Positions 1 to 64,000 of a DNA stretch of 64,000 nucleotides are shown here, piece by piece. How positions within the stretch are numbered: the stretch's first letter is position 1; every line of letters starts with the position of its first letter. The DNA is taken from NCBI RefSeq assembly GCF_000217795.1, contig NC_015681.1, forward strand, positions 1 through 64,000. Reading direction: 5' to 3'. A program made the position numbers and the translations under genes. A model generated the notes under the pieces. The model was not told the DNA's origin. It made no database searches and saw only the letters and a program-made list of their open reading frames with translations. Source of the DNA: Thermodesulfatator indicus DSM 15286 (GTDB lineage: Bacteria; Desulfobacterota; Thermodesulfobacteria; Thermodesulfobacteriales; Thermodesulfatatoraceae).

Positions 1-257
1 AATTTCTCGAGATAAGTATTTTGTTCAAAAGCTATTTAGTTGCAAACAAACTACACTAAAACCGAAATTTTTAAAAAACTTCTCAAAAATAATGATAGTT
101 TATCTTTCATTATCCATAAAACCTAACTCTTTTTTTTAGCGCAAAATTTTATAACGATTTTTTATATTTGATATTTGACTTTATTTTGCCTAAATGGATT
201 TTGACCTCTTGGAGATGTCTGGTTAAGTTTTGTGGCATTCTTCAAGGGGGGTTGTTC
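1..257. other. AT-rich region upstream of dnaA
   Basis: About 250 bases with no supported gene. The stretch is rich in A and T. TTATCCATA at 110-118 differs by one base from a classical DnaA box (TTATCCACA). I see no cluster of such boxes, so an origin of replication is not supported. The region should hold the dnaA promoter, but I cannot pick out a convincing -35/-10 pair. Confidence 0.4.
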
Positions 258-1661
258 ATGGAAAAATTATGGGGAAGCATACTGGAAATTTTACGTGAAC
301 TGCTTCCTGAAGCCAGTTTTAAGGTATGGATCAAGCCCCTTAAATATTTGGGGTTAAAAGGAAACAAGATCTTAATTGCCTGTCCCAATCAATTCAGTTT
401 AGAATGGATTAAAGAAAATTATTTGCCCCTTTTCGAAGAAGCCCTTAAAAAACAAAGGCTTTCTCTTGAATTTGAATTCAAAGTAGTAGAAGAAAATTCT
501 AATAACTCGGTAATCCAAGGAGAGTTACCCTACGACCCTACCCGTCTTTTAGGAAGAAAGTTATCAGGGCGTTTTACTTTCGAAGAATTTGTAGTGGGAG
601 AATGCAACCGTCTGGCCTATGCTACTTGCTGGGCTCTTGCTAATAAAAATCCTAAAAGTTCTATTATTTATCTTTGCGCTGGAACAGGTCTTGGCAAAAG
701 TCATTTAAGCCAGGCAATTGGAAATTATCTTCTAAAAAATCCTGGAAAGGGTGGTAAGATTTGCTACCTTACCGCCCAAGATTTTACTGCTCATCTAGTT
801 AGAGCTTTACGACAGGACCGTTTAGACGAGTTTAAAGAAAAGCTCCGCAAAGGCCTAGAGATTCTCATGCTGGAAGAAGTACACCATTTTGCTGGGAAAG
901 ATTTTACCCAACAAGAACTAGCCTTAACTTTAGACTATCTTTATGATGCTGGGAAAATAGTGGTTTTTACGGCCAATCGTCCACCTCAAGAAATAGAACG
1001 CATCGATGACAGCTTGCGCAGCCGTTTTCAAGCAGGGGCTATTGTCCGCATAAATCCTCCTGATTATCAGACAAGGATAAATATCATCAGACGCAAAGCC
1101 GAAAAACAAGGTATCAAACTCAATGAAGAAGTTATAGACTATCTTGCCCAAAATTTACGAGGCGATATTCGCCAGATAGAAAGTGCTATCGTAGGGCTGG
1201 TAGCCCGTTCAAGTCTCCTTCAGGAACCCATAACCCTTTCTCTGGCTCAAGAACTGGTCCAAGAAATAACTCCTCAGATCCCTTCCCTCACTAAGGACTT
1301 TATAATTGACCTTGTATGCCGTTATTTCAAAGTAAGCAAAGAAGACCTGACTTCCAAAAAAAGACAGCGCAAGATCACGTTTTCGCGCCAGGTAGCCATG
1401 TATCTGTGTCGTCGTTTTACCGATGAAAGTCTGCAATCCATAGGGAAGTTATTTAATAAAGACCACGCCACAGTGGTTTACGCCATCAAAAACATAAACA
1501 AAAAATTGAGCCTCCCTGGCCCAACTAAATATCAAATTGAGTACCTTTGCCGTGAAATTGAAGAATACTTACAACCCACTAAGCTCATCAATAAGGAAGA
1601 AATTACGGCAGATACTGGGCAAGCGGTTTCTGGAAACCCAAGAAGACTTAAGAGCCTATAG
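258..1661 (+). CDS. dnaA: Chromosomal replication initiator DnaA
   Basis: DnaA is the AAA+ protein that melts the replication origin and loads helicase. The start ATG at 258 follows a purine-rich site (AAGGGGGG); an upstream in-frame start at 168 would add 30 residues that do not look like DnaA. Order of domains: short domain I (about 1-75), brief linker, AAA+ core with Walker A AGTGLGKS at about 141-148 and arginine-finger region SLRSRF near 252, then the DNA-binding domain with the signature around DHATVVYAI near residue 400. The Walker B region reads LMLEEV near 203-208, with two glutamates where two aspartates are usual. The DnaA-like sequence ends near EEYLQ (about residue 439). The last 28 residues are read out of frame over the start of the next gene, so the tail may be a secondary extension. 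Confidence 0.95.
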   Translation: MEKLWGSILEILRELLPEASFKVWIKPLKYLGLKGNKILIACPNQFSLEWIKENYLPLFEEALKKQRLSLEFEFKVVEENSNNSVIQGELPYDPTRLLGRKLSGRFTFEEFVVGECNRLAYATCWALANKNPKSSIIYLCAGTGLGKSHLSQAIGNYLLKNPGKGGKICYLTAQDFTAHLVRALRQDRLDEFKEKLRKGLEILMLEEVHHFAGKDFTQQELALTLDYLYDAGKIVVFTANRPPQEIERIDDSLRSRFQAGAIVRINPPDYQTRINIIRRKAEKQGIKLNEEVIDYLAQNLRGDIRQIESAIVGLVARSSLLQEPITLSLAQELVQEITPQIPSLTKDFIIDLVCRYFKVSKEDLTSKKRQRKITFSRQVAMYLCRRFTDESLQSIGKLFNKDHATVVYAIKNINKKLSLPGPTKYQIEYLCREIEEYLQPTKLINKEEITADTGQAVSGNPRRLKSL

Positions 1662-2931
1662 TGTTGATGCTTCTCCTCATAGCTTTCTTCCAGAAGCCGT
1701 AGCCTTGCCCGAGAGTGCCGAAGAAATAGCCCAAATTCTACGCCTGGCCCAGAAAGAAAAATTTCCTGTTATACCTAGGGGAGCAGGCACTTCCACTACT
1801 GGAGCCACTCTCGCGGTAAAAGGGGGGCTAGTCATTTCACTTTTGCGCCTTAACCGCATTCTCGAAATTAATCGAGAAGACCTGGTCGCCGTAGTAGAGC
1901 CAGGTGTTTTTACCGGAGACTTTAAACGAGCAGTAGAAGAGGTAGGGCTCTTTTACCCGCCAGACCCGGCCAGTTATGAGTTTTCAACTATTGGTGGAAA
2001 CGTAGCTTGCGGTGCAGGAGGCCCCAAAGGCCTTAAATACGGTACCACTAAAGACTATGTGTTAGGCCTTGAGGTGGTAACCGCTAGAGGAGAAATAATC
2101 TTTTGTGGCCGACGGACTATGAAGGGTGTGGTTGGATATGACCTGGTACACCTTTTTACCGGCTCTGAGGGAACCCTCGGAGTTATAACCAAGCTTATAC
2201 TCAAATTAATCCCTAAACCTCCCTGCCAAGCTACTTTGGCCCTGTGGCTGGAAGACACTGAAAAAGCAGCTAAGGCCTTTCTGGAAATATTAAAGGCGAA
2301 ACTTTTTCCCGCTACCGCTGAACTTTTAGATGATACTACCTTATTGGCCGTGAAAAGATTTCTTGAAAAAGAAATTCTCCGGGCGCAAGCCCTTCTTTTG
2401 CTAGAGTTTGACGGGGCTAAAAAACAAGTAGAAGAAGATCTACTACAAGCGCAAAAAATTTTAAAAAACTTTGGACTAAAACTTGAAGTGGCCACATCTA
2501 AGCAAGAAAGAGAAAAACTCTGGCGAGCGCGCCGTTTAATCTCCCCTGCCCTAAAAAAAATAGCGCCAGGTAAACTGGCTGACGATGTAGTCCTTCCCAG
2601 GAGTAAAGTACCTGAATTTTTAAGTTTTGCTAAAAATACAGGGGAAAAATATGGTCTTACAGTAGCTTGTTTTGGCCATCTAGGTGACGGCAATATCCAT
2701 GTAAACATACTTTTTGAAAAAAATGACGAAATTAAAGCCCAAAAAGTACGTGTGGAAATATTAAATAAAGTACTTGATCTTTGTGGGACCATCTCCGGTG
2801 AACACGGAATAGGCCTTACCAAAAAAGGTTTTTTACCCAAAGAACTTTCACCGGAGGTGCTTTCTCTAATGAAGGGAATCAAGCAGGTTTTTGATCCGCA
2901 TAATATTTTGAATCCAGAGAAGATTTTTTAG
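1552..2931 (+). CDS. FAD-linked oxidase, GlcD/D-lactate dehydrogenase type
   Basis: Flavoprotein of the glycolate/D-lactate dehydrogenase family, which oxidises 2-hydroxy acids. The N-terminal FAD-binding region shows IPRGAGTSTTGA and later FSTIGGNVACGAGG. The C-terminal half carries GHLGDGNIHVN and GEHGIGLTKKGFL, both typical of GlcD. The length of about 460 residues is normal for the family. The start is uncertain: GTG at 1552 is chosen because it leaves a usual short lead before SSSIRKKL. TTG codons at 1537 and 1558 are alternatives, and none has a clear ribosome site. Every choice overlaps dnaA by about 100 bases or more in another frame. The iron-sulfur partner GlcF is not nearby, so the true substrate is unknown. 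Confidence 0.85.
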   Translation: MKLKNTYNPLSSSIRKKLRQILGKRFLETQEDLRAYSVDASPHSFLPEAVALPESAEEIAQILRLAQKEKFPVIPRGAGTSTTGATLAVKGGLVISLLRLNRILEINREDLVAVVEPGVFTGDFKRAVEEVGLFYPPDPASYEFSTIGGNVACGAGGPKGLKYGTTKDYVLGLEVVTARGEIIFCGRRTMKGVVGYDLVHLFTGSEGTLGVITKLILKLIPKPPCQATLALWLEDTEKAAKAFLEILKAKLFPATAELLDDTTLLAVKRFLEKEILRAQALLLLEFDGAKKQVEEDLLQAQKILKNFGLKLEVATSKQEREKLWRARRLISPALKKIAPGKLADDVVLPRSKVPEFLSFAKNTGEKYGLTVACFGHLGDGNIHVNILFEKNDEIKAQKVRVEILNKVLDLCGTISGEHGIGLTKKGFLPKELSPEVLSLMKGIKQVFDPHNILNPEKIF

Positions 2932-2990
2932 TTTTACAGCCGAGGGAAAATACTATATAAAAACCAGAAACTGTTGAGGGAAACTTAGCC

Positions 2991-4874
2991 GTGCCGATAT
3001 TGAGAACGCTGATATTAATATTTTTATTTTTATTGGCCTCAGGGAAGGTTTTCGCTCAAGAACTAGTCTTTGATGAAGAAACTTTTAAAAAAATAGCTTC
3101 TGTAATTAGACACGAAACTATATTCTCTAAAGAGCCAGGCACTTTATCTACCTTAACTGCTCAGGACCTTGAAATACTAAATCCACAGGATCTCACCTGG
3201 GTATTACGTTATCTCCCAGGAGTACTGCTAAATTATACTTCTCCTAGTTACGCCAATATAATGTTTAGGGGGGCTACTGGTGTTTTCCCTCCCATTCAGG
3301 TATTGCTTGATGGAAGGCCTTACACCATTGAAGCCATAGGCATAACGGTCTGGCCTTTTTTACTGATCGATCCCTCAGAAATAGAACGCATAGAGCTTAT
3401 CAGCACACCAGCTTCAGTCTATTTTGGCTCAAACGCCCTCACTGGGGCCATAAATATTGTAACTAAACCCCCTGAAGATATACATAAAAATTCCATACAG
3501 ACCTCTTTAGGAACCCAATCTTACTTTAAAACCGCAGGAATATTTAAGAAATATATAAAGCCCTGGCATGTATATGCTTTTGTTGGCCAAGAAAAAGTAG
3601 ATGACTTTCATTCCTCAAATCTTTCTATGAGAAGATGTATGGCAAGAACTTCTCTTTCTCGAATCACAAGATTGGGAACGCTTAGATTTGACATTGGTTT
3701 TTATAGCGGTGAATTAAAAAATCTTTATATATTGAGAAATCTTTCAGAAAGTTTTGGTCTTTTTGATTTTGGTATAGATACTGATGATGTTCATCATTGG
3801 GGAGCGCGCCTTGCTTTAGAAGGCCCAACTTACTTTATAAGATTTTCAAATTATCAGGCCGATGGGGAATTGGTAATAACAAATACTTTGAATCAACCCA
3901 TAAAATATAAACAGAAAGACTATTTATTAGAAGCTGAGAAATATTTATACTTTTACAAACAACGCTTAACAATAGGCTTTAACCTTCAGCAGGTAAATAC
4001 AGACACTGATTTTATAAAAGATAGTGATGAAACAAGGTTTGCCCTTTTTGCCGAAGATTTAATAAAACTAAATAAAAAGATAGATTTAAATTTAGGAGCT
4101 AGAATTAATTATCATCCTTTAACAAATTTTTATTTTTCACCTAGAGCATCCTTTGTTTTTAGTCTTAGACCAAATATAAAATTACGTTATACCTATACCA
4201 GAAGCTTCGGAAATCCAATTCTATACTATACAAGTATAAACCTTAAAAACTATCCCATAAAAATTCCTAATTATCCAATAGACTTCAAACTTACTATTGA
4301 GCCTACTAAAAAACCAGAATATATTAAACAAGATGCCCATGAGGTAAGCCTATTAATCAAAAAGAAAAAGCATAGCTTATTGCTTTCTATGTTTAACTAT
4401 TATATAAAAGACTACCCATATCAAAAAATTGAACAAATTAATCAGATAACTGGAACAATCAATGTTAGTTCAGGATACCTCAAAAGAAAAATAAAAGGTT
4501 TTAGCATCGAATACCAATATCATATATTTAACAATTTTAGCCTTAGAACAAACTACGAATATACTGATGTGAAAAATTTGACTACTAATAGAAAAGAAAA
4601 AATATTTCCAAGACATTTAATCTCAGGCTTAATTCTCTATAAAAGAAAAAAATTTAGCGGTTTTATTGGAGTAAATTATATTAGCAAAAGAGAAGACTCA
4701 AACGTAAAAATAGGAGATATTTTTTATTTAGATACAGGAATAAATTTTAAATTAAGTAAAAAATTTTCAGTAAGTATACAGGGCCTTAATATTTTAAATT
4801 GTCAAGAAAAAAACGACATCTTTGGTAAAGAATTAGAAAGACGTCTATTTTTAAACCTAAAATATCAATGGTAA
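2991..4874 (+). CDS. TonB-dependent outer-membrane receptor
   Basis: A 627-residue outer-membrane beta-barrel receptor for energised uptake of a scarce ligand. The GTG start lies 11 bases after GAGG. Residues 1-22 form a signal peptide ending near KVFAQ. A plug domain follows, with VLRYLPGVLLN, IMFRGATG, VLLDGRPYT, PSEIERIELIS and GALTGAINIV-like features in the usual order (about 45-165). The rest is strand-rich and ends with an aromatic residue (LNLKYQW), as barrel proteins do. It overlaps the next gene by 7 bases and begins a three-gene cassette. Codon use becomes extremely A/T-rich from about 3700 onward, unlike the flanking genes, which suggests transfer. No tonB, exbB or exbD lies in the window. 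The ligand cannot be read from the sequence. Confidence 0.88.
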   Translation: MPILRTLILIFLFLLASGKVFAQELVFDEETFKKIASVIRHETIFSKEPGTLSTLTAQDLEILNPQDLTWVLRYLPGVLLNYTSPSYANIMFRGATGVFPPIQVLLDGRPYTIEAIGITVWPFLLIDPSEIERIELISTPASVYFGSNALTGAINIVTKPPEDIHKNSIQTSLGTQSYFKTAGIFKKYIKPWHVYAFVGQEKVDDFHSSNLSMRRCMARTSLSRITRLGTLRFDIGFYSGELKNLYILRNLSESFGLFDFGIDTDDVHHWGARLALEGPTYFIRFSNYQADGELVITNTLNQPIKYKQKDYLLEAEKYLYFYKQRLTIGFNLQQVNTDTDFIKDSDETRFALFAEDLIKLNKKIDLNLGARINYHPLTNFYFSPRASFVFSLRPNIKLRYTYTRSFGNPILYYTSINLKNYPIKIPNYPIDFKLTIEPTKKPEYIKQDAHEVSLLIKKKKHSLLLSMFNYYIKDYPYQKIEQINQITGTINVSSGYLKRKIKGFSIEYQYHIFNNFSLRTNYEYTDVKNLTTNRKEKIFPRHLISGLILYKRKKFSGFIGVNYISKREDSNVKIGDIFYLDTGINFKLSKKFSVSIQGLNILNCQEKNDIFGKELERRLFLNLKYQW

Positions 4875-5764
4875 AAAAAAGACAATTAATCATAACAATT
4901 ATAGCAATAATAATTTTTCTATCAAAAAATACTCACGCTGATATAATAATTATTTCATCATCTAAAATATACTATAAACAGGCAATCGAACTCTTTTTAA
5001 AAGAATTAGAGGCAAAAAAAATAGAAACCTCTAAAGTAGAGATAGTATACGATAATTTTAAAAACTTTTATATTAAAGATGATAGCTTTATAATCTCCTT
5101 GGGTGGCGATCTTACCAAAAAAATATTGAGAAAAAACTATAAAAAAATATTCTTTTTTATGACTGCTGATGCAGATTTATATGATTTAAGTTTAAAGATT
5201 AATAACAGCAAATCTGATAAAAAAATTTCTGGAATTTTTTATTTACCAGAGATAAAAAAAAGACTAGAAGTTTTAAAAGAAATTTTCAACAGCAATATCA
5301 TTATTTCTATCCTTCATAGCAAATCATCTTTATTTTATGCCAAAAAGATAAAAAGTGAAGCAGACAAATTAGGAATTAAAGTAATATTAATTGAAGCAAA
5401 CAAAGAAAATTTTACAACTAAAATAGAAGAAGCTTTTAGTAAAGGTAATATATTCTGGATGATTCCTGATGAGTCTATTTATAATCAAACTACTATAAAG
5501 TTAATACTGATATCAGCTGTTAAAAAAGGTATCCCTGTTATAAGCTTTTCTCCTGTTTTTATAGATATTGGTGCATTTATGAGCTATCAAATAGACATAA
5601 ATGATTATATAAAAGAAGCTGCAGAAACATTTCTAAAATGTTACCAAAAAGATATTTGTGAAATAAAATTTACTAAAAACTTTAAAATAATAATCAATAA
5701 AAACTTAGCAAAATTTTGGAATATTAAAATAAAACTAAAATCCAACTTCTTTATCTTAAAATAA
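4868..5764 (+). CDS. Periplasmic ABC-type substrate-binding protein
   Basis: A 298-residue exported protein. The N-terminus is a signal peptide (basic start, then a run of Ile/Leu, ending near NTHA). The mature part alternates Rossmann-like strands and helices. It contains IISLGGDLTKKIL and FFMTADADLY, and looks like the ABC_sub_bind (TrpX-like) family of periplasmic binding proteins. Membership is my reading rather than a search result. It overlaps the receptor gene upstream by 7 bases and shares TAATG with the sensor kinase downstream, so the three are probably co-translated. No ABC permease or ATPase is adjacent. The likely role is therefore ligand presentation to the receptor or kinase rather than transport. 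Base use is very A/T-rich. Confidence 0.65.
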   Translation: MVKKRQLIITIIAIIIFLSKNTHADIIIISSSKIYYKQAIELFLKELEAKKIETSKVEIVYDNFKNFYIKDDSFIISLGGDLTKKILRKNYKKIFFFMTADADLYDLSLKINNSKSDKKISGIFYLPEIKKRLEVLKEIFNSNIIISILHSKSSLFYAKKIKSEADKLGIKVILIEANKENFTTKIEEAFSKGNIFWMIPDESIYNQTTIKLILISAVKKGIPVISFSPVFIDIGAFMSYQIDINDYIKEAAETFLKCYQKDICEIKFTKNFKIIINKNLAKFWNIKIKLKSNFFILK

Positions 5765-7290
5765 TGGTTAAAACTAATAGTTTATATTTTAGATTTACAG
5801 GACTTACTTTCCTAGCCATTTTTTTTACAGCTATCTTAATAATTTTTAGTTACATATATATAAACAAGAGAAATTTCTGGGAAAATCAAACATCTATATT
5901 ACAAGAAATTGCTAACTCCTTAAAAGAAAGTATAAAATATTATTTACCTCTAGATAGAAAAAATGAAATAAAAAATTTATTTAAAAGTTATATCGATATT
6001 GCTAATATTGAAAACATTGTTCTAATAAAATGCAACAACAAAAAAATACTAATATCTGCCAAAAAAATAAATAATCCAGAAGATATTTTATTTTGTAAAA
6101 AAAATAAAATTATTAAACACGAAGATCATTTCCATTATAAAATTAGCTTCAAAATCAAAATTCCCCAAAAAAACTATTTAGAAGACATAATATTCAAAAG
6201 AAGTAGTAACAATATAAAAGAAGAAAAATATTGTCTTTGCTTTATTCTTTCTAGCCAAAAAATATTCTCACAGCTATGGAAACCCATAATTACCTCAATA
6301 ATCATCGCTATTATTATAACATGCATATTGACAATAATTTCTATTTTTACTGTTAACAAAATCAGTGCCCCACTAAAAAAGGTAACAGAACAGATAAATG
6401 CCATATCTAGAGGAAATATTGAAGAAATAGAACCAGAACTCCTTGAAAGCGAAATAGAAGAAATCAAAGAGTTAGCAAACGCTTTCAATAAAATGGTAGA
6501 AGCGCTAAAAAACAAAGAAATAGAAGTAAGAAAGGAAATAGAAGGTTACATAAATGAACTAGAAAAGAAAAATAATGAACTTAAAAAAGCCCTCAAATCT
6601 TTAAAAGAAAGCCAAGAACAATTAATACAAACAGAAAAATTGGCAGGACTTGGCTTCATATCTGCTGGTATTGCTCACGAAATTAACAATCCATTACAAG
6701 TTATAAATGGATATTGTGAAATTATTTTAGCGAAAGAAACTGATCAAAATAAAATAAAAAATCTCAAAAGAATTCAAGAAAGCGTTAATAGAATAAAGAA
6801 AATTACTGAATCATTAGGAGAATATACCAGAAAAGAAAATAACTTCAAAAAAGTCAACCTGCGAGAAGTTGTCGACAAAGCTATAGAAACAGTAAAATTC
6901 TCTGAAAAGATAAAGAATATAGCTTTTGATATAAACGTTGACCCAAACATCAAGATTATTGGCAAACCAACAGAACTACAACAGGTCTTTATCAACTTAT
7001 TTTTAAACTCGGTTCAGGCTATGGAAGGCGAAGGAAAAATTTGTGTAGAAGCTAAGAACAGTAAAAAAGAAAAGCTTGTATATATTTACGTTAAAGATAC
7101 TGGTCCAGGAATACCTTCCGAACATCGCAAATATATTTTTGATCCGTTTTTTACCACTAAAAGCCCCGGGGAAGGAACAGGGCTTGGCCTTAACATTGTT
7201 TACCGAATTATAATGAAGCATAAAGGCTTTATTCGAGTCCTAGATAATGACCCCGGAGCTACTTTTGAAATTATATTAAAGACCGTTTAA
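5764..7290 (+). CDS. Membrane sensor histidine kinase (HAMP, HisKA, HATPase)
   Basis: A 508-residue sensor kinase. Membrane segments lie at about 12-32 and 173-196 and flank a periplasmic domain of about 140 residues. A HAMP linker follows (about 197-250) and then a charged coiled coil (about 245-290). The phosphoacceptor box is [12 protein letters not shown] with His305. The ATPase domain has [10 protein letters not shown] (N box), DTGPGIP (G1), FDPFFTTK (F box) and GTGLGLNIV (G2). The start ATG overlaps the stop of the binding-protein gene (TAATG). No response regulator is next to it; the nearest in the window is the lone receiver at 15265-15639. Very A/T-rich codon use matches the two genes before it. 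The ligand probably arrives through the preceding binding protein, which is inference. Confidence 0.92.
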
Positions 7291-7297
7291 TTAAGTT

Positions 7298-7459
7298 CTT
7301 TGCAAAGGCTCAGAAATATAGGTTGAGATCGCTTCGGCTATAGTGACTCGCGACCGAGATTGCTTCGCTTTGCTCGCAATGACAGTGTAAGAAGGTAGCA
7401 AACGTAGTTCCTACGCATGTAGCGAAGCAATATCTTTTAAAAACTTTAGCAAAGGTCTC
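7298..7459. repeat. Small repeat element, REP-like core, downstream of ilvD
   Basis: Non-coding insert between the sensor kinase and ilvD. It carries a copy of the widespread GTCATTGCGAG...CGAAGCAATCT type of palindrome at about 7356-7384. CTTTGCAAAGGCTC lies at the left edge (7298-7311) and GCAAAGGTCTC at the right (7449-7459). The right edge touches the ilvD stop codon. It shares ends and core with the elements at 9180-9512 and 43635-43815 but is the most degenerate of the three. Confidence 0.6.
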
Positions 7460-9120
7460 TAATCGTCTAATAAAATAGCACCTTTAGCTGCGGATGTTAC
7501 TAATTTGGCATACTTGCCCAAAACTCCTTTTACCTTCTTCTGTTTTATTTTTAGATTTTTTCTTCGTTTTTCTAGTTCTCCTTCGCTTACCTTTAGAACT
7601 AAACGGCGATTGGGAATATCTATCTCGATAATATCCCCTTCTTCGACTAGGGCAATAGGCCCACCTTCAGCTGCCTCAGGAGAAATATGCCCCACACAAG
7701 CACCTCGTGTTCCTCCACTAAAGCGGCCATCAGTTAAAAGGGCTACCGAACGCCCTAATCCCATTCCCATAATAGCAGAGGTGGGAGAAAGCATTTCTCT
7801 CATTCCAGGTCCACCTTTAGGGCCTTCATATCGGATAACCACAACATCGCCTTCTTTTATTTTGCCGGCTAAAATGGCTTCATAGGCCTCCTCTTCAGAT
7901 TCAAATACTCGAGCAGGACCTTCGTGGTGAAGCATCTCCGGGACCACTGCGCTTGTTTTAACCACAGAGCCTTCAGGAGCAAGGTTACCCCAAAGTATAG
8001 CGATAGCTCCCTCTGGACGATAAGGGCTATCAATCGGCCTTATTACCTCCTGATCCAAGACCTTAGCTGTTTTTAAATTCTCGCCTACACTTTTACCGGT
8101 AACGGTTTTTGGTTTTTTCTTTATAAGATTGGCCTTACTTAGCTCCAGCATTACTCCAAGAACTCCTCCGGCTTCATGAAGGTCCGTAACGCTGTGGGGA
8201 CCACTAGGAATAAGAGAACACAAACAAGGTACTTGACGTGAAATCTTATCAAAGATTTTAAGGGAAAGATCAATCCCGCCTTCGTGGGCAATAGCAGGCA
8301 AATGTAACACGGTATTGGTAGAACATCCCATAGCCATAATAAGAGCAATGGCATTTTTAAAGGCATCTAACGTGGCTATTTTTCGGGGAGTTAGTTTTTT
8401 CTTCAATAGATTCATAACCTGCATTCCTGACTGCTTGGCCAATCTTATCCGGGCTGAACTAACAGCAGGTATGGTACCATTACCAGGCAAAGCCAAACCC
8501 AAAGCTTCTGTCAAACAATTCATTGAATTGGCGGTAAACATACCCGCGCAAGAACCACACGTAGGACAGGCTTCATCTTCTATTTCTCGTAATTCGTCAC
8601 TAGTTATTTCTCCTTTTTTATAGCGACCAATAGCTTCAAAAACCGTAACTAAGTTTATCTCTTTTCCTCTATGTCTCCCTGTAAGCATAGGCCCACCAGA
8701 GACAAAAATAGCAGGGAGGTCCAAACGCATAGCAGCCATTAACATGCCGGGAACTATTTTGTCGCAATTAGGGACGAAAACTAAAGCATCACAGGCATGG
8801 GCTTTAGCCATTATTTCTACAGAATCAGCTATATTATCACGGGAAACAAGGGAATATTTCATACCTTCATGATTCATGGCGATACCGTCACAGACAGCTA
8901 TCACCCCAAATTCCATAGGGGTTCCTCCCGCCATACGAACTCCGGCCTTAATAGCCTCTACAATCGGACGCAAATGGACATGCCCAGGGACTATTTCATT
9001 AAAAGAATTCACTATACCGACTATAGGACGAGCAAGTTCATCATCAGTGTAACCAGAAGCTTTTAAAAGAGAACGGTGAGGTGCTCTTTCCAAACCCTTC
9101 TTTATGGCATCACTCCGCAT
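7459..9120 (-). CDS. ilvD: Dihydroxy-acid dehydratase
   Basis: IlvD dehydrates 2,3-dihydroxy-isovalerate and 2,3-dihydroxy-3-methylvalerate to the 2-keto acids that precede valine and isoleucine. It uses an iron-sulfur cluster. The start is set at ATG 9120 (MRSDAIKKG), preceded by GAGGAGGG. A longer reading from 9192 would run into the repeat element. Cluster cysteines are seen in [13 protein letters not shown] and [18 protein letters not shown], followed by [10 protein letters not shown]. The C-terminal half has GGPGMREML and [18 protein letters not shown]. The full length of about 553 residues is normal. No other branched-chain genes (ilvB, ilvC, leu) are adjacent. Related repeat elements lie directly on both sides. 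Confidence 0.95.
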
Positions 9121-9179
9121 AGTGCCCTCCTCTTTGGGAATTATTTTTTTGTTTACTACAAAAACAAACTTTTGCAAAA

Positions 9180-9512
9180 GAGACCTTTGCAAAACATCTT
9201 ATTTAAGAGACTGTTTAGCCCTTAGGGGCTCGCAGTAACTAAATGGCTAAGGGCTGATGGTAGATGGCTGGTGGTAAATAACTCTCACTTCTATTTATGA
9301 GAAGGCCCGTATTGCCGACGAAGTGGCCCAACCGGGTCATTACGAGGAGGCCCAAAGGACCGACGAAGTAATCTAAGAGACTGCTTCACCTGTCCCGAGC
9401 GCTAGCGAAGGGATCTCTGTCACCAGGCGCCAGCAGCCGAAGCAACGCTCTCGCGAGGCGACGTAGTCGTTGTGGCGATTAATCTATATTTTTTGAATTT
9501 TGCAAAGGTCTC
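9180..9512. mobile_element. MITE-like element with perfect 15-base inverted ends
   Basis: A 333-base non-coding insert. Its ends are perfect inverted repeats: GAGACCTTTGCAAAA at 9180-9194 and TTTTGCAAAGGTCTC at 9498-9512. Inside are REP-like palindromes (GTCATTACGAGG followed by GACGAAGTAATCT near 9335-9375) and a second half-copy with CAGCAGCCGAAGCAA. Flanking A-runs on both sides could hide a short target duplication. There is no transposase within it. It fills most of the 526 bases between ilvD and the nfu-like gene. The remaining part (9513-9646) holds only the promoter/leader of the next operon, in which I see no clear box pair. Confidence 0.7.
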
Positions 9513-9646
9513 AAAAATAAGATTATTGGTTTACGAAAAAACCTAATACTTTGAGCAAAACTCTCGATAATATTGATAAATATTCGCCTCTTGGCATGAG
9601 TTACTTTTGAAATTAAAATGCCTTCAAACTCAAAGGAGGTTTCTCT

Positions 9647-9871
9647 ATGAGGGAAGAAGTAGAAAAAGCCCTTCAGAAAGTGCGTCCTATGCTTCAGGCA
9701 GACGGCGGAGATGTTGAGCTAGTAGAAGTAACTGAAGATGGCATTGTAAAGTTGCGTCTTCAAGGTGCCTGTAAAGGCTGCCCTATGTCTACTTACACTT
9801 TAAAAATGGGAATCGAACGCTTTCTTAAAAAAGAAGTCCCTGAAGTTAAAGCCGTAGAAGAAGTTTCTTAG
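9647..9871 (+). CDS. NifU C-terminal-like iron-sulfur scaffold (Nfu)
   Basis: A 74-residue protein made only of the Nfu domain, which carries Fe-S clusters to apo-proteins. The motif is [12 protein letters not shown], giving the family CxxC. The region before it ([11 protein letters not shown]) is also typical. The start ATG has a strong AAAGGAGG site. It is the first gene of a compact same-strand run that continues to 15639. The length fits stand-alone Nfu proteins. I have not given a symbol because several small Nfu types exist. Confidence 0.93.
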
Positions 9872-9884
9872 GAGGATTATTTAT

Positions 9885-10157
9885 ATGGCCAGAGTCACAG
9901 TAGAAGATTGCTTACGCCAGGAACCCAGACGTTTTCGCTTAATACACCTGACTATCAGAAGGGTAAAACAGCTTCGTAAGGGAGCTAAGCCTTTAATAGA
10001 GTGCAACAATAAGGAAATTGTTTGTGCTCTTAGGGAAATAGCTGCTGGTAAAGTAAACTGGGAAAACATCGATCAATTAGAAAAAGAAACGGAAGAACTC
10101 TCACTAGGAGAATTCCTAGACCTTGCAAAATTAGCTGAAGAAAAAGCCAAGTCGTGA
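9885..10157 (+). CDS. rpoZ: RNA polymerase omega subunit
   Basis: A 90-residue omega subunit that helps assemble and stabilise RNA polymerase. The N-terminus [10 protein letters not shown] and the phrase [16 protein letters not shown] are the usual RpoZ landmarks. The middle [18 protein letters not shown] matches the family helix region. The start ATG follows GGAGGA. The stop overlaps the start of dnaJ (GTGA), which points to coupled translation. The acidic C-terminal tail is variable in the family. Confidence 0.9.
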
Positions 10158-11260
10158 GAGAAAAAGACTATTACCAAATTTTAGGTGTATCGCGTAACGC
10201 CTCGCAAGAAGAGATAAAGAAGGCGTATCGTCGTCTTGCACGCCAGTATCATCCTGACCTTCACCCTGGAGACAAAGAAGCAGAGGAACGTTTTAAAGAA
10301 ATCTCCGAAGCTTACGAAGTTCTTTCTGACCCGGAAAAACGGGCTATATACGACGCACGGGGCTGGCGTGGTCTTCATGAAAGGGGCTATGAAGGCTTCA
10401 CTGATGTTGACGACATTTTTAGCACTTTTTCTGACCTCTTTGAAGAATTTTTCGGCATAAGGTTTGGCGGAGGCCCAAGCAGAGAACGCCGTCCAAGAAG
10501 AGGGGCTGATCTCTCTTATGAAGTTACGGTTACCCTTGAAGATGTCTATTTTGGTCGAGAAATCCCTATAGAAATTGAACGCTATGAAAATTGTAGCGCC
10601 TGTCAGGGCACAGGCCTTGCACCTGGCGCTACTCCCCAATATTGTCCCACCTGTAAAGGGAAAGGCTATGTTGTTCACTCTGAAGGTTTCTTTAGGCTCT
10701 CTACCACCTGCCCTACGTGTCACGGAGCAGGCACTTTAATTACTGATCCTTGCCCAGCCTGTAAAGGCAAAGGGCGGATGCGTAAAAAGAAAAAGCTTTC
10801 GGTAAAAATTCCTCCTGGGATAGAAGACGGGTCTATTATAAAGGTAACAGGAGAAGGGGAAGCTGGCCTTATGGGCGGCCCCCCTGGTGACCTCTATTTA
10901 AAAGTTCGCATCCTTCCACACGAAATATTTGAAAGAAAAGGAAAAGACCTTTATCTGGAAGTGCCTATATCGGTAATAGACGCTATCCTTGGAACTGAAA
11001 TCGAAGTCCCTACCATGGAAGAAGAGGTCAAGGTAAAAGTTCCTCCTGGTATCCAGCCTAATGAAAGCCTGGCCATAGAAGATAAAGGGCTTCTTGACTG
11101 GCGCACTAAAAAAAGAGGAAATCTTATTTTAAACTTCAAAGTAGAAATACCTAAAGACCTTACTCCCAGACAGATTGAGCTTCTTAAAGAATTTCAAGAA
11201 ATTGAAAAAGAAAAACGAGGAAATATTTTTAAGAGACTCTGGAAAGCAGTTAAAAAATGA
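10154..11260 (+). CDS. dnaJ: Chaperone DnaJ with zinc-finger domain
   Basis: A 368-residue type I J-protein that delivers clients to DnaK. The J domain (1-70) has the catalytic HPD tripeptide in [11 protein letters not shown] linker rich in Phe and Gly follows. Four CxxCxGxG repeats ([32 protein letters not shown]) make the two zinc sites at about 145-210. Two beta-rich substrate-binding domains complete it. The GTG start overlaps the rpoZ stop, and the end overlaps moaC by ATGA. No dnaK or grpE lies in the window. It could be a second DnaJ of the genome rather than the main one. Confidence 0.93.
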
Positions 11261-11733
11261 GCAAATTTACCCATTTAACAGAAGATGGACAGGCCCAGAT
11301 GGTAGATGTTTCTCAAAAGGTACCTACTGCCCGAGAAGCTGTAGCTAGAGGGAAAATAGTCCTTGGAGAAAAAGTCTTTCAAGCAGTAGTTGATAAAAAC
11401 ATCCCTAAGGGAGATCTCTTTGCCACCGCCAGGATTGCAGGTATTCTTGCCGCTAAAAAAACAGCAGACCTTATCCCCCTTTGCCACCCTTTACCGCTAA
11501 CCAAAGTCGAAGTTGACTTTTCTCTTTCCCCAGAAGATAAGAGTCTCTCTATAGAGGCTCGCGCCAAAACTGTAGCCCAAACAGGTGTTGAGATGGAAGC
11601 CCTAACCGCCGTAAGTGTAGCTGCTCTTACCATATATGACATGTGTAAAGGCATAGATAAAGGCATGCGCATTACGGATATCCGGCTAGTCAAAAAAACC
11701 GGGGGTAAAAGCGGCACTTTAATACTGGAATAA
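11257..11733 (+). CDS. moaC: Cyclic pyranopterin monophosphate synthase MoaC
   Basis: MoaC rearranges the GTP-derived intermediate to cyclic pyranopterin monophosphate in molybdenum/tungsten cofactor synthesis. At 158 residues it is full length. Family motifs are seen in order: [16 protein letters not shown] at the N-terminus, then [15 protein letters not shown], then [20 protein letters not shown] and [14 protein letters not shown]. The start ATG overlaps the dnaJ stop (ATGA). No moaA or moaE lies in the window. Confidence 0.95.
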
Positions 11734-11744
11734 GAGGAGGATTT

Positions 11745-12107
11745 ATGGATCCTGAAAAACTTGAATATTTTCGGAAGTTACTCCTGGAAAAACGGGAAAG
11801 ACTTATTAGAGAAGCCCTTAAGACCGTTGGCGAACTGGTAGAAAACCCCGAAAGGCTTCCTGACCCTACAGACCAGGCCACTTTTGAAAGTGACAAAGGA
11901 TTTGAACTAAGAATACGAGATAGAGAACGCAAACTGATAAAAAAGATAGATAAAGCCTTAAAACGAATCGAAGAGGGAACTTATGGTATCTGTGAGGCAT
12001 GTGGTGAAGACATTGATGAAAAAAGGCTAAAAGCCCGTCCTGAAGCCTCTTTATGCATTCATTGTAAAAGAGAACAAGAAAGACTTGAAAAGCTGCGCGG
12101 TGATTGA
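11745..12107 (+). CDS. DksA/TraR-type zinc-finger protein
   Basis: A 120-residue member of the DksA/TraR family, whose members bind the RNA polymerase secondary channel or act as small regulators. The N-terminal half is a coiled-coil helix pair. The C-terminus holds a four-cysteine zinc site, YGICEACGEDID followed by LCIHCKREQE. The length and layout resemble the short DksA-like proteins of non-enteric bacteria. The start follows GAGGAGG and the stop overlaps the next gene (TGATG). Whether it answers ppGpp cannot be told from the sequence. Confidence 0.88.
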   Translation: MDPEKLEYFRKLLLEKRERLIREALKTVGELVENPERLPDPTDQATFESDKGFELRIRDRERKLIKKIDKALKRIEEGTYGICEACGEDIDEKRLKARPEASLCIHCKREQERLEKLRGD

Positions 12108-14233
12108 TGCTTTATATAGCCTTTTTATGGCACATGCATCAGCCCTTCTATCTTGACTGGGAGAAGGGCTCGCTTGCTCTTCCCTGGGTAAGGCTACATG
12201 CTGTAAAAGCCTATTTTGACCTACCCTACTTGCTTGCTAAATACCCTCAAGTCAAAAACAATTTTAATTTGGTACCAAGCTTACTTCTTCAATTACGCCA
12301 TTATGAAGAAGGAAAAACTGATATTTTTCTCGAACTCTCTCGTAAACCCGCGAGCGAATTATCACCTGAAGAAAAAGCCTTTCTTTTGAAATACTTTTTT
12401 AGCTGTCATTGGGAAACACATATTTATCCTTTCCCTCGCTATCATGAACTCCTGGCTTTACGCGGTGGAGATCGGCCTCAAGATATAGAAAGGGCCCTTG
12501 ATGAATTTTCGAACCAGGATTTTCTTGATCTTCAGGTATGGTTTAATCTCACCTGGATTGGCTTTGGACACCGAAGTGAACCTTTGATTAAGGAACTTTT
12601 AGCCAAAGAAAGGCTTTTTACCGAAGAAGAAAAAAATTTGCTCCTTGATCTTCACATCGAAGTTATAAAAAAAATAATACCTCTTTATAAAGAACTACAG
12701 GAGAAAGGCCAGATAGAAATATCTACCTCTCCTTTTTTTCACCCTATTCTTCCTCTTCTTATCGACTCCGATATGGCCAGACGGAATCTTCCCCACGCTC
12801 CCTTACCTCCCCGCTTTAACTATCCAGATGATGCCGCTTTTCAAGTTGAAAAAGCTTTGGAATACCACCAGGAACTATTTGACAAAAAACCAAAAGGACT
12901 GTGGCCATCAGAAGGCTCTGTTTGCCCTGAACTTATTCCTATAGTGGCCCAAGCTGGCCTTTCCTGGATGGCTACTGACGAAGAAATATTATACAAAAGC
13001 CTTTGGCGCCATGGCCCAGCAGTTCTTATGAAACCTTATTTAGCCACCCATGAGAACTCTCAAATAGCTATGGTATTTCGCCACCACGGCCTATCAGACC
13101 GTATCGGCTTTGTTTATCGCACCCTTACCCCTGAAGACGCAGTCTCAGACCTTATTAACACTGCCAAAGGACTGGCTAGAGAAAGTGGACTTGAAAATCC
13201 TCTGCTAACCTTGATTTTAGATGGAGAAAACCCCTGGGAATATTATGCCGATGGCGGTGAAGGCTTTTTATCAGCTCTTTTTGAAAAAATAACCAGCGAC
13301 CCGGAAATAGCCTCTGTCACCATAAGCGAGTATCTTGATAAGTTTCCTCCTCAAGAAGAGATAACCAATCTTTACACTGGCTCCTGGATAAACGCCAACT
13401 TTGATATCTGGATAGGCCACGAGGAAGAAAATCAGGCCTGGGAACTTCTTGGCCGTACTAGAAGAGTATTGAATAGCTTAAAAGAAGTCCCTGAAAAAGC
13501 CCGTCAGGCGATAATGGCTGCAGAAGGAAGTGATTGGTTCTGGTGGTATGGGGATCATTTTACCAGCCTTTTTGACGCCGAATTTGACCGTTTGTTCAGG
13601 GGGCATTTACAAGAAGTATTTAAGGCATTAGGAAAGGAGCCTATTGTTGATCTATTTTATCCAGTAAGAAAACCTAAACCCATTGAACCAGAAGAAATTC
13701 CTGTAGCTTTTATAAAACCAGTGATTGATGGCCGGGAAACCTTCTTTTTTGAATGGATTGGAGCCGGCCGTTTTCTCCCTTCTACCGCTGGAGAGGCTAT
13801 GTATCTTGGTGAAAGTCTTGTTGTTGCCCTATATTTTGGCTTTGATCTTACTAATTTTTATTTAAGGCTTGATTTTAAAGACAAAATATTTGATCATTTA
13901 CCTGAAGATTTGCAGACTATAGTTACTTTTTCAGGTTCTAAACATAAAACTCAAATTATGTTTAAACCCAAAGCTAAAGACATAACAAAAACTCTTATTC
14001 TCGTTAAAGGACCATTTCGTCTTTACGGAAAAGATGTTGGAGAAATCGCTTTAGACCGAATATTAGAATTAGCAGTCTCTTTTGAAAATCTCGGTTTTGT
14101 AGTAGGAGAAAAAGTAAATTTCCATTTGGAATTTTTAGAAAATAGTTTAATTCGTGAAAGAATTCCAAGAACAGGGAACCTTTTGTTTACTGTTCCGGAC
14201 GAAAATTTTGAACAAGAAATGTGGTTAGCCTAA
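12107..14233 (+). CDS. Glycoside hydrolase family 57 (amylopullulanase-like)
   Basis: A 708-residue GH57 enzyme acting on alpha-glucans such as glycogen or starch. The N-terminus has the family start FLWHMHQPFY and then LPWVRLHAVKAY. GLWPSEGSVCPE contains the probable nucleophile Glu269. LILDGENPWEYY contains the probable acid/base Asp372. This is the same pair of motifs as in amylopullulanase-type members. A beta-rich C-terminal domain follows (from about 535). No signal peptide is visible, so a cytoplasmic role in glycogen turnover is likely. The start ATG overlaps the previous stop. The neighbour galT supports a role in sugar phosphate and glucan metabolism. Confidence 0.88.
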   Translation: MLYIAFLWHMHQPFYLDWEKGSLALPWVRLHAVKAYFDLPYLLAKYPQVKNNFNLVPSLLLQLRHYEEGKTDIFLELSRKPASELSPEEKAFLLKYFFSCHWETHIYPFPRYHELLALRGGDRPQDIERALDEFSNQDFLDLQVWFNLTWIGFGHRSEPLIKELLAKERLFTEEEKNLLLDLHIEVIKKIIPLYKELQEKGQIEISTSPFFHPILPLLIDSDMARRNLPHAPLPPRFNYPDDAAFQVEKALEYHQELFDKKPKGLWPSEGSVCPELIPIVAQAGLSWMATDEEILYKSLWRHGPAVLMKPYLATHENSQIAMVFRHHGLSDRIGFVYRTLTPEDAVSDLINTAKGLARESGLENPLLTLILDGENPWEYYADGGEGFLSALFEKITSDPEIASVTISEYLDKFPPQEEITNLYTGSWINANFDIWIGHEEENQAWELLGRTRRVLNSLKEVPEKARQAIMAAEGSDWFWWYGDHFTSLFDAEFDRLFRGHLQEVFKALGKEPIVDLFYPVRKPKPIEPEEIPVAFIKPVIDGRETFFFEWIGAGRFLPSTAGEAMYLGESLVVALYFGFDLTNFYLRLDFKDKIFDHLPEDLQTIVTFSGSKHKTQIMFKPKAKDITKTLILVKGPFRLYGKDVGEIALDRILELAVSFENLGFVVGEKVNFHLEFLENSLIRERIPRTGNLLFTVPDENFEQEMWLA

Positions 14234-14248
14234 GCTAAGGAGGCATTT

Positions 14249-15265
14249 ATGCCTGAATTAAGAAAAGACCCTGTTGTCGGCCGGTGGGTTATTATCGCTA
14301 AAGAAAGGGCCAAACGTCCCCACGATTTTATTATTCCAGAAGAAAAAACCAAAGGGGGTTTTTGCCCCCTTTGCCCGGGCCACGAATATTCTACCCCTCC
14401 AGAAGTTTTAGCCTATGGCCGCCCGCCAGAAGCACCCCCTAACAGCCCTGGCTGGACGGTAAGAGTAGTGCCTAACAAATTTCCAGCACTTCGCATTGAA
14501 GGTGAACTCTGGAAAGAAGGTGAAGGAATCTATGATAAAATGAATGGTATCGGGGCTCATGAGGTCATCATAGAAACTCCCAATCACCACGAAACACTTT
14601 CTACCATGCCTATAGATCGCTTAGTCCAAGTCTTTTGGGCCTATCGAGACCGTATGGTTGATCTCTCTAGAGACCCACGTTTTCGTTACGTTATCATATT
14701 TAAAAACCATGGCCGGGCTGCTGGAGCCTCACTTGAACATGCTCACTCACAACTTATCGCCTTACCTGTTCTTCCCCTCAGAATGAATCAAGAGCTTAGA
14801 GGCACCAAAATGTATTACGATTATAAGGAGCGTTGTATCTTTTGTGACATCGTACACCAGGAACTCAGAGACGGAAAAAGAGTAGTCTGCGAAAATCACG
14901 AGTTCGTAGCTATTTGTGCCTTTGCTCCCAGACAACCTTTTGAAATGTGGATTATTCCTAAAAAACATCATTCTGATTTCCGTACTATTGATGAAAGCCA
15001 ATTAAGGGCGCTTGCTGAGATATTCTCTGAAGTTTTAAAGCGGCTTGATACTGCTATTCCTCGTTGTCCTTACAATTTCGTTCTTCACACCGCTCCCTTG
15101 CGCGAGCCTTATCTGGAACACTACCACTGGCACTTTGAACTCTTACCCAAACTCACCCAAATAGCTGGTTTTGAATGGGGCACTGGTTTTTACATTACGC
15201 CAACGAGCCCTGAAGACGCAGCCCATTTCTTACGTGAAATAAAACTTTCTGAAGGAGGCCAATAA
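14249..15265 (+). CDS. galT: Galactose-1-phosphate uridylyltransferase (GalT family)
   Basis: A 338-residue nucleotidylyl transferase of the HIT superfamily. The active site is EHAHSQLI with His164 and His166; the latter would form the uridylyl-enzyme. A second histidine cluster, EHYHWHFELLP, lies near the C-terminus. Cysteine pairs FCPLCPGHE and CIFCDIV suggest bound zinc. Start ATG 14249 follows AAGGAGG, and the stop overlaps the receiver gene (TAATG). Next to a GH57 glucanase it could serve glycogen-derived sugars. Some thermophile members use ADP-glucose instead, so substrate identity is less sure than family. Confidence 0.87.
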   Translation: MPELRKDPVVGRWVIIAKERAKRPHDFIIPEEKTKGGFCPLCPGHEYSTPPEVLAYGRPPEAPPNSPGWTVRVVPNKFPALRIEGELWKEGEGIYDKMNGIGAHEVIIETPNHHETLSTMPIDRLVQVFWAYRDRMVDLSRDPRFRYVIIFKNHGRAAGASLEHAHSQLIALPVLPLRMNQELRGTKMYYDYKERCIFCDIVHQELRDGKRVVCENHEFVAICAFAPRQPFEMWIIPKKHHSDFRTIDESQLRALAEIFSEVLKRLDTAIPRCPYNFVLHTAPLREPYLEHYHWHFELLPKLTQIAGFEWGTGFYITPTSPEDAAHFLREIKLSEGGQ

Positions 15266-15639
15266 TGGCAGACAAACCTAAAATACTTATCGTTGACGAC
15301 GAAGAAAGTATCCACCTTCTTTATAGAGAGGAACTCTCTGAAGAAGGCTATGAAGTTATCTCTGCCTTAAATGGCCCTGAAGCCATTGAACTGGTAGATA
15401 AAGAAAATCCAGATCTGGTGGTTCTTGACATAAATATGCCTGGCATGGACGGCTTAGAAGTTTTGCGCATCATTAAGGAAAAACATCCTCGTCTTCCAGT
15501 TATTTTGTGTTCTGCTTATCCGGAATTCAAACAAGACTTGAGTTCTTGGGCCTCAGAGGATTATATCGTCAAATCTTTTGATCTTACCGAATTAAAGGAA
15601 TCTATTAAAAAGAATTTGGCTAAAACAACAGAAAACTAA
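15265..15639 (+). CDS. Single-domain response regulator (receiver only)
   Basis: A 124-residue CheY-like receiver with no output domain. Key residues are visible: the acidic pair in VDDEE near the N-terminus, the phosphoacceptor Asp in VVLDINMPGMDG, the conserved Ser in LCSAYPE, and Lys in YIVKSFD. It is translationally coupled to galT. No kinase is adjacent. A sigma-54 activator without its own receiver is encoded convergently just downstream, but a link between them is only a guess. Confidence 0.93.
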   Translation: MADKPKILIVDDEESIHLLYREELSEEGYEVISALNGPEAIELVDKENPDLVVLDINMPGMDGLEVLRIIKEKHPRLPVILCSAYPEFKQDLSSWASEDYIVKSFDLTELKESIKKNLAKTTEN

Positions 15640-15693
15640 GGCTAGCTATAACTAAACGAAATGGTCTAAAAATATGGAAGAGATTACTTCGCT

Positions 15694-16671
15694 TTAAGAT
15701 ACTTTTACTTTCTCATAATTTTTATACCAGGCAATAGTTTTGCCAAGCCCTTCTTCAAGGTCTGTTAGATCCGTCAGGTTAAGCAAATGACGGGCTTTGG
15801 AAATATCAGCCAGTGAATGGCGTACGTCTCCCGCTCGTGATGGAGCATAATTGGGTTTTATATCTACATCTATAATTCCAGCAATAATTCGATAAAGTTC
15901 GTTAATACTTATAGCTTTACCTGAAGCTATATTTATGACTTCTCCCACAGCTTTCTTATCAGCTTTACAGGCAAGAAGATTAGCCCGCACAACATCTTTA
16001 ACAAAAATAAAATCTCGGGTTTGTTCTCCATCACCAAAAATTGTAGGAGTTTCTTCTTTAAGTAAAGCGGTGATAAATTTAGGTATTACCGCCGCATACT
16101 GGGATTTTGGGTCCTGCCTGGGGCCATAGACATTAAAATATCTGAGAATTACCGTCTCAAGGCCATAAAGTTCAGGAAAAATTTTACAAAAATATTCTCC
16201 TGAAAGTTTGGTTACCGCGTAAGGTGACATGGGATTGGGAAGCATGTCTTCCCGTTTAGGCGCTGGCGTTTCTTCTTCGCTATCTCCATAAGCTGAAGAA
16301 GAACCCGCATATACGAGCCTCTTTACTCCGGTTTTGCTAGCGGCACGCAAAATATTAAGTGTACCCGTGGCATTTACATCTTGATAAGTAGCCGGGTCCT
16401 CCACCGAGGCCGGCACTGAGCCTAAAGCCGCTTCATGAAAAACGTAATCAACCCCCTTGCAGGCCTCTTCACAAAGCTTAAAATCCCTAATATCTCCCTC
16501 TATAAGAGTAAAACGAGCTTTAGCCCCAGGGATCTCTTCCACAAAAGCCAGATTTTTAGGAATACCGTTAGAAAAATTATCAAGCACTCGTACTTTATAG
16601 CCTTCACACAAAAGATATTCGGCAATATTTGAACCAATAAACCCAGCCCCGCCGGTTATCAGAAACTCCAT
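15694..16671 (-). CDS. NAD-dependent sugar-nucleotide epimerase (GalE-like)
   Basis: A 325-residue extended short-chain dehydrogenase. The NAD-binding motif GGAGFIGSNIAEYL is at the N-terminus. The catalytic region has YAGSSSAYGD and SPYAVTKLSGEYF, giving the Ser/Tyr/Lys triad. RYFNVYGPRQDP and TRDFIFVKDVV are typical of UDP-glucose, UDP-glucuronate and UDP-GlcNAc epimerases. Exact specificity cannot be fixed by eye. It starts 2 bases after the stop of the sigma-54 activator, so they form one operon. Nearness to galT makes UDP-glucose/galactose exchange possible. Confidence 0.87.
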   Translation of the reverse strand: MEFLITGGAGFIGSNIAEYLLCEGYKVRVLDNFSNGIPKNLAFVEEIPGAKARFTLIEGDIRDFKLCEEACKGVDYVFHEAALGSVPASVEDPATYQDVNATGTLNILRAASKTGVKRLVYAGSSSAYGDSEEETPAPKREDMLPNPMSPYAVTKLSGEYFCKIFPELYGLETVILRYFNVYGPRQDPKSQYAAVIPKFITALLKEETPTIFGDGEQTRDFIFVKDVVRANLLACKADKKAVGEVINIASGKAISINELYRIIAGIIDVDIKPNYAPSRAGDVRHSLADISKARHLLNLTDLTDLEEGLGKTIAWYKNYEKVKVS

Positions 16672-16673
16672 AT

Positions 16674-17726
16674 TTATAACCCCATCTCTTCGAATTCTCT
16701 AAGTTTATAAAGAAGCGCCTTATAAGAGATCCCCAAAAGCGCTGCGGCCTGCTTTTTATTGCCATCGGTTTGCCTGAGGACCATATCAATTATCTTTTTT
16801 TCCACCAGAGCCAGCACTCGCTTTTTTACATCTTTTAGGCAGATCTTTCCCTGTTCTGCTTTAGCCAGCTCTAAAGCAATACGTTTGGCAAATTGTTCAT
16901 TTTCTGTCTCCAAGATATCTTCTGGATCTAAAATTTTTAAAAAGCGCTTTATCTCTATTTCAACTTCTTCAAAGTCTCTTAAAACCACCAGTCGTTTGAT
17001 GTAGTTTTCAAGCTCACGGACATTCCCTGGCCAGCTGTATTTAAGAAAGAGTTCTAGTAAGCTAGAAGGAATTTTGAAATCTGTGACATTATATTTGCGG
17101 CCATAAAGATTAGCGAAATAGTCACATAGTAAAGGTATGTCTTCTTTTCTTTCTCTAAGGGGAGGGATATAAATTTTTATGACACTTAAACGATAGTAAA
17201 GATCTTGCCTAAAAGAACCTTTTTCTACGTCTTTTTCTAGATCATGGTTAGTAGCTGTAATAACCCAAACATCAACTTTTATGTCTTTTTTACCGCCCAA
17301 GCGGCAAAACTCTTGGTCCTGGAGGACCTGAAGAAGTTTTGATTGAAGGGAGAGAGGCATGTCTCCAATTTCGTCAAGAAAAATTACCCCGCCATTTGCC
17401 TGTTCAAAACGACCAGGCTTTGCCCTTTCTGCTCCGGTAAAGGCCCCTTTTTCATAACCGAAAAGCTCGCTTTCCAAAAGTTCTTCGGGAATAGCAGCGC
17501 AATTAACCTTAACAAAAGGTCCTCGGGAACGATAAGAGCAGGCATATAAAGTTCTTGCCACCACCTCCTTGCCGACTCCGCTTTCTCCATATATAACAAC
17601 ATTTAAATCAGTATCAGCTACTTGGAGGATAAGATTCTTTATGCGCTTAATAGCAGGACTTTGGCCAACTATATTTCTTAATGGGCCTTCAAGATGTTTA
17701 TCTTGTTCAGTAGCTAGTGCATTCAC
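16674..17726 (-). CDS. Sigma-54 dependent activator lacking a receiver domain
   Basis: A 350-residue enhancer-binding protein. The AAA+ domain has Walker A GESGVGKE, the sigma-54 contact loop ELFGYEKGAFTGA, Walker B GGVIFLDEIGD, and LYYRLSVIKIYIPPLRER. SWPGNVRELEN follows. The C-terminal Fis-type helix-turn-helix reads NKKQAAALLGISYKALLYKL. The N-terminus is only about 20 residues, so there is no receiver, GAF or PAS input domain. The protein must be controlled in some other way. The start ATG follows TGGAG. The downstream gene is the epimerase, and the two may be co-regulated. Confidence 0.94.
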   Translation of the reverse strand: MNALATEQDKHLEGPLRNIVGQSPAIKRIKNLILQVADTDLNVVIYGESGVGKEVVARTLYACSYRSRGPFVKVNCAAIPEELLESELFGYEKGAFTGAERAKPGRFEQANGGVIFLDEIGDMPLSLQSKLLQVLQDQEFCRLGGKKDIKVDVWVITATNHDLEKDVEKGSFRQDLYYRLSVIKIYIPPLRERKEDIPLLCDYFANLYGRKYNVTDFKIPSSLLELFLKYSWPGNVRELENYIKRLVVLRDFEEVEIEIKRFLKILDPEDILETENEQFAKRIALELAKAEQGKICLKDVKKRVLALVEKKIIDMVLRQTDGNKKQAAALLGISYKALLYKLREFEEMGL

Positions 17727-17797
17727 TCCAGATACCCGATTTTTAAAATAGTGCTTTTATTATAAAGGACAATTAAAATTTTAAGCAAGGGAGTGTT

Positions 17798-18658
17798 ATG
17801 AAAAATTTAATTAGTAACTCTAATCCATCTTATCGGCAAAAAATAGAAAAAGCTAAGGATTTTTTGGCTCAAAAATTTCCTTTTTTTCCTAAAGTAGTCA
17901 TTGTTTTGGGCACAGGGCTTTCGGGCGTGGCCGAGGAAATGGAAAAAGACCTGGTTATTCCTTATGCAGAAATTCCCTACTTCCCACGTTCCACAGTAGA
18001 AAGCCATAAAGGAAATTTAATTTTGGGTCGGCTCTCAGACCTTGAAATAGCGGTTTTTCAGGGAAGATTTCACTTTTACGAAGGCTATTCTACCAAAGAA
18101 ATTACTTTTCCCTTAAGAGTACTAACTCTCCTTGGGGCAAAACTCTTGATTATTTCAAACGCCGCAGGAGGCCTTGATTTATCTTTTAAACCAGGTGATT
18201 TGATGCTTATAGCCGACCACATTAATTTTATTCCCGAAAATCCTTTAAGGGGAGAAAATTACGAAGATTGGGGGCCGCGTTTCCCAGACCTCTCTGAGGC
18301 CTATAGCAAACGATTGCGGCACCTGGTCAAAGCGGTAGCTGAGGGTAAAATAGACTTACAAGAAGGTGTTTATGTAGCTGTCCCTGGCCCAAGCCTTGAA
18401 ACTCCCGCAGAAACGCGTTTTTTACGTTTGATAGGGGCTGACGCCGTAGGCATGTCCACGGTGCCTGAGGTCATTGTGGCCAAACACGCTGGCCTTGAAG
18501 TGCTTGGCCTTTCTGTTATTGCCAACGTTAACGACCCGGATAATTTTCAACCCATTCTTCTGGAAGACGTCATTGCCAACGCCCAAAAGGCCGAAAAGAA
18601 AATGCTTTTTCTAATAAAAGAATTTTTAAATTTCCTTCCCAAGGATTGGCTGGAATAA
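17798..18658 (+). CDS. Purine nucleoside phosphorylase
   Basis: A 286-residue enzyme of the trimeric purine nucleoside phosphorylase family, which cleaves purine nucleosides with phosphate. Landmarks: VIVLGTGLSGVA, the phosphate-site ESHKGNLILG, FQGRFHFYEGYS, LIISNAAGGLD, DHINFIPENPLRGEN and PGPSLETPAETRFLR, then GADAVGMSTVPEVIVAKHAGL. SVIANVNDPDN lies in the purine-specificity region. The start ATG follows AAGGGAG. Only one base separates it from the RNase G gene. A methylthioadenosine phosphorylase role is less likely but not ruled out. Confidence 0.88.
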   Translation: MKNLISNSNPSYRQKIEKAKDFLAQKFPFFPKVVIVLGTGLSGVAEEMEKDLVIPYAEIPYFPRSTVESHKGNLILGRLSDLEIAVFQGRFHFYEGYSTKEITFPLRVLTLLGAKLLIISNAAGGLDLSFKPGDLMLIADHINFIPENPLRGENYEDWGPRFPDLSEAYSKRLRHLVKAVAEGKIDLQEGVYVAVPGPSLETPAETRFLRLIGADAVGMSTVPEVIVAKHAGLEVLGLSVIANVNDPDNFQPILLEDVIANAQKAEKKMLFLIKEFLNFLPKDWLE

Positions 18659-18659
18659 A

Positions 18660-20147
18660 ATGGCAGAGCTTTTGATAAACTACGCTCCGTACGAAACAAG
18701 AGTTGCTCTTCTTGAAGATGGAACCCTTGCCGAATTTTATCTCGAACGTCCAAGAGAAAGAGGTTGCGTAGGCAACATCTATAAAGGCCGTGTAGTTCGT
18801 GTTCTTCCTGGTATGAAAGCTGCCTTTGTGGATATTGGCCTTAATCGTACGGCCTTTCTTTACGGAGGAGATCTATGCCCTAGCCTTTTTGAAGCAGAAG
18901 AACTATTTGGCGAATATTTCGCTCAAGAAAAATTTAAAATTCCACCGATAGAAGATGTTTTAAAACCCGGCCAGGAAATTTTGGTGCAAGTAGTCAAGGA
19001 GCCTATTGGTAATAAAGGAGCAAGGCTTACTACGAATGTAACTCTAGCTGGGCGCTACTTGGTTTTTCTGCCAACTATGGGGCATATTGGCATTTCACGA
19101 AAAATTATTGATGAGAAGGAGCGAAAACGCCTAAAAGAACTTATTGAAGGATTACGTCCGTCTAATACCGGTTGGATTATTAGAACAGTAGCCCAAGAAG
19201 CTACCGAAGAAGAAATTAAAACAGAAATCTCTTTTTTAGTTTCTTTGTGGGAAGATATCAAAAAACGCGCCCAAAAAGTTATAGCCCCAGCTTTACTCTA
19301 TGAAGAGCTTGACATAAGTTTAAGGGCAGTACGAGACTTACTAGTAAAAGAAGTATCTTCTCTGGTAATAGATAACCGTCAGGTTTACGAAAAAATTCTT
19401 TCTTATGTAGAAGAGTTAGCCCCTCATTTAAAGGGCTGTATAAAACTCCACGAGCCACCACCTGGAATCTTTGAGGCCTACGGTGTGGAAATAGACTATC
19501 ATCGTTTTTTGGCCCGTAAGGTATGGCTTAAATCAGGGGGCTTTATTGTTATCGAGCCGTGTGAGGCCTTCACCGCTATCGATGTGAATACTGGCCGATT
19601 TGTGGGTAAAGACGACCTTGAAGAAACGGTACTGCGCACGAACCTTGAAGCCGCCAAGGAAATAGCTTACCAATTACGCCTAAGAAATATCGGTGGTCTA
19701 ATTATTATTGACTTTATTGACATGCACCGCCAGGAAAGCCGTGAAAAACTCTATCAAGCTCTCAAACAATTCCTTAGCCGTGACCGGGCCAAAACCAACG
19801 TGCGGCCCATGTCAGAATTCGGTATTATAGAAATGACCAGAGAAAGACGCCGTGAAAGCCTCTATAATCTTCTTATGGAAACCTGCCCTCTTTGCCATGG
19901 AGACGGGGTTATAAAAAGTAAACGCACGGTGTGCTATGAACTTTTCCGCCGTCTTGAACGCATGGGCCCTCATATCAAAGGGAAAAATGTAACAATCAAG
20001 GTACATCCCGATGTGGCTCAGGTCTTAACCGGTGAAGAAATTGAATTTCTTGAAGAAATAGAAAAAAAATTCGAATTTGAGGCCTTAGTAAACGAAGATC
20101 CCGAACTTTACCCCTGGGAATTCAAATTTATTTTGAATTCCAGTTAA
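18660..20147 (+). CDS. rng: Ribonuclease G / E family endoribonuclease
   Basis: A 495-residue RNase G, which matures 16S rRNA 5' ends and helps decay mRNA. The N-terminal S1 domain starts around GNIYKGRVVRVLPGMKAAFVD. The catalytic region has FTAIDVNTGRF and LIIIDFIDM, with the metal-binding aspartates of the family. CPLCHGDG is the zinc-link motif. The length matches RNase G, without the long C-terminal scaffold of RNase E. It follows purine nucleoside phosphorylase with one base between. Confidence 0.95.
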   Translation: MAELLINYAPYETRVALLEDGTLAEFYLERPRERGCVGNIYKGRVVRVLPGMKAAFVDIGLNRTAFLYGGDLCPSLFEAEELFGEYFAQEKFKIPPIEDVLKPGQEILVQVVKEPIGNKGARLTTNVTLAGRYLVFLPTMGHIGISRKIIDEKERKRLKELIEGLRPSNTGWIIRTVAQEATEEEIKTEISFLVSLWEDIKKRAQKVIAPALLYEELDISLRAVRDLLVKEVSSLVIDNRQVYEKILSYVEELAPHLKGCIKLHEPPPGIFEAYGVEIDYHRFLARKVWLKSGGFIVIEPCEAFTAIDVNTGRFVGKDDLEETVLRTNLEAAKEIAYQLRLRNIGGLIIIDFIDMHRQESREKLYQALKQFLSRDRAKTNVRPMSEFGIIEMTRERRRESLYNLLMETCPLCHGDGVIKSKRTVCYELFRRLERMGPHIKGKNVTIKVHPDVAQVLTGEEIEFLEEIEKKFEFEALVNEDPELYPWEFKFILNSS

Positions 20148-20157
20148 TTACACGGAA

Positions 20158-20185
20158 AGACCTCTGAAAAATTTCTCAGAGGTCT
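20158..20185. terminator. Hairpin after rng
   Basis: A perfect 10-base inverted repeat, AGACCTCTGA at 20158-20167 and TCAGAGGTCT at 20176-20185, with an 8-base loop, begins 10 bases after the rng stop codon. The following bases (CTTAGAACAAAA) do not give a run of T on the plus strand. It may therefore work as an RNA-stabilising hairpin or a weak terminator. Confidence 0.5.
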
Positions 20186-20215
20186 CTTAGAACAAAAAAG
20201 AAAAAAAGAGGCAAA

Positions 20216-20241
20216 TGGGGGTTTGGGGGCAAAACCCCCAA
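20216..20241. repeat. G/C-run palindrome between convergent genes
   Basis: TGGGGGTTT, a short G-run spacer, then AAAACCCCCA form a strong stem between the convergent rng and MetE-like genes. Such palindromes are common at gene ends. It could terminate transcription from either side, though neither arm is followed by a long T run. Confidence 0.45.
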
Positions 20242-20301
20242 TGTATCCCAACGGGAAGAAACTTATTAAAAGGTCTGGCAGAGTAAAAATCTCTATTCCC
20301 T

Positions 20302-21345
20302 CTACCTCAAAATAGAAGATACCTCTTTCAAAAGAGACAAAGCTTGTTCAACTAAATCTTCAGGCAAAGTTCCCATGCCACAGCTAGGAGTAATTATGGC
20401 TTGCTCCACTACTTGTTGTATAGACAAACTTCCCTCTTTGGTCAGTTTCTCAAAGGCATTTTCAAGTTGTTTGGCAAGGCTTTCAGCAGAACTTTCTTTT
20501 AAGGCCTCGGGTTTAAGGGTGGGAATGATTCCCCAGGCAATGTTTCCCTTTTTGTTTAATAAAGTGACTATGTCTTTGGTATAAAGCAGGAAACGATCTA
20601 GATAATCAAAGGCATCAAAATTTAAGATATCAATTCCCGCCTCAACCAGCAGATCCCATTCTGTATTAGCACAGACGTGAACCCCTACTATACCCCCTCG
20701 AGCCTTAATTTCTTCAGCTACTTCACCAAGGACCGCCAGCACTTCTTCTCGACTCACGCCTACAAAACTAGAAGAACCAAAACCCGCTAGCGCTGGTTCA
20801 TCGAGAAAAATTATTACCGGAACTTCCAGTTCCTTTAACAAATCTACCTGAAAAGCTGCTTTTAATGCCACCTGTTTGGTTATAATGTCCCTCAAAGTAG
20901 AATCGTAAAAGCAGGCCTTACCATCAGGTGTCTTAAGCCCCGTGGCCAGGGTAAATGGCCCGGTAACCTGGCCTTTAACCGCCAAGGGCTTCGCGCCAGC
21001 AAGTTTTTCTTTCAAGCAGAAAAGTCCTCTGGCCTCCTCGGGAGTGAGCGCAAAAAAGCTTTCCGTTACAGGCTTTCCGGCTTCTTTTACCGCTAGATAC
21101 TCTTCATAAAATTGAAGCATTTGCGGTTCAAAATTTGCGTCAGTAGGGTCTAAAATAAGTTTTTCTGGATTAAATCCAGGAAGGCCCTTTGAAAACTGGA
21201 TTAACATGCCCTCTTGTGGATAAGCTGGCAACTGGGGCCAGCATGGTATTTCGGGGCAATATTTTAAAACAAGCTTTACGGCTTTTTCATGATCTTTGCC
21301 AGGAAAACTCCCCACAATGGTAGGAAAAGCTCTGCCTATAAACAT
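20302..21345 (-). CDS. Short MetE-like methionine synthase
   Basis: A 347-residue protein of the cobalamin-independent methionine synthase/UROD-like fold, equal only to the C-terminal catalytic half of classical MetE (about 750 residues). Probable zinc ligands are seen: VHVCANTEW gives His and Cys, and TPSCGMGTL gives the last Cys, as in MetE. FLDEPALAGFG and NFDAFDYLD are also family-like. Start ATG 21345 is preceded by TTTGGAGG. A start at 21381 would add 12 residues with no ribosome site. Short MetE proteins of archaea and some anaerobes are thought to take the methyl group from a corrinoid protein rather than folate; applying this here is inference. Confidence 0.75.
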   Translation of the reverse strand: MFIGRAFPTIVGSFPGKDHEKAVKLVLKYCPEIPCWPQLPAYPQEGMLIQFSKGLPGFNPEKLILDPTDANFEPQMLQFYEEYLAVKEAGKPVTESFFALTPEEARGLFCLKEKLAGAKPLAVKGQVTGPFTLATGLKTPDGKACFYDSTLRDIITKQVALKAAFQVDLLKELEVPVIIFLDEPALAGFGSSSFVGVSREEVLAVLGEVAEEIKARGGIVGVHVCANTEWDLLVEAGIDILNFDAFDYLDRFLLYTKDIVTLLNKKGNIAWGIIPTLKPEALKESSAESLAKQLENAFEKLTKEGSLSIQQVVEQAIITPSCGMGTLPEDLVEQALSLLKEVSSILR

Positions 21346-21428
21346 TTTTACCTCCAAAGATTTTTGGCTTTTTTCTAACAAAATTTTTTAGGCAAGCCAA
21401 GAAGGATACCACTCTGACAAAAAATGAA

Positions 21429-22507
21429 GGGACAGGCAAAAATTTTCAGGTCTCCCAAAATTCTGCCGATATAAGGGACAGGTGCCGATATAAGGGACAG
21501 GCAAAGAAAAAATTTAGGAGGTCTCTTATGCCACGTATCCCACGTTTTTTCATGAATGATCCACGAGCCGCTTATCATGTAATCTCCCGCACCGCCTTGC
21601 CCGGCCACCATGTCCTCGGCGACGAAGAAAAAGAACACTTACTCCATCTTATTAGTTGGCTCTCGCAGGTCTATTTCGTCGAAGTTTATGGCTTCGCCAT
21701 TATGGGTAACCATTTCCATCTCCTCTGCCGCATGCTCCCTGAAGACCAGTTCTCTGACGAAGAAGTAAAACGCCGCATTCGCCTCTACTACGGCGAGAAA
21801 CGCAAAATTTTCTTCTACGAAGAGGTGCTCAAAAAATGGCGGAAAAGGCTTGGAAATCTTTCTCGATACGTCCAGGACATCAAACAGCGCTTTTCACGCT
21901 GGTATAACAAGCGCGTTGACCGCAAGGGCTATTTCTGGGCTGACAGGTTTAAGTCCGTAATCATTGAAACTGGGGAGGCTTTGCTCAACTGCTTGGCTTA
22001 CATAGAGCTAAACCCGGTGCGGGCAGGAATTGTAGAAAAGCCAGAAAACTACCGCTGGTGCTCGCTAGGATACAGAGCAAGAAGAGGGACAGGCAAAACT
22101 TTTCTGTCGCTTGATATAGGACTTCCGCGGTATGAGGGAAAAAGCGAGAAAGAAAAATTTGAGCTTTTGCGGGAGTTTGTTTATGGCAAGGGCGGGCTTG
22201 GCAAACCAGAACGAGGGACAGGCAAAAATTTAAGACAAAGAGTCAGTTTTTTTACAGAAGGTCTGGCTATCGGAAGCAAAGATTTTGTGAAAAGTGCGGC
22301 CACAAGGTTAAAGAGATTTCTCGGGCTCAAACGAGGAAGAAAAAGTAAAAAGATAAAAGATTGGGCAGATATGGCTTTTATCTGAGCTAAACTTTACTTG
22401 CAATTTTTGGATAAATCTCGGAAAGAAATCTTTAAAAAATAAAATCGAAAATTTCACTTGTCTTTTAATTCGACTGTCCCCCTATTTTAACTGTCCCCCT
22501 ATTTTAA
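21429..22507 (+). mobile_element. RAYT transposon-like unit, copy 1
   Basis: Unit around the first REP-associated tyrosine transposase gene. The left side starts with GGGACAGGCAAA (21429-21440). It then has two tandem copies of a 19-base unit containing GGGACAGG (21464-21501), and another GGGACAGGCAAA at 21494-21505 just before the gene. The right side ends in two tandem copies of CTGTCCCCCTATTTTAA (22474-22490 and 22491-22507). Unlike copy 2, the right end lacks the full GCAAA part of the motif. The limits are my estimate from these ends. Confidence 0.6.
21528..22385 (+). CDS. REP-associated tyrosine transposase (RAYT), copy 1
   Basis: A 285-residue Y1/HUH transposase of the TnpA-REP type. 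The metal-binding motif is MGNHFHLL (His62, His64). The probable catalytic tyrosine is Tyr114 in LSRYVQDIKQRF. KGYFWADRFKSV and YIELNPVRAGIVEKPE are family-typical. The start ATG follows AGGAGG. The N-terminal two-thirds is almost identical to the copy at 45889-46746; the C-terminal third is clearly more diverged. The sequence GGGACAGGCAAA occurs twice inside the gene, in frame as Gly-Thr-Gly-Lys, at 22086-22097 and 22215-22226. Confidence 0.92.
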   Translation: MPRIPRFFMNDPRAAYHVISRTALPGHHVLGDEEKEHLLHLISWLSQVYFVEVYGFAIMGNHFHLLCRMLPEDQFSDEEVKRRIRLYYGEKRKIFFYEEVLKKWRKRLGNLSRYVQDIKQRFSRWYNKRVDRKGYFWADRFKSVIIETGEALLNCLAYIELNPVRAGIVEKPENYRWCSLGYRARRGTGKTFLSLDIGLPRYEGKSEKEKFELLREFVYGKGGLGKPERGTGKNLRQRVSFFTEGLAIGSKDFVKSAATRLKRFLGLKRGRKSKKIKDWADMAFI

Positions 22508-22581
22508 GCTAAGACCAAGGAATTGAATCAATGAATATTGGGTAGTTTTGGAATTTTTGTAAGACAGATTAAAATTTAGAC

Positions 22582-23517
22582 ATGACCAAAAACCCTTTCG
22601 AAGTGCTAGGAATATCTCCTGAAATGGTTAGAGACCTTGATGAAGAGGCCTTATTTGGCCTGGTCAAGGCTTGTTATCGAGCCCTTCAGCGAGCTTACCA
22701 CCCAGACATGCAAACTAACGGCAAAGAAAAGGCAGTAGAACTTAATCTGGCCTTTGAAGCTCTTGATCTTGAACGAAATCCGGATTCTTTTAAGATACAT
22801 CGAAAAGCTTATTTAAGACGACTTTCCCGCCGTACCCAAAAAAAAACTATCGACGATTTAACTAAAAAAGTAGCCACTCTTTTGCGTCAGAAAGAACTCC
22901 TTGCTGAAAATTTTTGGCAACATCTTTTAATTAACTCGGAATCTCCTCGCGCGACTTTATTTCCCGAACAACCAAAAGATTTAAAAGTTACTCTGCTAGA
23001 CCTAGGTCTTAAATTTAATGCCTCTTTTACCGGTTTTGCCAGGCACGTGGCCTTTAAGGAAATACTTTTTGACGAAGAGGGAAAGCTTTATTATCGTTTT
23101 CCCAAAAGGCGATACTTTCAGCCAGTAAATTTTATTACTCTGGTTGGTTCCGTTTCTAGGCGCAAATTAGAAATTTGGCCACTTCTTGAAAAAGAGCCCA
23201 CACCTGAAGCCGCTGAAGACGGTTTACCTGATCTTAAAGCCTTTAAAATATTAAATGCCATTTCAGTAGAAGTATTTAAAAGAACATGTCTTCCCTTGTT
23301 GAAGACTTCTCTTCATGAAAATGCCTATCTATTTTCTTTACATCGACGTTATTCATTAATAGAGCCTCTGGTATTTGTTGAAGGAATGATATTAAAAATA
23401 GAACCAGCTACTTCTAAAGATTTTTCTAAAATAATAAAAAAGTCTGTATCCCAAAAAACTCCAGAATTGCCTTCAGGTTTTTTAGCTTTAACTTCTCACA
23501 AAGACAGTTCTGCCTAA
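22582..23517 (+). CDS. J-domain protein with unknown C-terminal region
   Basis: A 311-residue protein starting with a J domain: NPFEVLGISPE, then the catalytic HPD in RAYHPDMQTNG, then ELNLAFEALD (about 1-65). The remaining 245 residues are basic and helical at first (LRRLSRRTQKKTID). They then become mixed alpha/beta and show no family I recognise. There are no zinc-finger repeats, so it is a type III J-protein that would recruit DnaK to a special client. The 196 bases upstream hold the right end of the RAYT unit and the leader. It is convergent with the HipA-like gene, 3 bases apart. Confidence 0.6.
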   Translation: MTKNPFEVLGISPEMVRDLDEEALFGLVKACYRALQRAYHPDMQTNGKEKAVELNLAFEALDLERNPDSFKIHRKAYLRRLSRRTQKKTIDDLTKKVATLLRQKELLAENFWQHLLINSESPRATLFPEQPKDLKVTLLDLGLKFNASFTGFARHVAFKEILFDEEGKLYYRFPKRRYFQPVNFITLVGSVSRRKLEIWPLLEKEPTPEAAEDGLPDLKAFKILNAISVEVFKRTCLPLLKTSLHENAYLFSLHRRYSLIEPLVFVEGMILKIEPATSKDFSKIIKKSVSQKTPELPSGFLALTSHKDSSA

Positions 23518-23520
23518 ACT

Positions 23521-24732
23521 TTAGACCTTTTTGAAATAAGAAATTCTCTCTTTGACTTTTTCCACAAGCATTTCTGTTCCATTAAAAGAAGCAATTCGGT
23601 CATAATAAATTAAAGCTCTCTCAGCTAAAAGCATTAATTCGCCCTTGGCCACTTCACGCGAAAAACCCATTTTTTGTCCAGCAGCTAATAAATCATCTGG
23701 AGTAATATCATTAGTTTTATCATTTATAGGCATAGTGTGCTCAGACATGCCCCAGAGGTTTCCCACCAAATCATATGCTGGAGATAACCTTAAAGTCTCT
23801 CCATCCCAAAGAAAGGCAAAGTTTTTGAGATGATCATCAGTATTTACGATGAACCAATTAAGCACCATCTGTTTATAAAAGGTCAATACATCTCTTTCTG
23901 GAAAGTGAGAATATTTTTTCACATATTGAGCGGCTACTTCATATCCTTCGTCAAACATTTCAAGGCCTCCCATCACTGTACTTAAAGAAATTAACATAAG
24001 ACGCCCGAGATAAAGGGTTTTAAGAGAAGTGATGTCGAATCTTTTTACCGCAATGCTATATATGTGTTTAGTTTTGACTAGCCAGAAGGTAGGTACTGGA
24101 ATCCCTACATCTCTTGCAAAAGCAAGGCCTTCAACCTCTACCTGAGCAATAGTATTAGGAGCAGGGTCGGTTTTTCCAGGAAATTTTACCAGCCAGGGCT
24201 GGCCATGAAAGTCAACTAAAATAGTTTTGGGTTTAGCACCACCGATATTTACTCCTGTTACGCCGATATAATTGAAGACCTCTTCTACACGCCGTGGATC
24301 AAACTCTGGTATTTCTTCTAGACACTTCTGTAAGGCTCTAAAGTTCACCCAGGTAGGCTTAGGAGGAGAGGAAGCTTCTGTATCTGAAAAAAGAAGAGCC
24401 CCTATACGGGAAGAATCTCCTATTCCTATAGCAAGATGTCTATTACGTATAAAATCAAAATCGTACTTATCTGAAAGGATCTTAAGACCCCAGGTGTCAG
24501 GGATGGTATCATCAAAAATCAGAAGAGGGGGTTTAAGTCCTTCCGTTCTAATAGGTTTATCTGTATAAGGTAGATTTATAGGATCAATGATGAATTTTTT
24601 TGTTTCGTACTGGAAGGTAATCCCTTCTCTATCTATATCTATCCAACCAATATGGTGAGGATAACCTTTGGTATCAACAAACCAAACTTTTAAGCGTCGT
24701 TCTAAAGAAAAATTAAAATGTTCTTCTTTCAT
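23521..24732 (-). CDS. HipA-like Ser/Thr kinase without an adjacent HipB
   Basis: A 403-residue HipA-family kinase. The N-terminal region includes PDTWGLKIL. The loop TGVNIGGAKPKT (about 159-170) matches the gating/P-loop segment. WLVKFPG gives the ATP-binding lysine (Lys183). FIVNTDDHLKNFAFL contains the catalytic Asp299, and SPAYDLVGN the metal-binding Asp321. At the place of the autophosphorylated serine of E. coli HipA (SVAGAQEK) this protein has Asn162 (NIGGAKPK). No small helix-turn-helix HipB gene lies on either side. Its start overlaps the MFS gene by 20 bases. It may be a stand-alone kinase rather than a toxin. Confidence 0.82.
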   Translation of the reverse strand: MKEEHFNFSLERRLKVWFVDTKGYPHHIGWIDIDREGITFQYETKKFIIDPINLPYTDKPIRTEGLKPPLLIFDDTIPDTWGLKILSDKYDFDFIRNRHLAIGIGDSSRIGALLFSDTEASSPPKPTWVNFRALQKCLEEIPEFDPRRVEEVFNYIGVTGVNIGGAKPKTILVDFHGQPWLVKFPGKTDPAPNTIAQVEVEGLAFARDVGIPVPTFWLVKTKHIYSIAVKRFDITSLKTLYLGRLMLISLSTVMGGLEMFDEGYEVAAQYVKKYSHFPERDVLTFYKQMVLNWFIVNTDDHLKNFAFLWDGETLRLSPAYDLVGNLWGMSEHTMPINDKTNDITPDDLLAAGQKMGFSREVAKGELMLLAERALIYYDRIASFNGTEMLVEKVKERISYFKKV

Positions 24733-25837
24733 TTGTTTTAATCATCTTGGGAATAAAAATAATGGGAATTAAAGCAAGAGTGGTAACTCCAGAAATAAAA
24801 AGAGGCCATTGATAGCCCCACTTTTCCCCAAGAGGCCCAAAAATAAGTGAACCAATAAAGCCTCCTAACATGATAGTCAAAGTAATTAAGCCGCTGTTTC
24901 CTCCGATACGCTCAACCCGAAAAAGCTCGGCTATCCCCACATAAGAAAGCACCATTATGGTGCCGTCTCCTACTCCGTGTAACAATCGAAAAACAAGACT
25001 TACCGTAAGATTTTCAATAATCATTCCCATGTGCCCGATTCCAGAAGCCAATAGACCCCAGATTGCAAGAAGGTAAGGGCTCACCCCTTTATTTAACCAG
25101 AGACCTACTGTAAAAGAAGTTAAACCTATCATAGCAAATTCGGCAGACATGTAAAAACCCATACCTAACAAGGAAAGTCTAAGATTTTCCCTCAAGAATA
25201 GACCATAAGAAGTGAATTCTGCCCCCCAGTGAAGATAAAATAAAAAGAGCCAAATCGCAAAAAGAAGCACCGAAGGTTTCCAAAAGTCCTCTCTATAAGT
25301 TTTGAGGCCAAAAGAAATCGGTACGTTTTTGGGAAGAAAATTTTTTATAAGGGAAAGTAGCAAATAGAAACTACCTATTAATTTGAGAATGAAACGAAAA
25401 TCAAGAACTGAAAGTAAAAGACCTCCCGCAATTCCTCCAGGGGTAAAGCCTAACATTCTTACACTGTTAAATATGCCATAAACTTTACCTACATCTCGAG
25501 AGAAGGTTTTCAGAAGTAAAGCATCAAGGCTTACCTTGAAAAGATTTTGACCTACTCCATAAATAAGATAAGCCAACATAAAAAGTGGAAATAAAAAAAT
25601 TTCACTTTTCATCCAAGAAGCAACTCCCATAAGAGCTAGAGCTAGAGCGATTAAATCTCTTGCCAAAAAGCGATCACTAGCAAGCCCTGAGGGAAAAGCA
25701 CTGATAATAGAAGTAATACTAAAAGCAGCGTAAATAATCCCTATTTCTTTTCCTGAAAAACCGCTTTCTTTTAGATAAAGAGGCATAAAAAAAGCAGTAG
25801 TAGCTAAGGCAAAGGCTCCACAGACAGAAAAAAACAA
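24713..25837 (-). CDS. Major facilitator superfamily transporter
   Basis: A 374-residue membrane protein with about 11-12 hydrophobic segments typical of MFS carriers. PSGLASDRFLARDL after the second segment resembles the MFS loop 2-3 motif (GxxxDRxGRR). The start is a TTG, the only possible start before an in-frame stop; the first membrane segment begins at once, so the N-terminus is unusually short. It overlaps the HipA-like gene by 20 bases, so both are probably one transcript. The substrate is unknown. Confidence 0.75.
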   Translation of the reverse strand: MFFSVCGAFALATTAFFMPLYLKESGFSGKEIGIIYAAFSITSIISAFPSGLASDRFLARDLIALALALMGVASWMKSEIFLFPLFMLAYLIYGVGQNLFKVSLDALLLKTFSRDVGKVYGIFNSVRMLGFTPGGIAGGLLLSVLDFRFILKLIGSFYLLLSLIKNFLPKNVPISFGLKTYREDFWKPSVLLFAIWLFLFYLHWGAEFTSYGLFLRENLRLSLLGMGFYMSAEFAMIGLTSFTVGLWLNKGVSPYLLAIWGLLASGIGHMGMIIENLTVSLVFRLLHGVGDGTIMVLSYVGIAELFRVERIGGNSGLITLTIMLGGFIGSLIFGPLGEKWGYQWPLFISGVTTLALIPIIFIPKMIKTNERRTF

Positions 25838-25870
25838 AGAAGGAAAAGATTTTTTGTCACTTTAAATTTT

Positions 25871-25892
25871 AAGGGGCACTTTTGTGCCCCTT
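25871..25892. terminator. Hairpin after ppsA
   Basis: AAGGGGCAC and GTGCCCCTT form a perfect 9-base stem around a TTTT loop, 8 bases past the ppsA stop. There is no strong T run after it on the minus strand. The GGGGCAC...GTGCCCC stem is also seen after bioB. Confidence 0.55.
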
Positions 25893-25899
25893 AGTTTAG

Positions 25900-28335
25900 T
25901 TATTCAGGTTTGATCCCCAGTTTCTTTTCAGTCTCAGCCACTAATAGCCAGGTTTTGACAATGGTATCAGGCGTAAGACTCATAGAGTCAATCCCACATT
26001 CTACTAAAAAGGCGGCAAAGTCAGGAAAATCGCTGGGAGCTTGACCACAAATCCCTACTTTACGTTTTGCCTTTTTGGCTTCTTTTATAACTTGGCGAAT
26101 AAGCTTTTTAACAGCAGGGTTTCTTTCATCATAAATATGGGCTACTAGCTCAGAGTCACGGTCAAGTCCTAAGGTAAGTTGTGTGAGGTCATTTGAACCA
26201 ATAGAAAAGCCATCAAATACCTTAGCAAATTCATCCGCCAAGATAACGTTACTCGGAATCTCACACATTACATAAACTTCAAGGCCATTTTCTCCCTGTT
26301 TAAGGCCGTATTTCTCCATCACCTGAATTACTTTTTGGCCTTCTTCAACGGTTCGACAGAAAGGAACCATAACTTTTACATTAGTAAGCCCCATTTCATC
26401 GCGAACTTTCTTTAGAGCTTTGCATTCCAGGGCGAAAGCTGGCTCAAAATTAGGGTCATAATAGCGAGAAGCCCCTCGCCAACCAAGCATTGGATTGTGT
26501 TCTACCGGCTCGTAAAGGAACCCACCTATTAAATTGGCATATTCGTTACTTTTGAAATCAGAAAGACGAACAATTACATCTTTGGGATAAAAACCCGCGG
26601 CTATCATGGCTATGCCCTGAGCCAGTTTATCCACATAATATTCGGCCTTGTTTTCGTACATAGGGGTCTTTTCATCAATAGCTTTAATTACTTTTCGAAT
26701 CTTTCTGTCTTTCTTGGCCTTTTCTTTGAGTTCTTCGTAATTAAGAAGGGCCAGAGGATGAATGGCAATGTGAGAACCAATGATAAATTCAAGTCTGGCT
26801 AGTCCCACTCCGTCGTTAGGAATTTGGCCTTGAGAAAAAGCCTTTTCGGGAATTCCCACGTTCATCATTATTTTAGTACGTGTACGTGGCATTTTAGTAA
26901 GGTCAATACGCTCTACTTCAAAAGGAATAAGCCCTTCGTACACATATCCATCTTCTCCCTGAGAACAATCCACTGTAACATCCATACCTGTTTTTATAAC
27001 CTCTGTAGCGTTGTTGGTTCCTACTATACAAGGAATACCAAGCTCTCGTGAAATAATGGCAGCGTGACAGGTTCTTCCACCACGGTTAGTCACAATAGCC
27101 GAAGCTATTTTCATAATAGGTTCCCAGTCTGGGTCGGTCATGTCAGTTACTAGGACTTCACCTTTCTGAAAATCATGAATACCAGAAACATCTTCAATAA
27201 CTCTGGCCTTCCCCTGGCCGATTTTGCTTCCAACAGCCTTTCCTACGGTAAGGACCTTACCTTCGCCTTTTAGTTTGTAAATTTCATAAAATTGTTCTTG
27301 TTTAGTTCCGTGAACCGTTTCAGGTCTTGCCTGTACAATAAAGAGTTCACCAGTTCCAACTTCTTTTCCGTCTCCGTCTTTGGCCCACTCAATATCCATC
27401 GGTCGTCCATAATGATCTTCAATAATGATAGCCCATTCAGCCAATTTTAAGATTTCATCATCGGTAAGACAAAACTTTTGACGTAATTCCTTAGGAGTTT
27501 TGATGTTTCTTACAGGGCAACGCTTACTTTTACCGTAAATCATCATTAGCTCTTTAGAGCCTAATTTCTTGGAAAGAATCGGCCGAAAACCTTTCTTGAG
27601 AGTGGGTTTGAAAACGTAAAATTCGTCAGGATTTACGGCCCCTTGCACTACATTTTCACCAAGACCCCAGGCTCCAGTAATATAAACCACTTCTCGATAT
27701 CCTGACTCAGTATCAATAGTGAACATAACCCCAGACGAAGCAGCGTCACTTCTGACCATCTTTTGAATTGCTACTGAAAGATAGACGTTAAAATGATCAA
27801 AACCTTTGTCTTGACGGTAAGAAATGGCTCTGTCAGTAAAGAGCGAGGCGAAACACCTCTTAACAAACTCGATTACATTTTCGGCCCCTCGGACATTTAA
27901 AAAGGTTTCCTGCTGACCAGCAAAAGAGGCATCTGGTAGATCTTCAGCAGTAGCTGAAGAACGAACGGCTACATCTACTTCAGGATAGTATTTTTCTTCT
28001 AACTTATGGTATGCCTCTTTGATAGAGGCAGCCAATTTCTCAGGCATTTTGGCCTTAAGAATTATCTCTCGTACTTTTTTTCCACGTCTTTGAAGATCTT
28101 TAATATCGTGAGTATCAAGACCGGTTAATATTTCTCGAATTTTATCATCAAGATGGTTCTCGTGAATAAAATAGCGATAGGCCGCCGCGGTAACCGCAAA
28201 GCCATCAGGGACATTTATCCCTTTGGGAGTCAAATTACGATACATTTCCCCTAAAGAGGCGTTTTTGCCGCCTACCAAAGGAACGTCCTTGATGGAAATT
28301 TCTTCAAACCACATAATAAGAGGTTCATTACTCAT
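25900..28335 (-). CDS. ppsA: Phosphoenolpyruvate synthase
   Basis: An 811-residue enzyme making PEP from pyruvate and ATP for gluconeogenesis. The N-terminal ATP-binding domain starts with VPLVGGKNASLGEMY and has AVRSSATAEDLPDASFAGQQ. The central swivelling domain has the phosphohistidine loop GGRTCHAAIISRELGIP. The C-terminal PEP domain has GIGSNDLTQLTLGLDRDS and VGICGQAPSD. The full length is normal. Start ATG 28335 follows AAGGAGG. The gene stands alone, with its own upstream region (28336-28502) shared with the divergent small gene. Confidence 0.96.
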   Translation of the reverse strand: MSNEPLIMWFEEISIKDVPLVGGKNASLGEMYRNLTPKGINVPDGFAVTAAAYRYFIHENHLDDKIREILTGLDTHDIKDLQRRGKKVREIILKAKMPEKLAASIKEAYHKLEEKYYPEVDVAVRSSATAEDLPDASFAGQQETFLNVRGAENVIEFVKRCFASLFTDRAISYRQDKGFDHFNVYLSVAIQKMVRSDAASSGVMFTIDTESGYREVVYITGAWGLGENVVQGAVNPDEFYVFKPTLKKGFRPILSKKLGSKELMMIYGKSKRCPVRNIKTPKELRQKFCLTDDEILKLAEWAIIIEDHYGRPMDIEWAKDGDGKEVGTGELFIVQARPETVHGTKQEQFYEIYKLKGEGKVLTVGKAVGSKIGQGKARVIEDVSGIHDFQKGEVLVTDMTDPDWEPIMKIASAIVTNRGGRTCHAAIISRELGIPCIVGTNNATEVIKTGMDVTVDCSQGEDGYVYEGLIPFEVERIDLTKMPRTRTKIMMNVGIPEKAFSQGQIPNDGVGLARLEFIIGSHIAIHPLALLNYEELKEKAKKDRKIRKVIKAIDEKTPMYENKAEYYVDKLAQGIAMIAAGFYPKDVIVRLSDFKSNEYANLIGGFLYEPVEHNPMLGWRGASRYYDPNFEPAFALECKALKKVRDEMGLTNVKVMVPFCRTVEEGQKVIQVMEKYGLKQGENGLEVYVMCEIPSNVILADEFAKVFDGFSIGSNDLTQLTLGLDRDSELVAHIYDERNPAVKKLIRQVIKEAKKAKRKVGICGQAPSDFPDFAAFLVECGIDSMSLTPDTIVKTWLLVAETEKKLGIKPE

Positions 28336-28502
28336 AAATTCCTCCTTAAATAAAATCTTGTCAAAATTATTTGAATGAGATTTCTTCTTATCTATCGGGT
28401 TTTTATCAATTTTAGAAAATATGTGTCAAGCCATGTTTTAATATTATAATTTTAAATTAAAAATAATTAAAGAAATGGTATAAAAATTTTTAAAATCTAG
28501 AA

Positions 28503-28796
28503 ATGAAAACTCTGCCCTGGAACATACTTGATGAAAAAGACTGGAAGATTCTAAAAGATTTATATGCCCATGCCCCTGATTGCGCTAAATTTTTATCACG
28601 TCGATTACGGTTTGAATTAGGTGACACCATGGAAAGACTACGAAAATTAGAAAATTTAGGTTTTTTAGAAAGAATAGAAGGCAGATTTTTAAAGAAAAAG
28701 GGACTTAAAAGGCCTAAACACATGAATCACACTTATTACGAACTTACCAGATCCTGCCGTTTATATCTTAGAAAGGACCTATTTAAAAAAGACTAA
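28503..28796 (+). CDS. Small winged-helix protein (DUF2250-like)
   Basis: A 97-residue protein with a winged-helix look: DWKILKDLYAHAPD, then FLSRRLRF, then TMERLRKLENLGFLERIEG, a pattern of helix, recognition helix and wing. It ends with a basic tail. It resembles the DUF2250 group, but that is from memory. It is divergent from ppsA and overlaps the 3' end of the HD-GYP gene by 4 bases. It could regulate ppsA, which is a guess from position. Confidence 0.6.
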   Translation: MKTLPWNILDEKDWKILKDLYAHAPDCAKFLSRRLRFELGDTMERLRKLENLGFLERIEGRFLKKKGLKRPKHMNHTYYELTRSCRLYLRKDLFKKD

Positions 28797-30182
28797 ATCA
28801 TAATATTTGGCAAATCCATTTCTCCATGTTCAAAGGCTTTTACAAAAGCTTTTACAACTTCTGGATCAAAGTGCTTGCCGGCTCCTTTAACGATAATTTC
28901 TTTGGCCTCAAAAGGCGGAAGCCCTTTTCGATAAGGTCTATCACTAATTAGAGCATCATAAACATCTGCTACCGCTAAAATTTTGGCTTCAATAGGTATC
29001 TGACGACCTTCAAGCCCCAAATAGCCTGTACCATCATATTTTTCATGGTGGGCCAGGACAATAGGAATAACTCTCCCTAAACTTCCTTTTATAGGATCAA
29101 GGATATCAGTAGCTGAAGTAACATGTTTTTTCATATGTTCAAATTCTTTTTGGGTAAGTTTAGCCGCTTTGTAAAGAATTTCACGACTAATCTTTAGTTT
29201 ACCTATGTCGTGAATTAAAGCTGCTGAGCGAAGGTCTTCAATACGATCATCCGAAAGCCCCATATATTGAGCAATTTTAGTAGCAAATACAGAAACCCTA
29301 TAACAATGATTTTCTGTATATTCATCTTTAGAAAGAAAATGTCTAAGAATTAAGATAATACCGTGATAAGTTTTTTGAAGTTCTTTTATTTTTTTCTTTA
29401 TGACGATCATATAAAACTCCCATGGTATAAGCCATAATTAGCAATGTAGTTGTCCATACAGTTAGCTGGCGCCAATCTTCTTTCCACCAACTAAAGTTTT
29501 TATTTTCAATTATACTAGGAATAACATAAAGTATAGCTATTACTAACAAAATACTGGCTAACGCAGTAAGAACAGCATGCCTTTTCCCATAAAAAATATG
29601 CTGAAAAAATGGCAGGAAGACTGTAAAGATTTAACAAAATTCGTTGTGAGTCAACTAAGAAATTGGTAATAGCAAGTAAAGAAACGATGGATAAAACTAG
29701 CCATAGCTCCTTGTTTACTTTATAAACTTGTTCTAAAAAATTCTGTTTTATATTTGAAAAAGAAAACTTCTTCTTTTTATCTTCATTATATAAATATTCT
29801 TGCAAAATCTTTTCTGTCTTGTCTATGTCTTCATCTTCGTAGGAATGTATTTCTTTTTGTTCCTTTAAATATTCTTTTTTTACTTCCTGAATTTTTGTAT
29901 GTTCTTTCGAATCATTATTTTTCAAGTAATTAACTTTATTTTCTTTAGGAATAAAAGTTACCTCAGCTCCTAACTCTTTAAGCTTTCTTAAAAAGAAATA
30001 GGCTTCTTTTTCGGAAATCTCTCTTTTTAAAATTAAAGGAGTTTTGGAAATAATATCTTTTATTTTTTCTAAATTCTCTTTATCGCCGTTTTTCCGACAA
30101 ATTTGGCCAAAAATTCAGCCACTTTATCCTTTTTTTCTTGGGGAATAGATTTAAGAATCAAGATTCCCGTAGTATTATTCAT
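28793..30182 (-). pseudogene. Membrane HD-GYP protein broken by three frameshifts
   Basis: Conceptually one gene of about 460 residues. From ATG 30182 it encodes an N-terminal domain of about 95 residues (GILILKSIP ... EISEKEAYFFLRKLKELGA) that resembles the L7/L12 C-terminal fold. A charged linker, three or so membrane segments, and an HD-GYP domain follow. HD-GYP residues are seen in LIHDIGK and HHEKYDGTGY; such domains hydrolyse cyclic-di-GMP. The frame is broken near 30090-30115, at a run of six A (plus strand 29591-29596) and at a run of seven T (29389-29395). Removing one base at each of the last two restores a smooth family-like sequence. The HD-GYP part alone stays open from ATG 29410 to 28793 and might still be made. 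Real decay and sequencing error are both possible. Confidence 0.75.
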
Positions 30183-30248
30183 ATACCTAGCTCTATTCTT
30201 TTTTTCTATTCTTTTATAATTAATCGGCAGGTTATTATTTAAATTTAA

Positions 30249-31367
30249 TTATTTTTCTACTAGCCTTAAAAACGAAAATAAGTTTTCTTCAGACATTTGA
30301 GAGGTAAGGGATACGCGGAGGCGAGCTGTTCCTGGAGGCACAGTAGGTGGCCTTATAGCAGGAACAAAAAAACCAGCTTCAAAAAGTTTGGCTGAAGCAG
30401 CTAAAGCCTTTTCATTGTCACCTAAAACAATAGGAACAATAGGGGTATCTCCTGAAAGCCCTAAATTTTTACGAAACCAGGAAGATAGTTTTCTTAATTG
30501 GCTGCGCGCCTCTTTAAGATCAGGCAACAAAGATATGGCCTTTAGGTTGACCGCCAAGATAAAAGGAGGTAAAGCTGTAGTAAAAATGAAAGAACGGGCC
30601 TTGTTTATCAAAAGATCTATTACCTCTTCGCTAGCTATCACAAAGGCCCCATAACCACCAAGGGCCTTGCCAAAGGTACCAAGAAGCAAGTCTATCTCAT
30701 TTATTAAACCGTATTCCTCTGCCAATCCCAAACCTTGTTGCCCATAAACACCAACAGCGTGAGCTTCATCAAGTATTAAAAAGGCCTGATAAGTTCTTTT
30801 AAGTTTTATTAGTTCTTCAAGAGGGCTCTTATCTCCGTCCATACTAAAGATACTTTCTGTAATTATAAAAGCCCGTTTATACCTGAAACGACGACTTTTA
30901 AGCAGGTCAGCCAATGCTTCTATATTTCCGTGGGGATAACGAAAATAAGTGGCTCCTGAGAGACGAAGGCCGTCTATTATGCTTGCGTGGACTAGTTTGT
31001 CTGCAAAGACCACGTCTCTTCGTCCAGCAAGGGCTGAAATAATTCCTACGTTAGCGTGATAGCCTGAAGAAAAAACAAGGGCTTTTTTTTGGTAAAGATT
31101 TCCGAGCTTTTCTTCTAGGCGTTGATAAAGAAGATGGTTACCTGAAAGAAGTCTCGCCGCCCCTGCCCCTATAGGAAAGTCTTTTATTTCTTCAAGAATT
31201 TCTTTCTGAGAAAGTTTTTCACTCAAACCCAAATAATCGTTTGACGAAAGGTTAAGGAGCCATTTTCCATTTATCTTTACATAAGGCCCTTGGCGAGCTT
31301 CTATCAAGGGAAGACGGCGAAAACGTTTTTCTTCCTTTAATTTGGTTATTTCTGCCGTGAAATCCAT
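30249..31367 (-). CDS. bioF: 8-amino-7-oxononanoate synthase
   Basis: BioF joins pimeloyl-ACP/CoA and alanine in the first committed ring-building step of biotin synthesis. It is a 372-residue PLP enzyme. LSSNDYLGLS near the N-terminus, GAGAARLLSGNH, FSSGYHANVG, DEAHAVGVYGQQGLG and the PLP-lysine site GTFGKALGGYGAF all fit. The start ATG overlaps the bioA stop (TAATG), so translation is coupled. The family also includes 2-amino-3-ketobutyrate ligase, but the bioA partner decides for BioF. Confidence 0.95.
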   Translation of the reverse strand: MDFTAEITKLKEEKRFRRLPLIEARQGPYVKINGKWLLNLSSNDYLGLSEKLSQKEILEEIKDFPIGAGAARLLSGNHLLYQRLEEKLGNLYQKKALVFSSGYHANVGIISALAGRRDVVFADKLVHASIIDGLRLSGATYFRYPHGNIEALADLLKSRRFRYKRAFIITESIFSMDGDKSPLEELIKLKRTYQAFLILDEAHAVGVYGQQGLGLAEEYGLINEIDLLLGTFGKALGGYGAFVIASEEVIDLLINKARSFIFTTALPPFILAVNLKAISLLPDLKEARSQLRKLSSWFRKNLGLSGDTPIVPIVLGDNEKALAASAKLFEAGFFVPAIRPPTVPPGTARLRVSLTSQMSEENLFSFLRLVEK

Positions 31368-32746
31368 TACAAATTAATCAGAACTTCTTCGATAACTTCA
31401 GCACTGATTTTTAAAATTTCCTCTACCTCGGTTTTACTTATACACAAAGGCAAAAACCAGTAAATAACGTCTCCAAGAGGCCTCAAAACTACACCTTTTT
31501 CCAAGGACTTCATGTAAATATTGAAACCCAATCTCAACTCTTCAGAAAAAGGTTCTTTTGTTTTTTTATCTCTTACCAGCTCAATGGCTCCCACATAACC
31601 GATATAGCGTATATCACCTACGTAGGGTTTATCTGAAAAAGTATCAAGCAATAACTGGTGAAAATATTCTCGGGCTTCTTTAGTTTTGACTAGCGGCTCT
31701 TCTTCGGCAAAAAGTTTAAGACTAGCCGCCGCCACTGCACAACAAATGGGATTGGCAGTATAAGTGTGGCCGTGATAAAACGTTTTCCCTTCCAGGTAGT
31801 CAGCGTAAAAGGCCTGATAAATTTCTTCGGTAGTTACTGTCAAGGCCATAGGGAGATACCCGCCAGTTAAGCCTTTGGCCAGACAAATAATGTCTGGCGC
31901 TATCCCTGCCTGTTCAAAGGCAAACATGGTCCCTGTGCGCCCAAAACCTGTAGCTACTTCATCGAAAATTAGAAAAACTTTAAATTGTTCGGTAATCTCT
32001 CTTAGTTTTTTTAAATAAGCAGCAGGGTAAACTAAAATTCCCCCTGCCCCTTGAAGACGGGGCTCCACAATAACGGCACAAATTTCTTCATGATGTTCAT
32101 TAAGAATTTTTTCTAACCCATCCAGACAACGTAAGTTACACTCGTGATTGGCGTCTAGAGTAAAGCCTTCTTTTTCTTCACAACGATAACAATAGGGGCT
32201 TGGCGCTTTAAAGGACTTGAAAAGAAGCGGCTTATAGAGTTCGAAAAAAAGATCTACCCCTCCAACACTTACTGCCCCTAAGGTATCGCCGTGATAGGCA
32301 TTTTCCAGACATACAAAACGAGTTTTGGAATTTACTCCTCTGTTTTGCCAGAACTGAAAGGCCATTTTTAAGGCTACTTCTACCGCCGTTGAACCATTAT
32401 CAGAGAAAAAAAAGCGCGAAAGTGTATGTGGTAAAAAATTTTTTAAACGCTCTACTACTTCTACTGCATAAGGATGGGTATAACCTGAAAAGTTCACGTG
32501 ATCTAAAAGTTTTAGCTGTTCCATTATGGCTTGATTAAGCTTTGGATGAAGGTGTCCATGCAAAGTAGTCCACCAGGAAGAAATAGAATCATAAAGTTCA
32601 TCGCCATCTATTGTTTTTAGCTTACAGCCATTAGCGGCAACTATGACCAATGGGTCACGGTTTTCATAATCTTTCATCTGAGTGTAAGGATGCCAGATGT
32701 GCTTTTTATCAATTTCCAAAATTTTCTTTTTATTCCAGCTTTTCAT
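31367..32746 (-). CDS. bioA: Adenosylmethionine-8-amino-7-oxononanoate aminotransferase
   Basis: BioA uses S-adenosylmethionine to aminate 7-keto-8-aminopelargonate in biotin synthesis. It is a class III PLP aminotransferase. HIWHPYTQMKDYE at the N-terminus and SSWWTTLHGHLHP are BioA hallmarks. FLIFDEVATGFGRTGTMFA and CLAKGLTGGYLPMA hold the PLP-binding Asp and Lys. Start ATG 32746 is preceded by GGAG nine bases earlier and overlaps the lipoprotein stop (ATGA). A start at 32764 would add six residues. Confidence 0.95.
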   Translation of the reverse strand: MKSWNKKKILEIDKKHIWHPYTQMKDYENRDPLVIVAANGCKLKTIDGDELYDSISSWWTTLHGHLHPKLNQAIMEQLKLLDHVNFSGYTHPYAVEVVERLKNFLPHTLSRFFFSDNGSTAVEVALKMAFQFWQNRGVNSKTRFVCLENAYHGDTLGAVSVGGVDLFFELYKPLLFKSFKAPSPYCYRCEEKEGFTLDANHECNLRCLDGLEKILNEHHEEICAVIVEPRLQGAGGILVYPAAYLKKLREITEQFKVFLIFDEVATGFGRTGTMFAFEQAGIAPDIICLAKGLTGGYLPMALTVTTEEIYQAFYADYLEGKTFYHGHTYTANPICCAVAAASLKLFAEEEPLVKTKEAREYFHQLLLDTFSDKPYVGDIRYIGYVGAIELVRDKKTKEPFSEELRLGFNIYMKSLEKGVVLRPLGDVIYWFLPLCISKTEVEEILKISAEVIEEVLINL

Positions 32747-33357
32747 TGGCAATTCTCCACACATATTTTTTCAGGGATGATAGTTCCTCCACAGCTCAAA
32801 AAACAACGATCATAGATTTCTTGGCAACCACAATCCCGATGGCAAGTAATCATGAGCTTTTTTATTATGATTTCAAGATTGGGTTTCTTAGGCCTTATAG
32901 GACGAAAAGGCTTATTTTGTTTGAAATGATATATTTCTTTTTTTAATTCTTTTTGACGTAAGCAGGCGTAACGGTCTTGTTTCTCCTGACAAATCCGCTT
33001 AAAGAAACGAAAGTCATCGTTTAACTTTTTAAAGTTTTCCTGATATTCAGTTATTTTCTGGCGAAAAAAACGCATTTCTTCCTGGTAAACAGCAAGTTGT
33101 TTTTCATATTTGGCTATGTCTTTTTCATAAATATTGATTGCCTTTAGGCGTACGTCAGCCATACAAGATTGATATTGATTTTCACAGGCTTTTTGGCAGC
33201 TTTCGAACTTTTCCTCACAAATATGGAGACAGGAATTATCTTTCACAACAATGGGAGGAATATAGCGATTTTTTACTACATATTTAGGCCCGCCGCAGGC
33301 ACTCAAAAAACATAAACTTCCTAGCCCTATTAAATACAAAAATTTTTTAAAACACAT
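32743..33357 (-). CDS. Cysteine-rich lipoprotein of unknown function
   Basis: A 204-residue exported lipoprotein. A signal peptide ends in the lipobox LSAC, with Cys21 as the lipid-bearing residue. The mature part has 14 further cysteines in two clusters. The first is C43-x3-C47-x6-C54-x3-C58-x6-C65. The second is C172-x3-C176-x-C178-x6-C185-x3-C189 followed by C199-x3-C203. Between them is a long charged helix with Cys123 and Cys132. The twin Cx3C spacing resembles disulfide-stapled helical hairpins. The stop overlaps the bioA start, so it heads the bioA-bioF operon. I do not know the family, and a biotin role is not shown. Confidence 0.7.
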   Translation of the reverse strand: MCFKKFLYLIGLGSLCFLSACGGPKYVVKNRYIPPIVVKDNSCLHICEEKFESCQKACENQYQSCMADVRLKAINIYEKDIAKYEKQLAVYQEEMRFFRQKITEYQENFKKLNDDFRFFKRICQEKQDRYACLRQKELKKEIYHFKQNKPFRPIRPKKPNLEIIIKKLMITCHRDCGCQEIYDRCFLSCGGTIIPEKICVENCQ

Positions 33358-33436
33358 AAAAAGGCCCCAGTAATTTTTAAAACTTACTTATTATTATCTT
33401 GGCTTACAAGTTTTAGAGAAATAGGTAACAAAAATT

Positions 33437-33448
33437 TTTGCCTGTCCC
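33437..33448 (-). repeat. Solo GGGACAGGCAAA motif upstream of bioB
   Basis: Exact 12-base match on the minus strand, ending 24 bases before the bioB start. It lies between bioB and the divergent lipoprotein-bioA-bioF operon. It is identical to the ends of the RAYT unit at 45.8-46.8 kb. Confidence 0.75.
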
Positions 33449-33472
33449 CAATTTTAGTTTAAGTTAACTGCT

Positions 33473-34408
33473 ATGAATACGGGAAAAGATTACCTTTTAA
33501 CCCTACTAAAAGATGAAGCAGATGTTTTTACCGCCCTTTTTGAGGCCAAAAAACTAAAAGAAAAATATTTTGGAGACTTTATTGAAACCTGCAGCATCTT
33601 GAACACTAAAAGTGGCCGCTGCCCTTCAGATTGTAAATTTTGTGCCCAATCCAAAAGCTGGCCTACCAAAATTAATGCTTACCCACTTCTTGAGGAAGAC
33701 AAGATACTTGCAGCTGCCGAAGAAGCTCAAAAAGCGGGTATTGACCGCTTCAGCCTAGTAACAAGCGGGGTTAAGCCCAGCCGACAGGAATTCAAACAAA
33801 TACTCAACGTAATAGAAACTATTAAGGAAAGGCTTCCCGGGCTAAAGCTTTGTGCCTCTCTTGGGCAGCTCACCACCGAAGAGCTCAAGGCCTTAAAAGA
33901 GGCCGGACTTTCTCGTTATCATCATAACTTGGAAACAGCTGAAAGTTTTTATCCTTACGTCTGCACTACCCAGCAGTGGCGTGACCGCCTAAAGACCGCC
34001 GAAAGGGTAAAAGAAGTCGGTCTTTCCCTTTGTTGTGGAGGGATTTTTGGCCTAGGAGAAACGGCTCAGCAAGTCATAGAGTTTGCTGAAACCCTGCAAA
34101 AGCTTGCCCCAGATTCTGTCCCGGTAAACTTTCTGCATCCCATACCGGGCACTCCTTTGGAAAATGCTTCTTTTCTCTCCCCCAGAAAGGCCCTGGCTAT
34201 TTTGGCTGTTTTACGTTTTATGTTGCCAGATAAGGCTATAAGGGTTTGCGGAGGCCGAGAACATAATCTTAGGGATTTGCAAGTGTTTCTACTTTGGCCA
34301 GCCAACGCCTTAATGGTAGGGAACTATTTAACTACTTCAGGAAGAATGCTGACTGATGATAGCCAGATGATAAAAGATATGGGACTTAAAAGCTCTCTTG
34401 TCATTTAA
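33473..34408 (+). CDS. bioB: Biotin synthase
   Basis: A 311-residue radical-SAM enzyme inserting sulfur into dethiobiotin. The cluster motif GRCPSDCKFCAQS gives Cx3CxxC. LCASLGQL, RYHHNLETAESFYP, CCGGIFGLGET and NFLHPIPGTPLE are BioB landmarks. A conserved arginine lies in IRVCGGRE. It is divergent from the bioA-bioF operon and ends at a clear hairpin. bioD and bioC are not in the window. Confidence 0.95.
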   Translation: MNTGKDYLLTLLKDEADVFTALFEAKKLKEKYFGDFIETCSILNTKSGRCPSDCKFCAQSKSWPTKINAYPLLEEDKILAAAEEAQKAGIDRFSLVTSGVKPSRQEFKQILNVIETIKERLPGLKLCASLGQLTTEELKALKEAGLSRYHHNLETAESFYPYVCTTQQWRDRLKTAERVKEVGLSLCCGGIFGLGETAQQVIEFAETLQKLAPDSVPVNFLHPIPGTPLENASFLSPRKALAILAVLRFMLPDKAIRVCGGREHNLRDLQVFLLWPANALMVGNYLTTSGRMLTDDSQMIKDMGLKSSLVI

Positions 34409-34435
34409 GGGGCACCTTCCCTGTGCCCCATTTTA
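34409..34435 (+). terminator. Terminator after bioB
   Basis: GGGGCAC at 34409-34415 and GTGCCCC at 34423-34429 form a 7-base GC-rich stem, followed by ATTTTAG. It begins at the bioB stop and lies between convergent genes. Confidence 0.7.
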
Positions 34436-34439
34436 GCAA

Positions 34440-35204
34440 TTAAGCCTGAGCCTCTTTGGCTTCTTCGCCTTCTTCATCTTGCGGCAAAATATCAGAGTAT
34501 TCTTTTTTAAAGAATATAATCCGCTGACAAATAGGACACTCATATACCTTGTCATCTCGCTGCAATTCATTATAAAGCTGAGGAGGGATATTCATATGGC
34601 AACCGTCACAAACGGCATTTATCACCGGCACCACCGCCACCCCGTTACGGTGAGATTTAATAAATTCGTAACGTTTGAGGAGATTTCCAGGAATATTTTT
34701 AGCAATAGCTTCCCTTTCCTTCCAAATCCCTTCCCTTTCCTTATCAAGCTCTGCCCGGCGAGTTTCATATTTTTGGTGTTCTTCTTCAACCTGTTTTTCA
34801 AGTTCCGCTATTTCATTTTTTAGGTCTTCTTTCTGTTTGGTAAGCTCTTCCACGCGTTCCATCATTTTAAGAAGTTCTTCTTCGCGAAGCTTGTTGGCCT
34901 TTTTAATTTCTTCTATTTCTTTTAGAAGGGCCTGATATTCTCTCTGGGCCTTGACCTCCATAAGGCGGGTCTGACTCTTTTTAAGACGCTGATACTCTTG
35001 CTCAAGTTCCTCTTCAAACTTACGCCGTTTAAACTTCAGTTCCTCAATTTCGTTTTCAAGTGCTTCCATTTCATTCTTTTTCTGAGCAAGGGCCTCCTCG
35101 GCCTTCTTTAAAGACTCTGGGAATTCATCCTTGGCCTTATCCAAAGCCAAAATTTTTAAATCAATCTCCTGTAATTTGATGAGATTTACGATTTCCTCCC
35201 GCAC
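34440..35204 (-). CDS. Coiled-coil protein with C4 zinc ribbon
   Basis: A 254-residue protein. Residues 10-180 are a long charged coiled-coil hairpin. The C-terminus has a zinc ribbon, CDGCHMNIPPQLYNEL then CPICQRIIFF, giving two CxxC pairs. This matches the widespread C4-type zinc-ribbon family (CT398/Rv2229c type, DUF164), whose role is not well settled. The GTG start sits in a purine-rich leader (AAAGGAGGAGG). It follows the Nif3-like gene with 15 bases between, an arrangement also common elsewhere. Confidence 0.85.
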   Translation of the reverse strand: MREEIVNLIKLQEIDLKILALDKAKDEFPESLKKAEEALAQKKNEMEALENEIEELKFKRRKFEEELEQEYQRLKKSQTRLMEVKAQREYQALLKEIEEIKKANKLREEELLKMMERVEELTKQKEDLKNEIAELEKQVEEEHQKYETRRAELDKEREGIWKEREAIAKNIPGNLLKRYEFIKSHRNGVAVVPVINAVCDGCHMNIPPQLYNELQRDDKVYECPICQRIIFFKKEYSDILPQDEEGEEAKEAQA

Positions 35205-35219
35205 TATTTACCTCCTCCT

Positions 35220-36338
35220 TTAAAATAACGGTATAAACGGGTTTTTTTCTTTTAACATGGTAATTTGTAGTTCTTCACCTTTGCTGTTGGCCATTTTTTG
35301 AAAAAATTCCGCCATTTTAGGCACTATGAGGCTTTCGGACTCAAAATGGCCAACAGAAATCAAGGAAAGCCCTCTAGCTTCAGCCTCACGAGCCTGGTGA
35401 TACTTGACCTCAGCGGTAATATAGACCTCGGCCCCCAGAGAAAGCGCATTTTCAAAGAAGTCCCCTCCTGCTCCACCACAAAGGGCCACTCTTTTGACCA
35501 GTTGCTTAGGGTCTCCCACCATAAAAATAGCCTGTGAATTAAGTAGTTGGCTCAATTTTTGAGCCAGCTCATAAAGAGTATATTCCAATGGGAGTTCACC
35601 TATCCGGCCCAGGCCATAACGGTAATCATAAGCCTCAGTCGGCCATACATCTATGGGAACCTCTTCGTAAGGGTGTACTTCCTTGATTTTGGCTATAACT
35701 CGAGCCAGCAAAAATTCAGGTACTAAAAATTCCATCTTGGTTCCAGACACTAAGTTGAGCTTGCCAACTTTTCCTCTGTAAGGTTTTGCCTCTTCTTTAG
35801 GATAAAAACTTCCTATACCCTCTGTGGCAAAAGAACACCCACTATATTTTCCCCTCTGGCCAGCCCCTTCTTTTAACAAAATCTCTCTTACTTTTTCTTC
35901 GTAACCTTTAGGTACGTAAGTAGTTATCAAAAATAACTTCGTGGCTTTAGCCGGCAAAAGAGCTCTTTCTACTTTTAAATGCAAGGCTTCGCCTAGAACG
36001 TCACTCACTCCCTCTTTTGCTGAATCAAGGTTGGTATGACAGGCTATAAGGGAAATATCTTTTTCAGCAAGAGTTTTTACCGCCTTACCAGGCCAGGTGT
36101 CCCAACAAATTTGCTTGGTGGACTTAAAAAAGAAGGGATGATGGGTGACAAGGCAATCGATTTTTTGAGTTAAGGCTTGAGCCAGGGTCTCAGGGGTAAG
36201 GTCTAAGCAAACACCAAGATGTTTTACCTGTTTTTTGAGGGATCCAAGCTGGAGACCAACGTTATCCCAATCCTCAGCTAGTTTTTTAGGGGCCCAACTT
36301 TCTAAAGCGGCTATAATTTCCTCGACTGTTATCGCCAT
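35220..36338 (-). CDS. Nif3-like dinuclear metal protein (DUF34/YqfO type)
   Basis: A Nif3/DUF34-family protein of about 372 residues with the long YqfO-type insert. The N-terminus has WAPKKLAEDWDNVGLQLG and then CLVTHHPFFF, with metal-binding histidines. The C-terminal part has LCGGAGGDFF and ISVGHFESE. Start ATG 36338 (MAITVEEII) is the family start. An upstream start at 36395 would run through the tRNA gene. The function of the family is debated, and the old label GTP cyclohydrolase 1 type 2 is doubtful. Confidence 0.9.
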   Translation of the reverse strand: MAITVEEIIAALESWAPKKLAEDWDNVGLQLGSLKKQVKHLGVCLDLTPETLAQALTQKIDCLVTHHPFFFKSTKQICWDTWPGKAVKTLAEKDISLIACHTNLDSAKEGVSDVLGEALHLKVERALLPAKATKLFLITTYVPKGYEEKVREILLKEGAGQRGKYSGCSFATEGIGSFYPKEEAKPYRGKVGKLNLVSGTKMEFLVPEFLLARVIAKIKEVHPYEEVPIDVWPTEAYDYRYGLGRIGELPLEYTLYELAQKLSQLLNSQAIFMVGDPKQLVKRVALCGGAGGDFFENALSLGAEVYITAEVKYHQAREAEARGLSLISVGHFESESLIVPKMAEFFQKMANSKGEELQITMLKEKNPFIPLF

Positions 36339-36383
36339 TTTTTGAGCAAAAATAAAAGGTGCATTTACATGCACCTTTAAAAT

Positions 36384-36460
36384 TGGTGGGCCCACCTGGA
36401 CTTGAACCAGGGACCTACCGGTTATGAGCCGGTGGCTCTAACCAGCTGAGCTATGGGCCC
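36384..36460 (-). tRNA. tRNA with CAU anticodon (Ile2 or elongator Met)
   Basis: A full cloverleaf on the minus strand. The acceptor GGGCCCA pairs with TGGGCCC, then discriminator A, with CCA encoded at 36386-36384. The D arm includes AGCTCAGCTGGTTAGAGC. The anticodon stem ACCGG/CCGGT holds the loop CTCATAA with anticodon CAU. The T arm is CCTGGTTCAAGTCCAGG. The GGGCCC acceptor is more like tRNA-Ile2, whose C34 is changed to lysidine, than elongator Met, but I cannot be certain. It lies between rpoD and the Nif3-like gene. Confidence 0.93.
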
Positions 36461-36480
36461 ACAATATATTTTCCTCTTAA

Positions 36481-36508
36481 AATGTATCCTCATCCTCTCT
36501 TTTGTCAA
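36481..36508 (-). promoter_or_regulatory. Sigma-70 promoter for the tRNA gene
   Basis: On the minus strand TTGACA (36508-36503) is followed after 16 bases by TACATT (36486-36481). This places the transcription start about 15 bases upstream of the tRNA 5' end. The box pair lies in the gap between rpoD and the tRNA. Confidence 0.6.
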
Positions 36509-36528
36509 CCTGCTCCAAAATTTGTTAT

Positions 36529-38211
36529 TTAAACATTTTTTATAAAACAGCGCAATTTTCGGCTACGGCTTGGATGCCTTAATTTTCGCAAGGCCTTCGC
36601 CTCTATCTGTCTGATTCTTTCTCTCGTCACCCTAAATTCCTTACCTACTTCTTCAAGAGTATGCTCGCCTTTTTCACCTATGCCAAAACGCATCCGCAAT
36701 ACTTTCTCTTCTCTAGGGGTAAGGGTGGATAGTACTCGACGTGTCTGCTCTATAAGGCTTAGAGAAATAGCCACTTGATCCGGAGGGGGAACACTTGGAT
36801 CTTCGATGAAATCCCCCAAATGCGAATCTTCATCTTCACCAATAGGCGTTTCAAGAGAGATGGGTTCTTTGGCTATTTTTAGAATCTTGCGAACTTTCTC
36901 TACTGGCAGTTCAAGCCTTTCAGCAATTTGTTCGGGCGTGGCTTCCTGGCCTGTCTCTTGATAAATCTGAAGAGAAGCCCTTACTAGCTTGTTTATAGTT
37001 TCAATCATGTGTACGGGAATACGAATGGTGCGGGCCTGATCAGCAATAGCCCGGGTAATGGCCTGTCTTATCCACCAGGTGGCATAAGTGCTAAACTTGT
37101 AACCGCGGCGGTAATCAAACTTTTCCACCGCCTTCATAAGGCCAATATTTCCTTCCTGGATTAAGTCCAGAAATTGTAAACCGCGGCCTGTATATTTTTT
37201 GGCAATAGAAACCACCAATCTCAGATTGGCCTTAACCAGCTCATCTTTGGCCTTTCTTATCTTTTCTAATGAATGTTCTAGGTCGCGAGCTACACTTTGT
37301 AATTTCTTGGCAGAAAGGCCAGTTTGTTTCTCTGCCTCTTCGATGGCCTTTTGAGCCAGTAAATATCTCGCTCTGAGATTAAGGAAGCGGTCCATATCCA
37401 TTCCCAGTTTAGCCGCTGACTTTTCTATTTCCGAAAAGTGACCATTAGTCTTTTGAAAATGGACCGCAAGGCTTGAAAGAGAGCGACCGGCCTCTCTTTC
37501 ACAGGCTTTTAAGTCTCTATGTGCCTTTGTAATTTTTTCATAGCCATCAATTATGGGTTTAATTATCCTTTCTAGACATCGCTTATCAAGACGCAGTTGA
37601 CAAAGACGGGCTAAAATTTCTTCACGCAACTTCCTGGCTCTTTGACGCATACGCGCCTTGGCCTGTTTATTAGAAGAGGAATCGAGAGCTTCCTCTAGGC
37701 TCAACAAGTCTCTAGCAATACAGCGTATTTCTAGCAGAATTCCTTGAAGACCTTGGCTTCGCTGTTCGATATCAGATTCATTATCAGAAAAACAATCATC
37801 AAGGTCTCTAACTATTTCGCGGGCCTTAAGTTGACCGGCAAAGAATTCTTCACAGATATTGAATATTTCTTGCACTACGCCACGAGCCTTAATGGCTACT
37901 TTTAAGGCCTCGTGTTCTCCTTGTTCAATAATTTTGGCTACTATTACCTCTTCTTCGCGACTCAAAAGACGGGCTTGCCCCATTTCTTTTAAGTAAAGCT
38001 TTACCGGGTCAGAGCGGGAAACATCTTTGGTCACCTCTTCGGCAATCTCTTCAAGAGAGGCTTCTTCTACCTTGGTCCCTATATCCAGGCTTTCCACCAA
38101 GTCAGCTACTTCTTCAATGGGCATAGAAAATGACCTAAGGACAGACTTTTTCCGCACCCCCTTTTCTTTAAGCTCCTCCAAGACACTTAAGTCTTTGGTG
38201 AGGTCTGCCAT
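36529..38211 (-). CDS. rpoD: Primary sigma factor RpoD
   Basis: A 560-residue housekeeping sigma-70. Region 1.2 is seen around [21 protein letters not shown]. Region 2 has [20 protein letters not shown], then [21 protein letters not shown] and [17 protein letters not shown]. Region 3 follows with [14 protein letters not shown]. Region 4 ends with [20 protein letters not shown] and KALRKLRHP. Region 1.1 is short. Start ATG 38211 follows GGGAGGGGGG. It is the last protein gene of the rpsU-mutS2-dnaG-rpoD group, 22 bases after dnaG. Confidence 0.96.
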
Positions 38212-38233
38212 ACCCCCCTCCCTCTTTAAAATT

Positions 38234-39931
38234 TTAAAGATTTAAACGGCAAAGATTTTGATACTCTTTTAACAAACGCAAGGCTTCCTCTTCCCGGCCG
38301 GCTTTTTCCGCCTCTTTAATGGCCTGACGTATTTCCAAGAGTTTTTTCTTGCTTTTCTTTCTGAACAGCCAACATTTTATACCGGCATATACTTCTTCTG
38401 GAGAAACGTCATCAAAAGGAGGCGGAGAAAGAAGTATTTCGCTAAGTAAAGCTTGAAGTTCCAAATCCTCAAGGGAAAGATCCGCATAAGACTTGTTTTC
38501 AAGTTCAGAAAGCTTTTCTATAAGAGCACGATAAAGAGGATTTTGAACATGTTCAAGTATCCCCTCTTCAAGTAAACTGGATAAATATTCCGGGTAATGA
38601 ACTAGGAATTCAAGCACTAGCCTTTCTGAATAGACTTTTCCCTTCGGCGAAGGCACCTTAAAAGAAGAACGGGAATCAAATGTGCGTCGCAGGGCTGTCT
38701 CTGAAACACCAAGCCTCTCTCCCAGTTTAGAAAGCTCAAGCTCAAAGAGAAGAGGATCTTTTATGGCGGAAAGCGCTGGCTTTATCTCCTGAAAGAGCCT
38801 TAAGCGCCCTTCAGGTGTTTTAGAAAAACGAGGTTCAAGCACCGCAATCATAAAGTCAAAGATGTCCTGAGCTTCTTCAACTAGTTTACGAAAACCCTCG
38901 GCACCGAACTTCCTCACGAAGGTATCAGGGTCTTCGCCAGCCGGAAGAGTGATCACCTTAGGGAAAAGGCCTTCATTCAGAAAGATAGGGGCCGCGCGTA
39001 AGGCCGCTTTAACACCCGCTTCATCGGCATCAAAGACCAGATACCACTCAGAGGTAAGGGAACGGAGCTGCCTTGCGTGGTGGGAGGTAAGGGCCGTACC
39101 AAGTGTGGCCAACACCTCGGTAACTCCTGCCTCAAAAAGGGAAATCAAATCAAAATAACCTTCTACAATAAAACCCCGTTTAGCTTCCCTAATAAAAGAC
39201 CTGGCTTGAAAAAAGCCGTAAAGGATAGACCCTTTGTGATACACAGGAGTTTCTGGAGAGTTGAGGTATTTTGGCTCTCCCTGATCAAGCACCCTACCCC
39301 CAAAACCCGCCACTCGCCCAGAGTGGTCATAAATGGGAAAGATGAGACGGGCACGAAAACGATCGTAAAAACTTCCGTCAGTACGCCTTACTAAAAGCCC
39401 AGCCTGCTCAGCTAGCTCTAGCGAGGCCCCTACCAGCTTCAAGTGTGAAGCCAGGCTATCATAAGAGGCTGGAGCAAACCCCAGCCCAAATGCCTTGGCT
39501 ACCTTAGAGGATATACCTCGTTCTTTTAGGTAGCCTCTGGCCTTTTCCCCTTCTTTTGAAGACCATAAAAGATGCTCAAAAAAACGCTTGGCCTTTTGAT
39601 TAATTTCAAAAAGCTTTTCTCTTAAAGAGTCTTCTTTGGTATCCCAGGAAATCGAAATATTGAAACGTGAGGCCAGCTCTTTTACCGCGGCTACAAAATC
39701 AAGGTTGTGAAACTTCATGTAAAAGGCGATAACATCACCGCCTGCCCCACAACCAAAACAATGAAAGATTTGCCTCTCTTCGTTTACCGTAAATGAAGGC
39801 TTGCGATCAGCATGAAACGGACAAAGCCCCAAATAATTGCGCCCTACTTTCTTTAAGGCTACGTGTTCGCCGATAACATCAACGATGTTGGCTACTTCTT
39901 TTATGCGTCTTACCGCCTCTTTAAGGCTCAA
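38234..39931 (-). CDS. dnaG: DNA primase
   Basis: A 565-residue primase that makes RNA primers for replication. The N-terminal CHC2-type zinc finger reads [17 protein letters not shown] then [12 protein letters not shown]. The Toprim domain has [23 protein letters not shown] and [14 protein letters not shown] with the catalytic acidic residues. A helical C-terminal domain follows. The start is TTG 39931, which overlaps the mutS2 stop (TTGA) and has GGAGG upstream, so translation is coupled. Confidence 0.95.
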
Positions 39932-42258
39932 ACAGCAGCCTCCTTGGTGGCTAATTCTACCACAGTTACCGCCTCGCCACCTTGATAACCTTCCCCTGGA
40001 CGCACCGAAGTTACCAGGGCGTGTTCTTTTAAATAATCTCTAACCGCTTTCATAAGACGCCCGGTTCCCAGGCCGTGAATTATAATCAAGTGCGTCTTTC
40101 CGGCGAGAAAGGCCCTGTCAAGGGCTTTATCAAGCTCATAAAGGGCATCTTCCACTCTCAAGCCAATCAAATTAAGGGTATCAGGGGCTTCCTTTTGAGC
40201 CTCTACTTTAAAAGAGCTTTTTTTACAACCTTGTTCTGGCCTTTTAGATAAGACTATAAGTTCTTTTGGCGAAACTTCCACCCTGAAAGGCCCTATTTGC
40301 ACTTCAACCAGATTCCCTTTGAGGCGAAGGACCTTCCCCTCCTGCCCTACCCCTTTTATTTTTACCGCAGCCCCAGGCTCAAGCTGGATATCTTCTTTCT
40401 CTCTGGCCGGAAGAATATCTTCGGCCTTTTCTTTTATGAAAGAGGAAAAGGCCTCCCTGGCCTTCTTTTCCTGAAATCCTCTTTTTTCAATAGAACGCAA
40501 AAAAGTTTTGAATTCTTCTTCAAGAGCAGCAAGCTTTTCTTCAACCTGCTTAACCAAGGCCTTCTCTTTAGCGGCAAAGTCTTCTTTGAGTTTGGCTTCA
40601 AGCTCTTTTAACTCTTGCTCACGCTTAGCTAAGGCTTCCTTCTGGCGCAAAAGGGCTTCTCTTTCAAAGGAAAGCTCTTCAAGCTGCTTACGCAAAGCCC
40701 CGATTACCTCTTTAAAACTTTCGTCTCCCTTACCAAGATAATCCTGCGCTTTGTTGATAATCTTGGCGGAGAGCCCAAGCCTTTCGGCCAAAAGCAAGCC
40801 CTGGGACAAACCGGCTACTTCGTAGATTAGCTGATAGGTGGGAAGCCCAGTTTCTTCATCAAAACCAACGGCTATAGGCAAAATCCAATCTCTGCTGAAA
40901 GAAAAGGCCTTAAGGGCTTCATAATGAGTGGTGGCAAGCACTCTGGCGCCCCGTTCGTAAAGTTCCTCAAGCACAGCCATGGCCAGAGCCGCTCCTTCTT
41001 CTGGGGCTGTGCCCCGGCCGATTTCATCAAGCAGAAAAAGCTTCCCGGAACCGGCTATTTCCAGGGCCTTTTTCAGATTTTTAACGTGGGCCGAAAAAGT
41101 ACTTTCGTTGGCGGAAATATCCTGTTCATCGCCTATATCCACAAAGATATCTTCAAAGACAGGAAGCTCACTATCAGGTGAGGCGGGAATGGGAATGGCG
41201 CTTTGGGCCATAACCACCAAAAGGCCAACTGTTTTTAGGGCCACGGTTTTCCCACCCATGTTTGGCCCACTAATGATTACTACCGGGCGCTCTTCAGGAA
41301 AAACAAAGTCATTACGGACTACTTCCCGTAAGGAAAGCAACAAAAGGGGGTGAGCCGCCTTTTTCAGAATTAGAGAACCTTCTTTTTTGAAAGCCGGAAG
41401 GGATCCTTTAATCTGTTTAGCAAAGGCTACCTTGGCCTGAATAACATCTACCTCGGCAACGGTTTCTTCAAGTTCCCAAAAATCTTGGGCGTATTCCGCT
41501 ACCTTCTCAGAAACTTCTTTGAGAATACGTTCCCTCTCTCTTTCTTCAGCACGCTTTAAGGCTTCTATTTCGTTGGTGATTTGAATAATTTCAAGGGGCT
41601 CTATAAATACCGTAGCGCCGCTGGCTGAGACATCGTGCAAAACTCCAGGAATTTTGGCCTTGGCCTCGGCTTTTACAGGAAACACGTGACGCCCTTCGCG
41701 CTGGGCAATTATCTCTTCCTGAAGAAACCCTGCCCGCGCATATTTTTTAAGCAGCTCTTCAAGGCGCTTTCTAAGCCTTTCTTGAGCCTTATTTTGAGCC
41801 ACTTTAAGCGAATAAAGCTCAGGGCTTGCATCAGGCTTGAGGCCACGGTCGTCAAAAAGACTCTCGAAATAACGTCTTAAAGGAGAAAGATTGGGGATAC
41901 GGGCCTTGATAGCCCTAATTTGTGGGAAATTAGCCTGGGCCAAATAAGAAGTAAGTTTTTTGGCTACCTGTAGATAACGCAATAGAACCAGGGCCTGCTT
42001 TTCAGAAAGAACTCCGCCTTTAGTAGTTCTTTTTACCAGAGGAATAAGCGTAGGAAGGGAGTCAAGAGGAGGCGTTCCCGTTTCAATTACCAGCTTTTCA
42101 AAATCTCTTAATTTTTCGGCTTCTATTTCAAGGGAAGTTAAATCTTTTAAAGGGCTGAGCTTGGTAACTAAATTAGCACCAAGTTCAGTAAATGTTTTTT
42201 CACGCAGGATATCTTTTATATGATGAAATTCAAGCTTTTTAAGGCTTTCTGGTCTCAT
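39928..42258 (-). CDS. mutS2: MutS2-type ATPase with Smr domain
   Basis: About 776 residues. MutS2 acts on branched DNA or on collided ribosomes, depending on species. The ATPase domain has VVIISGPNMGGKTVALKTV (Walker A), IFVDIGDEQDISANESTFS and FLLDEIGRGTAPEEG. A long coiled coil follows (about 510-610). The C-terminal Smr nuclease domain has LNLIGLRVEDALYELD and IIHGLGTGRLMKAV. Start ATG 42258 (MRPESLKKLEF) is chosen because the rpsU terminator lies just upstream. A start at 42324 would read through that hairpin. No clear ribosome site is seen. Confidence 0.94.
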   Translation of the reverse strand: MRPESLKKLEFHHIKDILREKTFTELGANLVTKLSPLKDLTSLEIEAEKLRDFEKLVIETGTPPLDSLPTLIPLVKRTTKGGVLSEKQALVLLRYLQVAKKLTSYLAQANFPQIRAIKARIPNLSPLRRYFESLFDDRGLKPDASPELYSLKVAQNKAQERLRKRLEELLKKYARAGFLQEEIIAQREGRHVFPVKAEAKAKIPGVLHDVSASGATVFIEPLEIIQITNEIEALKRAEERERERILKEVSEKVAEYAQDFWELEETVAEVDVIQAKVAFAKQIKGSLPAFKKEGSLILKKAAHPLLLLSLREVVRNDFVFPEERPVVIISGPNMGGKTVALKTVGLLVVMAQSAIPIPASPDSELPVFEDIFVDIGDEQDISANESTFSAHVKNLKKALEIAGSGKLFLLDEIGRGTAPEEGAALAMAVLEELYERGARVLATTHYEALKAFSFSRDWILPIAVGFDEETGLPTYQLIYEVAGLSQGLLLAERLGLSAKIINKAQDYLGKGDESFKEVIGALRKQLEELSFEREALLRQKEALAKREQELKELEAKLKEDFAAKEKALVKQVEEKLAALEEEFKTFLRSIEKRGFQEKKAREAFSSFIKEKAEDILPAREKEDIQLEPGAAVKIKGVGQEGKVLRLKGNLVEVQIGPFRVEVSPKELIVLSKRPEQGCKKSSFKVEAQKEAPDTLNLIGLRVEDALYELDKALDRAFLAGKTHLIIIHGLGTGRLMKAVRDYLKEHALVTSVRPGEGYQGGEAVTVVELATKEAAV

Positions 42259-42291
42259 CAAAGGTATTTTGGCAAAACTTTTGGAACAATT

Positions 42292-42320
42292 AAAAACCCG
42301 GCTCTGGCAACAGAGCCGGG
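42292..42320 (-). terminator. Strong terminator after rpsU
   Basis: On the minus strand CCCGGCTCTG (42320-42311) pairs perfectly with CAGAGCCGGG (42306-42297) around a 4-base loop, followed by TTTTT. It lies right after the rpsU stop and before mutS2. It should end most rpsU transcripts and leave limited read-through into mutS2-dnaG-rpoD. Confidence 0.9.
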
Positions 42321-42329
42321 CCAAAAAAA

Positions 42330-42533
42330 TTAGTCACGCTGTTTCATGCGTTTGAGGCGCTTGAGCAGTCTTTTGCGGGCGGCCATGAGTTTTTTCTTGC
42401 GGCGGACACTAGGCTTTTCGTAGTATTCTCTCTTTTTGATTTCAGAAAGAATTCCCGCCTTCTCACACGCTTTTTTGAATCGTTTCAAGGCCTGTTCAAA
42501 GGGTTCGTCTTCTTTAACGATTACGCCAGCCAA
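42330..42533 (-). CDS. rpsU: 30S ribosomal protein bS21
   Basis: A 67-residue bS21. The sequence after the start, [20 protein letters not shown], and the basic region [15 protein letters not shown] match the family. The start is set at TTG 42533 because a strong GGAGGG site lies seven bases before it and bS21 is always short. An upstream start at 42602 would add 23 non-family residues. bS21 is known in many bacteria as the first gene of the operon with primase and sigma factor, as here. Confidence 0.93.
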
Positions 42534-42571
42534 AAAAATTCCCTCCCTCCATTTTGAGATATCAAAAAACG

Positions 42572-42599
42572 ATATTACCACCTGAAAAACCCCTGTCAA
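42572..42599 (-). promoter_or_regulatory. Sigma-70 promoter for rpsU
   Basis: On the minus strand TTGACA (42599-42594), a 16-base spacer, then TAATAT (42577-42572). Both boxes are close to consensus, and the leader to the rpsU TTG is about 30 bases. Confidence 0.75.
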
Positions 42600-42676
42600 C
42601 AAAGAAAATCAAGAAAATTCAACAAAATTGAGCTAATAACTACTTTTTTACTATAGTTTAAGCTATCTCTAAGCTA

Positions 42677-43621
42677 TTAAAAAGCAGCTTCGGCCTTTCT
42701 AAGGCGGTCCATAATAGCCAGTCCCAGGCCTTCTTCAGGTACAGGTTCCACTAAAATTAAGTCAAGGCCCATCTGGTCAAGCTCGTGTAAATACTTAAAA
42801 AGATTGGCCGCCGCTTCCCTCAAGTCTCCTGAAGGAGTAAGTATCCGCACCGCTTCATACTTACCTTCTGGAGCTTTAGAAAAAGCGAGAAAACCTATCT
42901 TTTTGCCCTTTATCTCCAAGTTTTTTTGCCAGATTTTAAGCGGAGTTCTTGGGGCATAATGACTTTTTAACTGCCCCGGGGCCTTTGGTTTTTCAGGCTT
43001 TCTTTTTATTTTGATCTCCCCCAGAACTTCCTTTAAAGCTTCCATAGGCACGCCACCAGGCCGCAAGAGTACCGGTTCTTTTTCAGTCAAATCAAGGATA
43101 GTTGACTCAAGCCCTACCTGACATTCACCGCCCTCAAGAATAAAAAGCTTCTCTCCAAAGTAAGAAAGAACGTGTTCGGCCCTGGTGGGGCTAAGCTGCC
43201 CAAAGGGGTTAGCACTGGGAGCAGCCAAAGGAAAACCACATTCCTTAATAAGGGCTAGCGCCACCTCATGGGCTGGCATTCTTATGGCTACTGAAGAAAG
43301 CCCGGAAGTAACAATATCTGGCACTTTGGGCTTTTTGGGGAGGATCAAAGTCAAGGGGCCAGGCCAAAAACGCTTGGCCAAAGCCCTGGCTCGCTCGTCA
43401 AAGACGGCCACCTCGGCCATAGCGATATCAGCCACGTGGACAATCAAAGGATCAAAGTACGGGCGCCTTTTGAGTTCAAAAATCTTGGTCACCGCCCTTT
43501 CATCAAATACATTGGCTCCCAGGCCATAGACCGTCTCCGTAGGAAAGACTACCAAATCTCCGGCCCTTAAAAGCTCAGCTGCTTTTTTGATGTTATCAAG
43601 TGTGGGTTTTAATATTGGCAT
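42677..43621 (-). CDS. Threonylcarbamoyl-AMP synthase, Sua5 type
   Basis: A 314-residue protein making threonylcarbamoyl-AMP for the t6A modification of tRNAs. The YrdC domain has LVVFPTETVYGLGANVFDE, KRRPYFDPLIVHV, RFWPGPLTLILP, VAIRMPAHEVAL and PLAAPSANPFGQLSPT. The extra C-terminal domain (after about 200, starting near GQLKSHYAPRTPL) marks it as the long Sua5 form rather than TsaC. The upstream gap (43622-43894) is filled mostly by a small repeat element. Confidence 0.94.
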   Translation of the reverse strand: MPILKPTLDNIKKAAELLRAGDLVVFPTETVYGLGANVFDERAVTKIFELKRRPYFDPLIVHVADIAMAEVAVFDERARALAKRFWPGPLTLILPKKPKVPDIVTSGLSSVAIRMPAHEVALALIKECGFPLAAPSANPFGQLSPTRAEHVLSYFGEKLFILEGGECQVGLESTILDLTEKEPVLLRPGGVPMEALKEVLGEIKIKRKPEKPKAPGQLKSHYAPRTPLKIWQKNLEIKGKKIGFLAFSKAPEGKYEAVRILTPSGDLREAAANLFKYLHELDQMGLDLILVEPVPEEGLGLAIMDRLRKAEAAF

Positions 43622-43634
43622 TTTTAGACTTTAT

Positions 43635-43815
43635 GAAGACCTTTGTAAAAAGCTTTAGATAAGAGACTCCTTCGCCCATACGGACTCTTAGTAACAAAAA
43701 GGAAAGGGCTCGACACCCTAAAAGAGTCATCGTGAGGCTGCGTCAGCAGCCGAAGCAATCTCGCGTGGCAACAACGGCACCATAGCAATCTCAACTTATA
43801 TTTTTTAAAAGTCTC
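43635..43815. mobile_element. MITE-like element, shorter relative of 9180-9512
   Basis: About 181 non-coding bases. The ends are imperfect inverted repeats: GAAGACCTTTGTAAAA at 43635 and TTTTAAAAGTCTC ending at 43815. It shares AAGAGACT(C/G)CTTC-like sequence after the left end, and CAGCAGCCGAAGCAA inside, with the element upstream of ilvD. It also carries the GTCATCGTGAGG...GAAGCAATCTC REP-like palindrome. The rest of the gap (43816-43894) shows nothing further. Confidence 0.6.
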
Positions 43816-43894
43816 TATTAGTTGTTTTCTATTTGGCATTATCACTACAAAACAGAGCTAAAATTGTCTAAGTTTCTGCGAACTCAAATTAAAA

Positions 43895-44305
43895 TTAGCT
43901 TTCAGATATCTTTTTAAGAACGTTATAAAGGTTTTCAGGAAATTTTATAAGACGCCCGTCTTTATTAACTGGCACGTGAACGGTGAAGCCTTCTACCAAG
44001 AGCTTTTCTTCAAGAAAGATTTTGTATTCAAAACGCACCTTATGGGGGTAAAGCTCGGCAAACCTGGTTTCAATGGTAACTAAATCATCATAACGGGCCG
44101 GATGGCGGTATCTCGCCTGGGCCTCCACTACCGGCAAGATAAGCCCTTCTTTTTCTTCAATATCGCGGTAGGTAAGTCCAGCCTGGCGCAACAGTTCCGT
44201 GCGCCCTATTTCAAAGAGCCTAAAATAATTGGCGTAATAAACCACGCCACCACAATCGGTGTCTCCATAAATAATACGATAACTAACCCTTGCCACTTGA
44301 GTCAT
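43895..44305 (-). CDS. Acyl-CoA thioesterase, YbgC/4HBT hot-dog family
   Basis: A 136-residue hot-dog fold thioesterase. The active-site stretch is IIYGDTDCGGVVYYANYF with the catalytic Asp, followed by EIGRTELLRQAGLTY. This is the YbgC pattern. In other bacteria such proteins work with Tol-Pal or on short acyl-CoAs; here no tol genes are nearby, so the substrate is unknown. It is divergent from rsmB, with 47 bases between the two chosen start codons. Confidence 0.9.
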   Translation of the reverse strand: MTQVARVSYRIIYGDTDCGGVVYYANYFRLFEIGRTELLRQAGLTYRDIEEKEGLILPVVEAQARYRHPARYDDLVTIETRFAELYPHKVRFEYKIFLEEKLLVEGFTVHVPVNKDGRLIKFPENLYNVLKKISES

Positions 44306-44352
44306 CTCGCCTTAAAACTACCCCTGAAACCTCTTGTTCACAAGGAGAAAGT

Positions 44353-45723
44353 ATGCCCAAGTTGCCAGTAAAAAACCCCCGGGCCATGGCGCTCAAAGTT
44401 CTCATACGCTGGGAAACCAAAAAGCCCCTTTTGGACGAAGTCTTAAACGAAGTGCTTGAAAAAAGTGTACTTCCAGACCCACGAGATAGGGCTTTCGTTT
44501 CTGAGCTCATAAACGGAGTAGTAAGGCATCTGGTTTATCTTGATTATGTCCTTTCCAGGGTGAGCCGAAAACCTCTTGACAAAATGGACCCAGAGGTAAG
44601 AAACGCCTTGCGTCTTGGGGCCTATCAAATTTTTTTTACCCGCGTGCCTGTTCAGGTAGCCGTGGCGGAAACTATAAAACTCGTAAAGCCCCGCCGCGGC
44701 CAATGGATTGTAAACTTTGTAAATGCCGTCTTAAGAGAGCTCGCCAGGCGCAAAGATGAAATTTCTCTTCCTCCAAAAGAAATGGACCCGGTTGAACACC
44801 TGGCTATCAAATACTCTTATCCTCGCTGGCTAGTTGAGCGCTGGCTTAAACGCTTTGGCGAAGAAGAAACCGAGGCCCTGCTTAAAGCCGGAAACGAAAG
44901 GCCAACTTTAGTGATACGAGCCAATACTTTAAGGGTAACTAGAGACAACCTCTTGCTCTTCCTAAAAAAAGATGTGCCTGAGGCGAGCCCCTGCCGCTTT
45001 AGCCCTGACGGCATTGAACTAAAAGGCTTTCGCGGTCAGGTAACCTCTCTTAAGGCCTTTAAGTTCGGGTGGTTACAGGTGCAGGACGAAGCCAGCCAGT
45101 TGGTAAGCTATCTCCTTTCCCCGAAGGAAGGCGAACGAATCCTAGACGCCTGTGCTGGAGTTGGCGGTAAAACTACCCATCTGGCCCAGCTTATGCGAAA
45201 CACCGGGAAAATTTACGCCATGGACGTGCTCGCCTGGAGACTCAAGCGCCTTGAAGAAAACGCAAAACGCCTGGGAATAACGAACATAGAGGTAATCACT
45301 GGTGACGCCACTAAAAGCATTGAAAAACTCGGCGGAAAATTCTTTGACCGTATCCTCATAGACGCCCCCTGTACAGGGACTGGCGTCATAAGGCGTCATC
45401 CAGATATAAAATGGGCCAGAAAACCGGAAGACCTGGTAACCGTTCCCGAAAAACAGCTTTCTTTGCTCAATTCCCTGGCTCCTTTGGTAAAAGAAAAAGG
45501 GGTAATAGTTTACGCCACCTGTAGCCTTGAACCCGAAGAAAACGAAGAGGTAATAGAGAAGTTTCTTAAAAAACACCCGGAATTTCAGATAGAAGACGCC
45601 CGCAAGTATCTGCCAGAAAAGGCCCAAGAATTAGTAGATAAACGGGGCTTTATGCATACCTATCCGCATCGCCATGGCCTTGACGGCTTCTTCGCCGCAA
45701 GACTCAAAAAATTAGACAAATAA
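44353..45723 (+). CDS. rsmB: 16S rRNA m5C967 methyltransferase RsmB
   Basis: A 456-residue RsmB (Sun/Fmu). The N-terminal NusB-like domain has ALKVLIRWE and DRAFVSELINGVVRH. The methyltransferase part has ILDACAGVGGKTTHLAQ (SAM site), DRILIDAPCTGTGVIRRHPD with one catalytic Cys, and VYATCSLEPEENEEV with the other. Start ATG 44353 follows AAGGAGA; an upstream start at 44290 would overlap the divergent gene. The last codons and stop lie inside a perfect 16-base tandem duplication. Confidence 0.95.
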   Translation: MPKLPVKNPRAMALKVLIRWETKKPLLDEVLNEVLEKSVLPDPRDRAFVSELINGVVRHLVYLDYVLSRVSRKPLDKMDPEVRNALRLGAYQIFFTRVPVQVAVAETIKLVKPRRGQWIVNFVNAVLRELARRKDEISLPPKEMDPVEHLAIKYSYPRWLVERWLKRFGEEETEALLKAGNERPTLVIRANTLRVTRDNLLLFLKKDVPEASPCRFSPDGIELKGFRGQVTSLKAFKFGWLQVQDEASQLVSYLLSPKEGERILDACAGVGGKTTHLAQLMRNTGKIYAMDVLAWRLKRLEENAKRLGITNIEVITGDATKSIEKLGGKFFDRILIDAPCTGTGVIRRHPDIKWARKPEDLVTVPEKQLSLLNSLAPLVKEKGVIVYATCSLEPEENEEVIEKFLKKHPEFQIEDARKYLPEKAQELVDKRGFMHTYPHRHGLDGFFAARLKKLDK

Positions 45724-45737
45724 AAAATTAGACAAAT
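45706..45737. repeat. Perfect 16-base tandem duplication at the rsmB stop
   Basis: AAAAAATTAGACAAAT occurs twice back to back at 45706-45721 and 45722-45737. The first copy encodes the last residues of RsmB, and the stop codon spans the junction. The RAYT copy 2 unit begins about 70 bases further on. Confidence 0.9.
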
Positions 45738-45808
45738 AAATTACATCTTTTTTTCTTTTTTCTCTTTCTTCTTTCTCTCCTCGCGTGCCACTAAATAGCG
45801 TAACAAAA

Positions 45809-46835
45809 GGGACAGGCAAAAATTTCAAGCTCCAGAGACCACATTCCGATAAGAGGGACAGGCAAAGAAAAAATTTAGGAGGTCTCTTATGCCACGCATC
45901 CCACGTTTTTTCATGAATGATCCACGAGCCGCTTATCATGTAATCTCCCGCACAGCCTTGCCCGGCCATGATGTCCTCGGCGATGATGAAAAAGAACACT
46001 TACTCCATCTTATTAGTTGGCTCTCGCAGGTCTATTTCGTCGAAGTTTATGGCTTCGCCATTATGGGTAACCATTTCCATCTCCTCTGCCGCATGCTCCC
46101 TGAAGACCAGTTCTCTGACGAAGAAGTAAAACGCCGCATTCGCCTCTACTACGGCGAGAAACGCAAAATTTTCTTCTACGAAGAGGTGCTCAAAAAATGG
46201 CGGAAAAGGCTTGGAAATCTTTCTCGATACGTCCAGGACATCAAGCAGCGCTTTTCACGCTGGTATAACAAGCGCGTTGACCGCAAGGGCTATTTCTGGG
46301 CTGACAGGTTCAAGTCCGTCATCATTGAGACAGGCGAGGCTCTGCTTAATTGTCTGGCTTACATAGAGTTAAACCCGGTGCGGGCAGGAATTGTAGAAAA
46401 GCCAGAAGACTATCGCTGGTGCTCGCTAGGATACAGAGCAAGAAAAGGGACAGGCAAAACTTTTTTGACGCTTGATATCGGCCTTCCGTCCTATGCTAAC
46501 AAATCAGAAAAAGAGCGCTTCAGGCTTTATCGGAAATTTGTTTACGGCAAAGGTGGGCTTGACGAGCCAGAAAGAGGGACAGGCAAAATCTTCCGGCAAA
46601 GAATCAATTTTTTTACAAAAGGTCTGGCTATTGGAAGCAAAGGTTTTGTAGAAAGTGCGGCCTTAAAGTTAAAAAGATTTCTCGGGCTCAAACGAGGAAG
46701 AAAAAGTAAAACGATAAAAGACTGGACAGATATGGCTTTTATCTGAGCTTAAAACTTACTTGACTTGTAATTTTTGGATAAAATTTCGGAAAGAAATCTT
46801 TTTAAATTTAAAAAATGAAAAATTTTGCCTGTCCC
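45809..46835 (+). mobile_element. RAYT transposon-like unit, copy 2, with inverted ends
   Basis: About 1027 bases bounded by GGGACAGGCAAAAATTT at the left (45809-45825) and its near-inverse AAAATTTTGCCTGTCCC at the right (46819-46835). Another GGGACAGGCAAA lies at 45855-45866, just before the gene. Leader and 3' flank resemble those of copy 1. This copy defines the probable element ends better than copy 1 does. Confidence 0.7.
45889..46746 (+). CDS. REP-associated tyrosine transposase (RAYT), copy 2
   Basis: A 285-residue Y1/HUH transposase, sister of the gene at 21528-22385. MGNHFHLL gives the HUH histidines. Tyr114 in LSRYVQDIKQRF is the likely nucleophile. YIELNPVRAGIVEKPE is family-typical. 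A block of roughly 240 bases in the first half is identical in DNA to copy 1, while the last third differs at many sites. GGGACAGGCAAA occurs in frame at 46447-46458 and 46576-46587. The start follows AGGAGG. The reading frame is intact, so the protein may be active. Confidence 0.92.
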   Translation: MPRIPRFFMNDPRAAYHVISRTALPGHDVLGDDEKEHLLHLISWLSQVYFVEVYGFAIMGNHFHLLCRMLPEDQFSDEEVKRRIRLYYGEKRKIFFYEEVLKKWRKRLGNLSRYVQDIKQRFSRWYNKRVDRKGYFWADRFKSVIIETGEALLNCLAYIELNPVRAGIVEKPEDYRWCSLGYRARKGTGKTFLTLDIGLPSYANKSEKERFRLYRKFVYGKGGLDEPERGTGKIFRQRINFFTKGLAIGSKGFVESAALKLKRFLGLKRGRKSKTIKDWTDMAFI

Positions 46836-46874
46836 TAATTGTTCTTTGAGGTATTTTTGAGTATTTTGCGAGGC

Positions 46875-47576
46875 ATGGTGGCTCTAGACAAGAAAAAATA
46901 CGTAAAGACCAAGTTCTCAAAGGTCACTCGTCGGTACGATTTAGTAAACACTTTAGGGAGTCTAGGGGTTGATCACTGGTGGCGATATTTGTGTATCCGC
47001 GAGCTCAAGGCGTATCCTGGCCCTATTCTTGACCTTTGTGCAGGCACTCTCACGCTATCTAAAGAAATCGTTAGACAAAGGCCAAGACCCGTAGTTGCCC
47101 TAGATATCACCTATGAAATGCTATCTTATGGTAAACTTCGCCTGGCCAGACATCCGGCCCTGAGCTTTATTTTCCCTGTAGTCGGTGACGCTGAAAAACT
47201 TCCCTTTTCAGCTAACCAATTTTGGGGAGCATCGGTAGCTTTTGGTATAAGAAATCTGGCCGATCCTGAAAAGGGGTTAAAAGAAGTGCTTCGGACATTA
47301 AAACCAGGTGGGAAATTTGTTATTCTTGAATTCTCAAGGCCTACTTTACCTGGCTTCAGCCATCTTTATCGCCTTTACCTCAATAAATTCATGCCCCTTT
47401 TAGGAGGAAACCTTACCGGAGACCGCGAAGCTTACGAATATTTAGCTGATTCTATTGAAAAATTCCCTGCTCCCGAAGAATTTTCTCTTTTAATGAAAAA
47501 TTGCGGTTTTAAAAAAGTAAAGTACTTTCAGTTAAGTTTTGGCATTGTAACAATTTATACCGGCCTTAAGCCCTAA
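46875..47576 (+). CDS. ubiE: Demethylmenaquinone/ubiquinone C-methyltransferase (UbiE/MenG)
   Basis: About 233 residues. The enzyme adds the last methyl group to menaquinone, the likely quinone of an anaerobe. RRYDLVNTLGSLGVDHWWR at the N-terminus, ILDLCAGTLTLSKEI (SAM site), VVGDAEKLPFSANQF, SVAFGIRNLADPEKGL and GGKFVILEFSRP are classic UbiE motifs. The start is uncertain: ATG 46875 sits close behind GCGAGG, and GTG 46878 is better spaced. It begins 40 bases after the right end of the RAYT unit, whose insertion may have altered its promoter. Its 3' end overlaps the convergent aminotransferase by 11 bases. Confidence 0.92.
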   Translation: MVALDKKKYVKTKFSKVTRRYDLVNTLGSLGVDHWWRYLCIRELKAYPGPILDLCAGTLTLSKEIVRQRPRPVVALDITYEMLSYGKLRLARHPALSFIFPVVGDAEKLPFSANQFWGASVAFGIRNLADPEKGLKEVLRTLKPGGKFVILEFSRPTLPGFSHLYRLYLNKFMPLLGGNLTGDREAYEYLADSIEKFPAPEEFSLLMKNCGFKKVKYFQLSFGIVTIYTGLKP

Positions 47577-48789
47577 GCCCTCTACGTGCCAAAAACTTTT
47601 TCATGAAATCTTTTATCCGCGTGTAAGCCTTTTTAAGTAGATCTTCAGGAGGCAAAAACACCACTCGAAAATGGGCTGTACCTGGCTTTTCGCCAAATCC
47701 GCTTCCATGAACCACAACTACCCCGGTTTCCGCAATGAGTTCTTTGACAAATTCCCTATCAGACACTTCAGGTATATCTATACGGGGAAAAGCATAGAAT
47801 GCCCCTTTAGGTTTCACACAGGAGATTCCCGGAATGTCGTTTAACATCTCGTAGGTGAGATCGCGTCTTTTCTCTAGCTTTTCAATAACTTCTTTAAGAT
47901 GACCTTGATTGCCATTTAAGGCCACGGGAATAGCATATTGTTTAGGATGTGAAGCGGAAAGACGAGCTCTTGCCAGTTTGTGAATGGCCTCTACGAAGTC
48001 TTTCACCACTTCCCAAGGACCCGAAACAATGCCCCACCCAATTCTAAAACCAGGAGCCAAATAACTCTTTGAAAGACCGTTAAAGGTAACCACAGGAACT
48101 TCTAGATCAAGAGACGCAATAGATATATGTTTAGCACCATCAAAAACAAGTTTATCGTAAATTTCGTCAGAAAATATTACCAGTTGGTGTCTTCTAGCTA
48201 TATCTATAATGCCCCTTAAAGTTTCTTCAGAATAAACCGCCCCTGTAGGATTATTGGGGTTAATTATCACTATGGCTCTGGTTTTTTCATTAATTTTGGC
48301 CTCGATATCAGCAAGATCAGGCTGCCACTCATTTTCTTCATCGAGATAATATGGGTTAGGCTCTGCTCCCAATTTAGCTAAAATAGCCGTGTAAAGGGGA
48401 TAACCAGGATAAGGAACTAAAACATTTTCACCTTCGTTTACGAGAGCTGTCAAAGCAAAATCGATAGCTTCACTAGCCCCAGAGGTTACGTAAATGTCAG
48501 AGGGTTCGATACCGGCTTTTCGGGCTTCTTTACGTATGGCACAAATGGCTTCGTCAACACCTTCAGAAGCAGAATAGCCGGTCAAATTTTCGCACATAGC
48601 CTGATAAGTAGCCTCTATGATAGGCTCTGGAGTGCGAAAGTCAAACTGAGCGGGATCTCCTATGTTTAGAAAAATTAATTCCTTACCCTTTTTGCGGGCC
48701 TCGTTGGCTACTAAAACTATATCTCTAACGGCGTATTCAATATTTTCCGTGCGTTTAGCGGGTTTTATAGGTTCAAAATCTCTTTTCAT
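47566..48789 (-). CDS. Class I aminotransferase (alanine/aspartate type)
   Basis: A 407-residue PLP aminotransferase of fold type I. FLNIGDPAQFDFRTP at the N-terminus, YVTSGASEAIDFAL, VLVPYPGYPLY, IVIINPNNPTGAVYSEE, IFSDEIYDKL and the PLP-lysine site FNGLSKSYLAPGFRIGW are seen. The sequence is most like AlaA-type alanine transaminases, but aspartate or branched-chain activity is possible. Start ATG 48789 follows GGGTGA at good spacing; a TTG six bases upstream is the alternative. It has its own promoter with a dyad operator (48825-48877). Confidence 0.9.
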   Translation of the reverse strand: MKRDFEPIKPAKRTENIEYAVRDIVLVANEARKKGKELIFLNIGDPAQFDFRTPEPIIEATYQAMCENLTGYSASEGVDEAICAIRKEARKAGIEPSDIYVTSGASEAIDFALTALVNEGENVLVPYPGYPLYTAILAKLGAEPNPYYLDEENEWQPDLADIEAKINEKTRAIVIINPNNPTGAVYSEETLRGIIDIARRHQLVIFSDEIYDKLVFDGAKHISIASLDLEVPVVTFNGLSKSYLAPGFRIGWGIVSGPWEVVKDFVEAIHKLARARLSASHPKQYAIPVALNGNQGHLKEVIEKLEKRRDLTYEMLNDIPGISCVKPKGAFYAFPRIDIPEVSDREFVKELIAETGVVVVHGSGFGEKPGTAHFRVVFLPPEDLLKKAYTRIKDFMKKFLARRGLRA

Positions 48790-48824
48790 AGCCAAATCAC
48801 CCTGATTTTAAGTGTCAAAATAAG

Positions 48825-48877
48825 ATAATGACGCTCTTTAAAGCATGTGTCAATAATTAAACTATTAGCGTCATTAT
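48825..48877 (-). promoter_or_regulatory. Promoter with 11-base dyad for the aminotransferase
   Basis: ATAATGACGCT at 48825-48835 and AGCGTCATTAT at 48867-48877 are a perfect 11-base inverted repeat 31 bases apart. Between them on the minus strand sit TTGACA (48853-48848) and, after 17 bases, CATTAT (48830-48825). The -10 box lies inside one arm and the other arm is upstream of -35. This layout suggests a regulator dimer bound at both arms. Confidence 0.6.
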
Positions 48878-48896
48878 GAGATTACAGTTCGAAATA

Positions 48897-48907
48897 GGGA
48901 CAGGCAA
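48897..48907 (+). repeat. Solo GGGACAGGCAA motif
   Basis: An 11 of 12 match to the RAYT-end motif, lying between the aminotransferase promoter and the 3' end of the SpmAB-like gene. Confidence 0.6.
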
Positions 48908-48965
48908 TTTATGTTTAAAACTAGTCGCCTTTACTTATTTCTAGGGCTTCACACTAAGGGCTTTA

Positions 48966-50252
48966 TCAATAAGTAACCTTGCAGATAAAAAAAGCCGCGG
49001 CTATTCCCACAAAATCGGCAAAAAGGGCTGCCCAAACCGCGTAACGCGGATCTTTTATTCCTACTGCTCCAAAATAAACAGCCAATACGTAAAAGGTGGT
49101 TTCGGTTGAACCTTGGATCGTCGAAGCAAGGTAAGAGGCAAAACTATCAGGGGCACGAGCTACAATTTCACTCATAAGACCAAAGGCCCCCGAACCAGAA
49201 AGAGGACGCAAAATAGCTACAGGCAAAACCTCAGCCGGGAAACCAATAGGATCAGTAATGGGCTTAAGCAGTTGAGCTAGATAGTTAAAGGCTCCAGAAG
49301 ACTTGAACATAGCAATGGCTACCAAAATCATTACCAGAAATGGAATAATCCTTACTGCCACCTGAAAGCCTTCTTTGCCTCCTTCACAGGCCTTCTCATA
49401 AACAGGTACCCCTCGCCAGTAACCAAAGAAAAGTAACCCTAGCATCAAAAGAGGAACTATCCAAAAAGAAACTATTTCACGGAAAGTATCAGCTGTAGGA
49501 GACTCAAAAATTCGGTAAAGCAAAAGCCCACAAAATAACAACAGAGTAAAAATCAAAAAAAGCTTTTCCCCTTTAGGTATGACTGCTAAATCTCTGGGGT
49601 TTGACTGCTTGGTTTCGTCATTATTTACTTCTTCGGAGTCCACTCTAGGTGGAGGCTCTTCCCCACTCAAACGAGCCAAAAACTTAGCGGCTACAATTGC
49701 CGCTATGGTAGAACAGGTTGTAGCAAAAATAGTAGGAAAAATAATAGATGCTGGCTGTGAGGCTCCTGCAGCAGCACGCACGGCTATCACTCCTAACGGC
49801 AAAAGGGTGACATTTGATGTATTAATGGCCAGGAAAAGACACATGGCATTGGTGGCTCGTTCAGGGTGAGGGTTAAGTTTTTGAAGTTCCATCATGGCCT
49901 TAATACCAAGAGGAGTAGCAGCATTTCCCAGGCCCAACATGTTAGCAGAGATATTCATCACCATAGCACTCATAGCCGGATGAGTAGGGGGGACATTGGG
50001 AAAAAGTCGTACCAAGATACATTTTACTTTGCGAGAAATTATTTCCAGAAGGCCGGCCTCTTCGGCCACCTTCATGATCCCCAGCCAGAGGGTCATAGCT
50101 CCGATAAGGCCGATGGCCAATTTCACCGCCGTCTTAGCGGCATCAAAGGAAACTTTAGTAACAGCTTCCATGGAGTTATTGTAGGCGGCCGCCAAGACCG
50201 CCAACAAAATAAGATAGAACCAAATGCGGTTCATAATGGCCATTTTACGCAC
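48966..50252 (-). CDS. Fused SpmA/SpmB-like nucleoside-recognition membrane protein
   Basis: About 428 residues with many membrane segments. The first half resembles SpmA: MNRIWFYLILLAVL, then WLGIMKVAEEAGL and MLGLGNAATPLGIKAM. The second half resembles SpmB: PFLVMILVAIAMFKSSGAF, LRPLSGSGAFGLM and IQGSTETTFYVLAVYFG. Both halves are gate/nucleoside-recognition domains. In spore formers they act in spore dehydration; this organism shows no spore genes here, so the role is probably transport of a small solute. The GTG start at 50252 overlaps larB by 8 bases; ATG 50243 or 50234 are alternatives. Confidence 0.82.
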   Translation of the reverse strand: MRKMAIMNRIWFYLILLAVLAAAYNNSMEAVTKVSFDAAKTAVKLAIGLIGAMTLWLGIMKVAEEAGLLEIISRKVKCILVRLFPNVPPTHPAMSAMVMNISANMLGLGNAATPLGIKAMMELQKLNPHPERATNAMCLFLAINTSNVTLLPLGVIAVRAAAGASQPASIIFPTIFATTCSTIAAIVAAKFLARLSGEEPPPRVDSEEVNNDETKQSNPRDLAVIPKGEKLFLIFTLLLFCGLLLYRIFESPTADTFREIVSFWIVPLLMLGLLFFGYWRGVPVYEKACEGGKEGFQVAVRIIPFLVMILVAIAMFKSSGAFNYLAQLLKPITDPIGFPAEVLPVAILRPLSGSGAFGLMSEIVARAPDSFASYLASTIQGSTETTFYVLAVYFGAVGIKDPRYAVWAALFADFVGIAAAFFICKVTY

Positions 50253-51012
50253 GGGAAAAGACCCTTTCAGGAAGCTGATTTATAAGGCTGGCCATATAAG
50301 CTGCGCCAAAGCCATTATCAATGTTTACCACTGCCACCCCAGCAGCACAGGAGTTTAGCATAGTAAGAAGGGGAGCAAGCCCCTGAAAGTTGGCCCCATA
50401 ACCCGCACTTACCGGTACAGCTATTATGGGAACATCTATCAGTCCTGCTACCAGACTTGGTAAGGCCCCTTCCATACCAGCCACACAAATAATAACTCGG
50501 GCTTGGCGTAACTTGGGAAGCTCTGGCACAATACGGTGAACACCAGCAACACCCACGTCAACAATAACCTCTACTCTGTTGCCAAAGGCCTCCGCACAAA
50601 TGCGGGCTTCTTCTACTACAGGAAGATCTGCTGTGCCTCCACAGGCAATGAGAATATAACCTTTAGGTTCTCTTTTTTCTGGCAAATGATAGATAAGCCT
50701 TGCTCGAGAAGAATAAGAAAGCTCTGGAAATTTTTTGAGAACCGCTTGGGCTTTTTGAGATTCCACTCTGGTAATAAGCAAAGAAAGTTTTTTAGCCAAA
50801 AAAGTCTCGGTAATCTTTATAAGTTCTTCTTCAGTTTTACCTGGGCCGTAAATCACTTCTGGAAAGTGCTTACGAATACCTCGGTGATGATCAAGTCTAG
50901 CAAAGCCTAAGTCTTCAAAAGGAGCTAGAGATAAAGCCTCTTCGGCTTCCTCTTGGGTCATTTTCCCTTGGGCCAGGGCTTCAAGAACTTTTCTTATTTT
51001 TTCTCGCATCAT
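50245..51012 (-). CDS. larB: LarB-like pyridinium biscarboxylate synthase
   Basis: A 255-residue LarB. LarB carboxylates nicotinic acid adenine dinucleotide to start synthesis of the nickel-pincer cofactor of lactate racemase. The N-terminal helical part (LARLDHHRGIRKHFPEVIYG-like stretch near 35-55) and the AIR-carboxylase-like domain (CGGTADLPVVEEA, VDVGVAGVHR, VAGMEGALPSLVAGL, PVSAGYGANFQGL, NIDNGFGAAY) fit. The start overlaps the stop of the upstream unknown gene. larC and larE are not in the window. Confidence 0.9.
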   Translation of the reverse strand: MMREKIRKVLEALAQGKMTQEEAEEALSLAPFEDLGFARLDHHRGIRKHFPEVIYGPGKTEEELIKITETFLAKKLSLLITRVESQKAQAVLKKFPELSYSSRARLIYHLPEKREPKGYILIACGGTADLPVVEEARICAEAFGNRVEVIVDVGVAGVHRIVPELPKLRQARVIICVAGMEGALPSLVAGLIDVPIIAVPVSAGYGANFQGLAPLLTMLNSCAAGVAVVNIDNGFGAAYMASLINQLPERVFSRA

Positions 51013-51599
51013 GGAAGCATCTTGTAAAAAAGGTCTTTAAAATAGTCAAGCTGACGCTTGTATTGGGCCTCAAGTTGCCCTTTAACCTTACCCCATTCTT
51101 CCTGAAACTGAGGAAGCATCTCTGGTTCTATTTTTACGGACTGGCCATATTGCTGTTTAAGGGCCTCTTCAATCTCTCCCATTTGACTCTTAAACTGTAT
51201 TTTAAATTGCTCAAACAGTTGTTTTTGCTGTTGTAGATAAAGGGTGAGTAGCTTTTTTATCTCCGCTGTAAGTTCTTTTACCTGGGGAAAGTCTATAAAA
51301 ATAACTTCAAGACCTTTTAAGGCTTTTTCTATGTCACTTAAGGCTAGTTCGTCTCGAGGAAATACTATGTTACGTACCAGGGTATCAACCGCAGCTCGCA
51401 AAACAACGGGCTTATCTTCAGAAGAAATAGCCGCTATGGCCTTCAAAAGGTTAAAGTCTTTTTCTTGAAGAAAACGGGCCGCAAGCCTTCGGCCTTCTTT
51501 TTCAAGTTTTTCTTTACGCAGTTCTTCCTTTGAAGCCTTGCCGATTTTGGCTGCCTTCTCAAGAGCTATTTCTAGAGCGCTTTTTATTTCGTCTCCCAT
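51009..51599 (-). CDS. Unknown helical protein, first gene of the larB operon
   Basis: A 196-residue soluble protein that looks almost wholly helical and charged. The N-terminus is MGDEIKSALEIALEKAAKIG. A glutamine-rich coiled segment lies near 118-130 (LYLQQQKQLFEQF), followed by more amphipathic helix. There is no signal peptide, membrane segment or cysteine motif. I do not recognise the family. The stop overlaps the larB start (ATGATG), so it is co-translated. A peripheral partner of the SpmAB-like membrane protein is one possibility. Confidence 0.6.
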   Translation of the reverse strand: MGDEIKSALEIALEKAAKIGKASKEELRKEKLEKEGRRLAARFLQEKDFNLLKAIAAISSEDKPVVLRAAVDTLVRNIVFPRDELALSDIEKALKGLEVIFIDFPQVKELTAEIKKLLTLYLQQQKQLFEQFKIQFKSQMGEIEEALKQQYGQSVKIEPEMLPQFQEEWGKVKGQLEAQYKRQLDYFKDLFYKMLP

Positions 51600-51629
51600 A
51601 ATGCCTCCCTTGCCATATAGATTTTTTAA

Positions 51630-51657
51630 AAAATAGTAATAAGCTGCGCCTCGTCAA
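51630..51657 (-). promoter_or_regulatory. Possible promoter of the larB operon
   Basis: On the minus strand TTGACG (51657-51652), a 16-base spacer and TATTTT (51635-51630), about 30 bases before the first gene. The -10 box is weak. Confidence 0.4.
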
Positions 51658-51709
51658 CAATGTAATCCGTTTACCAAAAGCCCCAAAATGCCTTAAAATT
51701 AAAATTATT

Positions 51710-52288
51710 ATGAAATCGATCAAACAACACAAAAAAAAGCTGCGTAAAAACTTTCTGACCCTAAGAGATAGCCTCTCTGGTGAAACTAGAAAAAGTCTTT
51801 CTCAAAAAATTGCCTATCACTTACAGAAATCAATTTATTATGAAAAAGCTCAAAAAATACTTTTTTACGCCTCTTTTAAAAGTGAAGTTGAAACTTATGA
51901 GCTTATTCAAAAAGCGTTAACTGAAGGCAAAGAAGTTTACCTCCCCAAAACGTATATCTCCGAGCACAAATTAAGACTTTTTAAAATAAAAAGCCTTAAA
52001 GAACTTAAACCTGGAGCTTACGGTATACCAGAACCCCCAGAGAACAATCCAGAAATCATGCCCCACGAATTAGACTTAATTATCTTACCAGGTGTTGCCT
52101 TTGATCTTTCAGGTGGCCGTTTAGGCTACGGTGGCGGTTTTTACGACCGACTTTTGGCCAAAGCCCAGGATATCACCAAAATAGCCCTGGCCTTTGAGTG
52201 CCAACTTGTAAAAACGCTCCCCCTTGAAGCGCATGATCTAAGGGTTAATGCCATTGTTACCGAAAAGGGGTTAAAAGAAATCTTCTAA
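51710..52288 (+). CDS. 5-formyltetrahydrofolate cyclo-ligase
   Basis: A 192-residue MTHFS enzyme that returns 5-formyl-THF to the folate pool using ATP. KSLSQKIAYHL and FYASFKSEVETYELI lie in the N-terminal part, and the family signature LIILPGVAFDLSGGRLGYGG with GFYDRLLAK lies at about 125-155. The length is normal. There is no obvious ribosome site. Its end overlaps the convergent potassium-channel gene by 18 bases. Confidence 0.92.
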   Translation: MKSIKQHKKKLRKNFLTLRDSLSGETRKSLSQKIAYHLQKSIYYEKAQKILFYASFKSEVETYELIQKALTEGKEVYLPKTYISEHKLRLFKIKSLKELKPGAYGIPEPPENNPEIMPHELDLIILPGVAFDLSGGRLGYGGGFYDRLLAKAQDITKIALAFECQLVKTLPLEAHDLRVNAIVTEKGLKEIF

Positions 52289-53287
52289 TTTTTTACGGCC
52301 AGAAGCTAGATCTTCTAAACGAGAAAGACCATCACGGTCACCAAGGGCTACCAGAACATCACCTGGTTCGAATTTATAATCTGGAGGAGGATTAAAAACC
52401 ATCTCGCCGGTTATCTTTTTTACAGCAAGAATGATGACCCCAGAAATCTGTCTAAGTTGGCTGTTTATTAAACTTTTTCCTACCAGGTCAGACCTTTCAA
52501 ATATGCGGACTTCTTCCAATTGGAGTTCTAAATGTTCAGCAGGGGTCACTAACTCCAGAAAATCTGTCACCGCTGGCCTCAAAATGCTCATAGCCATACG
52601 CTTGGCTCCAATAAGATAGGGACACACAACTTTATCAGCTCCAGCCCTCTTTAACTTTTGCTCCACATGTTCCTCGTCAGCACGAGCAATAATATAAAGA
52701 TTGGGGTTTAAACCGCGAGCCGTAAGAGTGATGTATACGTTGTCAGCATCTGAACGGAGCACAGAAATAAGGCCTTTGGCCCGTTCTATACCTGCTTTTT
52801 TAAGAACTTCTTCTTGAGTTGAATCTCCTTCTAAATAAAGAAAACCTGCCTTATCAATCTCTTCTATAACCTTGTGATTCTTTTCCACCACCACAAAAGG
52901 CACTTCTTTGGCTATCATGTGGCATATATGTTTACCAATACGCCCATAACCACAAATAATGTAATGGTCGTGCAGGGTCTCAAGCTTTGATTCCAGGCGC
53001 TTACGGCCCAAAAAATCTTGCAGCTGACCAGAAACAACGGCCTCGGTAATCATGGTAAATACATAGAAGGCCACCCCCACCCCAGCAAATATGAGGAAAG
53101 ACGTAAAAATACGCCCTTCGTGAGAAAGGGGGTGGACTTCTGAGTAGCCCACCGTAGAAAGGGTAATTACCGTCATGTAAAAAGAATCAAATAGGTTCCA
53201 ACCTTCTAAAAAGAAATAACCAAAAGTGCCGGTGAAAACTATTAGAAACAATAAAATTAAGGCTAACAGGAGTTTTTTAAGTATCAT
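52271..53287 (-). CDS. Two-segment potassium channel with RCK domains
   Basis: A 338-residue channel. TM1 is at about 5-27, a pore helix and selectivity filter STVGYSEVHP follow, and TM2 is at about 62-85. The RCK-N domain starts with IICGYGRIGKHICHMI and VVVEKN, a nucleotide-binding Rossmann fold. A TrkA-C-like domain (near 255-325) closes the protein. This is the MthK/Kch layout of a ligand-gated potassium channel. It starts inside the last codons of the phosphoglucose isomerase gene (11-base overlap). Confidence 0.93.
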   Translation of the reverse strand: MILKKLLLALILLFLIVFTGTFGYFFLEGWNLFDSFYMTVITLSTVGYSEVHPLSHEGRIFTSFLIFAGVGVAFYVFTMITEAVVSGQLQDFLGRKRLESKLETLHDHYIICGYGRIGKHICHMIAKEVPFVVVEKNHKVIEEIDKAGFLYLEGDSTQEEVLKKAGIERAKGLISVLRSDADNVYITLTARGLNPNLYIIARADEEHVEQKLKRAGADKVVCPYLIGAKRMAMSILRPAVTDFLELVTPAEHLELQLEEVRIFERSDLVGKSLINSQLRQISGVIILAVKKITGEMVFNPPPDYKFEPGDVLVALGDRDGLSRLEDLASGRKKLEDFF

Positions 53288-54983
53288 CTTCGGTTAAACG
53301 AGTGACCTCCTCCATAAATTGATAAAATTTTTTCAAATCTTCAATGTAATTATCCGTAAGGTGAATGTGAAGTACCGGGCGATTATCTTCACTTAAGGCC
53401 TGAAAGTCACCGTAGGCCTGAGCAAACTCGAGATCCCAAAAAGTAAAACCGAATTCTGGAATAATTTGATCTTCCCGCCGACCTTTACGGGTAAAAATAA
53501 AAAATCGCCCAGAACGTGGCCCACCTTTAAAGAGCTGGCCAATAGAATGAAGATATCGAGGACCAAAACCCATAATAGTGGAACACTGGCGTCTTCCGCG
53601 CAAAAGGGTTCTTAAATCAGTAAAAATTTCTTCTATCTCAGGATCGTAAGGTAAAAAGGGGAGAAAGGCGAAATATCCCCAGGGAGGTGTTTCGTAAAGT
53701 AGTTTTTTCATCACCGCCCTTAGCCTAGGATACTGGACTTTTAACCCCCCGGCGTATAAAAAACCCACGTCTAAATCATCATCCACATAAAATTCAATGG
53801 GAAAGTCTCCGGTTTTTACAAAGGTATCCAATACCTCTTTGGTTTTTTTCTTGGCCCGAATTACATCAGGCTCATCAAAGGGATTAAGCCCTAACCATAC
53901 CCCACAGAGGGCTACAGCCAGCTCCCAGCGAAAACACTCAGCTCCTAATTCGTAACGGTCATCAAGAAAATATTGCTTCAAGGGAAAACCCGCTTCTTTA
54001 AGGTCACTAAAGAGGCGACGATAAAGATCCTGCCTACCCCTTAAACCAAGATAGACAAAAACCCGGTCAGGACCATAAACCGTAGGAGAACCTGGAGATT
54101 CCCCCACAATGGGAATAATTCCAGTAAACTCCTTACCAAGGCTTTCGGCTACTAATTGTTCTATCCACAGGGAGAAAGGCCTGAGTAGAGGATCGGCCAT
54201 AATGGTAAGTTTATCATGACCTAAGAAGAAATGTTCGGCCATATACTCTGAGAGCCAGGCGGCGGGATTGAGCTCCCAGGGAATATCAGGAGAGCAAGCC
54301 TCTTGCATTTCTTGAGCTTTATCAAGAAATCGTTCCACCTCAAGCCCCATAAGGGCAGCCGGCAAAAGGCCAACGTATGTAAGCGCTGCATAACGCCCAC
54401 CTATATCTTTCGGGTTCAAAAAAACTTTTAGAAAAGCCTTTTCTTCCCCTTCTTTGTGAAGAGGAGTACCTTCGTCGGTGATAGCCACGAAATGGCTTCC
54501 GGGATTATCGGTTATCTGGGATACCTTTTCCCAAAAATAGTGAAACTGGGTTAAGGTTTCTATAGTGGTGCCTGACTTGCTAGCAATAATGAAAAGGGTC
54601 TTTTTCAGGTCTTTTTCTTCGATTTTGGCTATTTCTTCAGGGTCAGTGGTATCAAGCACGTTAAAATTGGGCCATCCTTCTTCTGGACCAAAAATCTTGG
54701 TCAGAGCCAGGGGGAAAAGGCTCGATCCCCCCATACCACAAAGAACAATTTCAGAAAACTCCTCTTTTACTTTGGCAGCAAATTCTTTTATTTCTGGGAG
54801 TTTTGAGCGCATACGTTGAGGAGCATCCACCCAACCTAGGCGATTTTTAATGGCCTTTTGAAGGTCTTGGTCATCTGTAAAAACTGAAGGATCTTTAGCA
54901 AATATAGCGGAAATGATCTTTCTCTTTTCGTCTTCACTCAACTTAGTCGGACGCAAAAGTCTTGCTCTTTTTTGAGAATCCAT
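53277..54983 (-). CDS. pgi: Glucose-6-phosphate isomerase
   Basis: A 568-residue phosphoglucose isomerase interconverting glucose-6-P and fructose-6-P. CGMGGSSLFPLAL and FIIASKSGTTIET form the sugar-phosphate site. FLNPKDIGGRYAALTYVGLL is the family signature. Start ATG 54983 follows AGGAGGAAGAA; an upstream start at 55067 would add 28 residues of no family likeness. The C-terminal 200 residues are longer than in small bacterial forms and resemble the part of Tal-Pgi fusions that follows transaldolase. The neighbouring channel gene overlaps it. Confidence 0.92.
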   Translation of the reverse strand: MDSQKRARLLRPTKLSEDEKRKIISAIFAKDPSVFTDDQDLQKAIKNRLGWVDAPQRMRSKLPEIKEFAAKVKEEFSEIVLCGMGGSSLFPLALTKIFGPEEGWPNFNVLDTTDPEEIAKIEEKDLKKTLFIIASKSGTTIETLTQFHYFWEKVSQITDNPGSHFVAITDEGTPLHKEGEEKAFLKVFLNPKDIGGRYAALTYVGLLPAALMGLEVERFLDKAQEMQEACSPDIPWELNPAAWLSEYMAEHFFLGHDKLTIMADPLLRPFSLWIEQLVAESLGKEFTGIIPIVGESPGSPTVYGPDRVFVYLGLRGRQDLYRRLFSDLKEAGFPLKQYFLDDRYELGAECFRWELAVALCGVWLGLNPFDEPDVIRAKKKTKEVLDTFVKTGDFPIEFYVDDDLDVGFLYAGGLKVQYPRLRAVMKKLLYETPPWGYFAFLPFLPYDPEIEEIFTDLRTLLRGRRQCSTIMGFGPRYLHSIGQLFKGGPRSGRFFIFTRKGRREDQIIPEFGFTFWDLEFAQAYGDFQALSEDNRPVLHIHLTDNYIEDLKKFYQFMEEVTRLTEDDT

Positions 54984-55136
54984 TTCTTCCTCCTGGTATT
55001 TTTGTCTTTTAAGTTTTATACTCACCCTCAAAAGTATGGCAAGAACTATTTTGGCTAATCGAGGCATAATAATTTTTGCTCTAAAACTTTACCAAAACAC
55101 TTGGCTTTTTTCTCAGTAAAAGTTATCTTTATCTCG

Positions 55137-55439
55137 ATGCGAGAAAAAGTTAGTTCTACCAAGGAAGAAGGCAAAAAAAGGCGCTTTGTCATCATTAAAA
55201 AACAGCCCTTTTTTACCAATACTACCAGGATAGTCTGTCCTTTTTGCGGCAATGACGAAGACTTCTGGGAGCATGCTGAAGGAGTCACTATAAAAACCCA
55301 TTACGTTCAGAACGAAGACGGAAGCTTCTCCCCCGTAAGCGACGATACCCAAATTTTTGGAGAAATTCGTTTTATATGCGGCAAATGTAATTCCGATTTA
55401 ACAAAGTATCACAAACAATTCCTTGAGATGCTCTTTTAA
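55137..55439 (+). CDS. Small zinc-ribbon protein
   Basis: About 100 residues. CPFCGNDEDFWEHAEG and CGKCNSDLTKYHK give two CxxC pairs about 45 residues apart, a probable zinc ribbon. Between them is a beta-rich stretch. ATG 55137 is chosen; a start at 55101 is possible. The stop overlaps the ATP-grasp gene (TAATG). I do not recognise a named family. The tight coupling implies work with the ATP-grasp protein. Confidence 0.65.
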   Translation: MREKVSSTKEEGKKRRFVIIKKQPFFTNTTRIVCPFCGNDEDFWEHAEGVTIKTHYVQNEDGSFSPVSDDTQIFGEIRFICGKCNSDLTKYHKQFLEMLF

Positions 55440-56230
55440 TGCGCAATCCCTGGGTAATTCTTTCCAACCGGGCCCTTCGCAAACTATACCATGAATTACA
55501 AGCAGGAGACGCCTTTATAGGAAGGCTTGCAGTAAAATACGGTGAGGAATTTATCTTCCTAGACCTTGAAGCCCGTGGGGTCAAAGCTTATCCATCTCTT
55601 TTGGCCCAACATCTGGCCCGCTCTAAATGCTTTCAGGCTCAGGTGTTTAGCCATTTCATGCTCCCTCATACCCGACTTATTAGAGACCGGCACGATCTTA
55701 TTAAAACCGCTAACGAATACGGCTCTCTCGGTGTTAAAAAAGTTGTTTTAAAACAGGACCGTTTTAACTGTGGCCTAGGCATACATCTTTTCGAACACAT
55801 AGAAGAAGTTATGAATCTGGCAAGCTTTGGAAATCTCCCCTATCCTTTTGTTTTACAGCCTTTTGCCGAAGAAATAACTGATGTGCGGGTAATCATCTTG
55901 GGTAATTATCTTGAAGCTTACTCACGGAAAAATCCTTATAACTTTCGCAATAACCTTTTTTTTGGCGGAGAAGCTAAACCTTACAAGCTAAATGATGAAG
56001 AGCTTTCGTTTTGTAAAAAGGTAATGAAAAGAGGCGATTTCCCTTACGCCCACATTGATCTTATGATACTGCCTGACGGACGTTTTTATCTTTCAGAGAT
56101 AAACTTGCGAGGAGGCTTAAAAGGCGCCCAAATAACAGCAAAAGATTACGAGGCCAAAGTTGAAGAACTTCACCGAAATTTTCTCCAAAAATACCTAGAA
56201 AAAAATCCGCAAGCCAAAGTGTGGGAATAA
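55439..56230 (+). CDS. ATP-grasp ligase-like protein of unknown substrate
   Basis: A 263-residue protein with a RimK-like ATP-grasp look. After a short N-terminal domain, HTRLIRDRHDLIKTA leads into VKKVVLKQDRFNCGLGIHLF (glycine-rich loop), FVLQPFAEEITDVRVIIL (ATP-binding and Arg), and AHIDLMILPDGRFYLSEINL with the acidic and Asn metal ligands. RGGLKGAQ closes the site. Such enzymes join a carboxylate to an amine using ATP. It is translationally coupled to the zinc-ribbon gene. The substrate is unknown. Confidence 0.75.
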   Translation: MRNPWVILSNRALRKLYHELQAGDAFIGRLAVKYGEEFIFLDLEARGVKAYPSLLAQHLARSKCFQAQVFSHFMLPHTRLIRDRHDLIKTANEYGSLGVKKVVLKQDRFNCGLGIHLFEHIEEVMNLASFGNLPYPFVLQPFAEEITDVRVIILGNYLEAYSRKNPYNFRNNLFFGGEAKPYKLNDEELSFCKKVMKRGDFPYAHIDLMILPDGRFYLSEINLRGGLKGAQITAKDYEAKVEELHRNFLQKYLEKNPQAKVWE

Positions 56231-56231
56231 T

Positions 56232-56435
56232 TTAACTTTTAGTCTTTTGCCCTTCGGGTGGAAGTAATTCTTCTATAGACAGACCATATTTTTGTGAAAT
56301 CTCAAGAAGGGTGGAAAAAAGCTCTTCACAAAGCAAACATACACCTATTTTTTCTCCAAGCTCACGGTAAAAGGCCTGTGTTTCTGGATACTTAATAACG
56401 ATATCAAGAAGTGTTTTGTTTTCTAACTCAGACAT
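56232..56435 (-). CDS. DUF1858-like small protein
   Basis: A 67-residue protein. TLLDIVIKYPETQAFYRELG, then CLLCEELFSTLLEISQKYG and IEELLP, follows the pattern of DUF1858/ScdA-N domains (a helix, a Cys-containing turn, a helix). Those domains are often linked to iron-sulfur or hybrid-cluster proteins. ATG 56435 (MSELENKTLL) is chosen as start. It overlaps the previous gene of the operon by 13 bases. It is last in the YedE-TusA operon. Confidence 0.7.
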   Translation of the reverse strand: MSELENKTLLDIVIKYPETQAFYRELGEKIGVCLLCEELFSTLLEISQKYGLSIEELLPPEGQKTKS

Positions 56436-57277
56436 CTTTTTAAAGCCTCTCCCAAATAAGGAATTATTTCTTTTATCTGTGTAGCAGGCATTGGTTTGGC
56501 CAATAGACCTGCCAAACGGTTGGCCTTGGCCGCCACCACACAAGCCTCTTTTATGCCCAAACCCTTAGCTAAGAGGGCTCCCACAAGACCTGTTAAAGTA
56601 TCGCCTGTGCCGCCAATGGCCTCAAGGGCCTCAACTACCGGTTCTTCAATTTCGGCTTCAATGCGTCCGTCAATAACGACCAGGTCCTTATGACCTTTAA
56701 CTAGCAAGGCTTTAGCGGCATTTTTATGGGCATAGGCCCGTTCTATAAACTCTTCTACTTTCTCCTCATCTGGAAAAAGAAAACCGCGAGTATAAAGGGG
56801 ATGAGGGGCCTTTTCGTCAGCTAAAAAGGCAAGTTCACCAAGGTCTGGGGTGAAGAGGTCATAGGAAGGGGCAAGACCGGCCATTTTAGCCGCATACATA
56901 AAACCAGCATCAGCCACAAGGATTGGCCTTTGAGATATCTTTTCAACACCAAGAAACACTTTTCCCTGGCCATCAACATCAGGAAAAAGGTAATGAAAGA
57001 CCAGCACTTTAAAGTTTCTTTTAGGCAAGTCTTCAGACAAAAAATCATAAAGTTTGCGGCTCCCCTCGCCTTTACCTGTATCTCCAACTAGGTAAACAAA
57101 GGGCGGGGAAAGGCCTAAAACCTTTAAAGCTTCAAGACAAGCGGCGATGAGAGCCGGGGTTCCGCGCGCTATTTCTACTTGGTGGCCTTTTAAACAAATG
57201 TTACCACCCTCCGATGTAGCTTCACTGTAAACCAGAGGAAAGTCAGCCGAAGGAACCGTACCTACGATGGCAAGCAT
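56423..57277 (-). CDS. NnrD-like kinase/dehydratase (YjeF C-terminal family)
   Basis: A 284-residue protein with the ribokinase-like fold of the ADP-dependent NAD(P)H-hydrate dehydratases. The end has the family motif AIGGTGDTLTGLVGALLAKG, and LLVKGHKDLVVIDG precedes it. VADAGFMYAAKMAG and LFTPDLGELAFLAD fit the same family. The N-terminal YjeF epimerase domain is missing. Placement between a DUF3343 protein and a DUF1858 protein hints at a role other than NADHX repair. It overlaps both neighbours (16 and 13 bases). Confidence 0.78.
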   Translation of the reverse strand: MLAIVGTVPSADFPLVYSEATSEGGNICLKGHQVEIARGTPALIAACLEALKVLGLSPPFVYLVGDTGKGEGSRKLYDFLSEDLPKRNFKVLVFHYLFPDVDGQGKVFLGVEKISQRPILVADAGFMYAAKMAGLAPSYDLFTPDLGELAFLADEKAPHPLYTRGFLFPDEEKVEEFIERAYAHKNAAKALLVKGHKDLVVIDGRIEAEIEEPVVEALEAIGGTGDTLTGLVGALLAKGLGIKEACVVAAKANRLAGLLAKPMPATQIKEIIPYLGEALKRCLS

Positions 57278-57816
57278 CTTTTCTTGGCCTCCTCAAGGGC
57301 CAGCTGAAGGGTATAACCACAAAGAGTATGCCCGAACGCCCTTGGCTCTGGAGTCTGGTCTAAAGGTTTTCCCACCATAATAGAGGCCAGAAACGGCACA
57401 TCCGGGCACCCACCTCCTGAAATATTCACTATGGCTTTATTTCTTTTATCAACAGTTATTTTCATGTTAGCTACGTGAATCATAATGTAATCTCCGAAGT
57501 CTTTTACGCGACACATATCAACCGGTTCAAGCAAAGGGTCCTCTACAGGTACCAGAGAAAGTGGCCTTAAATTGTTCTCTTCAAGAAAGCGAGAGATTTC
57601 CAGTTTGAGCATCAAGGGAAACTCAATAACCATGTCGCACCCTTGGCGCACTTCTGGCGGGGGAGCTTTAACTTTTACCGGAAAACCTGCTTTTTTAAGC
57701 AACTCCTCGGCTCTTATCACTTCACTGGTGTTTTCAAAAAGCAAAAAACCTTTTTCAACGTCTGCGTCTTTTTTCTTATCTGAAGATAATCGAAATTTTT
57801 TAAAAAATTTAAGCAT
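57262..57816 (-). CDS. DUF3343 putative Se/S carrier with extra C-terminal domain
   Basis: A 184-residue protein. Residues about 18-85 look like DUF3343 (GFLLFENTSEVIRAEELLKK, then PPEVRQGCDMVIEF), the family named as a putative selenium/sulfur carrier. The second half has SGGGCPDVPFLASIMVGKPL and FGHTLCGYTLQLALEEA, with conserved-looking cysteines, and I do not know its family. It lies 8 bases after tusA on the same strand. A role in carrying reduced selenium or sulfur is inferred from family and neighbours. Confidence 0.75.
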   Translation of the reverse strand: MLKFFKKFRLSSDKKKDADVEKGFLLFENTSEVIRAEELLKKAGFPVKVKAPPPEVRQGCDMVIEFPLMLKLEISRFLEENNLRPLSLVPVEDPLLEPVDMCRVKDFGDYIMIHVANMKITVDKRNKAIVNISGGGCPDVPFLASIMVGKPLDQTPEPRAFGHTLCGYTLQLALEEAKKRCLPS

Positions 57817-57824
57817 AAATGGCT

Positions 57825-58037
57825 CTATTTAGCGATTATAAGTTTGTATTCGCCATTTTCTTCAACTATTTCTTTAACCTTCCAGCCTTTAGAAGCTACA
57901 GCCCGACTTACGTTTTCTCTAGCCGCTTCGGTATCTACCAGGACCACCAGCTCACCTTCCTTCATTTTTTCAATAGCTTCAAGGGTTAGTAAAACAGGCT
58001 GAGGACAGGAAAGCCCTCTGGCATCTACTGTATTCAT
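57825..58037 (-). CDS. TusA/SirA-like sulfur (selenium) carrier
   Basis: A 70-residue TusA-fold protein. The active Cys lies in ARGLSCPQPVLLT, the CPxP motif that carries persulfide. The rest (VVLVDTEAARENVSRAVASK) follows the family pattern. It lies 12 bases after the yedE-like gene. In this setting it could pass sulfur or selenium from the membrane protein to the DUF3343 protein. Confidence 0.92.
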   Translation of the reverse strand: MNTVDARGLSCPQPVLLTLEAIEKMKEGELVVLVDTEAARENVSRAVASKGWKVKEIVEENGEYKLIIAK

Positions 58038-58049
58038 AAACTCCCTCCC

Positions 58050-59132
58050 CTATTTTCTTCTCATAATAAGGCCTACGGCCACGCAAAAGATTAAACCAAT
58101 GATTACCCCAGCCATACTATGAGGGCTAATTCCTTTAGGAGTAGCGGCCATGGCAAAGTTATGAGCAAAAGCCGCTCCAATAAGCATACCCAGGGCAAAA
58201 ATGGCCGCATCGGTATCACCTTCACCTGAAAGGAATAATTGCCGCCCGGGACATCCTCCTGCCAGGGCAAAGGCTAAACCCGCCAGTACCATACCGGCAA
58301 AATTCCAGAAGGCCTGGGTATGAGCAGCTGGCTGCCCGGTAAACCCCGGATGAAATTGGCCTAAGATTAAGTTTACCAAAAGGGCGGTACTGAAAAAGGC
58401 AAGAACTCCGAAAAAGAGATGACCCTGGCGGAAAAGAATGAGGTCCCTAAAGGCACCCATGGTGCAAAAACGGCTTCTCTGGGCAAGAATCCCTATTAAG
58501 AGGCCTGCTCCTATGGAAATAAAGACAGGGGCAAACATGGTACCTGGGCCTTTAATACTGTAAAAAAGAACACCACTTTTGGGTTCACCAGGAATAGGCG
58601 GAAAAACAAGCCTTAAAAGCAAAAGACCGGCCATGACGACGGGAAAGACTAAGCCGGCTCCCCAGCCTAAACGCTGAGTGCGTCCTAAATCAAAACCTTG
58701 CTTAAAAAAGAATATCCCTATAGAAATACCGGTTACCAGGCCAATAAGACCAAAGATGGCGTTCAGGTCTCCACCGGCGAGTCTCAAAATAGTTCTCCAG
58801 GGGCAGCCCAGAAACACAAGAGCGCCTATCATAGCGAAAAAACCGAGGAAAAACCTGATAATAGGGGCCGAACCACCTCTAGGCCTGAACTCTTTAAATA
58901 GCATGGCCGCTAAGAAAGAACCCAAGACAAAAGAAGGGATTTCTGGACGAAGGTATTGAACCACTGCTGCCCTATGAAGACCTAAAGAACCGGCAATATC
59001 CCTTAAAAAACAGGCCACACAGACACCCATGTTGCCAGGATTACCAAACTTCTGAAGCAGAGGTGCAAGAACCCCTATAACCACTCCTACGGAAATTATG
59101 CCCAAAGTGGTAGCAAAAAAGTTTCTTTTCAT
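58050..59132 (-). CDS. YedE/YeeE-family selenium or sulfur transporter
   Basis: A 360-residue membrane protein with about ten segments and two inverted halves. The family cysteine motifs are seen: CVACFLRDIAGSLGL and GCPWRTILRLAGGD in the first half, RSRFCTMGAFRDLI and GGCPGRQLFLSGEGD in the second. YedE proteins take up thiosulfate-like sulfur or serve selenium metabolism. The TusA and DUF3343 genes behind it and the divergent LysR gene fit the selenium type. Start ATG 59132 follows GGAGG. Confidence 0.88.
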   Translation of the reverse strand: MKRNFFATTLGIISVGVVIGVLAPLLQKFGNPGNMGVCVACFLRDIAGSLGLHRAAVVQYLRPEIPSFVLGSFLAAMLFKEFRPRGGSAPIIRFFLGFFAMIGALVFLGCPWRTILRLAGGDLNAIFGLIGLVTGISIGIFFFKQGFDLGRTQRLGWGAGLVFPVVMAGLLLLRLVFPPIPGEPKSGVLFYSIKGPGTMFAPVFISIGAGLLIGILAQRSRFCTMGAFRDLILFRQGHLFFGVLAFFSTALLVNLILGQFHPGFTGQPAAHTQAFWNFAGMVLAGLAFALAGGCPGRQLFLSGEGDTDAAIFALGMLIGAAFAHNFAMAATPKGISPHSMAGVIIGLIFCVAVGLIMRRK

Positions 59133-59239
59133 AAAGCCTCCTGGAAACTTAGAAATTCAAGTGCTTAATATCAATAAGTTATCTATAAGACAAATTGTTT
59201 TTTTCTATAATTTAGTCCGTTTTTATTGGTCAAATATAA

Positions 59240-59251
59240 TTTGCCTGTCCC
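59240..59251 (-). repeat. Solo GGGACAGGCAAA motif upstream of the LysR gene
   Basis: Exact 12-base match on the minus strand in the divergent yedE-lysR gap, 45 bases before the chosen LysR start. Confidence 0.75.
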
Positions 59252-59296
59252 CAAAATATGGGATTAAAATGGTCTAAAATTCTTAAGGATTTAAAA

Positions 59297-60214
59297 GTGT
59301 TCGACCTTAAAAAACTGGAAGTTTTCGTTAAGGTTATTGAAACCGGGAGTTTTTCTAAAGCGGCAGAGCTTTGCCATCTTACCCAACCTACGGTATCAGG
59401 GCATATTAAACAGCTTGAAGAGTATTACGAAGTCCCCCTTATAGACCGTCATACCCGTGAAGTAAAACCTACACCTGCGGGGCTTCTACTTCATAGATAT
59501 GCCAAACACATTTTACGTTTGTGGGAAGAGTTTGAAAGGGAAATGCACTCTTACAAAGGCGGACAAAAAGGGAAACTAAGGATCGGTGGCAGCACGATAC
59601 CCGGCCAATACATTCTGCCCTTTGTTCTCTGCCGTTTTAACCAAAAGTTCCCTAAAATTAAGATCAATCTTCAAATTGCTGATACTAAAGTCGTAGCCGA
59701 AGGGGTAGTTAAAGGCGAACTGGAATTGGGTATAATCGGGGCCAAAGTTATGCCCCATCAACTACACTTTGAGCCCGTCTGTAATGACGAAATAATCCTT
59801 GTTATTCATAAAGATTATCCTCACGAAATAGCCCAAAAAAAACAAATTACCGTGGAAGAGATACCTGATATTCCTCTAATTATCAGGGAAAAAGGCTCTG
59901 GTACTTGGCTTACCACGCAAAATACGCTCAAAAAGCTAGGGCTTTCTCCACAGCGCTTAAATGTTGTGGCTGAACTTGGTTCAACAGAAGCCGTCCGCCA
60001 GGCAGTTAAGGCCAAACTGGGAGCTTCTTTTATTTCAGAAATAGCCGTTAAAGAAGACCTTGAACGAGGAATTTTCAAAAAGATAGAGGTAAAAAACCTG
60101 GTTATAAAAAGACACTTTTACTTGATTTATCCATCTAAAAAAAACCTGGCCCCTCTTGCCGAAATCTTTATAGATTTTTTAAAGGAATCTTCTTCCTCTA
60201 TGGAACAAGATTAA
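59297..60214 (+). CDS. LysR-type regulator, probably selenium-metabolism type
   Basis: A LysR regulator of about 305 residues. The helix-turn-helix reads LEVFVKVIETGSFSKAAELC and LTQPTVSGHIKQLEEYY. The effector domain begins with LRIGGSTIPGQYILP and continues with ELGIIGAKVMP. This wording resembles the selenium-metabolism LysR group known from anaerobic Desulfo-type bacteria. GTG 59297 (MFDLKKLEVF) is preferred because AAGGA lies upstream at good spacing; ATG 59258 is the alternative. It is divergent from the YedE operon and is its natural regulator. Confidence 0.88.
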   Translation: MFDLKKLEVFVKVIETGSFSKAAELCHLTQPTVSGHIKQLEEYYEVPLIDRHTREVKPTPAGLLLHRYAKHILRLWEEFEREMHSYKGGQKGKLRIGGSTIPGQYILPFVLCRFNQKFPKIKINLQIADTKVVAEGVVKGELELGIIGAKVMPHQLHFEPVCNDEIILVIHKDYPHEIAQKKQITVEEIPDIPLIIREKGSGTWLTTQNTLKKLGLSPQRLNVVAELGSTEAVRQAVKAKLGASFISEIAVKEDLERGIFKKIEVKNLVIKRHFYLIYPSKKNLAPLAEIFIDFLKESSSSMEQD

Positions 60215-60218
60215 CCTT

Positions 60219-60797
60219 TTAACTTTCTTGTTCGGGCTTTTCAGGTGGCGTTTTTTCAAAGATTTCCCAGAGAGGGATTTTTAGGTTAATTGTTTTCAAT
60301 TCAAGGGTTTCGTCCCAGTTTGTAATTTCAGGGGCGTGGTACCTACCATTTTCCAGGCGATAAACCTCGGCGTATTCCCGCTCGGGATAAACAATCACAT
60401 ATTCTTGCACGCCAAAGCGCTCGTAAAGCCTTAATTTCTCCCGGCGATCTTTTATTTCCGTATGAGGTGAAATTACTTCAATAACTACGTCAGGGGCTCC
60501 GGCAACATGGGTTTCTTTTAATTTATCACGGTCACAGACTACGAAGACATCAGGCTGAACGACATTTCTTTCGTCAAAAACAACATCTGTAGGTGCAATG
60601 CCCGTATAGCACGGATTTTCAGGATGGGTTTTTAGTTTAACATAAAGATTACCTACAATATTCTGGTGTTTTATTGATGGTGCTGGGCTCATGTTATAGG
60701 CCTGGCCGTCAATAATTTCCCAGCGCTCATCATCAGGCCAGGAAAGATAGTCCTGATAAGTAAAGCCTTCTTCTTTCTTGGAAGCAGGATACGCCAT
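60219..60797 (-). CDS. Uma2-family (DUF820) putative endonuclease
   Basis: A 192-residue PD-(D/E)XK-type protein. ERWEIIDGQAYNMSPAPS, VVQPDVFVVCD, GAPDVVIEVISPHTEIKDRR and KLRLYERFGVQEYVIVYPE are the ordered family motifs. The acidic residues and Lys of the nuclease-like site are present. ATG 60797 follows AGGAGGTG. These genes are common in some lineages with unknown role. It stands alone and is convergent with the LysR gene. Confidence 0.88.
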   Translation of the reverse strand: MAYPASKKEEGFTYQDYLSWPDDERWEIIDGQAYNMSPAPSIKHQNIVGNLYVKLKTHPENPCYTGIAPTDVVFDERNVVQPDVFVVCDRDKLKETHVAGAPDVVIEVISPHTEIKDRREKLRLYERFGVQEYVIVYPEREYAEVYRLENGRYHAPEITNWDETLELKTINLKIPLWEIFEKTPPEKPEQES

Positions 60798-60851
60798 AAG
60801 CACCTCCTTTTTGTTGATTATAACATGGCCTTTGTCCAGTGCATTTATTGG

Positions 60852-60863
60852 TTTGCCTGTCCC
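60852..60863 (-). repeat. Solo GGGACAGGCAAA motif upstream of the ahb-type gene
   Basis: Exact 12-base match on the minus strand, ending 24 bases before the ahb-type start. This is the same spacing and orientation as upstream of bioB. Confidence 0.75.
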
Positions 60864-60887
60864 CAAAACTCTGCTATAAATTTTTTC

Positions 60888-61364
60888 ATGCTTGATAGTC
60901 TTGATAAAAAAATAATAGCCGCCTTAAGTGAAGGATTACCTCTTACTCTTAGGCCTTACGAGGATCTTGCCAAAAATTTGGACATTTCAGAAGAAGAACT
61001 TTTTTCGCGAATTAAAAAACTCAAAGAAAAAGGAGTTATAAGGCGCCTTGGAGGCACCATTAGGCACGACCAGGCTGGCATTAAAGGAAACGTTATGGTG
61101 GCCTGGATTGTCCCCAGCAACCGCCTCGATGAAGTGGGGCAAAAATGTGCCCGCTATCCTTTTATTACCCACTGCTACGTAAGAGAAACAGCGCCTGATT
61201 GGCCTTACAACTTCTATACCATGGTCCACGCTGAAAACGAAACAGAATGCCTAAAACTCGTTGAAAACCTTGCCGAAGAACTAAACCTTAAAGATTATGA
61301 ACTTCTTTTTACCAAAAAAGAAATCGTGCGCCGTATGCGCCGCTATTTTTCTGAAGAAATCTAA
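60888..61364 (+). CDS. Siroheme decarboxylase subunit (AhbA/AhbB, Lrp-like)
   Basis: A 158-residue protein with an N-terminal Lrp/AsnC-type helix-turn-helix and an AhbA/B core. [20 protein letters not shown] and [16 protein letters not shown] form the first part. [20 protein letters not shown] is the typical Ahb stretch with the histidine and Trp-Pro-Tyr. AhbA and AhbB together decarboxylate siroheme to didecarboxysiroheme in the alternative haem pathway of sulfate reducers. I cannot tell A from B. ATG 60888 is chosen; an upstream start at 60825 would read through the repeat motif. hemL follows 11 bases on. Confidence 0.85.
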
Positions 61365-61375
61365 AGGGGGTTAAA

Positions 61376-62662
61376 ATGGCTGGTATCCTATCACAAAAAT
61401 TTTTTGAAAAAGCCAAAGAATTAATACCTGGAGGAGTTAATTCGCCGGTTAGGGCCTGCAAGTCTGTTGGGGTAGATCCAGTATTTTTTAGCGCCGGCAC
61501 TGGCCCATTTTTAATTGACGTTGAAGGCAAAGAATACATAGACTACGTGGCTTCTTGGGGGCCACTTATCCTGGGGCATGCCCATCCAGAAGTGGTCTCT
61601 GCCATCCAGGCTGCGGCGGAAAACGGCACAAGCTTTGGCGCTCCCACCTGGGGAGAAGTGGAACTTGCCGAGCTTATTTGCCAAATATTCCCTTCTATAG
61701 AAAAAGTTAGGCTCGTAAATTCCGGCACCGAAGCCACTATGAGTGCCGTGCGCCTGGCTCGCGGGTTTACCAACCGCAAAAAAATCATAAAGTTTGACGG
61801 CTGTTACCACGGCCACGCGGATTCTTTTTTGGTAAAAGCCGGCTCAGGAATAGCCACCCTGGGTATTCCTGGAAGCCCCGGCGTGCCCGAAGAAATCGTT
61901 AAAAACACCATCTCGCTTCCCTACAATGACCTTGACGCCGTAAAAGAGGCCTTTGCCAAAATGGGAGAAGAAATTGCCTGCGTAATTGTTGAGCCCATTG
62001 CCGGAAACATGGGCGTCATTCCCCCAGAGCCTGGCTTTCTTGAGGGCTTGAGAGAGCTTACTAAAAAATATGGCTCTTTACTTATTTTTGATGAGGTTAT
62101 AACCGGCTTCAGAGTGAGCCTGGCCGGAGCCCAGGGGCTTTACGGCGTAGAACCTGACCTCACCTGCCTCGGCAAAATTATAGGTGGTGGCCTTCCAGTA
62201 GGAGCTTACGGTGGTAAAGCCGAAATCATGGCCCATATTGCTCCTGAAGGCCCGGTTTATCAAGCAGGCACCCTTTCAGGAAACCCTATCGCCGTAGCCG
62301 CAGGCATAGCCACTTTAAAAGTCTTGATGCGCCCTGGTGTTTACGAATACCTTGAAGCCCTTTCTGAAAAATTGGCCAATGGTCTTGCTGAAGCAGCTAA
62401 AGAAGCCGGAGCCAAGGTCACCTTTAACCGCGTAGGCTCCATGATGACCTGCTTTTTCCGAGAAGGAGAAGTCAAAAACTTTGCTGACGCCGCCGGCTCT
62501 GACACTGAGCGTTATGGCCAGTTTTGGCGAGAGATGCTTGCTCGCGGAGTGTATTTAGCACCTTCTCAGTTTGAGGCCGCTTTTGTTTCTCTGGCTCATA
62601 CTGAAGAGGAGATAGACCATACGATAGAAGCGGCCCGCGAGGCCTTTGCTATAGTGGCCTAA
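61376..62662 (+). CDS. hemL: Glutamate-1-semialdehyde 2,1-aminomutase
   Basis: A 428-residue HemL making 5-aminolevulinate in the C5 route of tetrapyrrole synthesis. [17 protein letters not shown] at the N-terminus, [49 protein letters not shown] and the PLP-lysine site [17 protein letters not shown] are all present. The start ATG follows AAAGGGGG. It is in one operon with the ahb-type gene. A near-perfect 20-base tandem duplication lies across its stop codon. Confidence 0.96.
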
Positions 62663-62682
62663 CCTTCGCTATAGTGGCCTAA
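62643..62682. repeat. 20-base tandem duplication at the hemL stop
   Basis: CCTTTGCTATAGTGGCCTAA (62643-62662) is followed at once by the same 20 bases with one change (T to C). The first copy holds the last codons and stop of hemL; the second is non-coding for hemL. Confidence 0.9.
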
Positions 62683-63626
62683 TTTTTAAGATATAATTCT
62701 ATATTTTTAAGGATTTCTTTGTCAGAAACTACCTTTTGCTGGGCTAATTTTAGAGCCAGCTCAGGATCTTTAATTTTGTAAACTAATTCAAGAGAATCTG
62801 TTTGGCCTTTTAAAAAGGCTTCAAGGGCACGGTAGCTTTCGTCTAATTTTTGACAGATGGCAGGCTCGTTTTTTAAGTCTATGCATTCTTTTTTGAACTC
62901 TTGATAAAAACTATGGGCATTGGCAAGCTCTGCGCCTATTAAAGCTTTTGGGTCGTTGGGAGATAACCATAAGGCAAGGATTTCAAGCCAATTTCTACCT
63001 TTGATTTTTAAAGAGACATAATCCGGAGTAAAGTATTTATCTGTTTCAGGGGCGGCACTAGTAAAAGCTTTTTCACATTCGGGCAATTTGCAGAAAGGAA
63101 AGTGGGCTTTGCCCGAAAGAGTTACTAAAGGTTCTCTACCTTTTAAAGAAAATTCTTTGACTTCTGTTTCAAGACCTTCTTTTTTGAACTGCCAGCCCCC
63201 GTCAGCTTGTATCTCTAACACTTCGCCGATTTTGATTTTTTCAAGGCTTGGCTTAAGTTCTTGGACACGATAAGGATCAAACTGTTTTAAAAGGCGATAA
63301 ACTGGGACTTCTAAAATTACTCTTCCTTGAGCCTTTTCTGGTATCTGACCTTGAACATCTTTTACCGAAACAGTGGCTAAGCGAATCCTAAAAAGGGGAT
63401 AATCCATAAAAGAAACTACTCCATTTTCAATAGTGACACTATTTTTAAGCCAGGAGACTTTGACCTTTTCAGGCTTTATAGAAATCCCTAGCTCCCCTTT
63501 TATTAATGCCTGCTTAATTTCTTCGGCTTTCTTGTTTTCCTGGTACTTAATATAGGCTCCCGCGGCCAATACAAGTGCCAGAAATAACCCCGCTCCTATA
63601 CATATCACTTTTCCAATCTTTGACAT
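62679..63626 (-). CDS. Membrane-anchored protein of unknown function
   Basis: A 315-residue protein with one N-terminal membrane segment (about 7-27) and a large extracytoplasmic part. A stretch near 50-110 (IKPEKVKVSWLKNSVTIENG, then YPLFRIRLATVSV) resembles the repeating strands of AsmA/DUF748-type proteins, but this is weak. Four cysteines lie in CKLPEC and around 255-270. Start ATG 63626 is followed by lysines and the membrane segment. I do not recognise the family. It is convergent with hemL. Confidence 0.6.
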   Translation of the reverse strand: MSKIGKVICIGAGLFLALVLAAGAYIKYQENKKAEEIKQALIKGELGISIKPEKVKVSWLKNSVTIENGVVSFMDYPLFRIRLATVSVKDVQGQIPEKAQGRVILEVPVYRLLKQFDPYRVQELKPSLEKIKIGEVLEIQADGGWQFKKEGLETEVKEFSLKGREPLVTLSGKAHFPFCKLPECEKAFTSAAPETDKYFTPDYVSLKIKGRNWLEILALWLSPNDPKALIGAELANAHSFYQEFKKECIDLKNEPAICQKLDESYRALEAFLKGQTDSLELVYKIKDPELALKLAQQKVVSDKEILKNIELYLKN

Positions 63627-63656
63627 AATTACCTCCTTTTTGTTTTGAATATGGTC

Positions 63657-64000
63657 TTATTTAAAAAGTTCCTTTTGTTTCGGCATTTTCTCTTTTATCT
63701 CCCACGGCGCGCAGAATTCAAAGGGAAGGTCAGGGTTTTTGCAACCGCAAATTTTTACGGTAAGGCCAAAAGCCCGACCTATTTCCTTAAAAAGCGCGTA
63801 ACCCTTTTCTCTGATTTCTTTTCGGACAAGTTTGGTGGTAGCTGAAGTAATTACCTGGCACCAAGGCTCACCCTGATAGACCGAAAATATTTTTTGCCAG
63901 AAAGCGTAAGGTAATTCTTTTTCCATCTGCTCCATCACCTTTGGCCGAAGCACGAGATAACTAACAGAAACTTCTTTTACACCAGCCATAGCAAGGCGCC
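63657..64000 (-). CDS. C-terminal part of a gene running off the window
   Basis: At least 110 residues. The frame stays open through the window edge (codons for RLA precede the ATG at 63989), so the gene probably starts outside. SVSYLVLRPKVMEQMEKELP, then VITSATTKL and ICGCKNPDLPFEFCAPW near the end, are distinctive. The cysteine-rich end could belong to a radical-SAM protein of the spore-photoproduct-lyase-like type, but I am not sure. The 30 bases between it and the next gene hold only that gene's leader. Confidence 0.5.
   Translation of the reverse strand, partial: RLAMAGVKEVSVSYLVLRPKVMEQMEKELPYAFWQKIFSVYQGEPWCQVITSATTKLVRKEIREKGYALFKEIGRAFGLTVKICGCKNPDLPFEFCAPWEIKEKMPKQKELFK

Follow-up and report, generated by a model that had tools for sequence, protein, structure and literature searches.

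TonB-dependent receptors normally go with uptake or with FecR/sigma factor signalling, and periplasmic proteins of family PF04392 are by default annotated as parts of ABC transporters. In the window, the whole 64-kb stretch of DNA analysed here, genes for one protein of each kind are directly followed by a gene for a sensor kinase, and the question arises what this AT-rich trio does and whether its composition betrays a foreign origin. A first-pass annotation of the sequence had proposed a signalling line from receptor through periplasmic protein to kinase, acquired by transfer. The features concerned are:

2991..4874, + strand: TonB-dependent outer-membrane receptor gene, 627 aa, GTG start (Pfam)
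4868..5764, + strand: PF04392 periplasmic binding protein (SBP) gene, 298 aa (Pfam, AlphaFold2 model)
5764..7290, + strand: membrane sensor histidine kinase gene, 508 aa (Pfam, hydropathy, model)
3500..7000, no strand: AT-rich core of the cassette, with a similar V-shaped GC profile in three relatives

As the first-pass annotation had stated, successive reading frames of the trio share 7 and 1 bases, and genes for a permease, an ATPase, a response regulator or TonB are absent from the cassette and the adjoining genes. The neighbours are an FAD oxidase gene on one side, with dnaA also upstream, and ilvD on the other. Two proteins matching TonB_C over the cut-off are encoded elsewhere in the genome. 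Two genes 8-10 kb downstream, both assigned by eye, encode a stand-alone receiver protein and a protein resembling sigma54 activators. No riboswitch or other RNA was detected at the cassette at gathering scores, and the RNA scan of the whole window yielded one tRNA. Scans for promoters (21 found, 25.6 expected) and terminators (8 found, 5.3 expected) were uninformative. In the titles and abstract beginnings of the literature, nothing on the receptor/SBP/kinase trio was found.

The receptor shows a signal peptide by eye, a plug at residues 48-153 and a following beta-barrel; both PF07715 Plug (4e-14) and PF00593 TonB_dep_Rec_b-barrel (1.4e-19) exceed the curated cut-offs, and one further barrel model gave a sub-threshold match. 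By sequence, the nearest solved structure is the colicin I receptor (1e-14). An STN signalling domain was not detected by Pfam at E values up to 0.1. FecA-like transduction was considered and rejected, as no STN domain is reported for the receptor, and neither FecR nor a sigma factor is encoded next to it or to the other cassette genes, which are flanked by the FAD oxidase gene and ilvD.

The SBP begins with a hydrophobic segment and matches PF04392 ABC_sub_bind (2.4e-11, 43.8 bits, gathering score 25.9). Its AlphaFold2 model (mean pLDDT 91.3) has a type I binding-protein fold and superimposes on structures of the TrpX/CD0873 type with Z scores of 20-21 over 266-270 residues and an rmsd of 4.4-5.6; LuxP is also among the structure matches, but weaker. 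Against the TrpX equivalog NF041285 the protein scores 37.2 bits, far below the cut-off of 390. In the kinase, HAMP, HisKA and HATPase_c are all over the curated cut-offs, and no receiver domain (Response_reg) was matched by Pfam. Hydropathy places transmembrane segments at about residues 13-31 and 179-197, enclosing a periplasmic part (about 32-178) and followed by HAMP, HisKA and HATPase. The periplasmic segment was modelled as a long helix and a sheet, in a model with a pLDDT of 80.4 but a pTM of only 0.39. The catalytic core gave structure matches with Z scores of up to 22, and the structure-match list was filled by that core.

To place these genes in a wider context, 139 different SBP loci, most of them selected by similarity, were compared after dropping eight duplicates. 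They comprised 40 hand-picked from a profile search (mostly its top), 20 from Pfam and profile lists, five loci of relatives, the window, and the best 80 of 176 similarity matches. In this non-random sample, the fractions of which are not population estimates, a TonB receptor was encoded within 5 kb of the SBP at 103 loci, a kinase at 111, both at 89 and either at 125. In 99 of the 111 cases the kinase gene follows the SBP gene on the same strand at a distance of at most 150 bases. The receptor gene is more variably placed, being upstream on the same strand at 43 loci, divergent at 49 and downstream at 11, so that only the SBP-kinase pair is tightly fixed. The colinear order receptor, SBP, kinase with gaps of at most 150 bases was nevertheless found again elsewhere, occurring at 22 of the 139 loci including the window. 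At 22 loci a kinase was present without a receptor and at 14 a receptor without a kinase, and six loci had no partner; several loci are truncated by contig ends. NtrC-type regulators were found within 5 kb at 32 loci, one such protein being named by NCBIfam. In the aligned sets, Pfam confirmed the SBP in 41/41, HATPase in 24/24 and the plug in 27/27 proteins.

Homologue searches covered 41 genomes for the SBP, 21 for the receptor and 13 for the kinase sensor domain. Close homologues of all three co-occur in four genomes (G000, G004, G007 and G008); G010 gave weak SBP matches only (1e-8) and no sensor-domain match.

ABC permeases, by contrast, are encoded within 5 kb at eight of the 139 loci, none of which has a TonB receptor or a kinase. 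In the SBP tree, these eight proteins are confined to one separate clade of ten, all picked among the highest-ranking Pfam matches and united in one starred fork with a support of 99. The SBP of the window is located outside this clade in a fork of four rows, with an unsure deep position, and differs from the transporter-linked proteins at several positions, for example in having F227-S228 instead of A/G-D. Its own family is divergent as well, since several residues kept in the receptor/kinase group, such as P72, A82, G147 and G248, are missing. Context and tree show that the PF04392 lineage of the window goes with receptors and kinases rather than with ABC permeases. Of the proposed signalling line, the coupling was supported by the recurrence among the 139 loci, by the co-occurrence in four genomes and by a genome search with one TrpX-type permease, which revealed no close match; the part concerning transfer was not supported. 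This context supports the view that receptor, SBP and kinase are coupled in one unit, through which a signal would be passed.

With moderate confidence, the cassette is interpreted as a three-gene sensing operon, in which a LuxP/LuxQ-like relay to the kinase is fed by the TonB receptor. Judging from its family, the receptor would bind a scarce outside molecule and bring it into the periplasm; TonB proteins are encoded elsewhere in the genome. In the periplasm the molecule would be captured by the PF04392 protein, which in its loaded state may touch the periplasmic domain of the kinase whose gene comes next and alter autophosphorylation, as in LuxP/LuxQ. The phosphoryl group would then be transferred to a response regulator outside the operon. 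An NtrC-type protein is the most likely recipient, since many relatives encode one near the kinase, and it could tune the expression of genes for uptake or use.

An uptake operon with its own regulator is not very likely. In this reading, the receptor and the SBP would supply an ABC importer whose genes lie elsewhere, and the ligand would be sensed by the periplasmic domain of the kinase itself. Such an operon would be in line with the permease-linked PF04392 proteins of the other lineage and with the periplasmic domain modelled for the kinase itself. In addition, four of 24 kinases of such loci contain a Cache domain (sCache_4) according to Pfam, and some kinases could thus bind a ligand directly. 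However, a permease was present at none of the 125 loci with a TonB receptor or kinase, and a search of the genome with one query permease of the TrpX type revealed a single weak match (7e-5, 27% identity, 1930519-1931283), which is located next to genes read as LivM/F/G, inside what by eye is a LIV-type branched-chain operon. Moreover, the nearly constant adjacency of SBP and kinase genes would be needless for direct sensing. Fusions of PF04392 proteins with kinases were also considered, but no kinase domain was found in the covered parts of six long PF04392 fusion proteins (one cut by the locus end); a permease domain is present in four of them, a different membrane-transport domain in the fifth and SBP repeats only in the sixth.

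Beyond the first-pass annotation, many SBP genes proved to be close to the gene for the geopeptide radical-SAM maturase TIGR04280, which is encoded within 5 kb at 51 of the 139 loci; ahead of it, peptides of about 40 residues that contain a CC motif are frequently encoded. The pattern of CC-motif peptides was positive at 47 of 140 loci (duplicates included; L152, negative, among the 140). Conversely, at least 23 of 30 geopeptide maturases have an SBP gene no more than 8 kb away on their contig, a lower bound since contigs break at some maturases. The trio might be a widespread relay for a radical-SAM-modified peptide that resembles geopeptides and has a CC core, acting as metal carrier or signal; producers would carry maturase and precursor alongside, and the organism of the window, with the relay alone, would hear or import peptides or metal complexes of others. 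This proposal is regarded as unlikely. In the entire genome the best match to TIGR04280 reaches 56.4 bits (cut-off 400), and the sole match to a precursor-peptide model falls inside a frame of 364 aa. CC-motif peptides were found neither in the window nor at L007-L011 and L152. A literature search under "geopeptide" gave no match at the level of titles and abstracts. Since genes for a small modified peptide are often found next to the trio, the nature of the signal becomes testable.

Another possibility is that the SBP merely assists the receptor as a chaperone or storage protein in the periplasm, and that the kinase is a separate regulator sharing the operon by chance. The 14 loci with receptor and SBP and no kinase within 5 kb, nine of them without any other scored partner, would fit, but the high frequency of kinase genes and their position directly downstream of the SBP gene are opposed to it, as are the 22 loci with a kinase and no receptor, which make the kinase the more constant partner of the SBP. 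This explanation is considered very unlikely.

The AT-richness itself was borne out. GC of 2991-7290 is 0.285 (28.5%), compared to a mean of 0.419 (41.9%; sd 0.024, minimum 0.357) in 4.3-kb stretches sampled at 100-base steps between 7.3 kb and the window end, corresponding to z = -5.5. GC3 values of receptor, SBP and kinase genes are 0.25, 0.19 and 0.23, versus 0.34 for 11 further genes within the first 20 kb. The edges are gradual: GC is 0.41 over the initial quarter of the receptor gene and 0.35 over the final quarter of the kinase gene. This low GC, the absence of the trio from the dnaA/FAD-oxidase site in five of seven genomes of the genus and its different site in G008, a genome of a sister genus, could be taken as signs of recent acquisition. 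In G007 and G004, both of the same genus, the trio is nevertheless located at the same site after dnaA and the FAD oxidase gene, with similarly low GC, and the V-shaped GC profile is similar in the window, G007, G004 and G008. Identities at fourfold sites of the trio with G007, G004 and G008 are 0.43, 0.36 and 0.29 (chance 0.33, 0.31 and 0.30); divergence is thus at chance with G008, nearly so with G004 and incomplete with G007. Still, GC at these sites is 0.22-0.30 in all four genomes, versus 0.38-0.59 in the compared flank genes. The SBP tree, joining the window with G007, then G004 and then G008, agrees with the identities of the window to these genomes in dnaA (93/78/66%) and FAD oxidase (86/74/58%), which counts against a recent foreign origin. 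Since trios at the same site in the genus keep low GC despite heavy divergence at fourfold sites, a recently acquired cassette bearing the mark of an AT-rich donor is very unlikely, and transfer as deduced from AT-richness is not supported. The first-pass annotation itself had named such matching GC in close relatives as counting against transfer.

Low GC rather looks like a long-maintained property of the trio in these bacteria than a trace of recent arrival; an ancient acquisition is possible. AT-richness by itself is a poor sign of transfer, having here outlived most synonymous divergence. As a general trait of such loci it was rejected, because, where two or more flanking genes could be compared, the mean GC3 differences from these genes are only slightly negative (-0.032 for 52 receptors, -0.008 for 64 SBPs and -0.013 for 57 kinases); the low end of the SBP differences is formed by the family of the window, L152 and L123. 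Over 45 blocks, total GC correlated weakly with protein constraint (Spearman 0.38, p 0.011), and for GC3 no correlation was found (Spearman 0.13, p 0.38).

If a large PF04392 lineage indeed belongs to TonB receptors and kinases, its members would be routinely mis-annotated, and the relay would be a little-noticed route by which the cell is informed of outside molecules. The neighbourhood of geopeptide loci offers a concrete candidate class of ligands for an orphan peptide family. At these loci, receptor, SBP and kinase genes of the kinds seen in the trio are neighbours of maturase (TIGR04280) and geopeptide (TIGR04229), but the genome of the window lacks a maturase over the cut-off and the window a CC peptide. 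FecA/FecR/FecI, a transenvelope signalling system starting from a TonB receptor, is similar in tying such a receptor to a signalling output; it differs in that no STN domain is reported on the receptor of the window and no FecR or sigma factor is encoded among the neighbours. With the amino-acid binding proteins TrpX and CD0873 (3LFT with L-Trp; 6HNI/6HNJ) the SBP shares fold and Pfam family, and is set apart by its low equivalog score (37 bits versus 390), several differing positions and the missing adjoining permease or ATPase; compared to a TrpX-type ABC transporter, both of these components are missing from cassette and adjoining genes. In Vibrio, autoinducer-2 is sensed by the periplasmic binding protein LuxP and the sensor kinase LuxQ, a hybrid kinase with a receiver domain. 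Unlike in LuxP/LuxQ, a TonB receptor belongs to the unit described here, the kinase has no receiver domain according to Pfam, and the SBP, a member of PF04392, is closer to TrpX/CD0873. In both systems, however, the gene for a type I binding protein directly adjoins that for a membrane kinase with a periplasmic domain.

Pfam supported, above cut-off in each case, the following names for three overlapping genes:

2991-4874, + strand, TonB-dependent receptor
4868-5764, + strand, PF04392 (ABC_sub_bind) periplasmic binding protein, SBP
5764-7290, + strand, sensor kinase

The successive overlaps are 7 bases (receptor/SBP) and 1 base (SBP/kinase). The genome is a single contig of 2,322,224 bases, and in it the trio is directly preceded by dnaA followed by a gene for an FAD-linked oxidase. 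In the region 168-2991, the reading frame of dnaA overlaps that of the oxidase, which stops 60 bases 5' of the receptor gene on the same strand; the trio may therefore share a transcript with dnaA. An intergenic GCTTCG/CGAAGC-rich inverted pattern at 7310-7400 resembles, by eye, common interspersed repeats. A lone receiver-domain protein (15265-15639) and a sigma54-activator-like protein (16674-17726), both named by eye, are encoded 8-10 kb 3' of the kinase and are possible output partners of it. TonB_C proteins are encoded elsewhere in the genome.

The trio occurs as a unit. Homologues were searched in 41 genomes for the SBP, 21 for the receptor and 13 for the kinase sensor domain, and close ones were found together in G000, G004, G007 (the latter two of the window's genus) and G008 (sister genus). 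Genome G010 contains two further, more weakly related receptor-SBP-kinase copies of normal GC, and G021 was also matched by the SBP profile. In G005, of the same genus, a truncated, AT-rich receptor-SBP pair, a weaker relative, is located at a contig end (locus L152, 1-2964; truncated SBP 28% GC, receptor 34%); two flanking genes have 53% GC, a contrast exceeding that in the window.

Of 395 genomes of the phylum, 123 gave matches to a profile built from six SBPs. For neighbourhood comparisons, 147 SBPs were collected from 60 loci picked by profile or Pfam, five loci of relatives, the window, and the best 80 of 176 similarity loci (by record title Desulfobacterota-type, Nitrospirae, Aminicenantes, Deferribacteres and others); removal of eight duplicates left 139. 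This sample is similarity-drawn and several loci end at a contig edge, so that the following counts are not population rates. Within 5 kb of the SBP, a TonB receptor was present in 103 loci, a kinase in 111, both in 89, at least one of them in 125, a geopeptide maturase in 51, an NtrC-type regulator in 32 and an ABC permease in eight; in none of the 139 did a permease accompany a receptor or kinase within this distance, and six loci had none of receptor, kinase, maturase and permease. In 99 of the 111 loci with a kinase, its gene lies 3' of the SBP gene in the same orientation and no more than 150 bases away; the receptor gene is upstream on the same strand in 43 loci, divergent in 49 and downstream in 11. 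The same colinear order, receptor, SBP, kinase with gaps of at most 150 bases, was found in 22 of the 139 loci, the window included. A further kinase, 362-410 aa long and receiver-like at its N-terminus, comes after the trio in L118, L119, L120, L123 and L010 (one was domain-scanned, the remaining ones are alike), which suggests a two-kinase phosphorelay in that branch.

The SBPs of receptor/kinase loci were shown to be separate from ABC-linked ones. In a tree of 139 rows, a single fork (support 99) unites ten SBPs selected among the top Pfam matches, all eight permease-linked ones among them, and the label 'ABC transporter' required 2 changes versus 6.9 in shuffles. The window SBP is outside this fork, in a four-row fork with support 100; its branch is long and its exact placement unsure. 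Its family shares Y36, G79, P200, F227 and S228 with the receptor/kinase group, where the transporter clade has mostly L, A, T/S, A/G and D; at the conserved P72, A82, G147 and G248 it departs from that group. W197 was discarded as a diagnostic residue, because a solved tryptophan binder also has tryptophan there. A model of the SBP built on 41 rows (pLDDT 91.3) matched CD0873, 3LKV and the tryptophan binder 3LFT with Z 20-21, and LuxP more weakly. In L033, L034, L036 and L037, up to three PF04392 domains per protein are fused behind a BPD_transp_2 permease domain.

The first-pass annotation had proposed a signalling line through the three proteins. Gene order, families, joint occurrence, recurrence and the non-ABC lineage are in line with it; the signal flow itself is inferred. 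Most likely, the receptor would import a ligand, the SBP would bind it, and the complex would control the kinase, with the output carried by an NtrC-type regulator encoded elsewhere. As the main rival, the SBP could pass the ligand to an unlinked importer, with the kinase sensing directly; a genome search with one partner-type permease as query gave one weak match, in an apparent LIV operon (by eye). The kinase model is of fair local (pLDDT 80.4) and poor global quality (pTM 0.39), its periplasmic part being a long helix plus sheet. Pfam sCache_4 was matched by four of 24 aligned kinases but not by that of the window, whose top NCBIfam scores, AtoS and ZraS, were far below cut-offs.

In all three cases tested, the radical-SAM/SPASM enzyme adjoining many of these loci scored above cut-off as a geopeptide maturase (TIGR04280). 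A maturase above this cut-off was detected in 25 of 297 genomes of the phylum, and at least 23 of 30 maturase genes have an SBP of the trio kind within 8 kb; all 51 maturase-linked SBPs fall within one fork of 87 rows (support 99). Encoded 5' of the maturase gene, beside TonB receptor, SBP and kinase (loci within L177-L256 and L113-L172), are short peptides, about 30-45 residues long, in which an I[IV]VLDxG-like leader motif is combined with a CC core and a short tail; a pattern written for them matched 47 of 140 loci, duplicates included. Since the geopeptide model TIGR04229 matched two of six, below its cut-off, they look like a family wider than that model. In the window's whole genome no TIGR04280 maturase exceeded the cut-off and the geopeptide model gave one weak match, inside a 364-residue frame; the 64-kb window lacks the CC-peptide pattern.

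The cassette (2991-7290) is AT-rich as first described, with 28.5% GC versus 41.9% (sd 2.4%) in equal-sized stretches from 7.3 kb on, but its profile is V-shaped, not a block: by quarter, GC is 0.41, 0.33, 0.28 and 0.24 in the receptor gene, 0.22-0.25 in the SBP gene, and 0.20, 0.29, 0.28 and 0.35 in the kinase gene. The three trio-bearing relatives are similar; G008 deviates most, with 0.42 in the second quarter of its receptor gene. In G007 and G004 the trio, also AT-rich, occupies the same site behind dnaA and the oxidase gene; the next gene is ilvD in both G007 and the window, and another one in G004. In G008 the trio lies elsewhere. It is absent from this site in five other genomes of the genus, where local GC is higher; the site is split across two contigs in G006, and completeness is only 81-83% for two of the five. 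The trio is fast-evolving: its proteins share 68% (receptor), 54% (SBP) and 70% (kinase) amino-acid identity with those of G007, below the values for dnaA (93%), oxidase (86%) and ilvD (84%). Its fourfold-site identity to G007, G004 and G008 is 0.43, 0.36 and 0.29 (259, 212 and 161 sites), where base composition alone predicts 0.33, 0.31 and 0.30. Fourfold-site GC (window/relative) is 0.27/0.22, 0.27/0.28 and 0.30/0.30 in the trio and 0.38/0.39, 0.44/0.41 and 0.45/0.59 in dnaA and oxidase, plus ilvD for G007 only. Low GC was thus retained through turnover of nearly all synonymous sites, divergence from G007 alone being incomplete. The shared site, the low GC in G007 and G004 and the turnover speak against a recent arrival, and the proposed acquisition by transfer was not borne out in that form; an older transfer, predating the split of these species, is possible.

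Each part of the trio belongs to a known family. Full-text searches of one open-access library revealed, among the entries listed, no description of a TonB receptor as first member, of this PF04392 lineage or of the geopeptide link. Sensing by a binding protein plus a sensor kinase is known from LuxP/LuxQ, which the trio resembles in these two components; unlike that system, the trio includes a TonB receptor.

Follow-up and report, generated by a model that had tools for sequence, protein, structure and literature searches.

A transposase-end motif as a probable driven and maintained genome-wide word in Thermodesulfatator indicus

The closest described systems are the TIRYT/TIRtron elements (Di Nocera 2013, PMC3733652) and subclass 2.1 of the TnpA-Y1 transposases (Quentin 2018, PMC6006769). 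Some TIR families are known to be repeated, and dispersed TIR repeats have been described as likely transposase products (PMC3733652, PMC6006769). For E. coli TnpA-REP, single-stranded REP DNA was found to be cleaved and recombined in vitro (PMC8266576). The motif described here is carried by transposases of this kind. It also occurs in place inside conserved codons, which neither TIRYT paper reports (PMC3733652, PMC6006769); such in-place spelling is not described for the known repeats of this transposase family.

The window analyzed is the first 64 kb of the single-contig genome of T. indicus (2,322,224 bases, 2.32 Mb; designated G000). It holds two RAYT genes and 12 exact copies of the 12-base motif GGGACAGGCAAA (Table 1), all at the coordinates and on the strands given in a preliminary description. 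This description had held that a fixed 12-mer should be nearly absent from such a stretch by chance, and shuffles bear this out (mean 0.01 copies, maximum 1). The 11/12 match that it listed at 48897 is real, but a second one, at 375 on the minus strand, had been overlooked; both carry one identical change, GGGACAGGCAAT. It placed eight of the 12 copies in or beside the transposase genes, whereas nine belong to the two RAYT loci, including 46824, which it had correctly taken for the inverted right end of copy 2. Of the copies it assigned to gene gaps, those at 33437 and 59240 are intergenic, while that at 60852 lies in a short overlap between two possible ORF starts. To the right of copy 2, homology to Thermodesulfatator autotrophicus picks up again at 46839. 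The two right-end repeats of copy 1 are tandem, dissimilar and end-like, each followed on the plus strand by a CCCCCTATTTT-like sequence; they are possibly the ends of another TIR family.

Table 1. Positions of the RAYT genes and motif copies in the window, and of the converging motif pairs in the genome
Feature	Position	Strand	Remarks
Copy 1, outer upstream motif (-99)	21429..21440	+	
Copy 1, inner upstream motif (-34)	21494..21505	+	Directly ahead of the ribosome-binding site
RAYT copy 1	21528..22385	+	Group A, 285 aa; HUH 'GNHFHLL', tyrosine motif YIELNP; PF01797 E = 1.9e-9
Copy 1, internal motif (+558)	22086..22097	+	In frame, GTGK
Copy 1, internal motif (+687)	22215..22226	+	In frame, GTGK
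Copy 1, degenerate right-end repeats	22469..22497	-	GGGACAGTCGAA + GGGACAGTTAAA
Stand-alone motif	33437..33448	-	Between divergent genes; in place in T. autotrophicus: GGGACAGGTAAA
Copy 2, outer upstream motif (-80)	45809..45820	+	Left terminal repeat
Copy 2, inner upstream motif (-34)	45855..45866	+	
RAYT copy 2	45889..46746	+	Group A, 285 aa; 91% identical to copy 1; fold match 4er8
Copy 2, internal motif (+558)	46447..46458	+	GTGK; aligns with G-N-K of distant RAYTs
Copy 2, internal motif (+687)	46576..46587	+	GTGK
Copy 2, inverted right-end motif	46824..46835	-	
One-mismatch copy	48897..48908	+	GGGACAGGCAAT
Stand-alone motif	59240..59251	-	Between genes
Stand-alone motif	60852..60863	-	In place in T. 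autotrophicus: GGGACAGGCCAA
Converging pairs (genome positions)	G000:281166, 507298, 623296, 625025, 695374, 998387, 1457876, 1510174		

T. indicus encodes 17 RAYT homologues, 73 to 100% identical and none with internal stops. Both window RAYTs are Y1 HUH proteins with NHFH and YIELNP, corresponding to the signatures NH[VYF]H and YIELNP tabulated for TnpA-Y1 transposases (PMC6006769). They match PF01797 above cut-off; with NF047646 (REP_Tyr_transpos) they score 63-64 bits, under the curated cut-off of 80, and this is nevertheless the best match of all 23 relatives, among which H62, H64, Y158 and N162 are invariant. A sequence search against solved structures gave no match, and the best fold match of a model of copy 2 (mean pLDDT 78) was the E. 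coli RAYT-REP complex 4er8 (E = 1.3e-5). Subclass 2.1 proteins carry a C-terminal domain related to the helix-turn-helix; a Pfam search of the window RAYTs gave no helix-turn-helix match, and the model shows a helical C-terminal tail at low confidence. The flanking repeats fit the TIRYT form GGGG[AT][CG]A[CG] (GGGGACAG if a G stands in front). On sequence grounds, the window motif is the repeat conserved at the ends or flanks of a RAYT family associated with TIRs (TIRYT). Its membership in the RAYT family, already claimed in the preliminary description, is upheld: almost all copies have it two times upstream and also within the gene, its core recurs at distant RAYTs, and it is abundant only where a close RAYT is present.

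The typical layout comprises two direct motifs upstream (about -80 and -34) and one or two in-frame internal motifs (+558 and +687). An inverted right-hand motif was found at RAYTs 45889, 324481 and 2117611, most of the others having only the upstream direct repeats; in Desulfoluna, repeats are clear on both sides of several copies. RAYTs of the MPRIPRFFMND group carry the CAAA form, and those of the MPRIPRLLTN group mostly the sister spelling GGGACAGGCGAA. Two dialects strictly tied to groups A and B were considered and rejected: the upstream repeats fit, but the +687 motif of group A is often CGAA, and the group B gene 618690 has CAAA inside. Position 10 was therefore taken as A/G-tolerant.

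There are signs of movement in the family. Contig C106 of T. autotrophicus has the 5' flank of RAYT 45889 running straight into the 3' flank of RAYT 2061743, with no RAYT between, which implies that RAYTs arrived or were lost since the two species split. Flanks seem to have been exchanged between window positions 45724-46839 and G000:2061726-2062700, and the RAYTs 45889 and 2061743, 95% identical in T. indicus, have probably recombined, to judge from these alignments. At least two RAYTs, 993495 and 618690, occupy positions common to both species.

The whole T. indicus genome contains 144 exact copies of GGGACAGGCAAA (65 forward, 79 reverse) and none of its reversed control word. The sister spelling GGGACAGGCGAA adds 63 copies. 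Most copies of GGGACAGGCAAA (108 of 144) stand alone, that is, away from any RAYT. The sequence retrieved consisted of the stretches around motif sites and a sample. The logo widens the motif to [A/G]GGGACAGGC[A/G]AA, with A favoured next after it. As for the preceding base, the preference is stronger in T. autotrophicus than in T. indicus: A 56, G 11 and C 1 among 68 copies fetched from partly overlapping loci. Five copies lie within 8 kb in a chelatase-like gene cluster (G000:2065928-2073946), of which three are exact and one has the CGAA form in T. autotrophicus. Eight pairs of copies converge over loops of 2-23 bases, mostly between genes (Table 1), and could act as terminators; that at 695374 is common to T. 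autotrophicus, where its loop is altered.

The motif follows the RAYT across genomes. Counted in the full genome and its relatives, copies of GGGACAGGCAAA and close RAYTs number 144 and 17 in T. indicus, 136 and 18 in T. autotrophicus S606 (G007), 38 and 11 in the genus-mate G004, where many RAYTs are cut by contig ends, and 4 and 1 in the sister genus (G008). Five genus-mates lacking a close RAYT are nearly motif-free, with 0, 1, 1, 1 and 2 copies, and other genomes of the order have 0-2. The finding that the preliminary description named as refuting its link, a similar density in relatives lacking a RAYT, was thus not made. Likewise, GGGACAGGCGAA occurs 63, 57 and 7 times in G000, G007 and G004, and not once in the five RAYT-less genus-mates. 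This co-occurrence may amount to a single event, as G000, G004 and G007 are congeneric and may go back to a common ancestor. In the sister genus, the only RAYT (G008 C33, L134, about 1351-1759) has near-motif words inside the gene, GGGACAGGCGAA, GGGACAGGCAAC and GGGACAGGCACA, which may represent an early stage.

RAYTs 44-51% identical occur in other genera, and there GGGACAGGC is followed by three bases that are either different or the same (Candidatus Anammoxibacter ..CTTA, Desulfoluna ..CTCT, a Desulfohalobiaceae MAG ..CGAA and a SAR324 MAG ..CAAA). Genomes of Desulfoluna and the other distant RAYT carriers each have 2-41 occurrences of the matching word. In Desulfoluna many matches form pairs about 1.3 kb apart, as expected of RAYT ends, so that by its arrangement the equivalent word there appears to be mainly RAYT ends, without spread.

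Orthologous DNA of G007, G004 and G005 was then aligned to the T. indicus motif sites. With G007, about 81% identical, an alignment spanning the motif was obtained for 37 stand-alone sites, almost all of them within genes. At 20 of them the motif is exact and at one it has the CGAA form; 14 have 1-4 substitutions at equal length, 2 have small indels, and a clean 12-bp insertion was seen at none. Of 3319 control 12-mers from these alignments, only 256 (7.7%) are exact. Identity to G007 is 92% for the motif and 80% for its flanks, and wobble bases are conserved at 72 of 84 positions versus 482 of 834. Older near-matches are visible in the outgroups. In G007, fmt has GGCACTGGTAAA and the triosephosphate isomerase gene has GGCACAGGCAAA; GGGGCTTGTAAA is an antisense example. 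G004 has ERGK or EAGK where G000 and G007 carry GTGK; the internal +558 motif of the RAYT itself likewise aligns with G-N-K in distant RAYTs. Wherever species could be compared, these alignments indicate that stand-alone copies were mostly spelled into already similar DNA, not pasted, even at the core of ATP-binding genes that are essential.

At least half of the stand-alone copies (56 of 108) lie within ORFs of at least 150 aa, and 32 of these 56 read GTGK in the sense frame. Many such GTGK copies are Walker-A P-loops, of NtrC-type activators, MinD/ParA-like proteins, RecN, ABC proteins and chelatase-like proteins. Further copies agree with conserved strings, GTGK or the like, in triosephosphate isomerase, methionyl-tRNA formyltransferase and pyrroline-5-carboxylate reductase (all genes named by eye). 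We searched for GxxGTGK in every spelling and counted the exact motif spelling. It was used in 16 of 36 cases in G000, 14 of 41 in G007 and 6 of 27 in G004, all RAYT-bearing, compared to 0 of 34 in G005, 0 of 20 in G003 and 1 of 31 in G006, all RAYT-less. Because GxxGTGK also catches chance matches beside stand-alone motifs, a conservative by-eye count was used for the P-loops only: 29 of 97 were exact with a RAYT versus 1 of 85 without (P = 2.6e-8, an optimistic value since paralogues and sister genomes do not count as wholly independent cases). A purine at -1 was enriched at exact P-loops (P = 0.014 and 0.001).

We propose that [A/G]GGGACAGGC[A/G]AA is the motif conserved at the ends and flanks of a RAYT family of TIRYT type, and that in the RAYT-rich Thermodesulfatator lineage it would also have become a driven genome-wide word. 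Stand-alone copies arise in place out of near-matches, for instance at the GTGK codons of P-loops that bind ATP, and once formed would be held exact by a force stronger than drift. The data show the counts, the link to the RAYT, the origin in place, the excess at P-loops and the added conservation. To this pattern, a transposase-end motif turned into a driven and maintained word, we give a probability of roughly 85%. That the engine of the drive depends on the RAYT is an even bet. Two points lead us to prefer this engine. Across genera the word is the end repeat that the RAYT itself carries, and it reaches abundance only together with RAYTs; moreover, single-stranded REP DNA is cleaved and joined by enzymes of RAYT type (PMC8266576). 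The RAYT, an HUH enzyme of this kind, would bind or cut the motif and recognize its imperfect copies; through cleavage and strand transfer, or through repair that it triggers, it would bias near-matches towards the exact motif. That the transposase itself overwrites near-matching DNA with its own end motif, even in P-loop codons, and does not spread the motif by inserted copies, as a transposase-powered sequence drive, is a tentative suggestion; patch conversion of near-matches by RAYTs is not described in the RAYT literature examined. Against a RAYT engine, Desulfoluna has several RAYTs with matching ends and no comparable spread.

The strongest rival is a drive like that of uptake sequences (DUS of Neisseria, USS of Pasteurellaceae): a competence receptor that came to recognize the RAYT end repeat would prefer the word, its alleles would spread by transformation, and RAYTs would benefit from carrying it. 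This is possible, though we would not bet on it. The in-place origin and the conservation are equally expected from it; the DUS of Neisseria is 97% conserved versus about 85% for its flanks (PMC2397512), and uptake-sequence drive yields the same signatures there. As with DUS and USS, the T. indicus motif is a short, dispersed and over-represented word, spelled in place in genes and gaps, with converging intergenic pairs and more conserved than its flanks. It shows a Poisson spread (variance/mean 1.08) and a frame preference, two positions tolerate A or G, and one-mismatch words exceed chance only modestly (other sequence amounting to 280 kb has 4, versus about 1 for shuffled words). On the other hand, the motif is much sparser than DUS or USS, at about one copy per 11 kb with both spellings counted, it is abundant only with RAYTs, and it is identical to RAYT ends in unrelated genera. 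A regular-expression look for competence genes, covering only the 280 kb of fetched stretches, found none and is uninformative; no paper connecting uptake sequences with tyrosine transposases turned up in a literature search.

It is unlikely that a host function is at work, with the word selected at any place where it forms because it is the binding site of a protein for chromosome organization, recombination or regulation, perhaps a domesticated RAYT. Conservation above the flanks and the even spread would fit, and the word is short and over-represented like Chi or KOPS. Unlike those words, however, the motif shows no clear leading/lagging strand bias, and it is limited to the RAYT-bearing lineage, being absent from genus-mates for which such a function would be equally necessary.

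More doubtful still is the proposal of the preliminary description that the motif acts as a minimal REP, if this means short mobile copies that the RAYT excises and places in gaps between genes. The REP/REPIN systems of group 2 and 3 RAYTs do share with the present system a related transposase fold (4er8) and a dispersed word tied to a transposase, and the eight converging pairs resemble REPIN-like units. Unlike REPs, however, the motif has no palindrome: the paired fraction at single copies is 0.49 versus 0.43 in control stretches, a hairpin signal not above background, and aligned flanks and a base profile revealed no GT[AG]G foot consistently beside it. Nor is it extragenic as a REP should be, or restricted to gaps as had been supposed, given the proportion within ORFs. 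In the alignments, 35 of 37 sites are exact or substituted, and the P-loop copies cannot be insertions; insertion is thus rejected for most copies, the aligned set being mostly intragenic and intergenic copies less well covered. We conclude that the motif is real and RAYT-linked, and that it is not a minimal REP, a reading already contradicted for most copies. Finally, codon usage or chance as the source of in-gene copies is barely credible: the motif does read GTGK, a common P-loop string, in one frame, and RAYT-less G006 has its one match, but codon frequencies at non-exact P-loops, chosen independently, predict 0.42 exact spellings among the 36 of T. indicus where 16 were observed, the next commonest spelling occurs only twice there, and the comparison with G003, G005 and G006 contradicts it.

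The case bears on how RAYT-linked repeats multiply. Sister species with and without the RAYT, together with a complete genome, make it a clean natural experiment in which each gain or loss of the word can be followed at the level of codons. Either a transposase can drive its target sequence through a genome by means of conversion, or an uptake-like signal has been recruited from the end of a transposase; either would be new, and testable.
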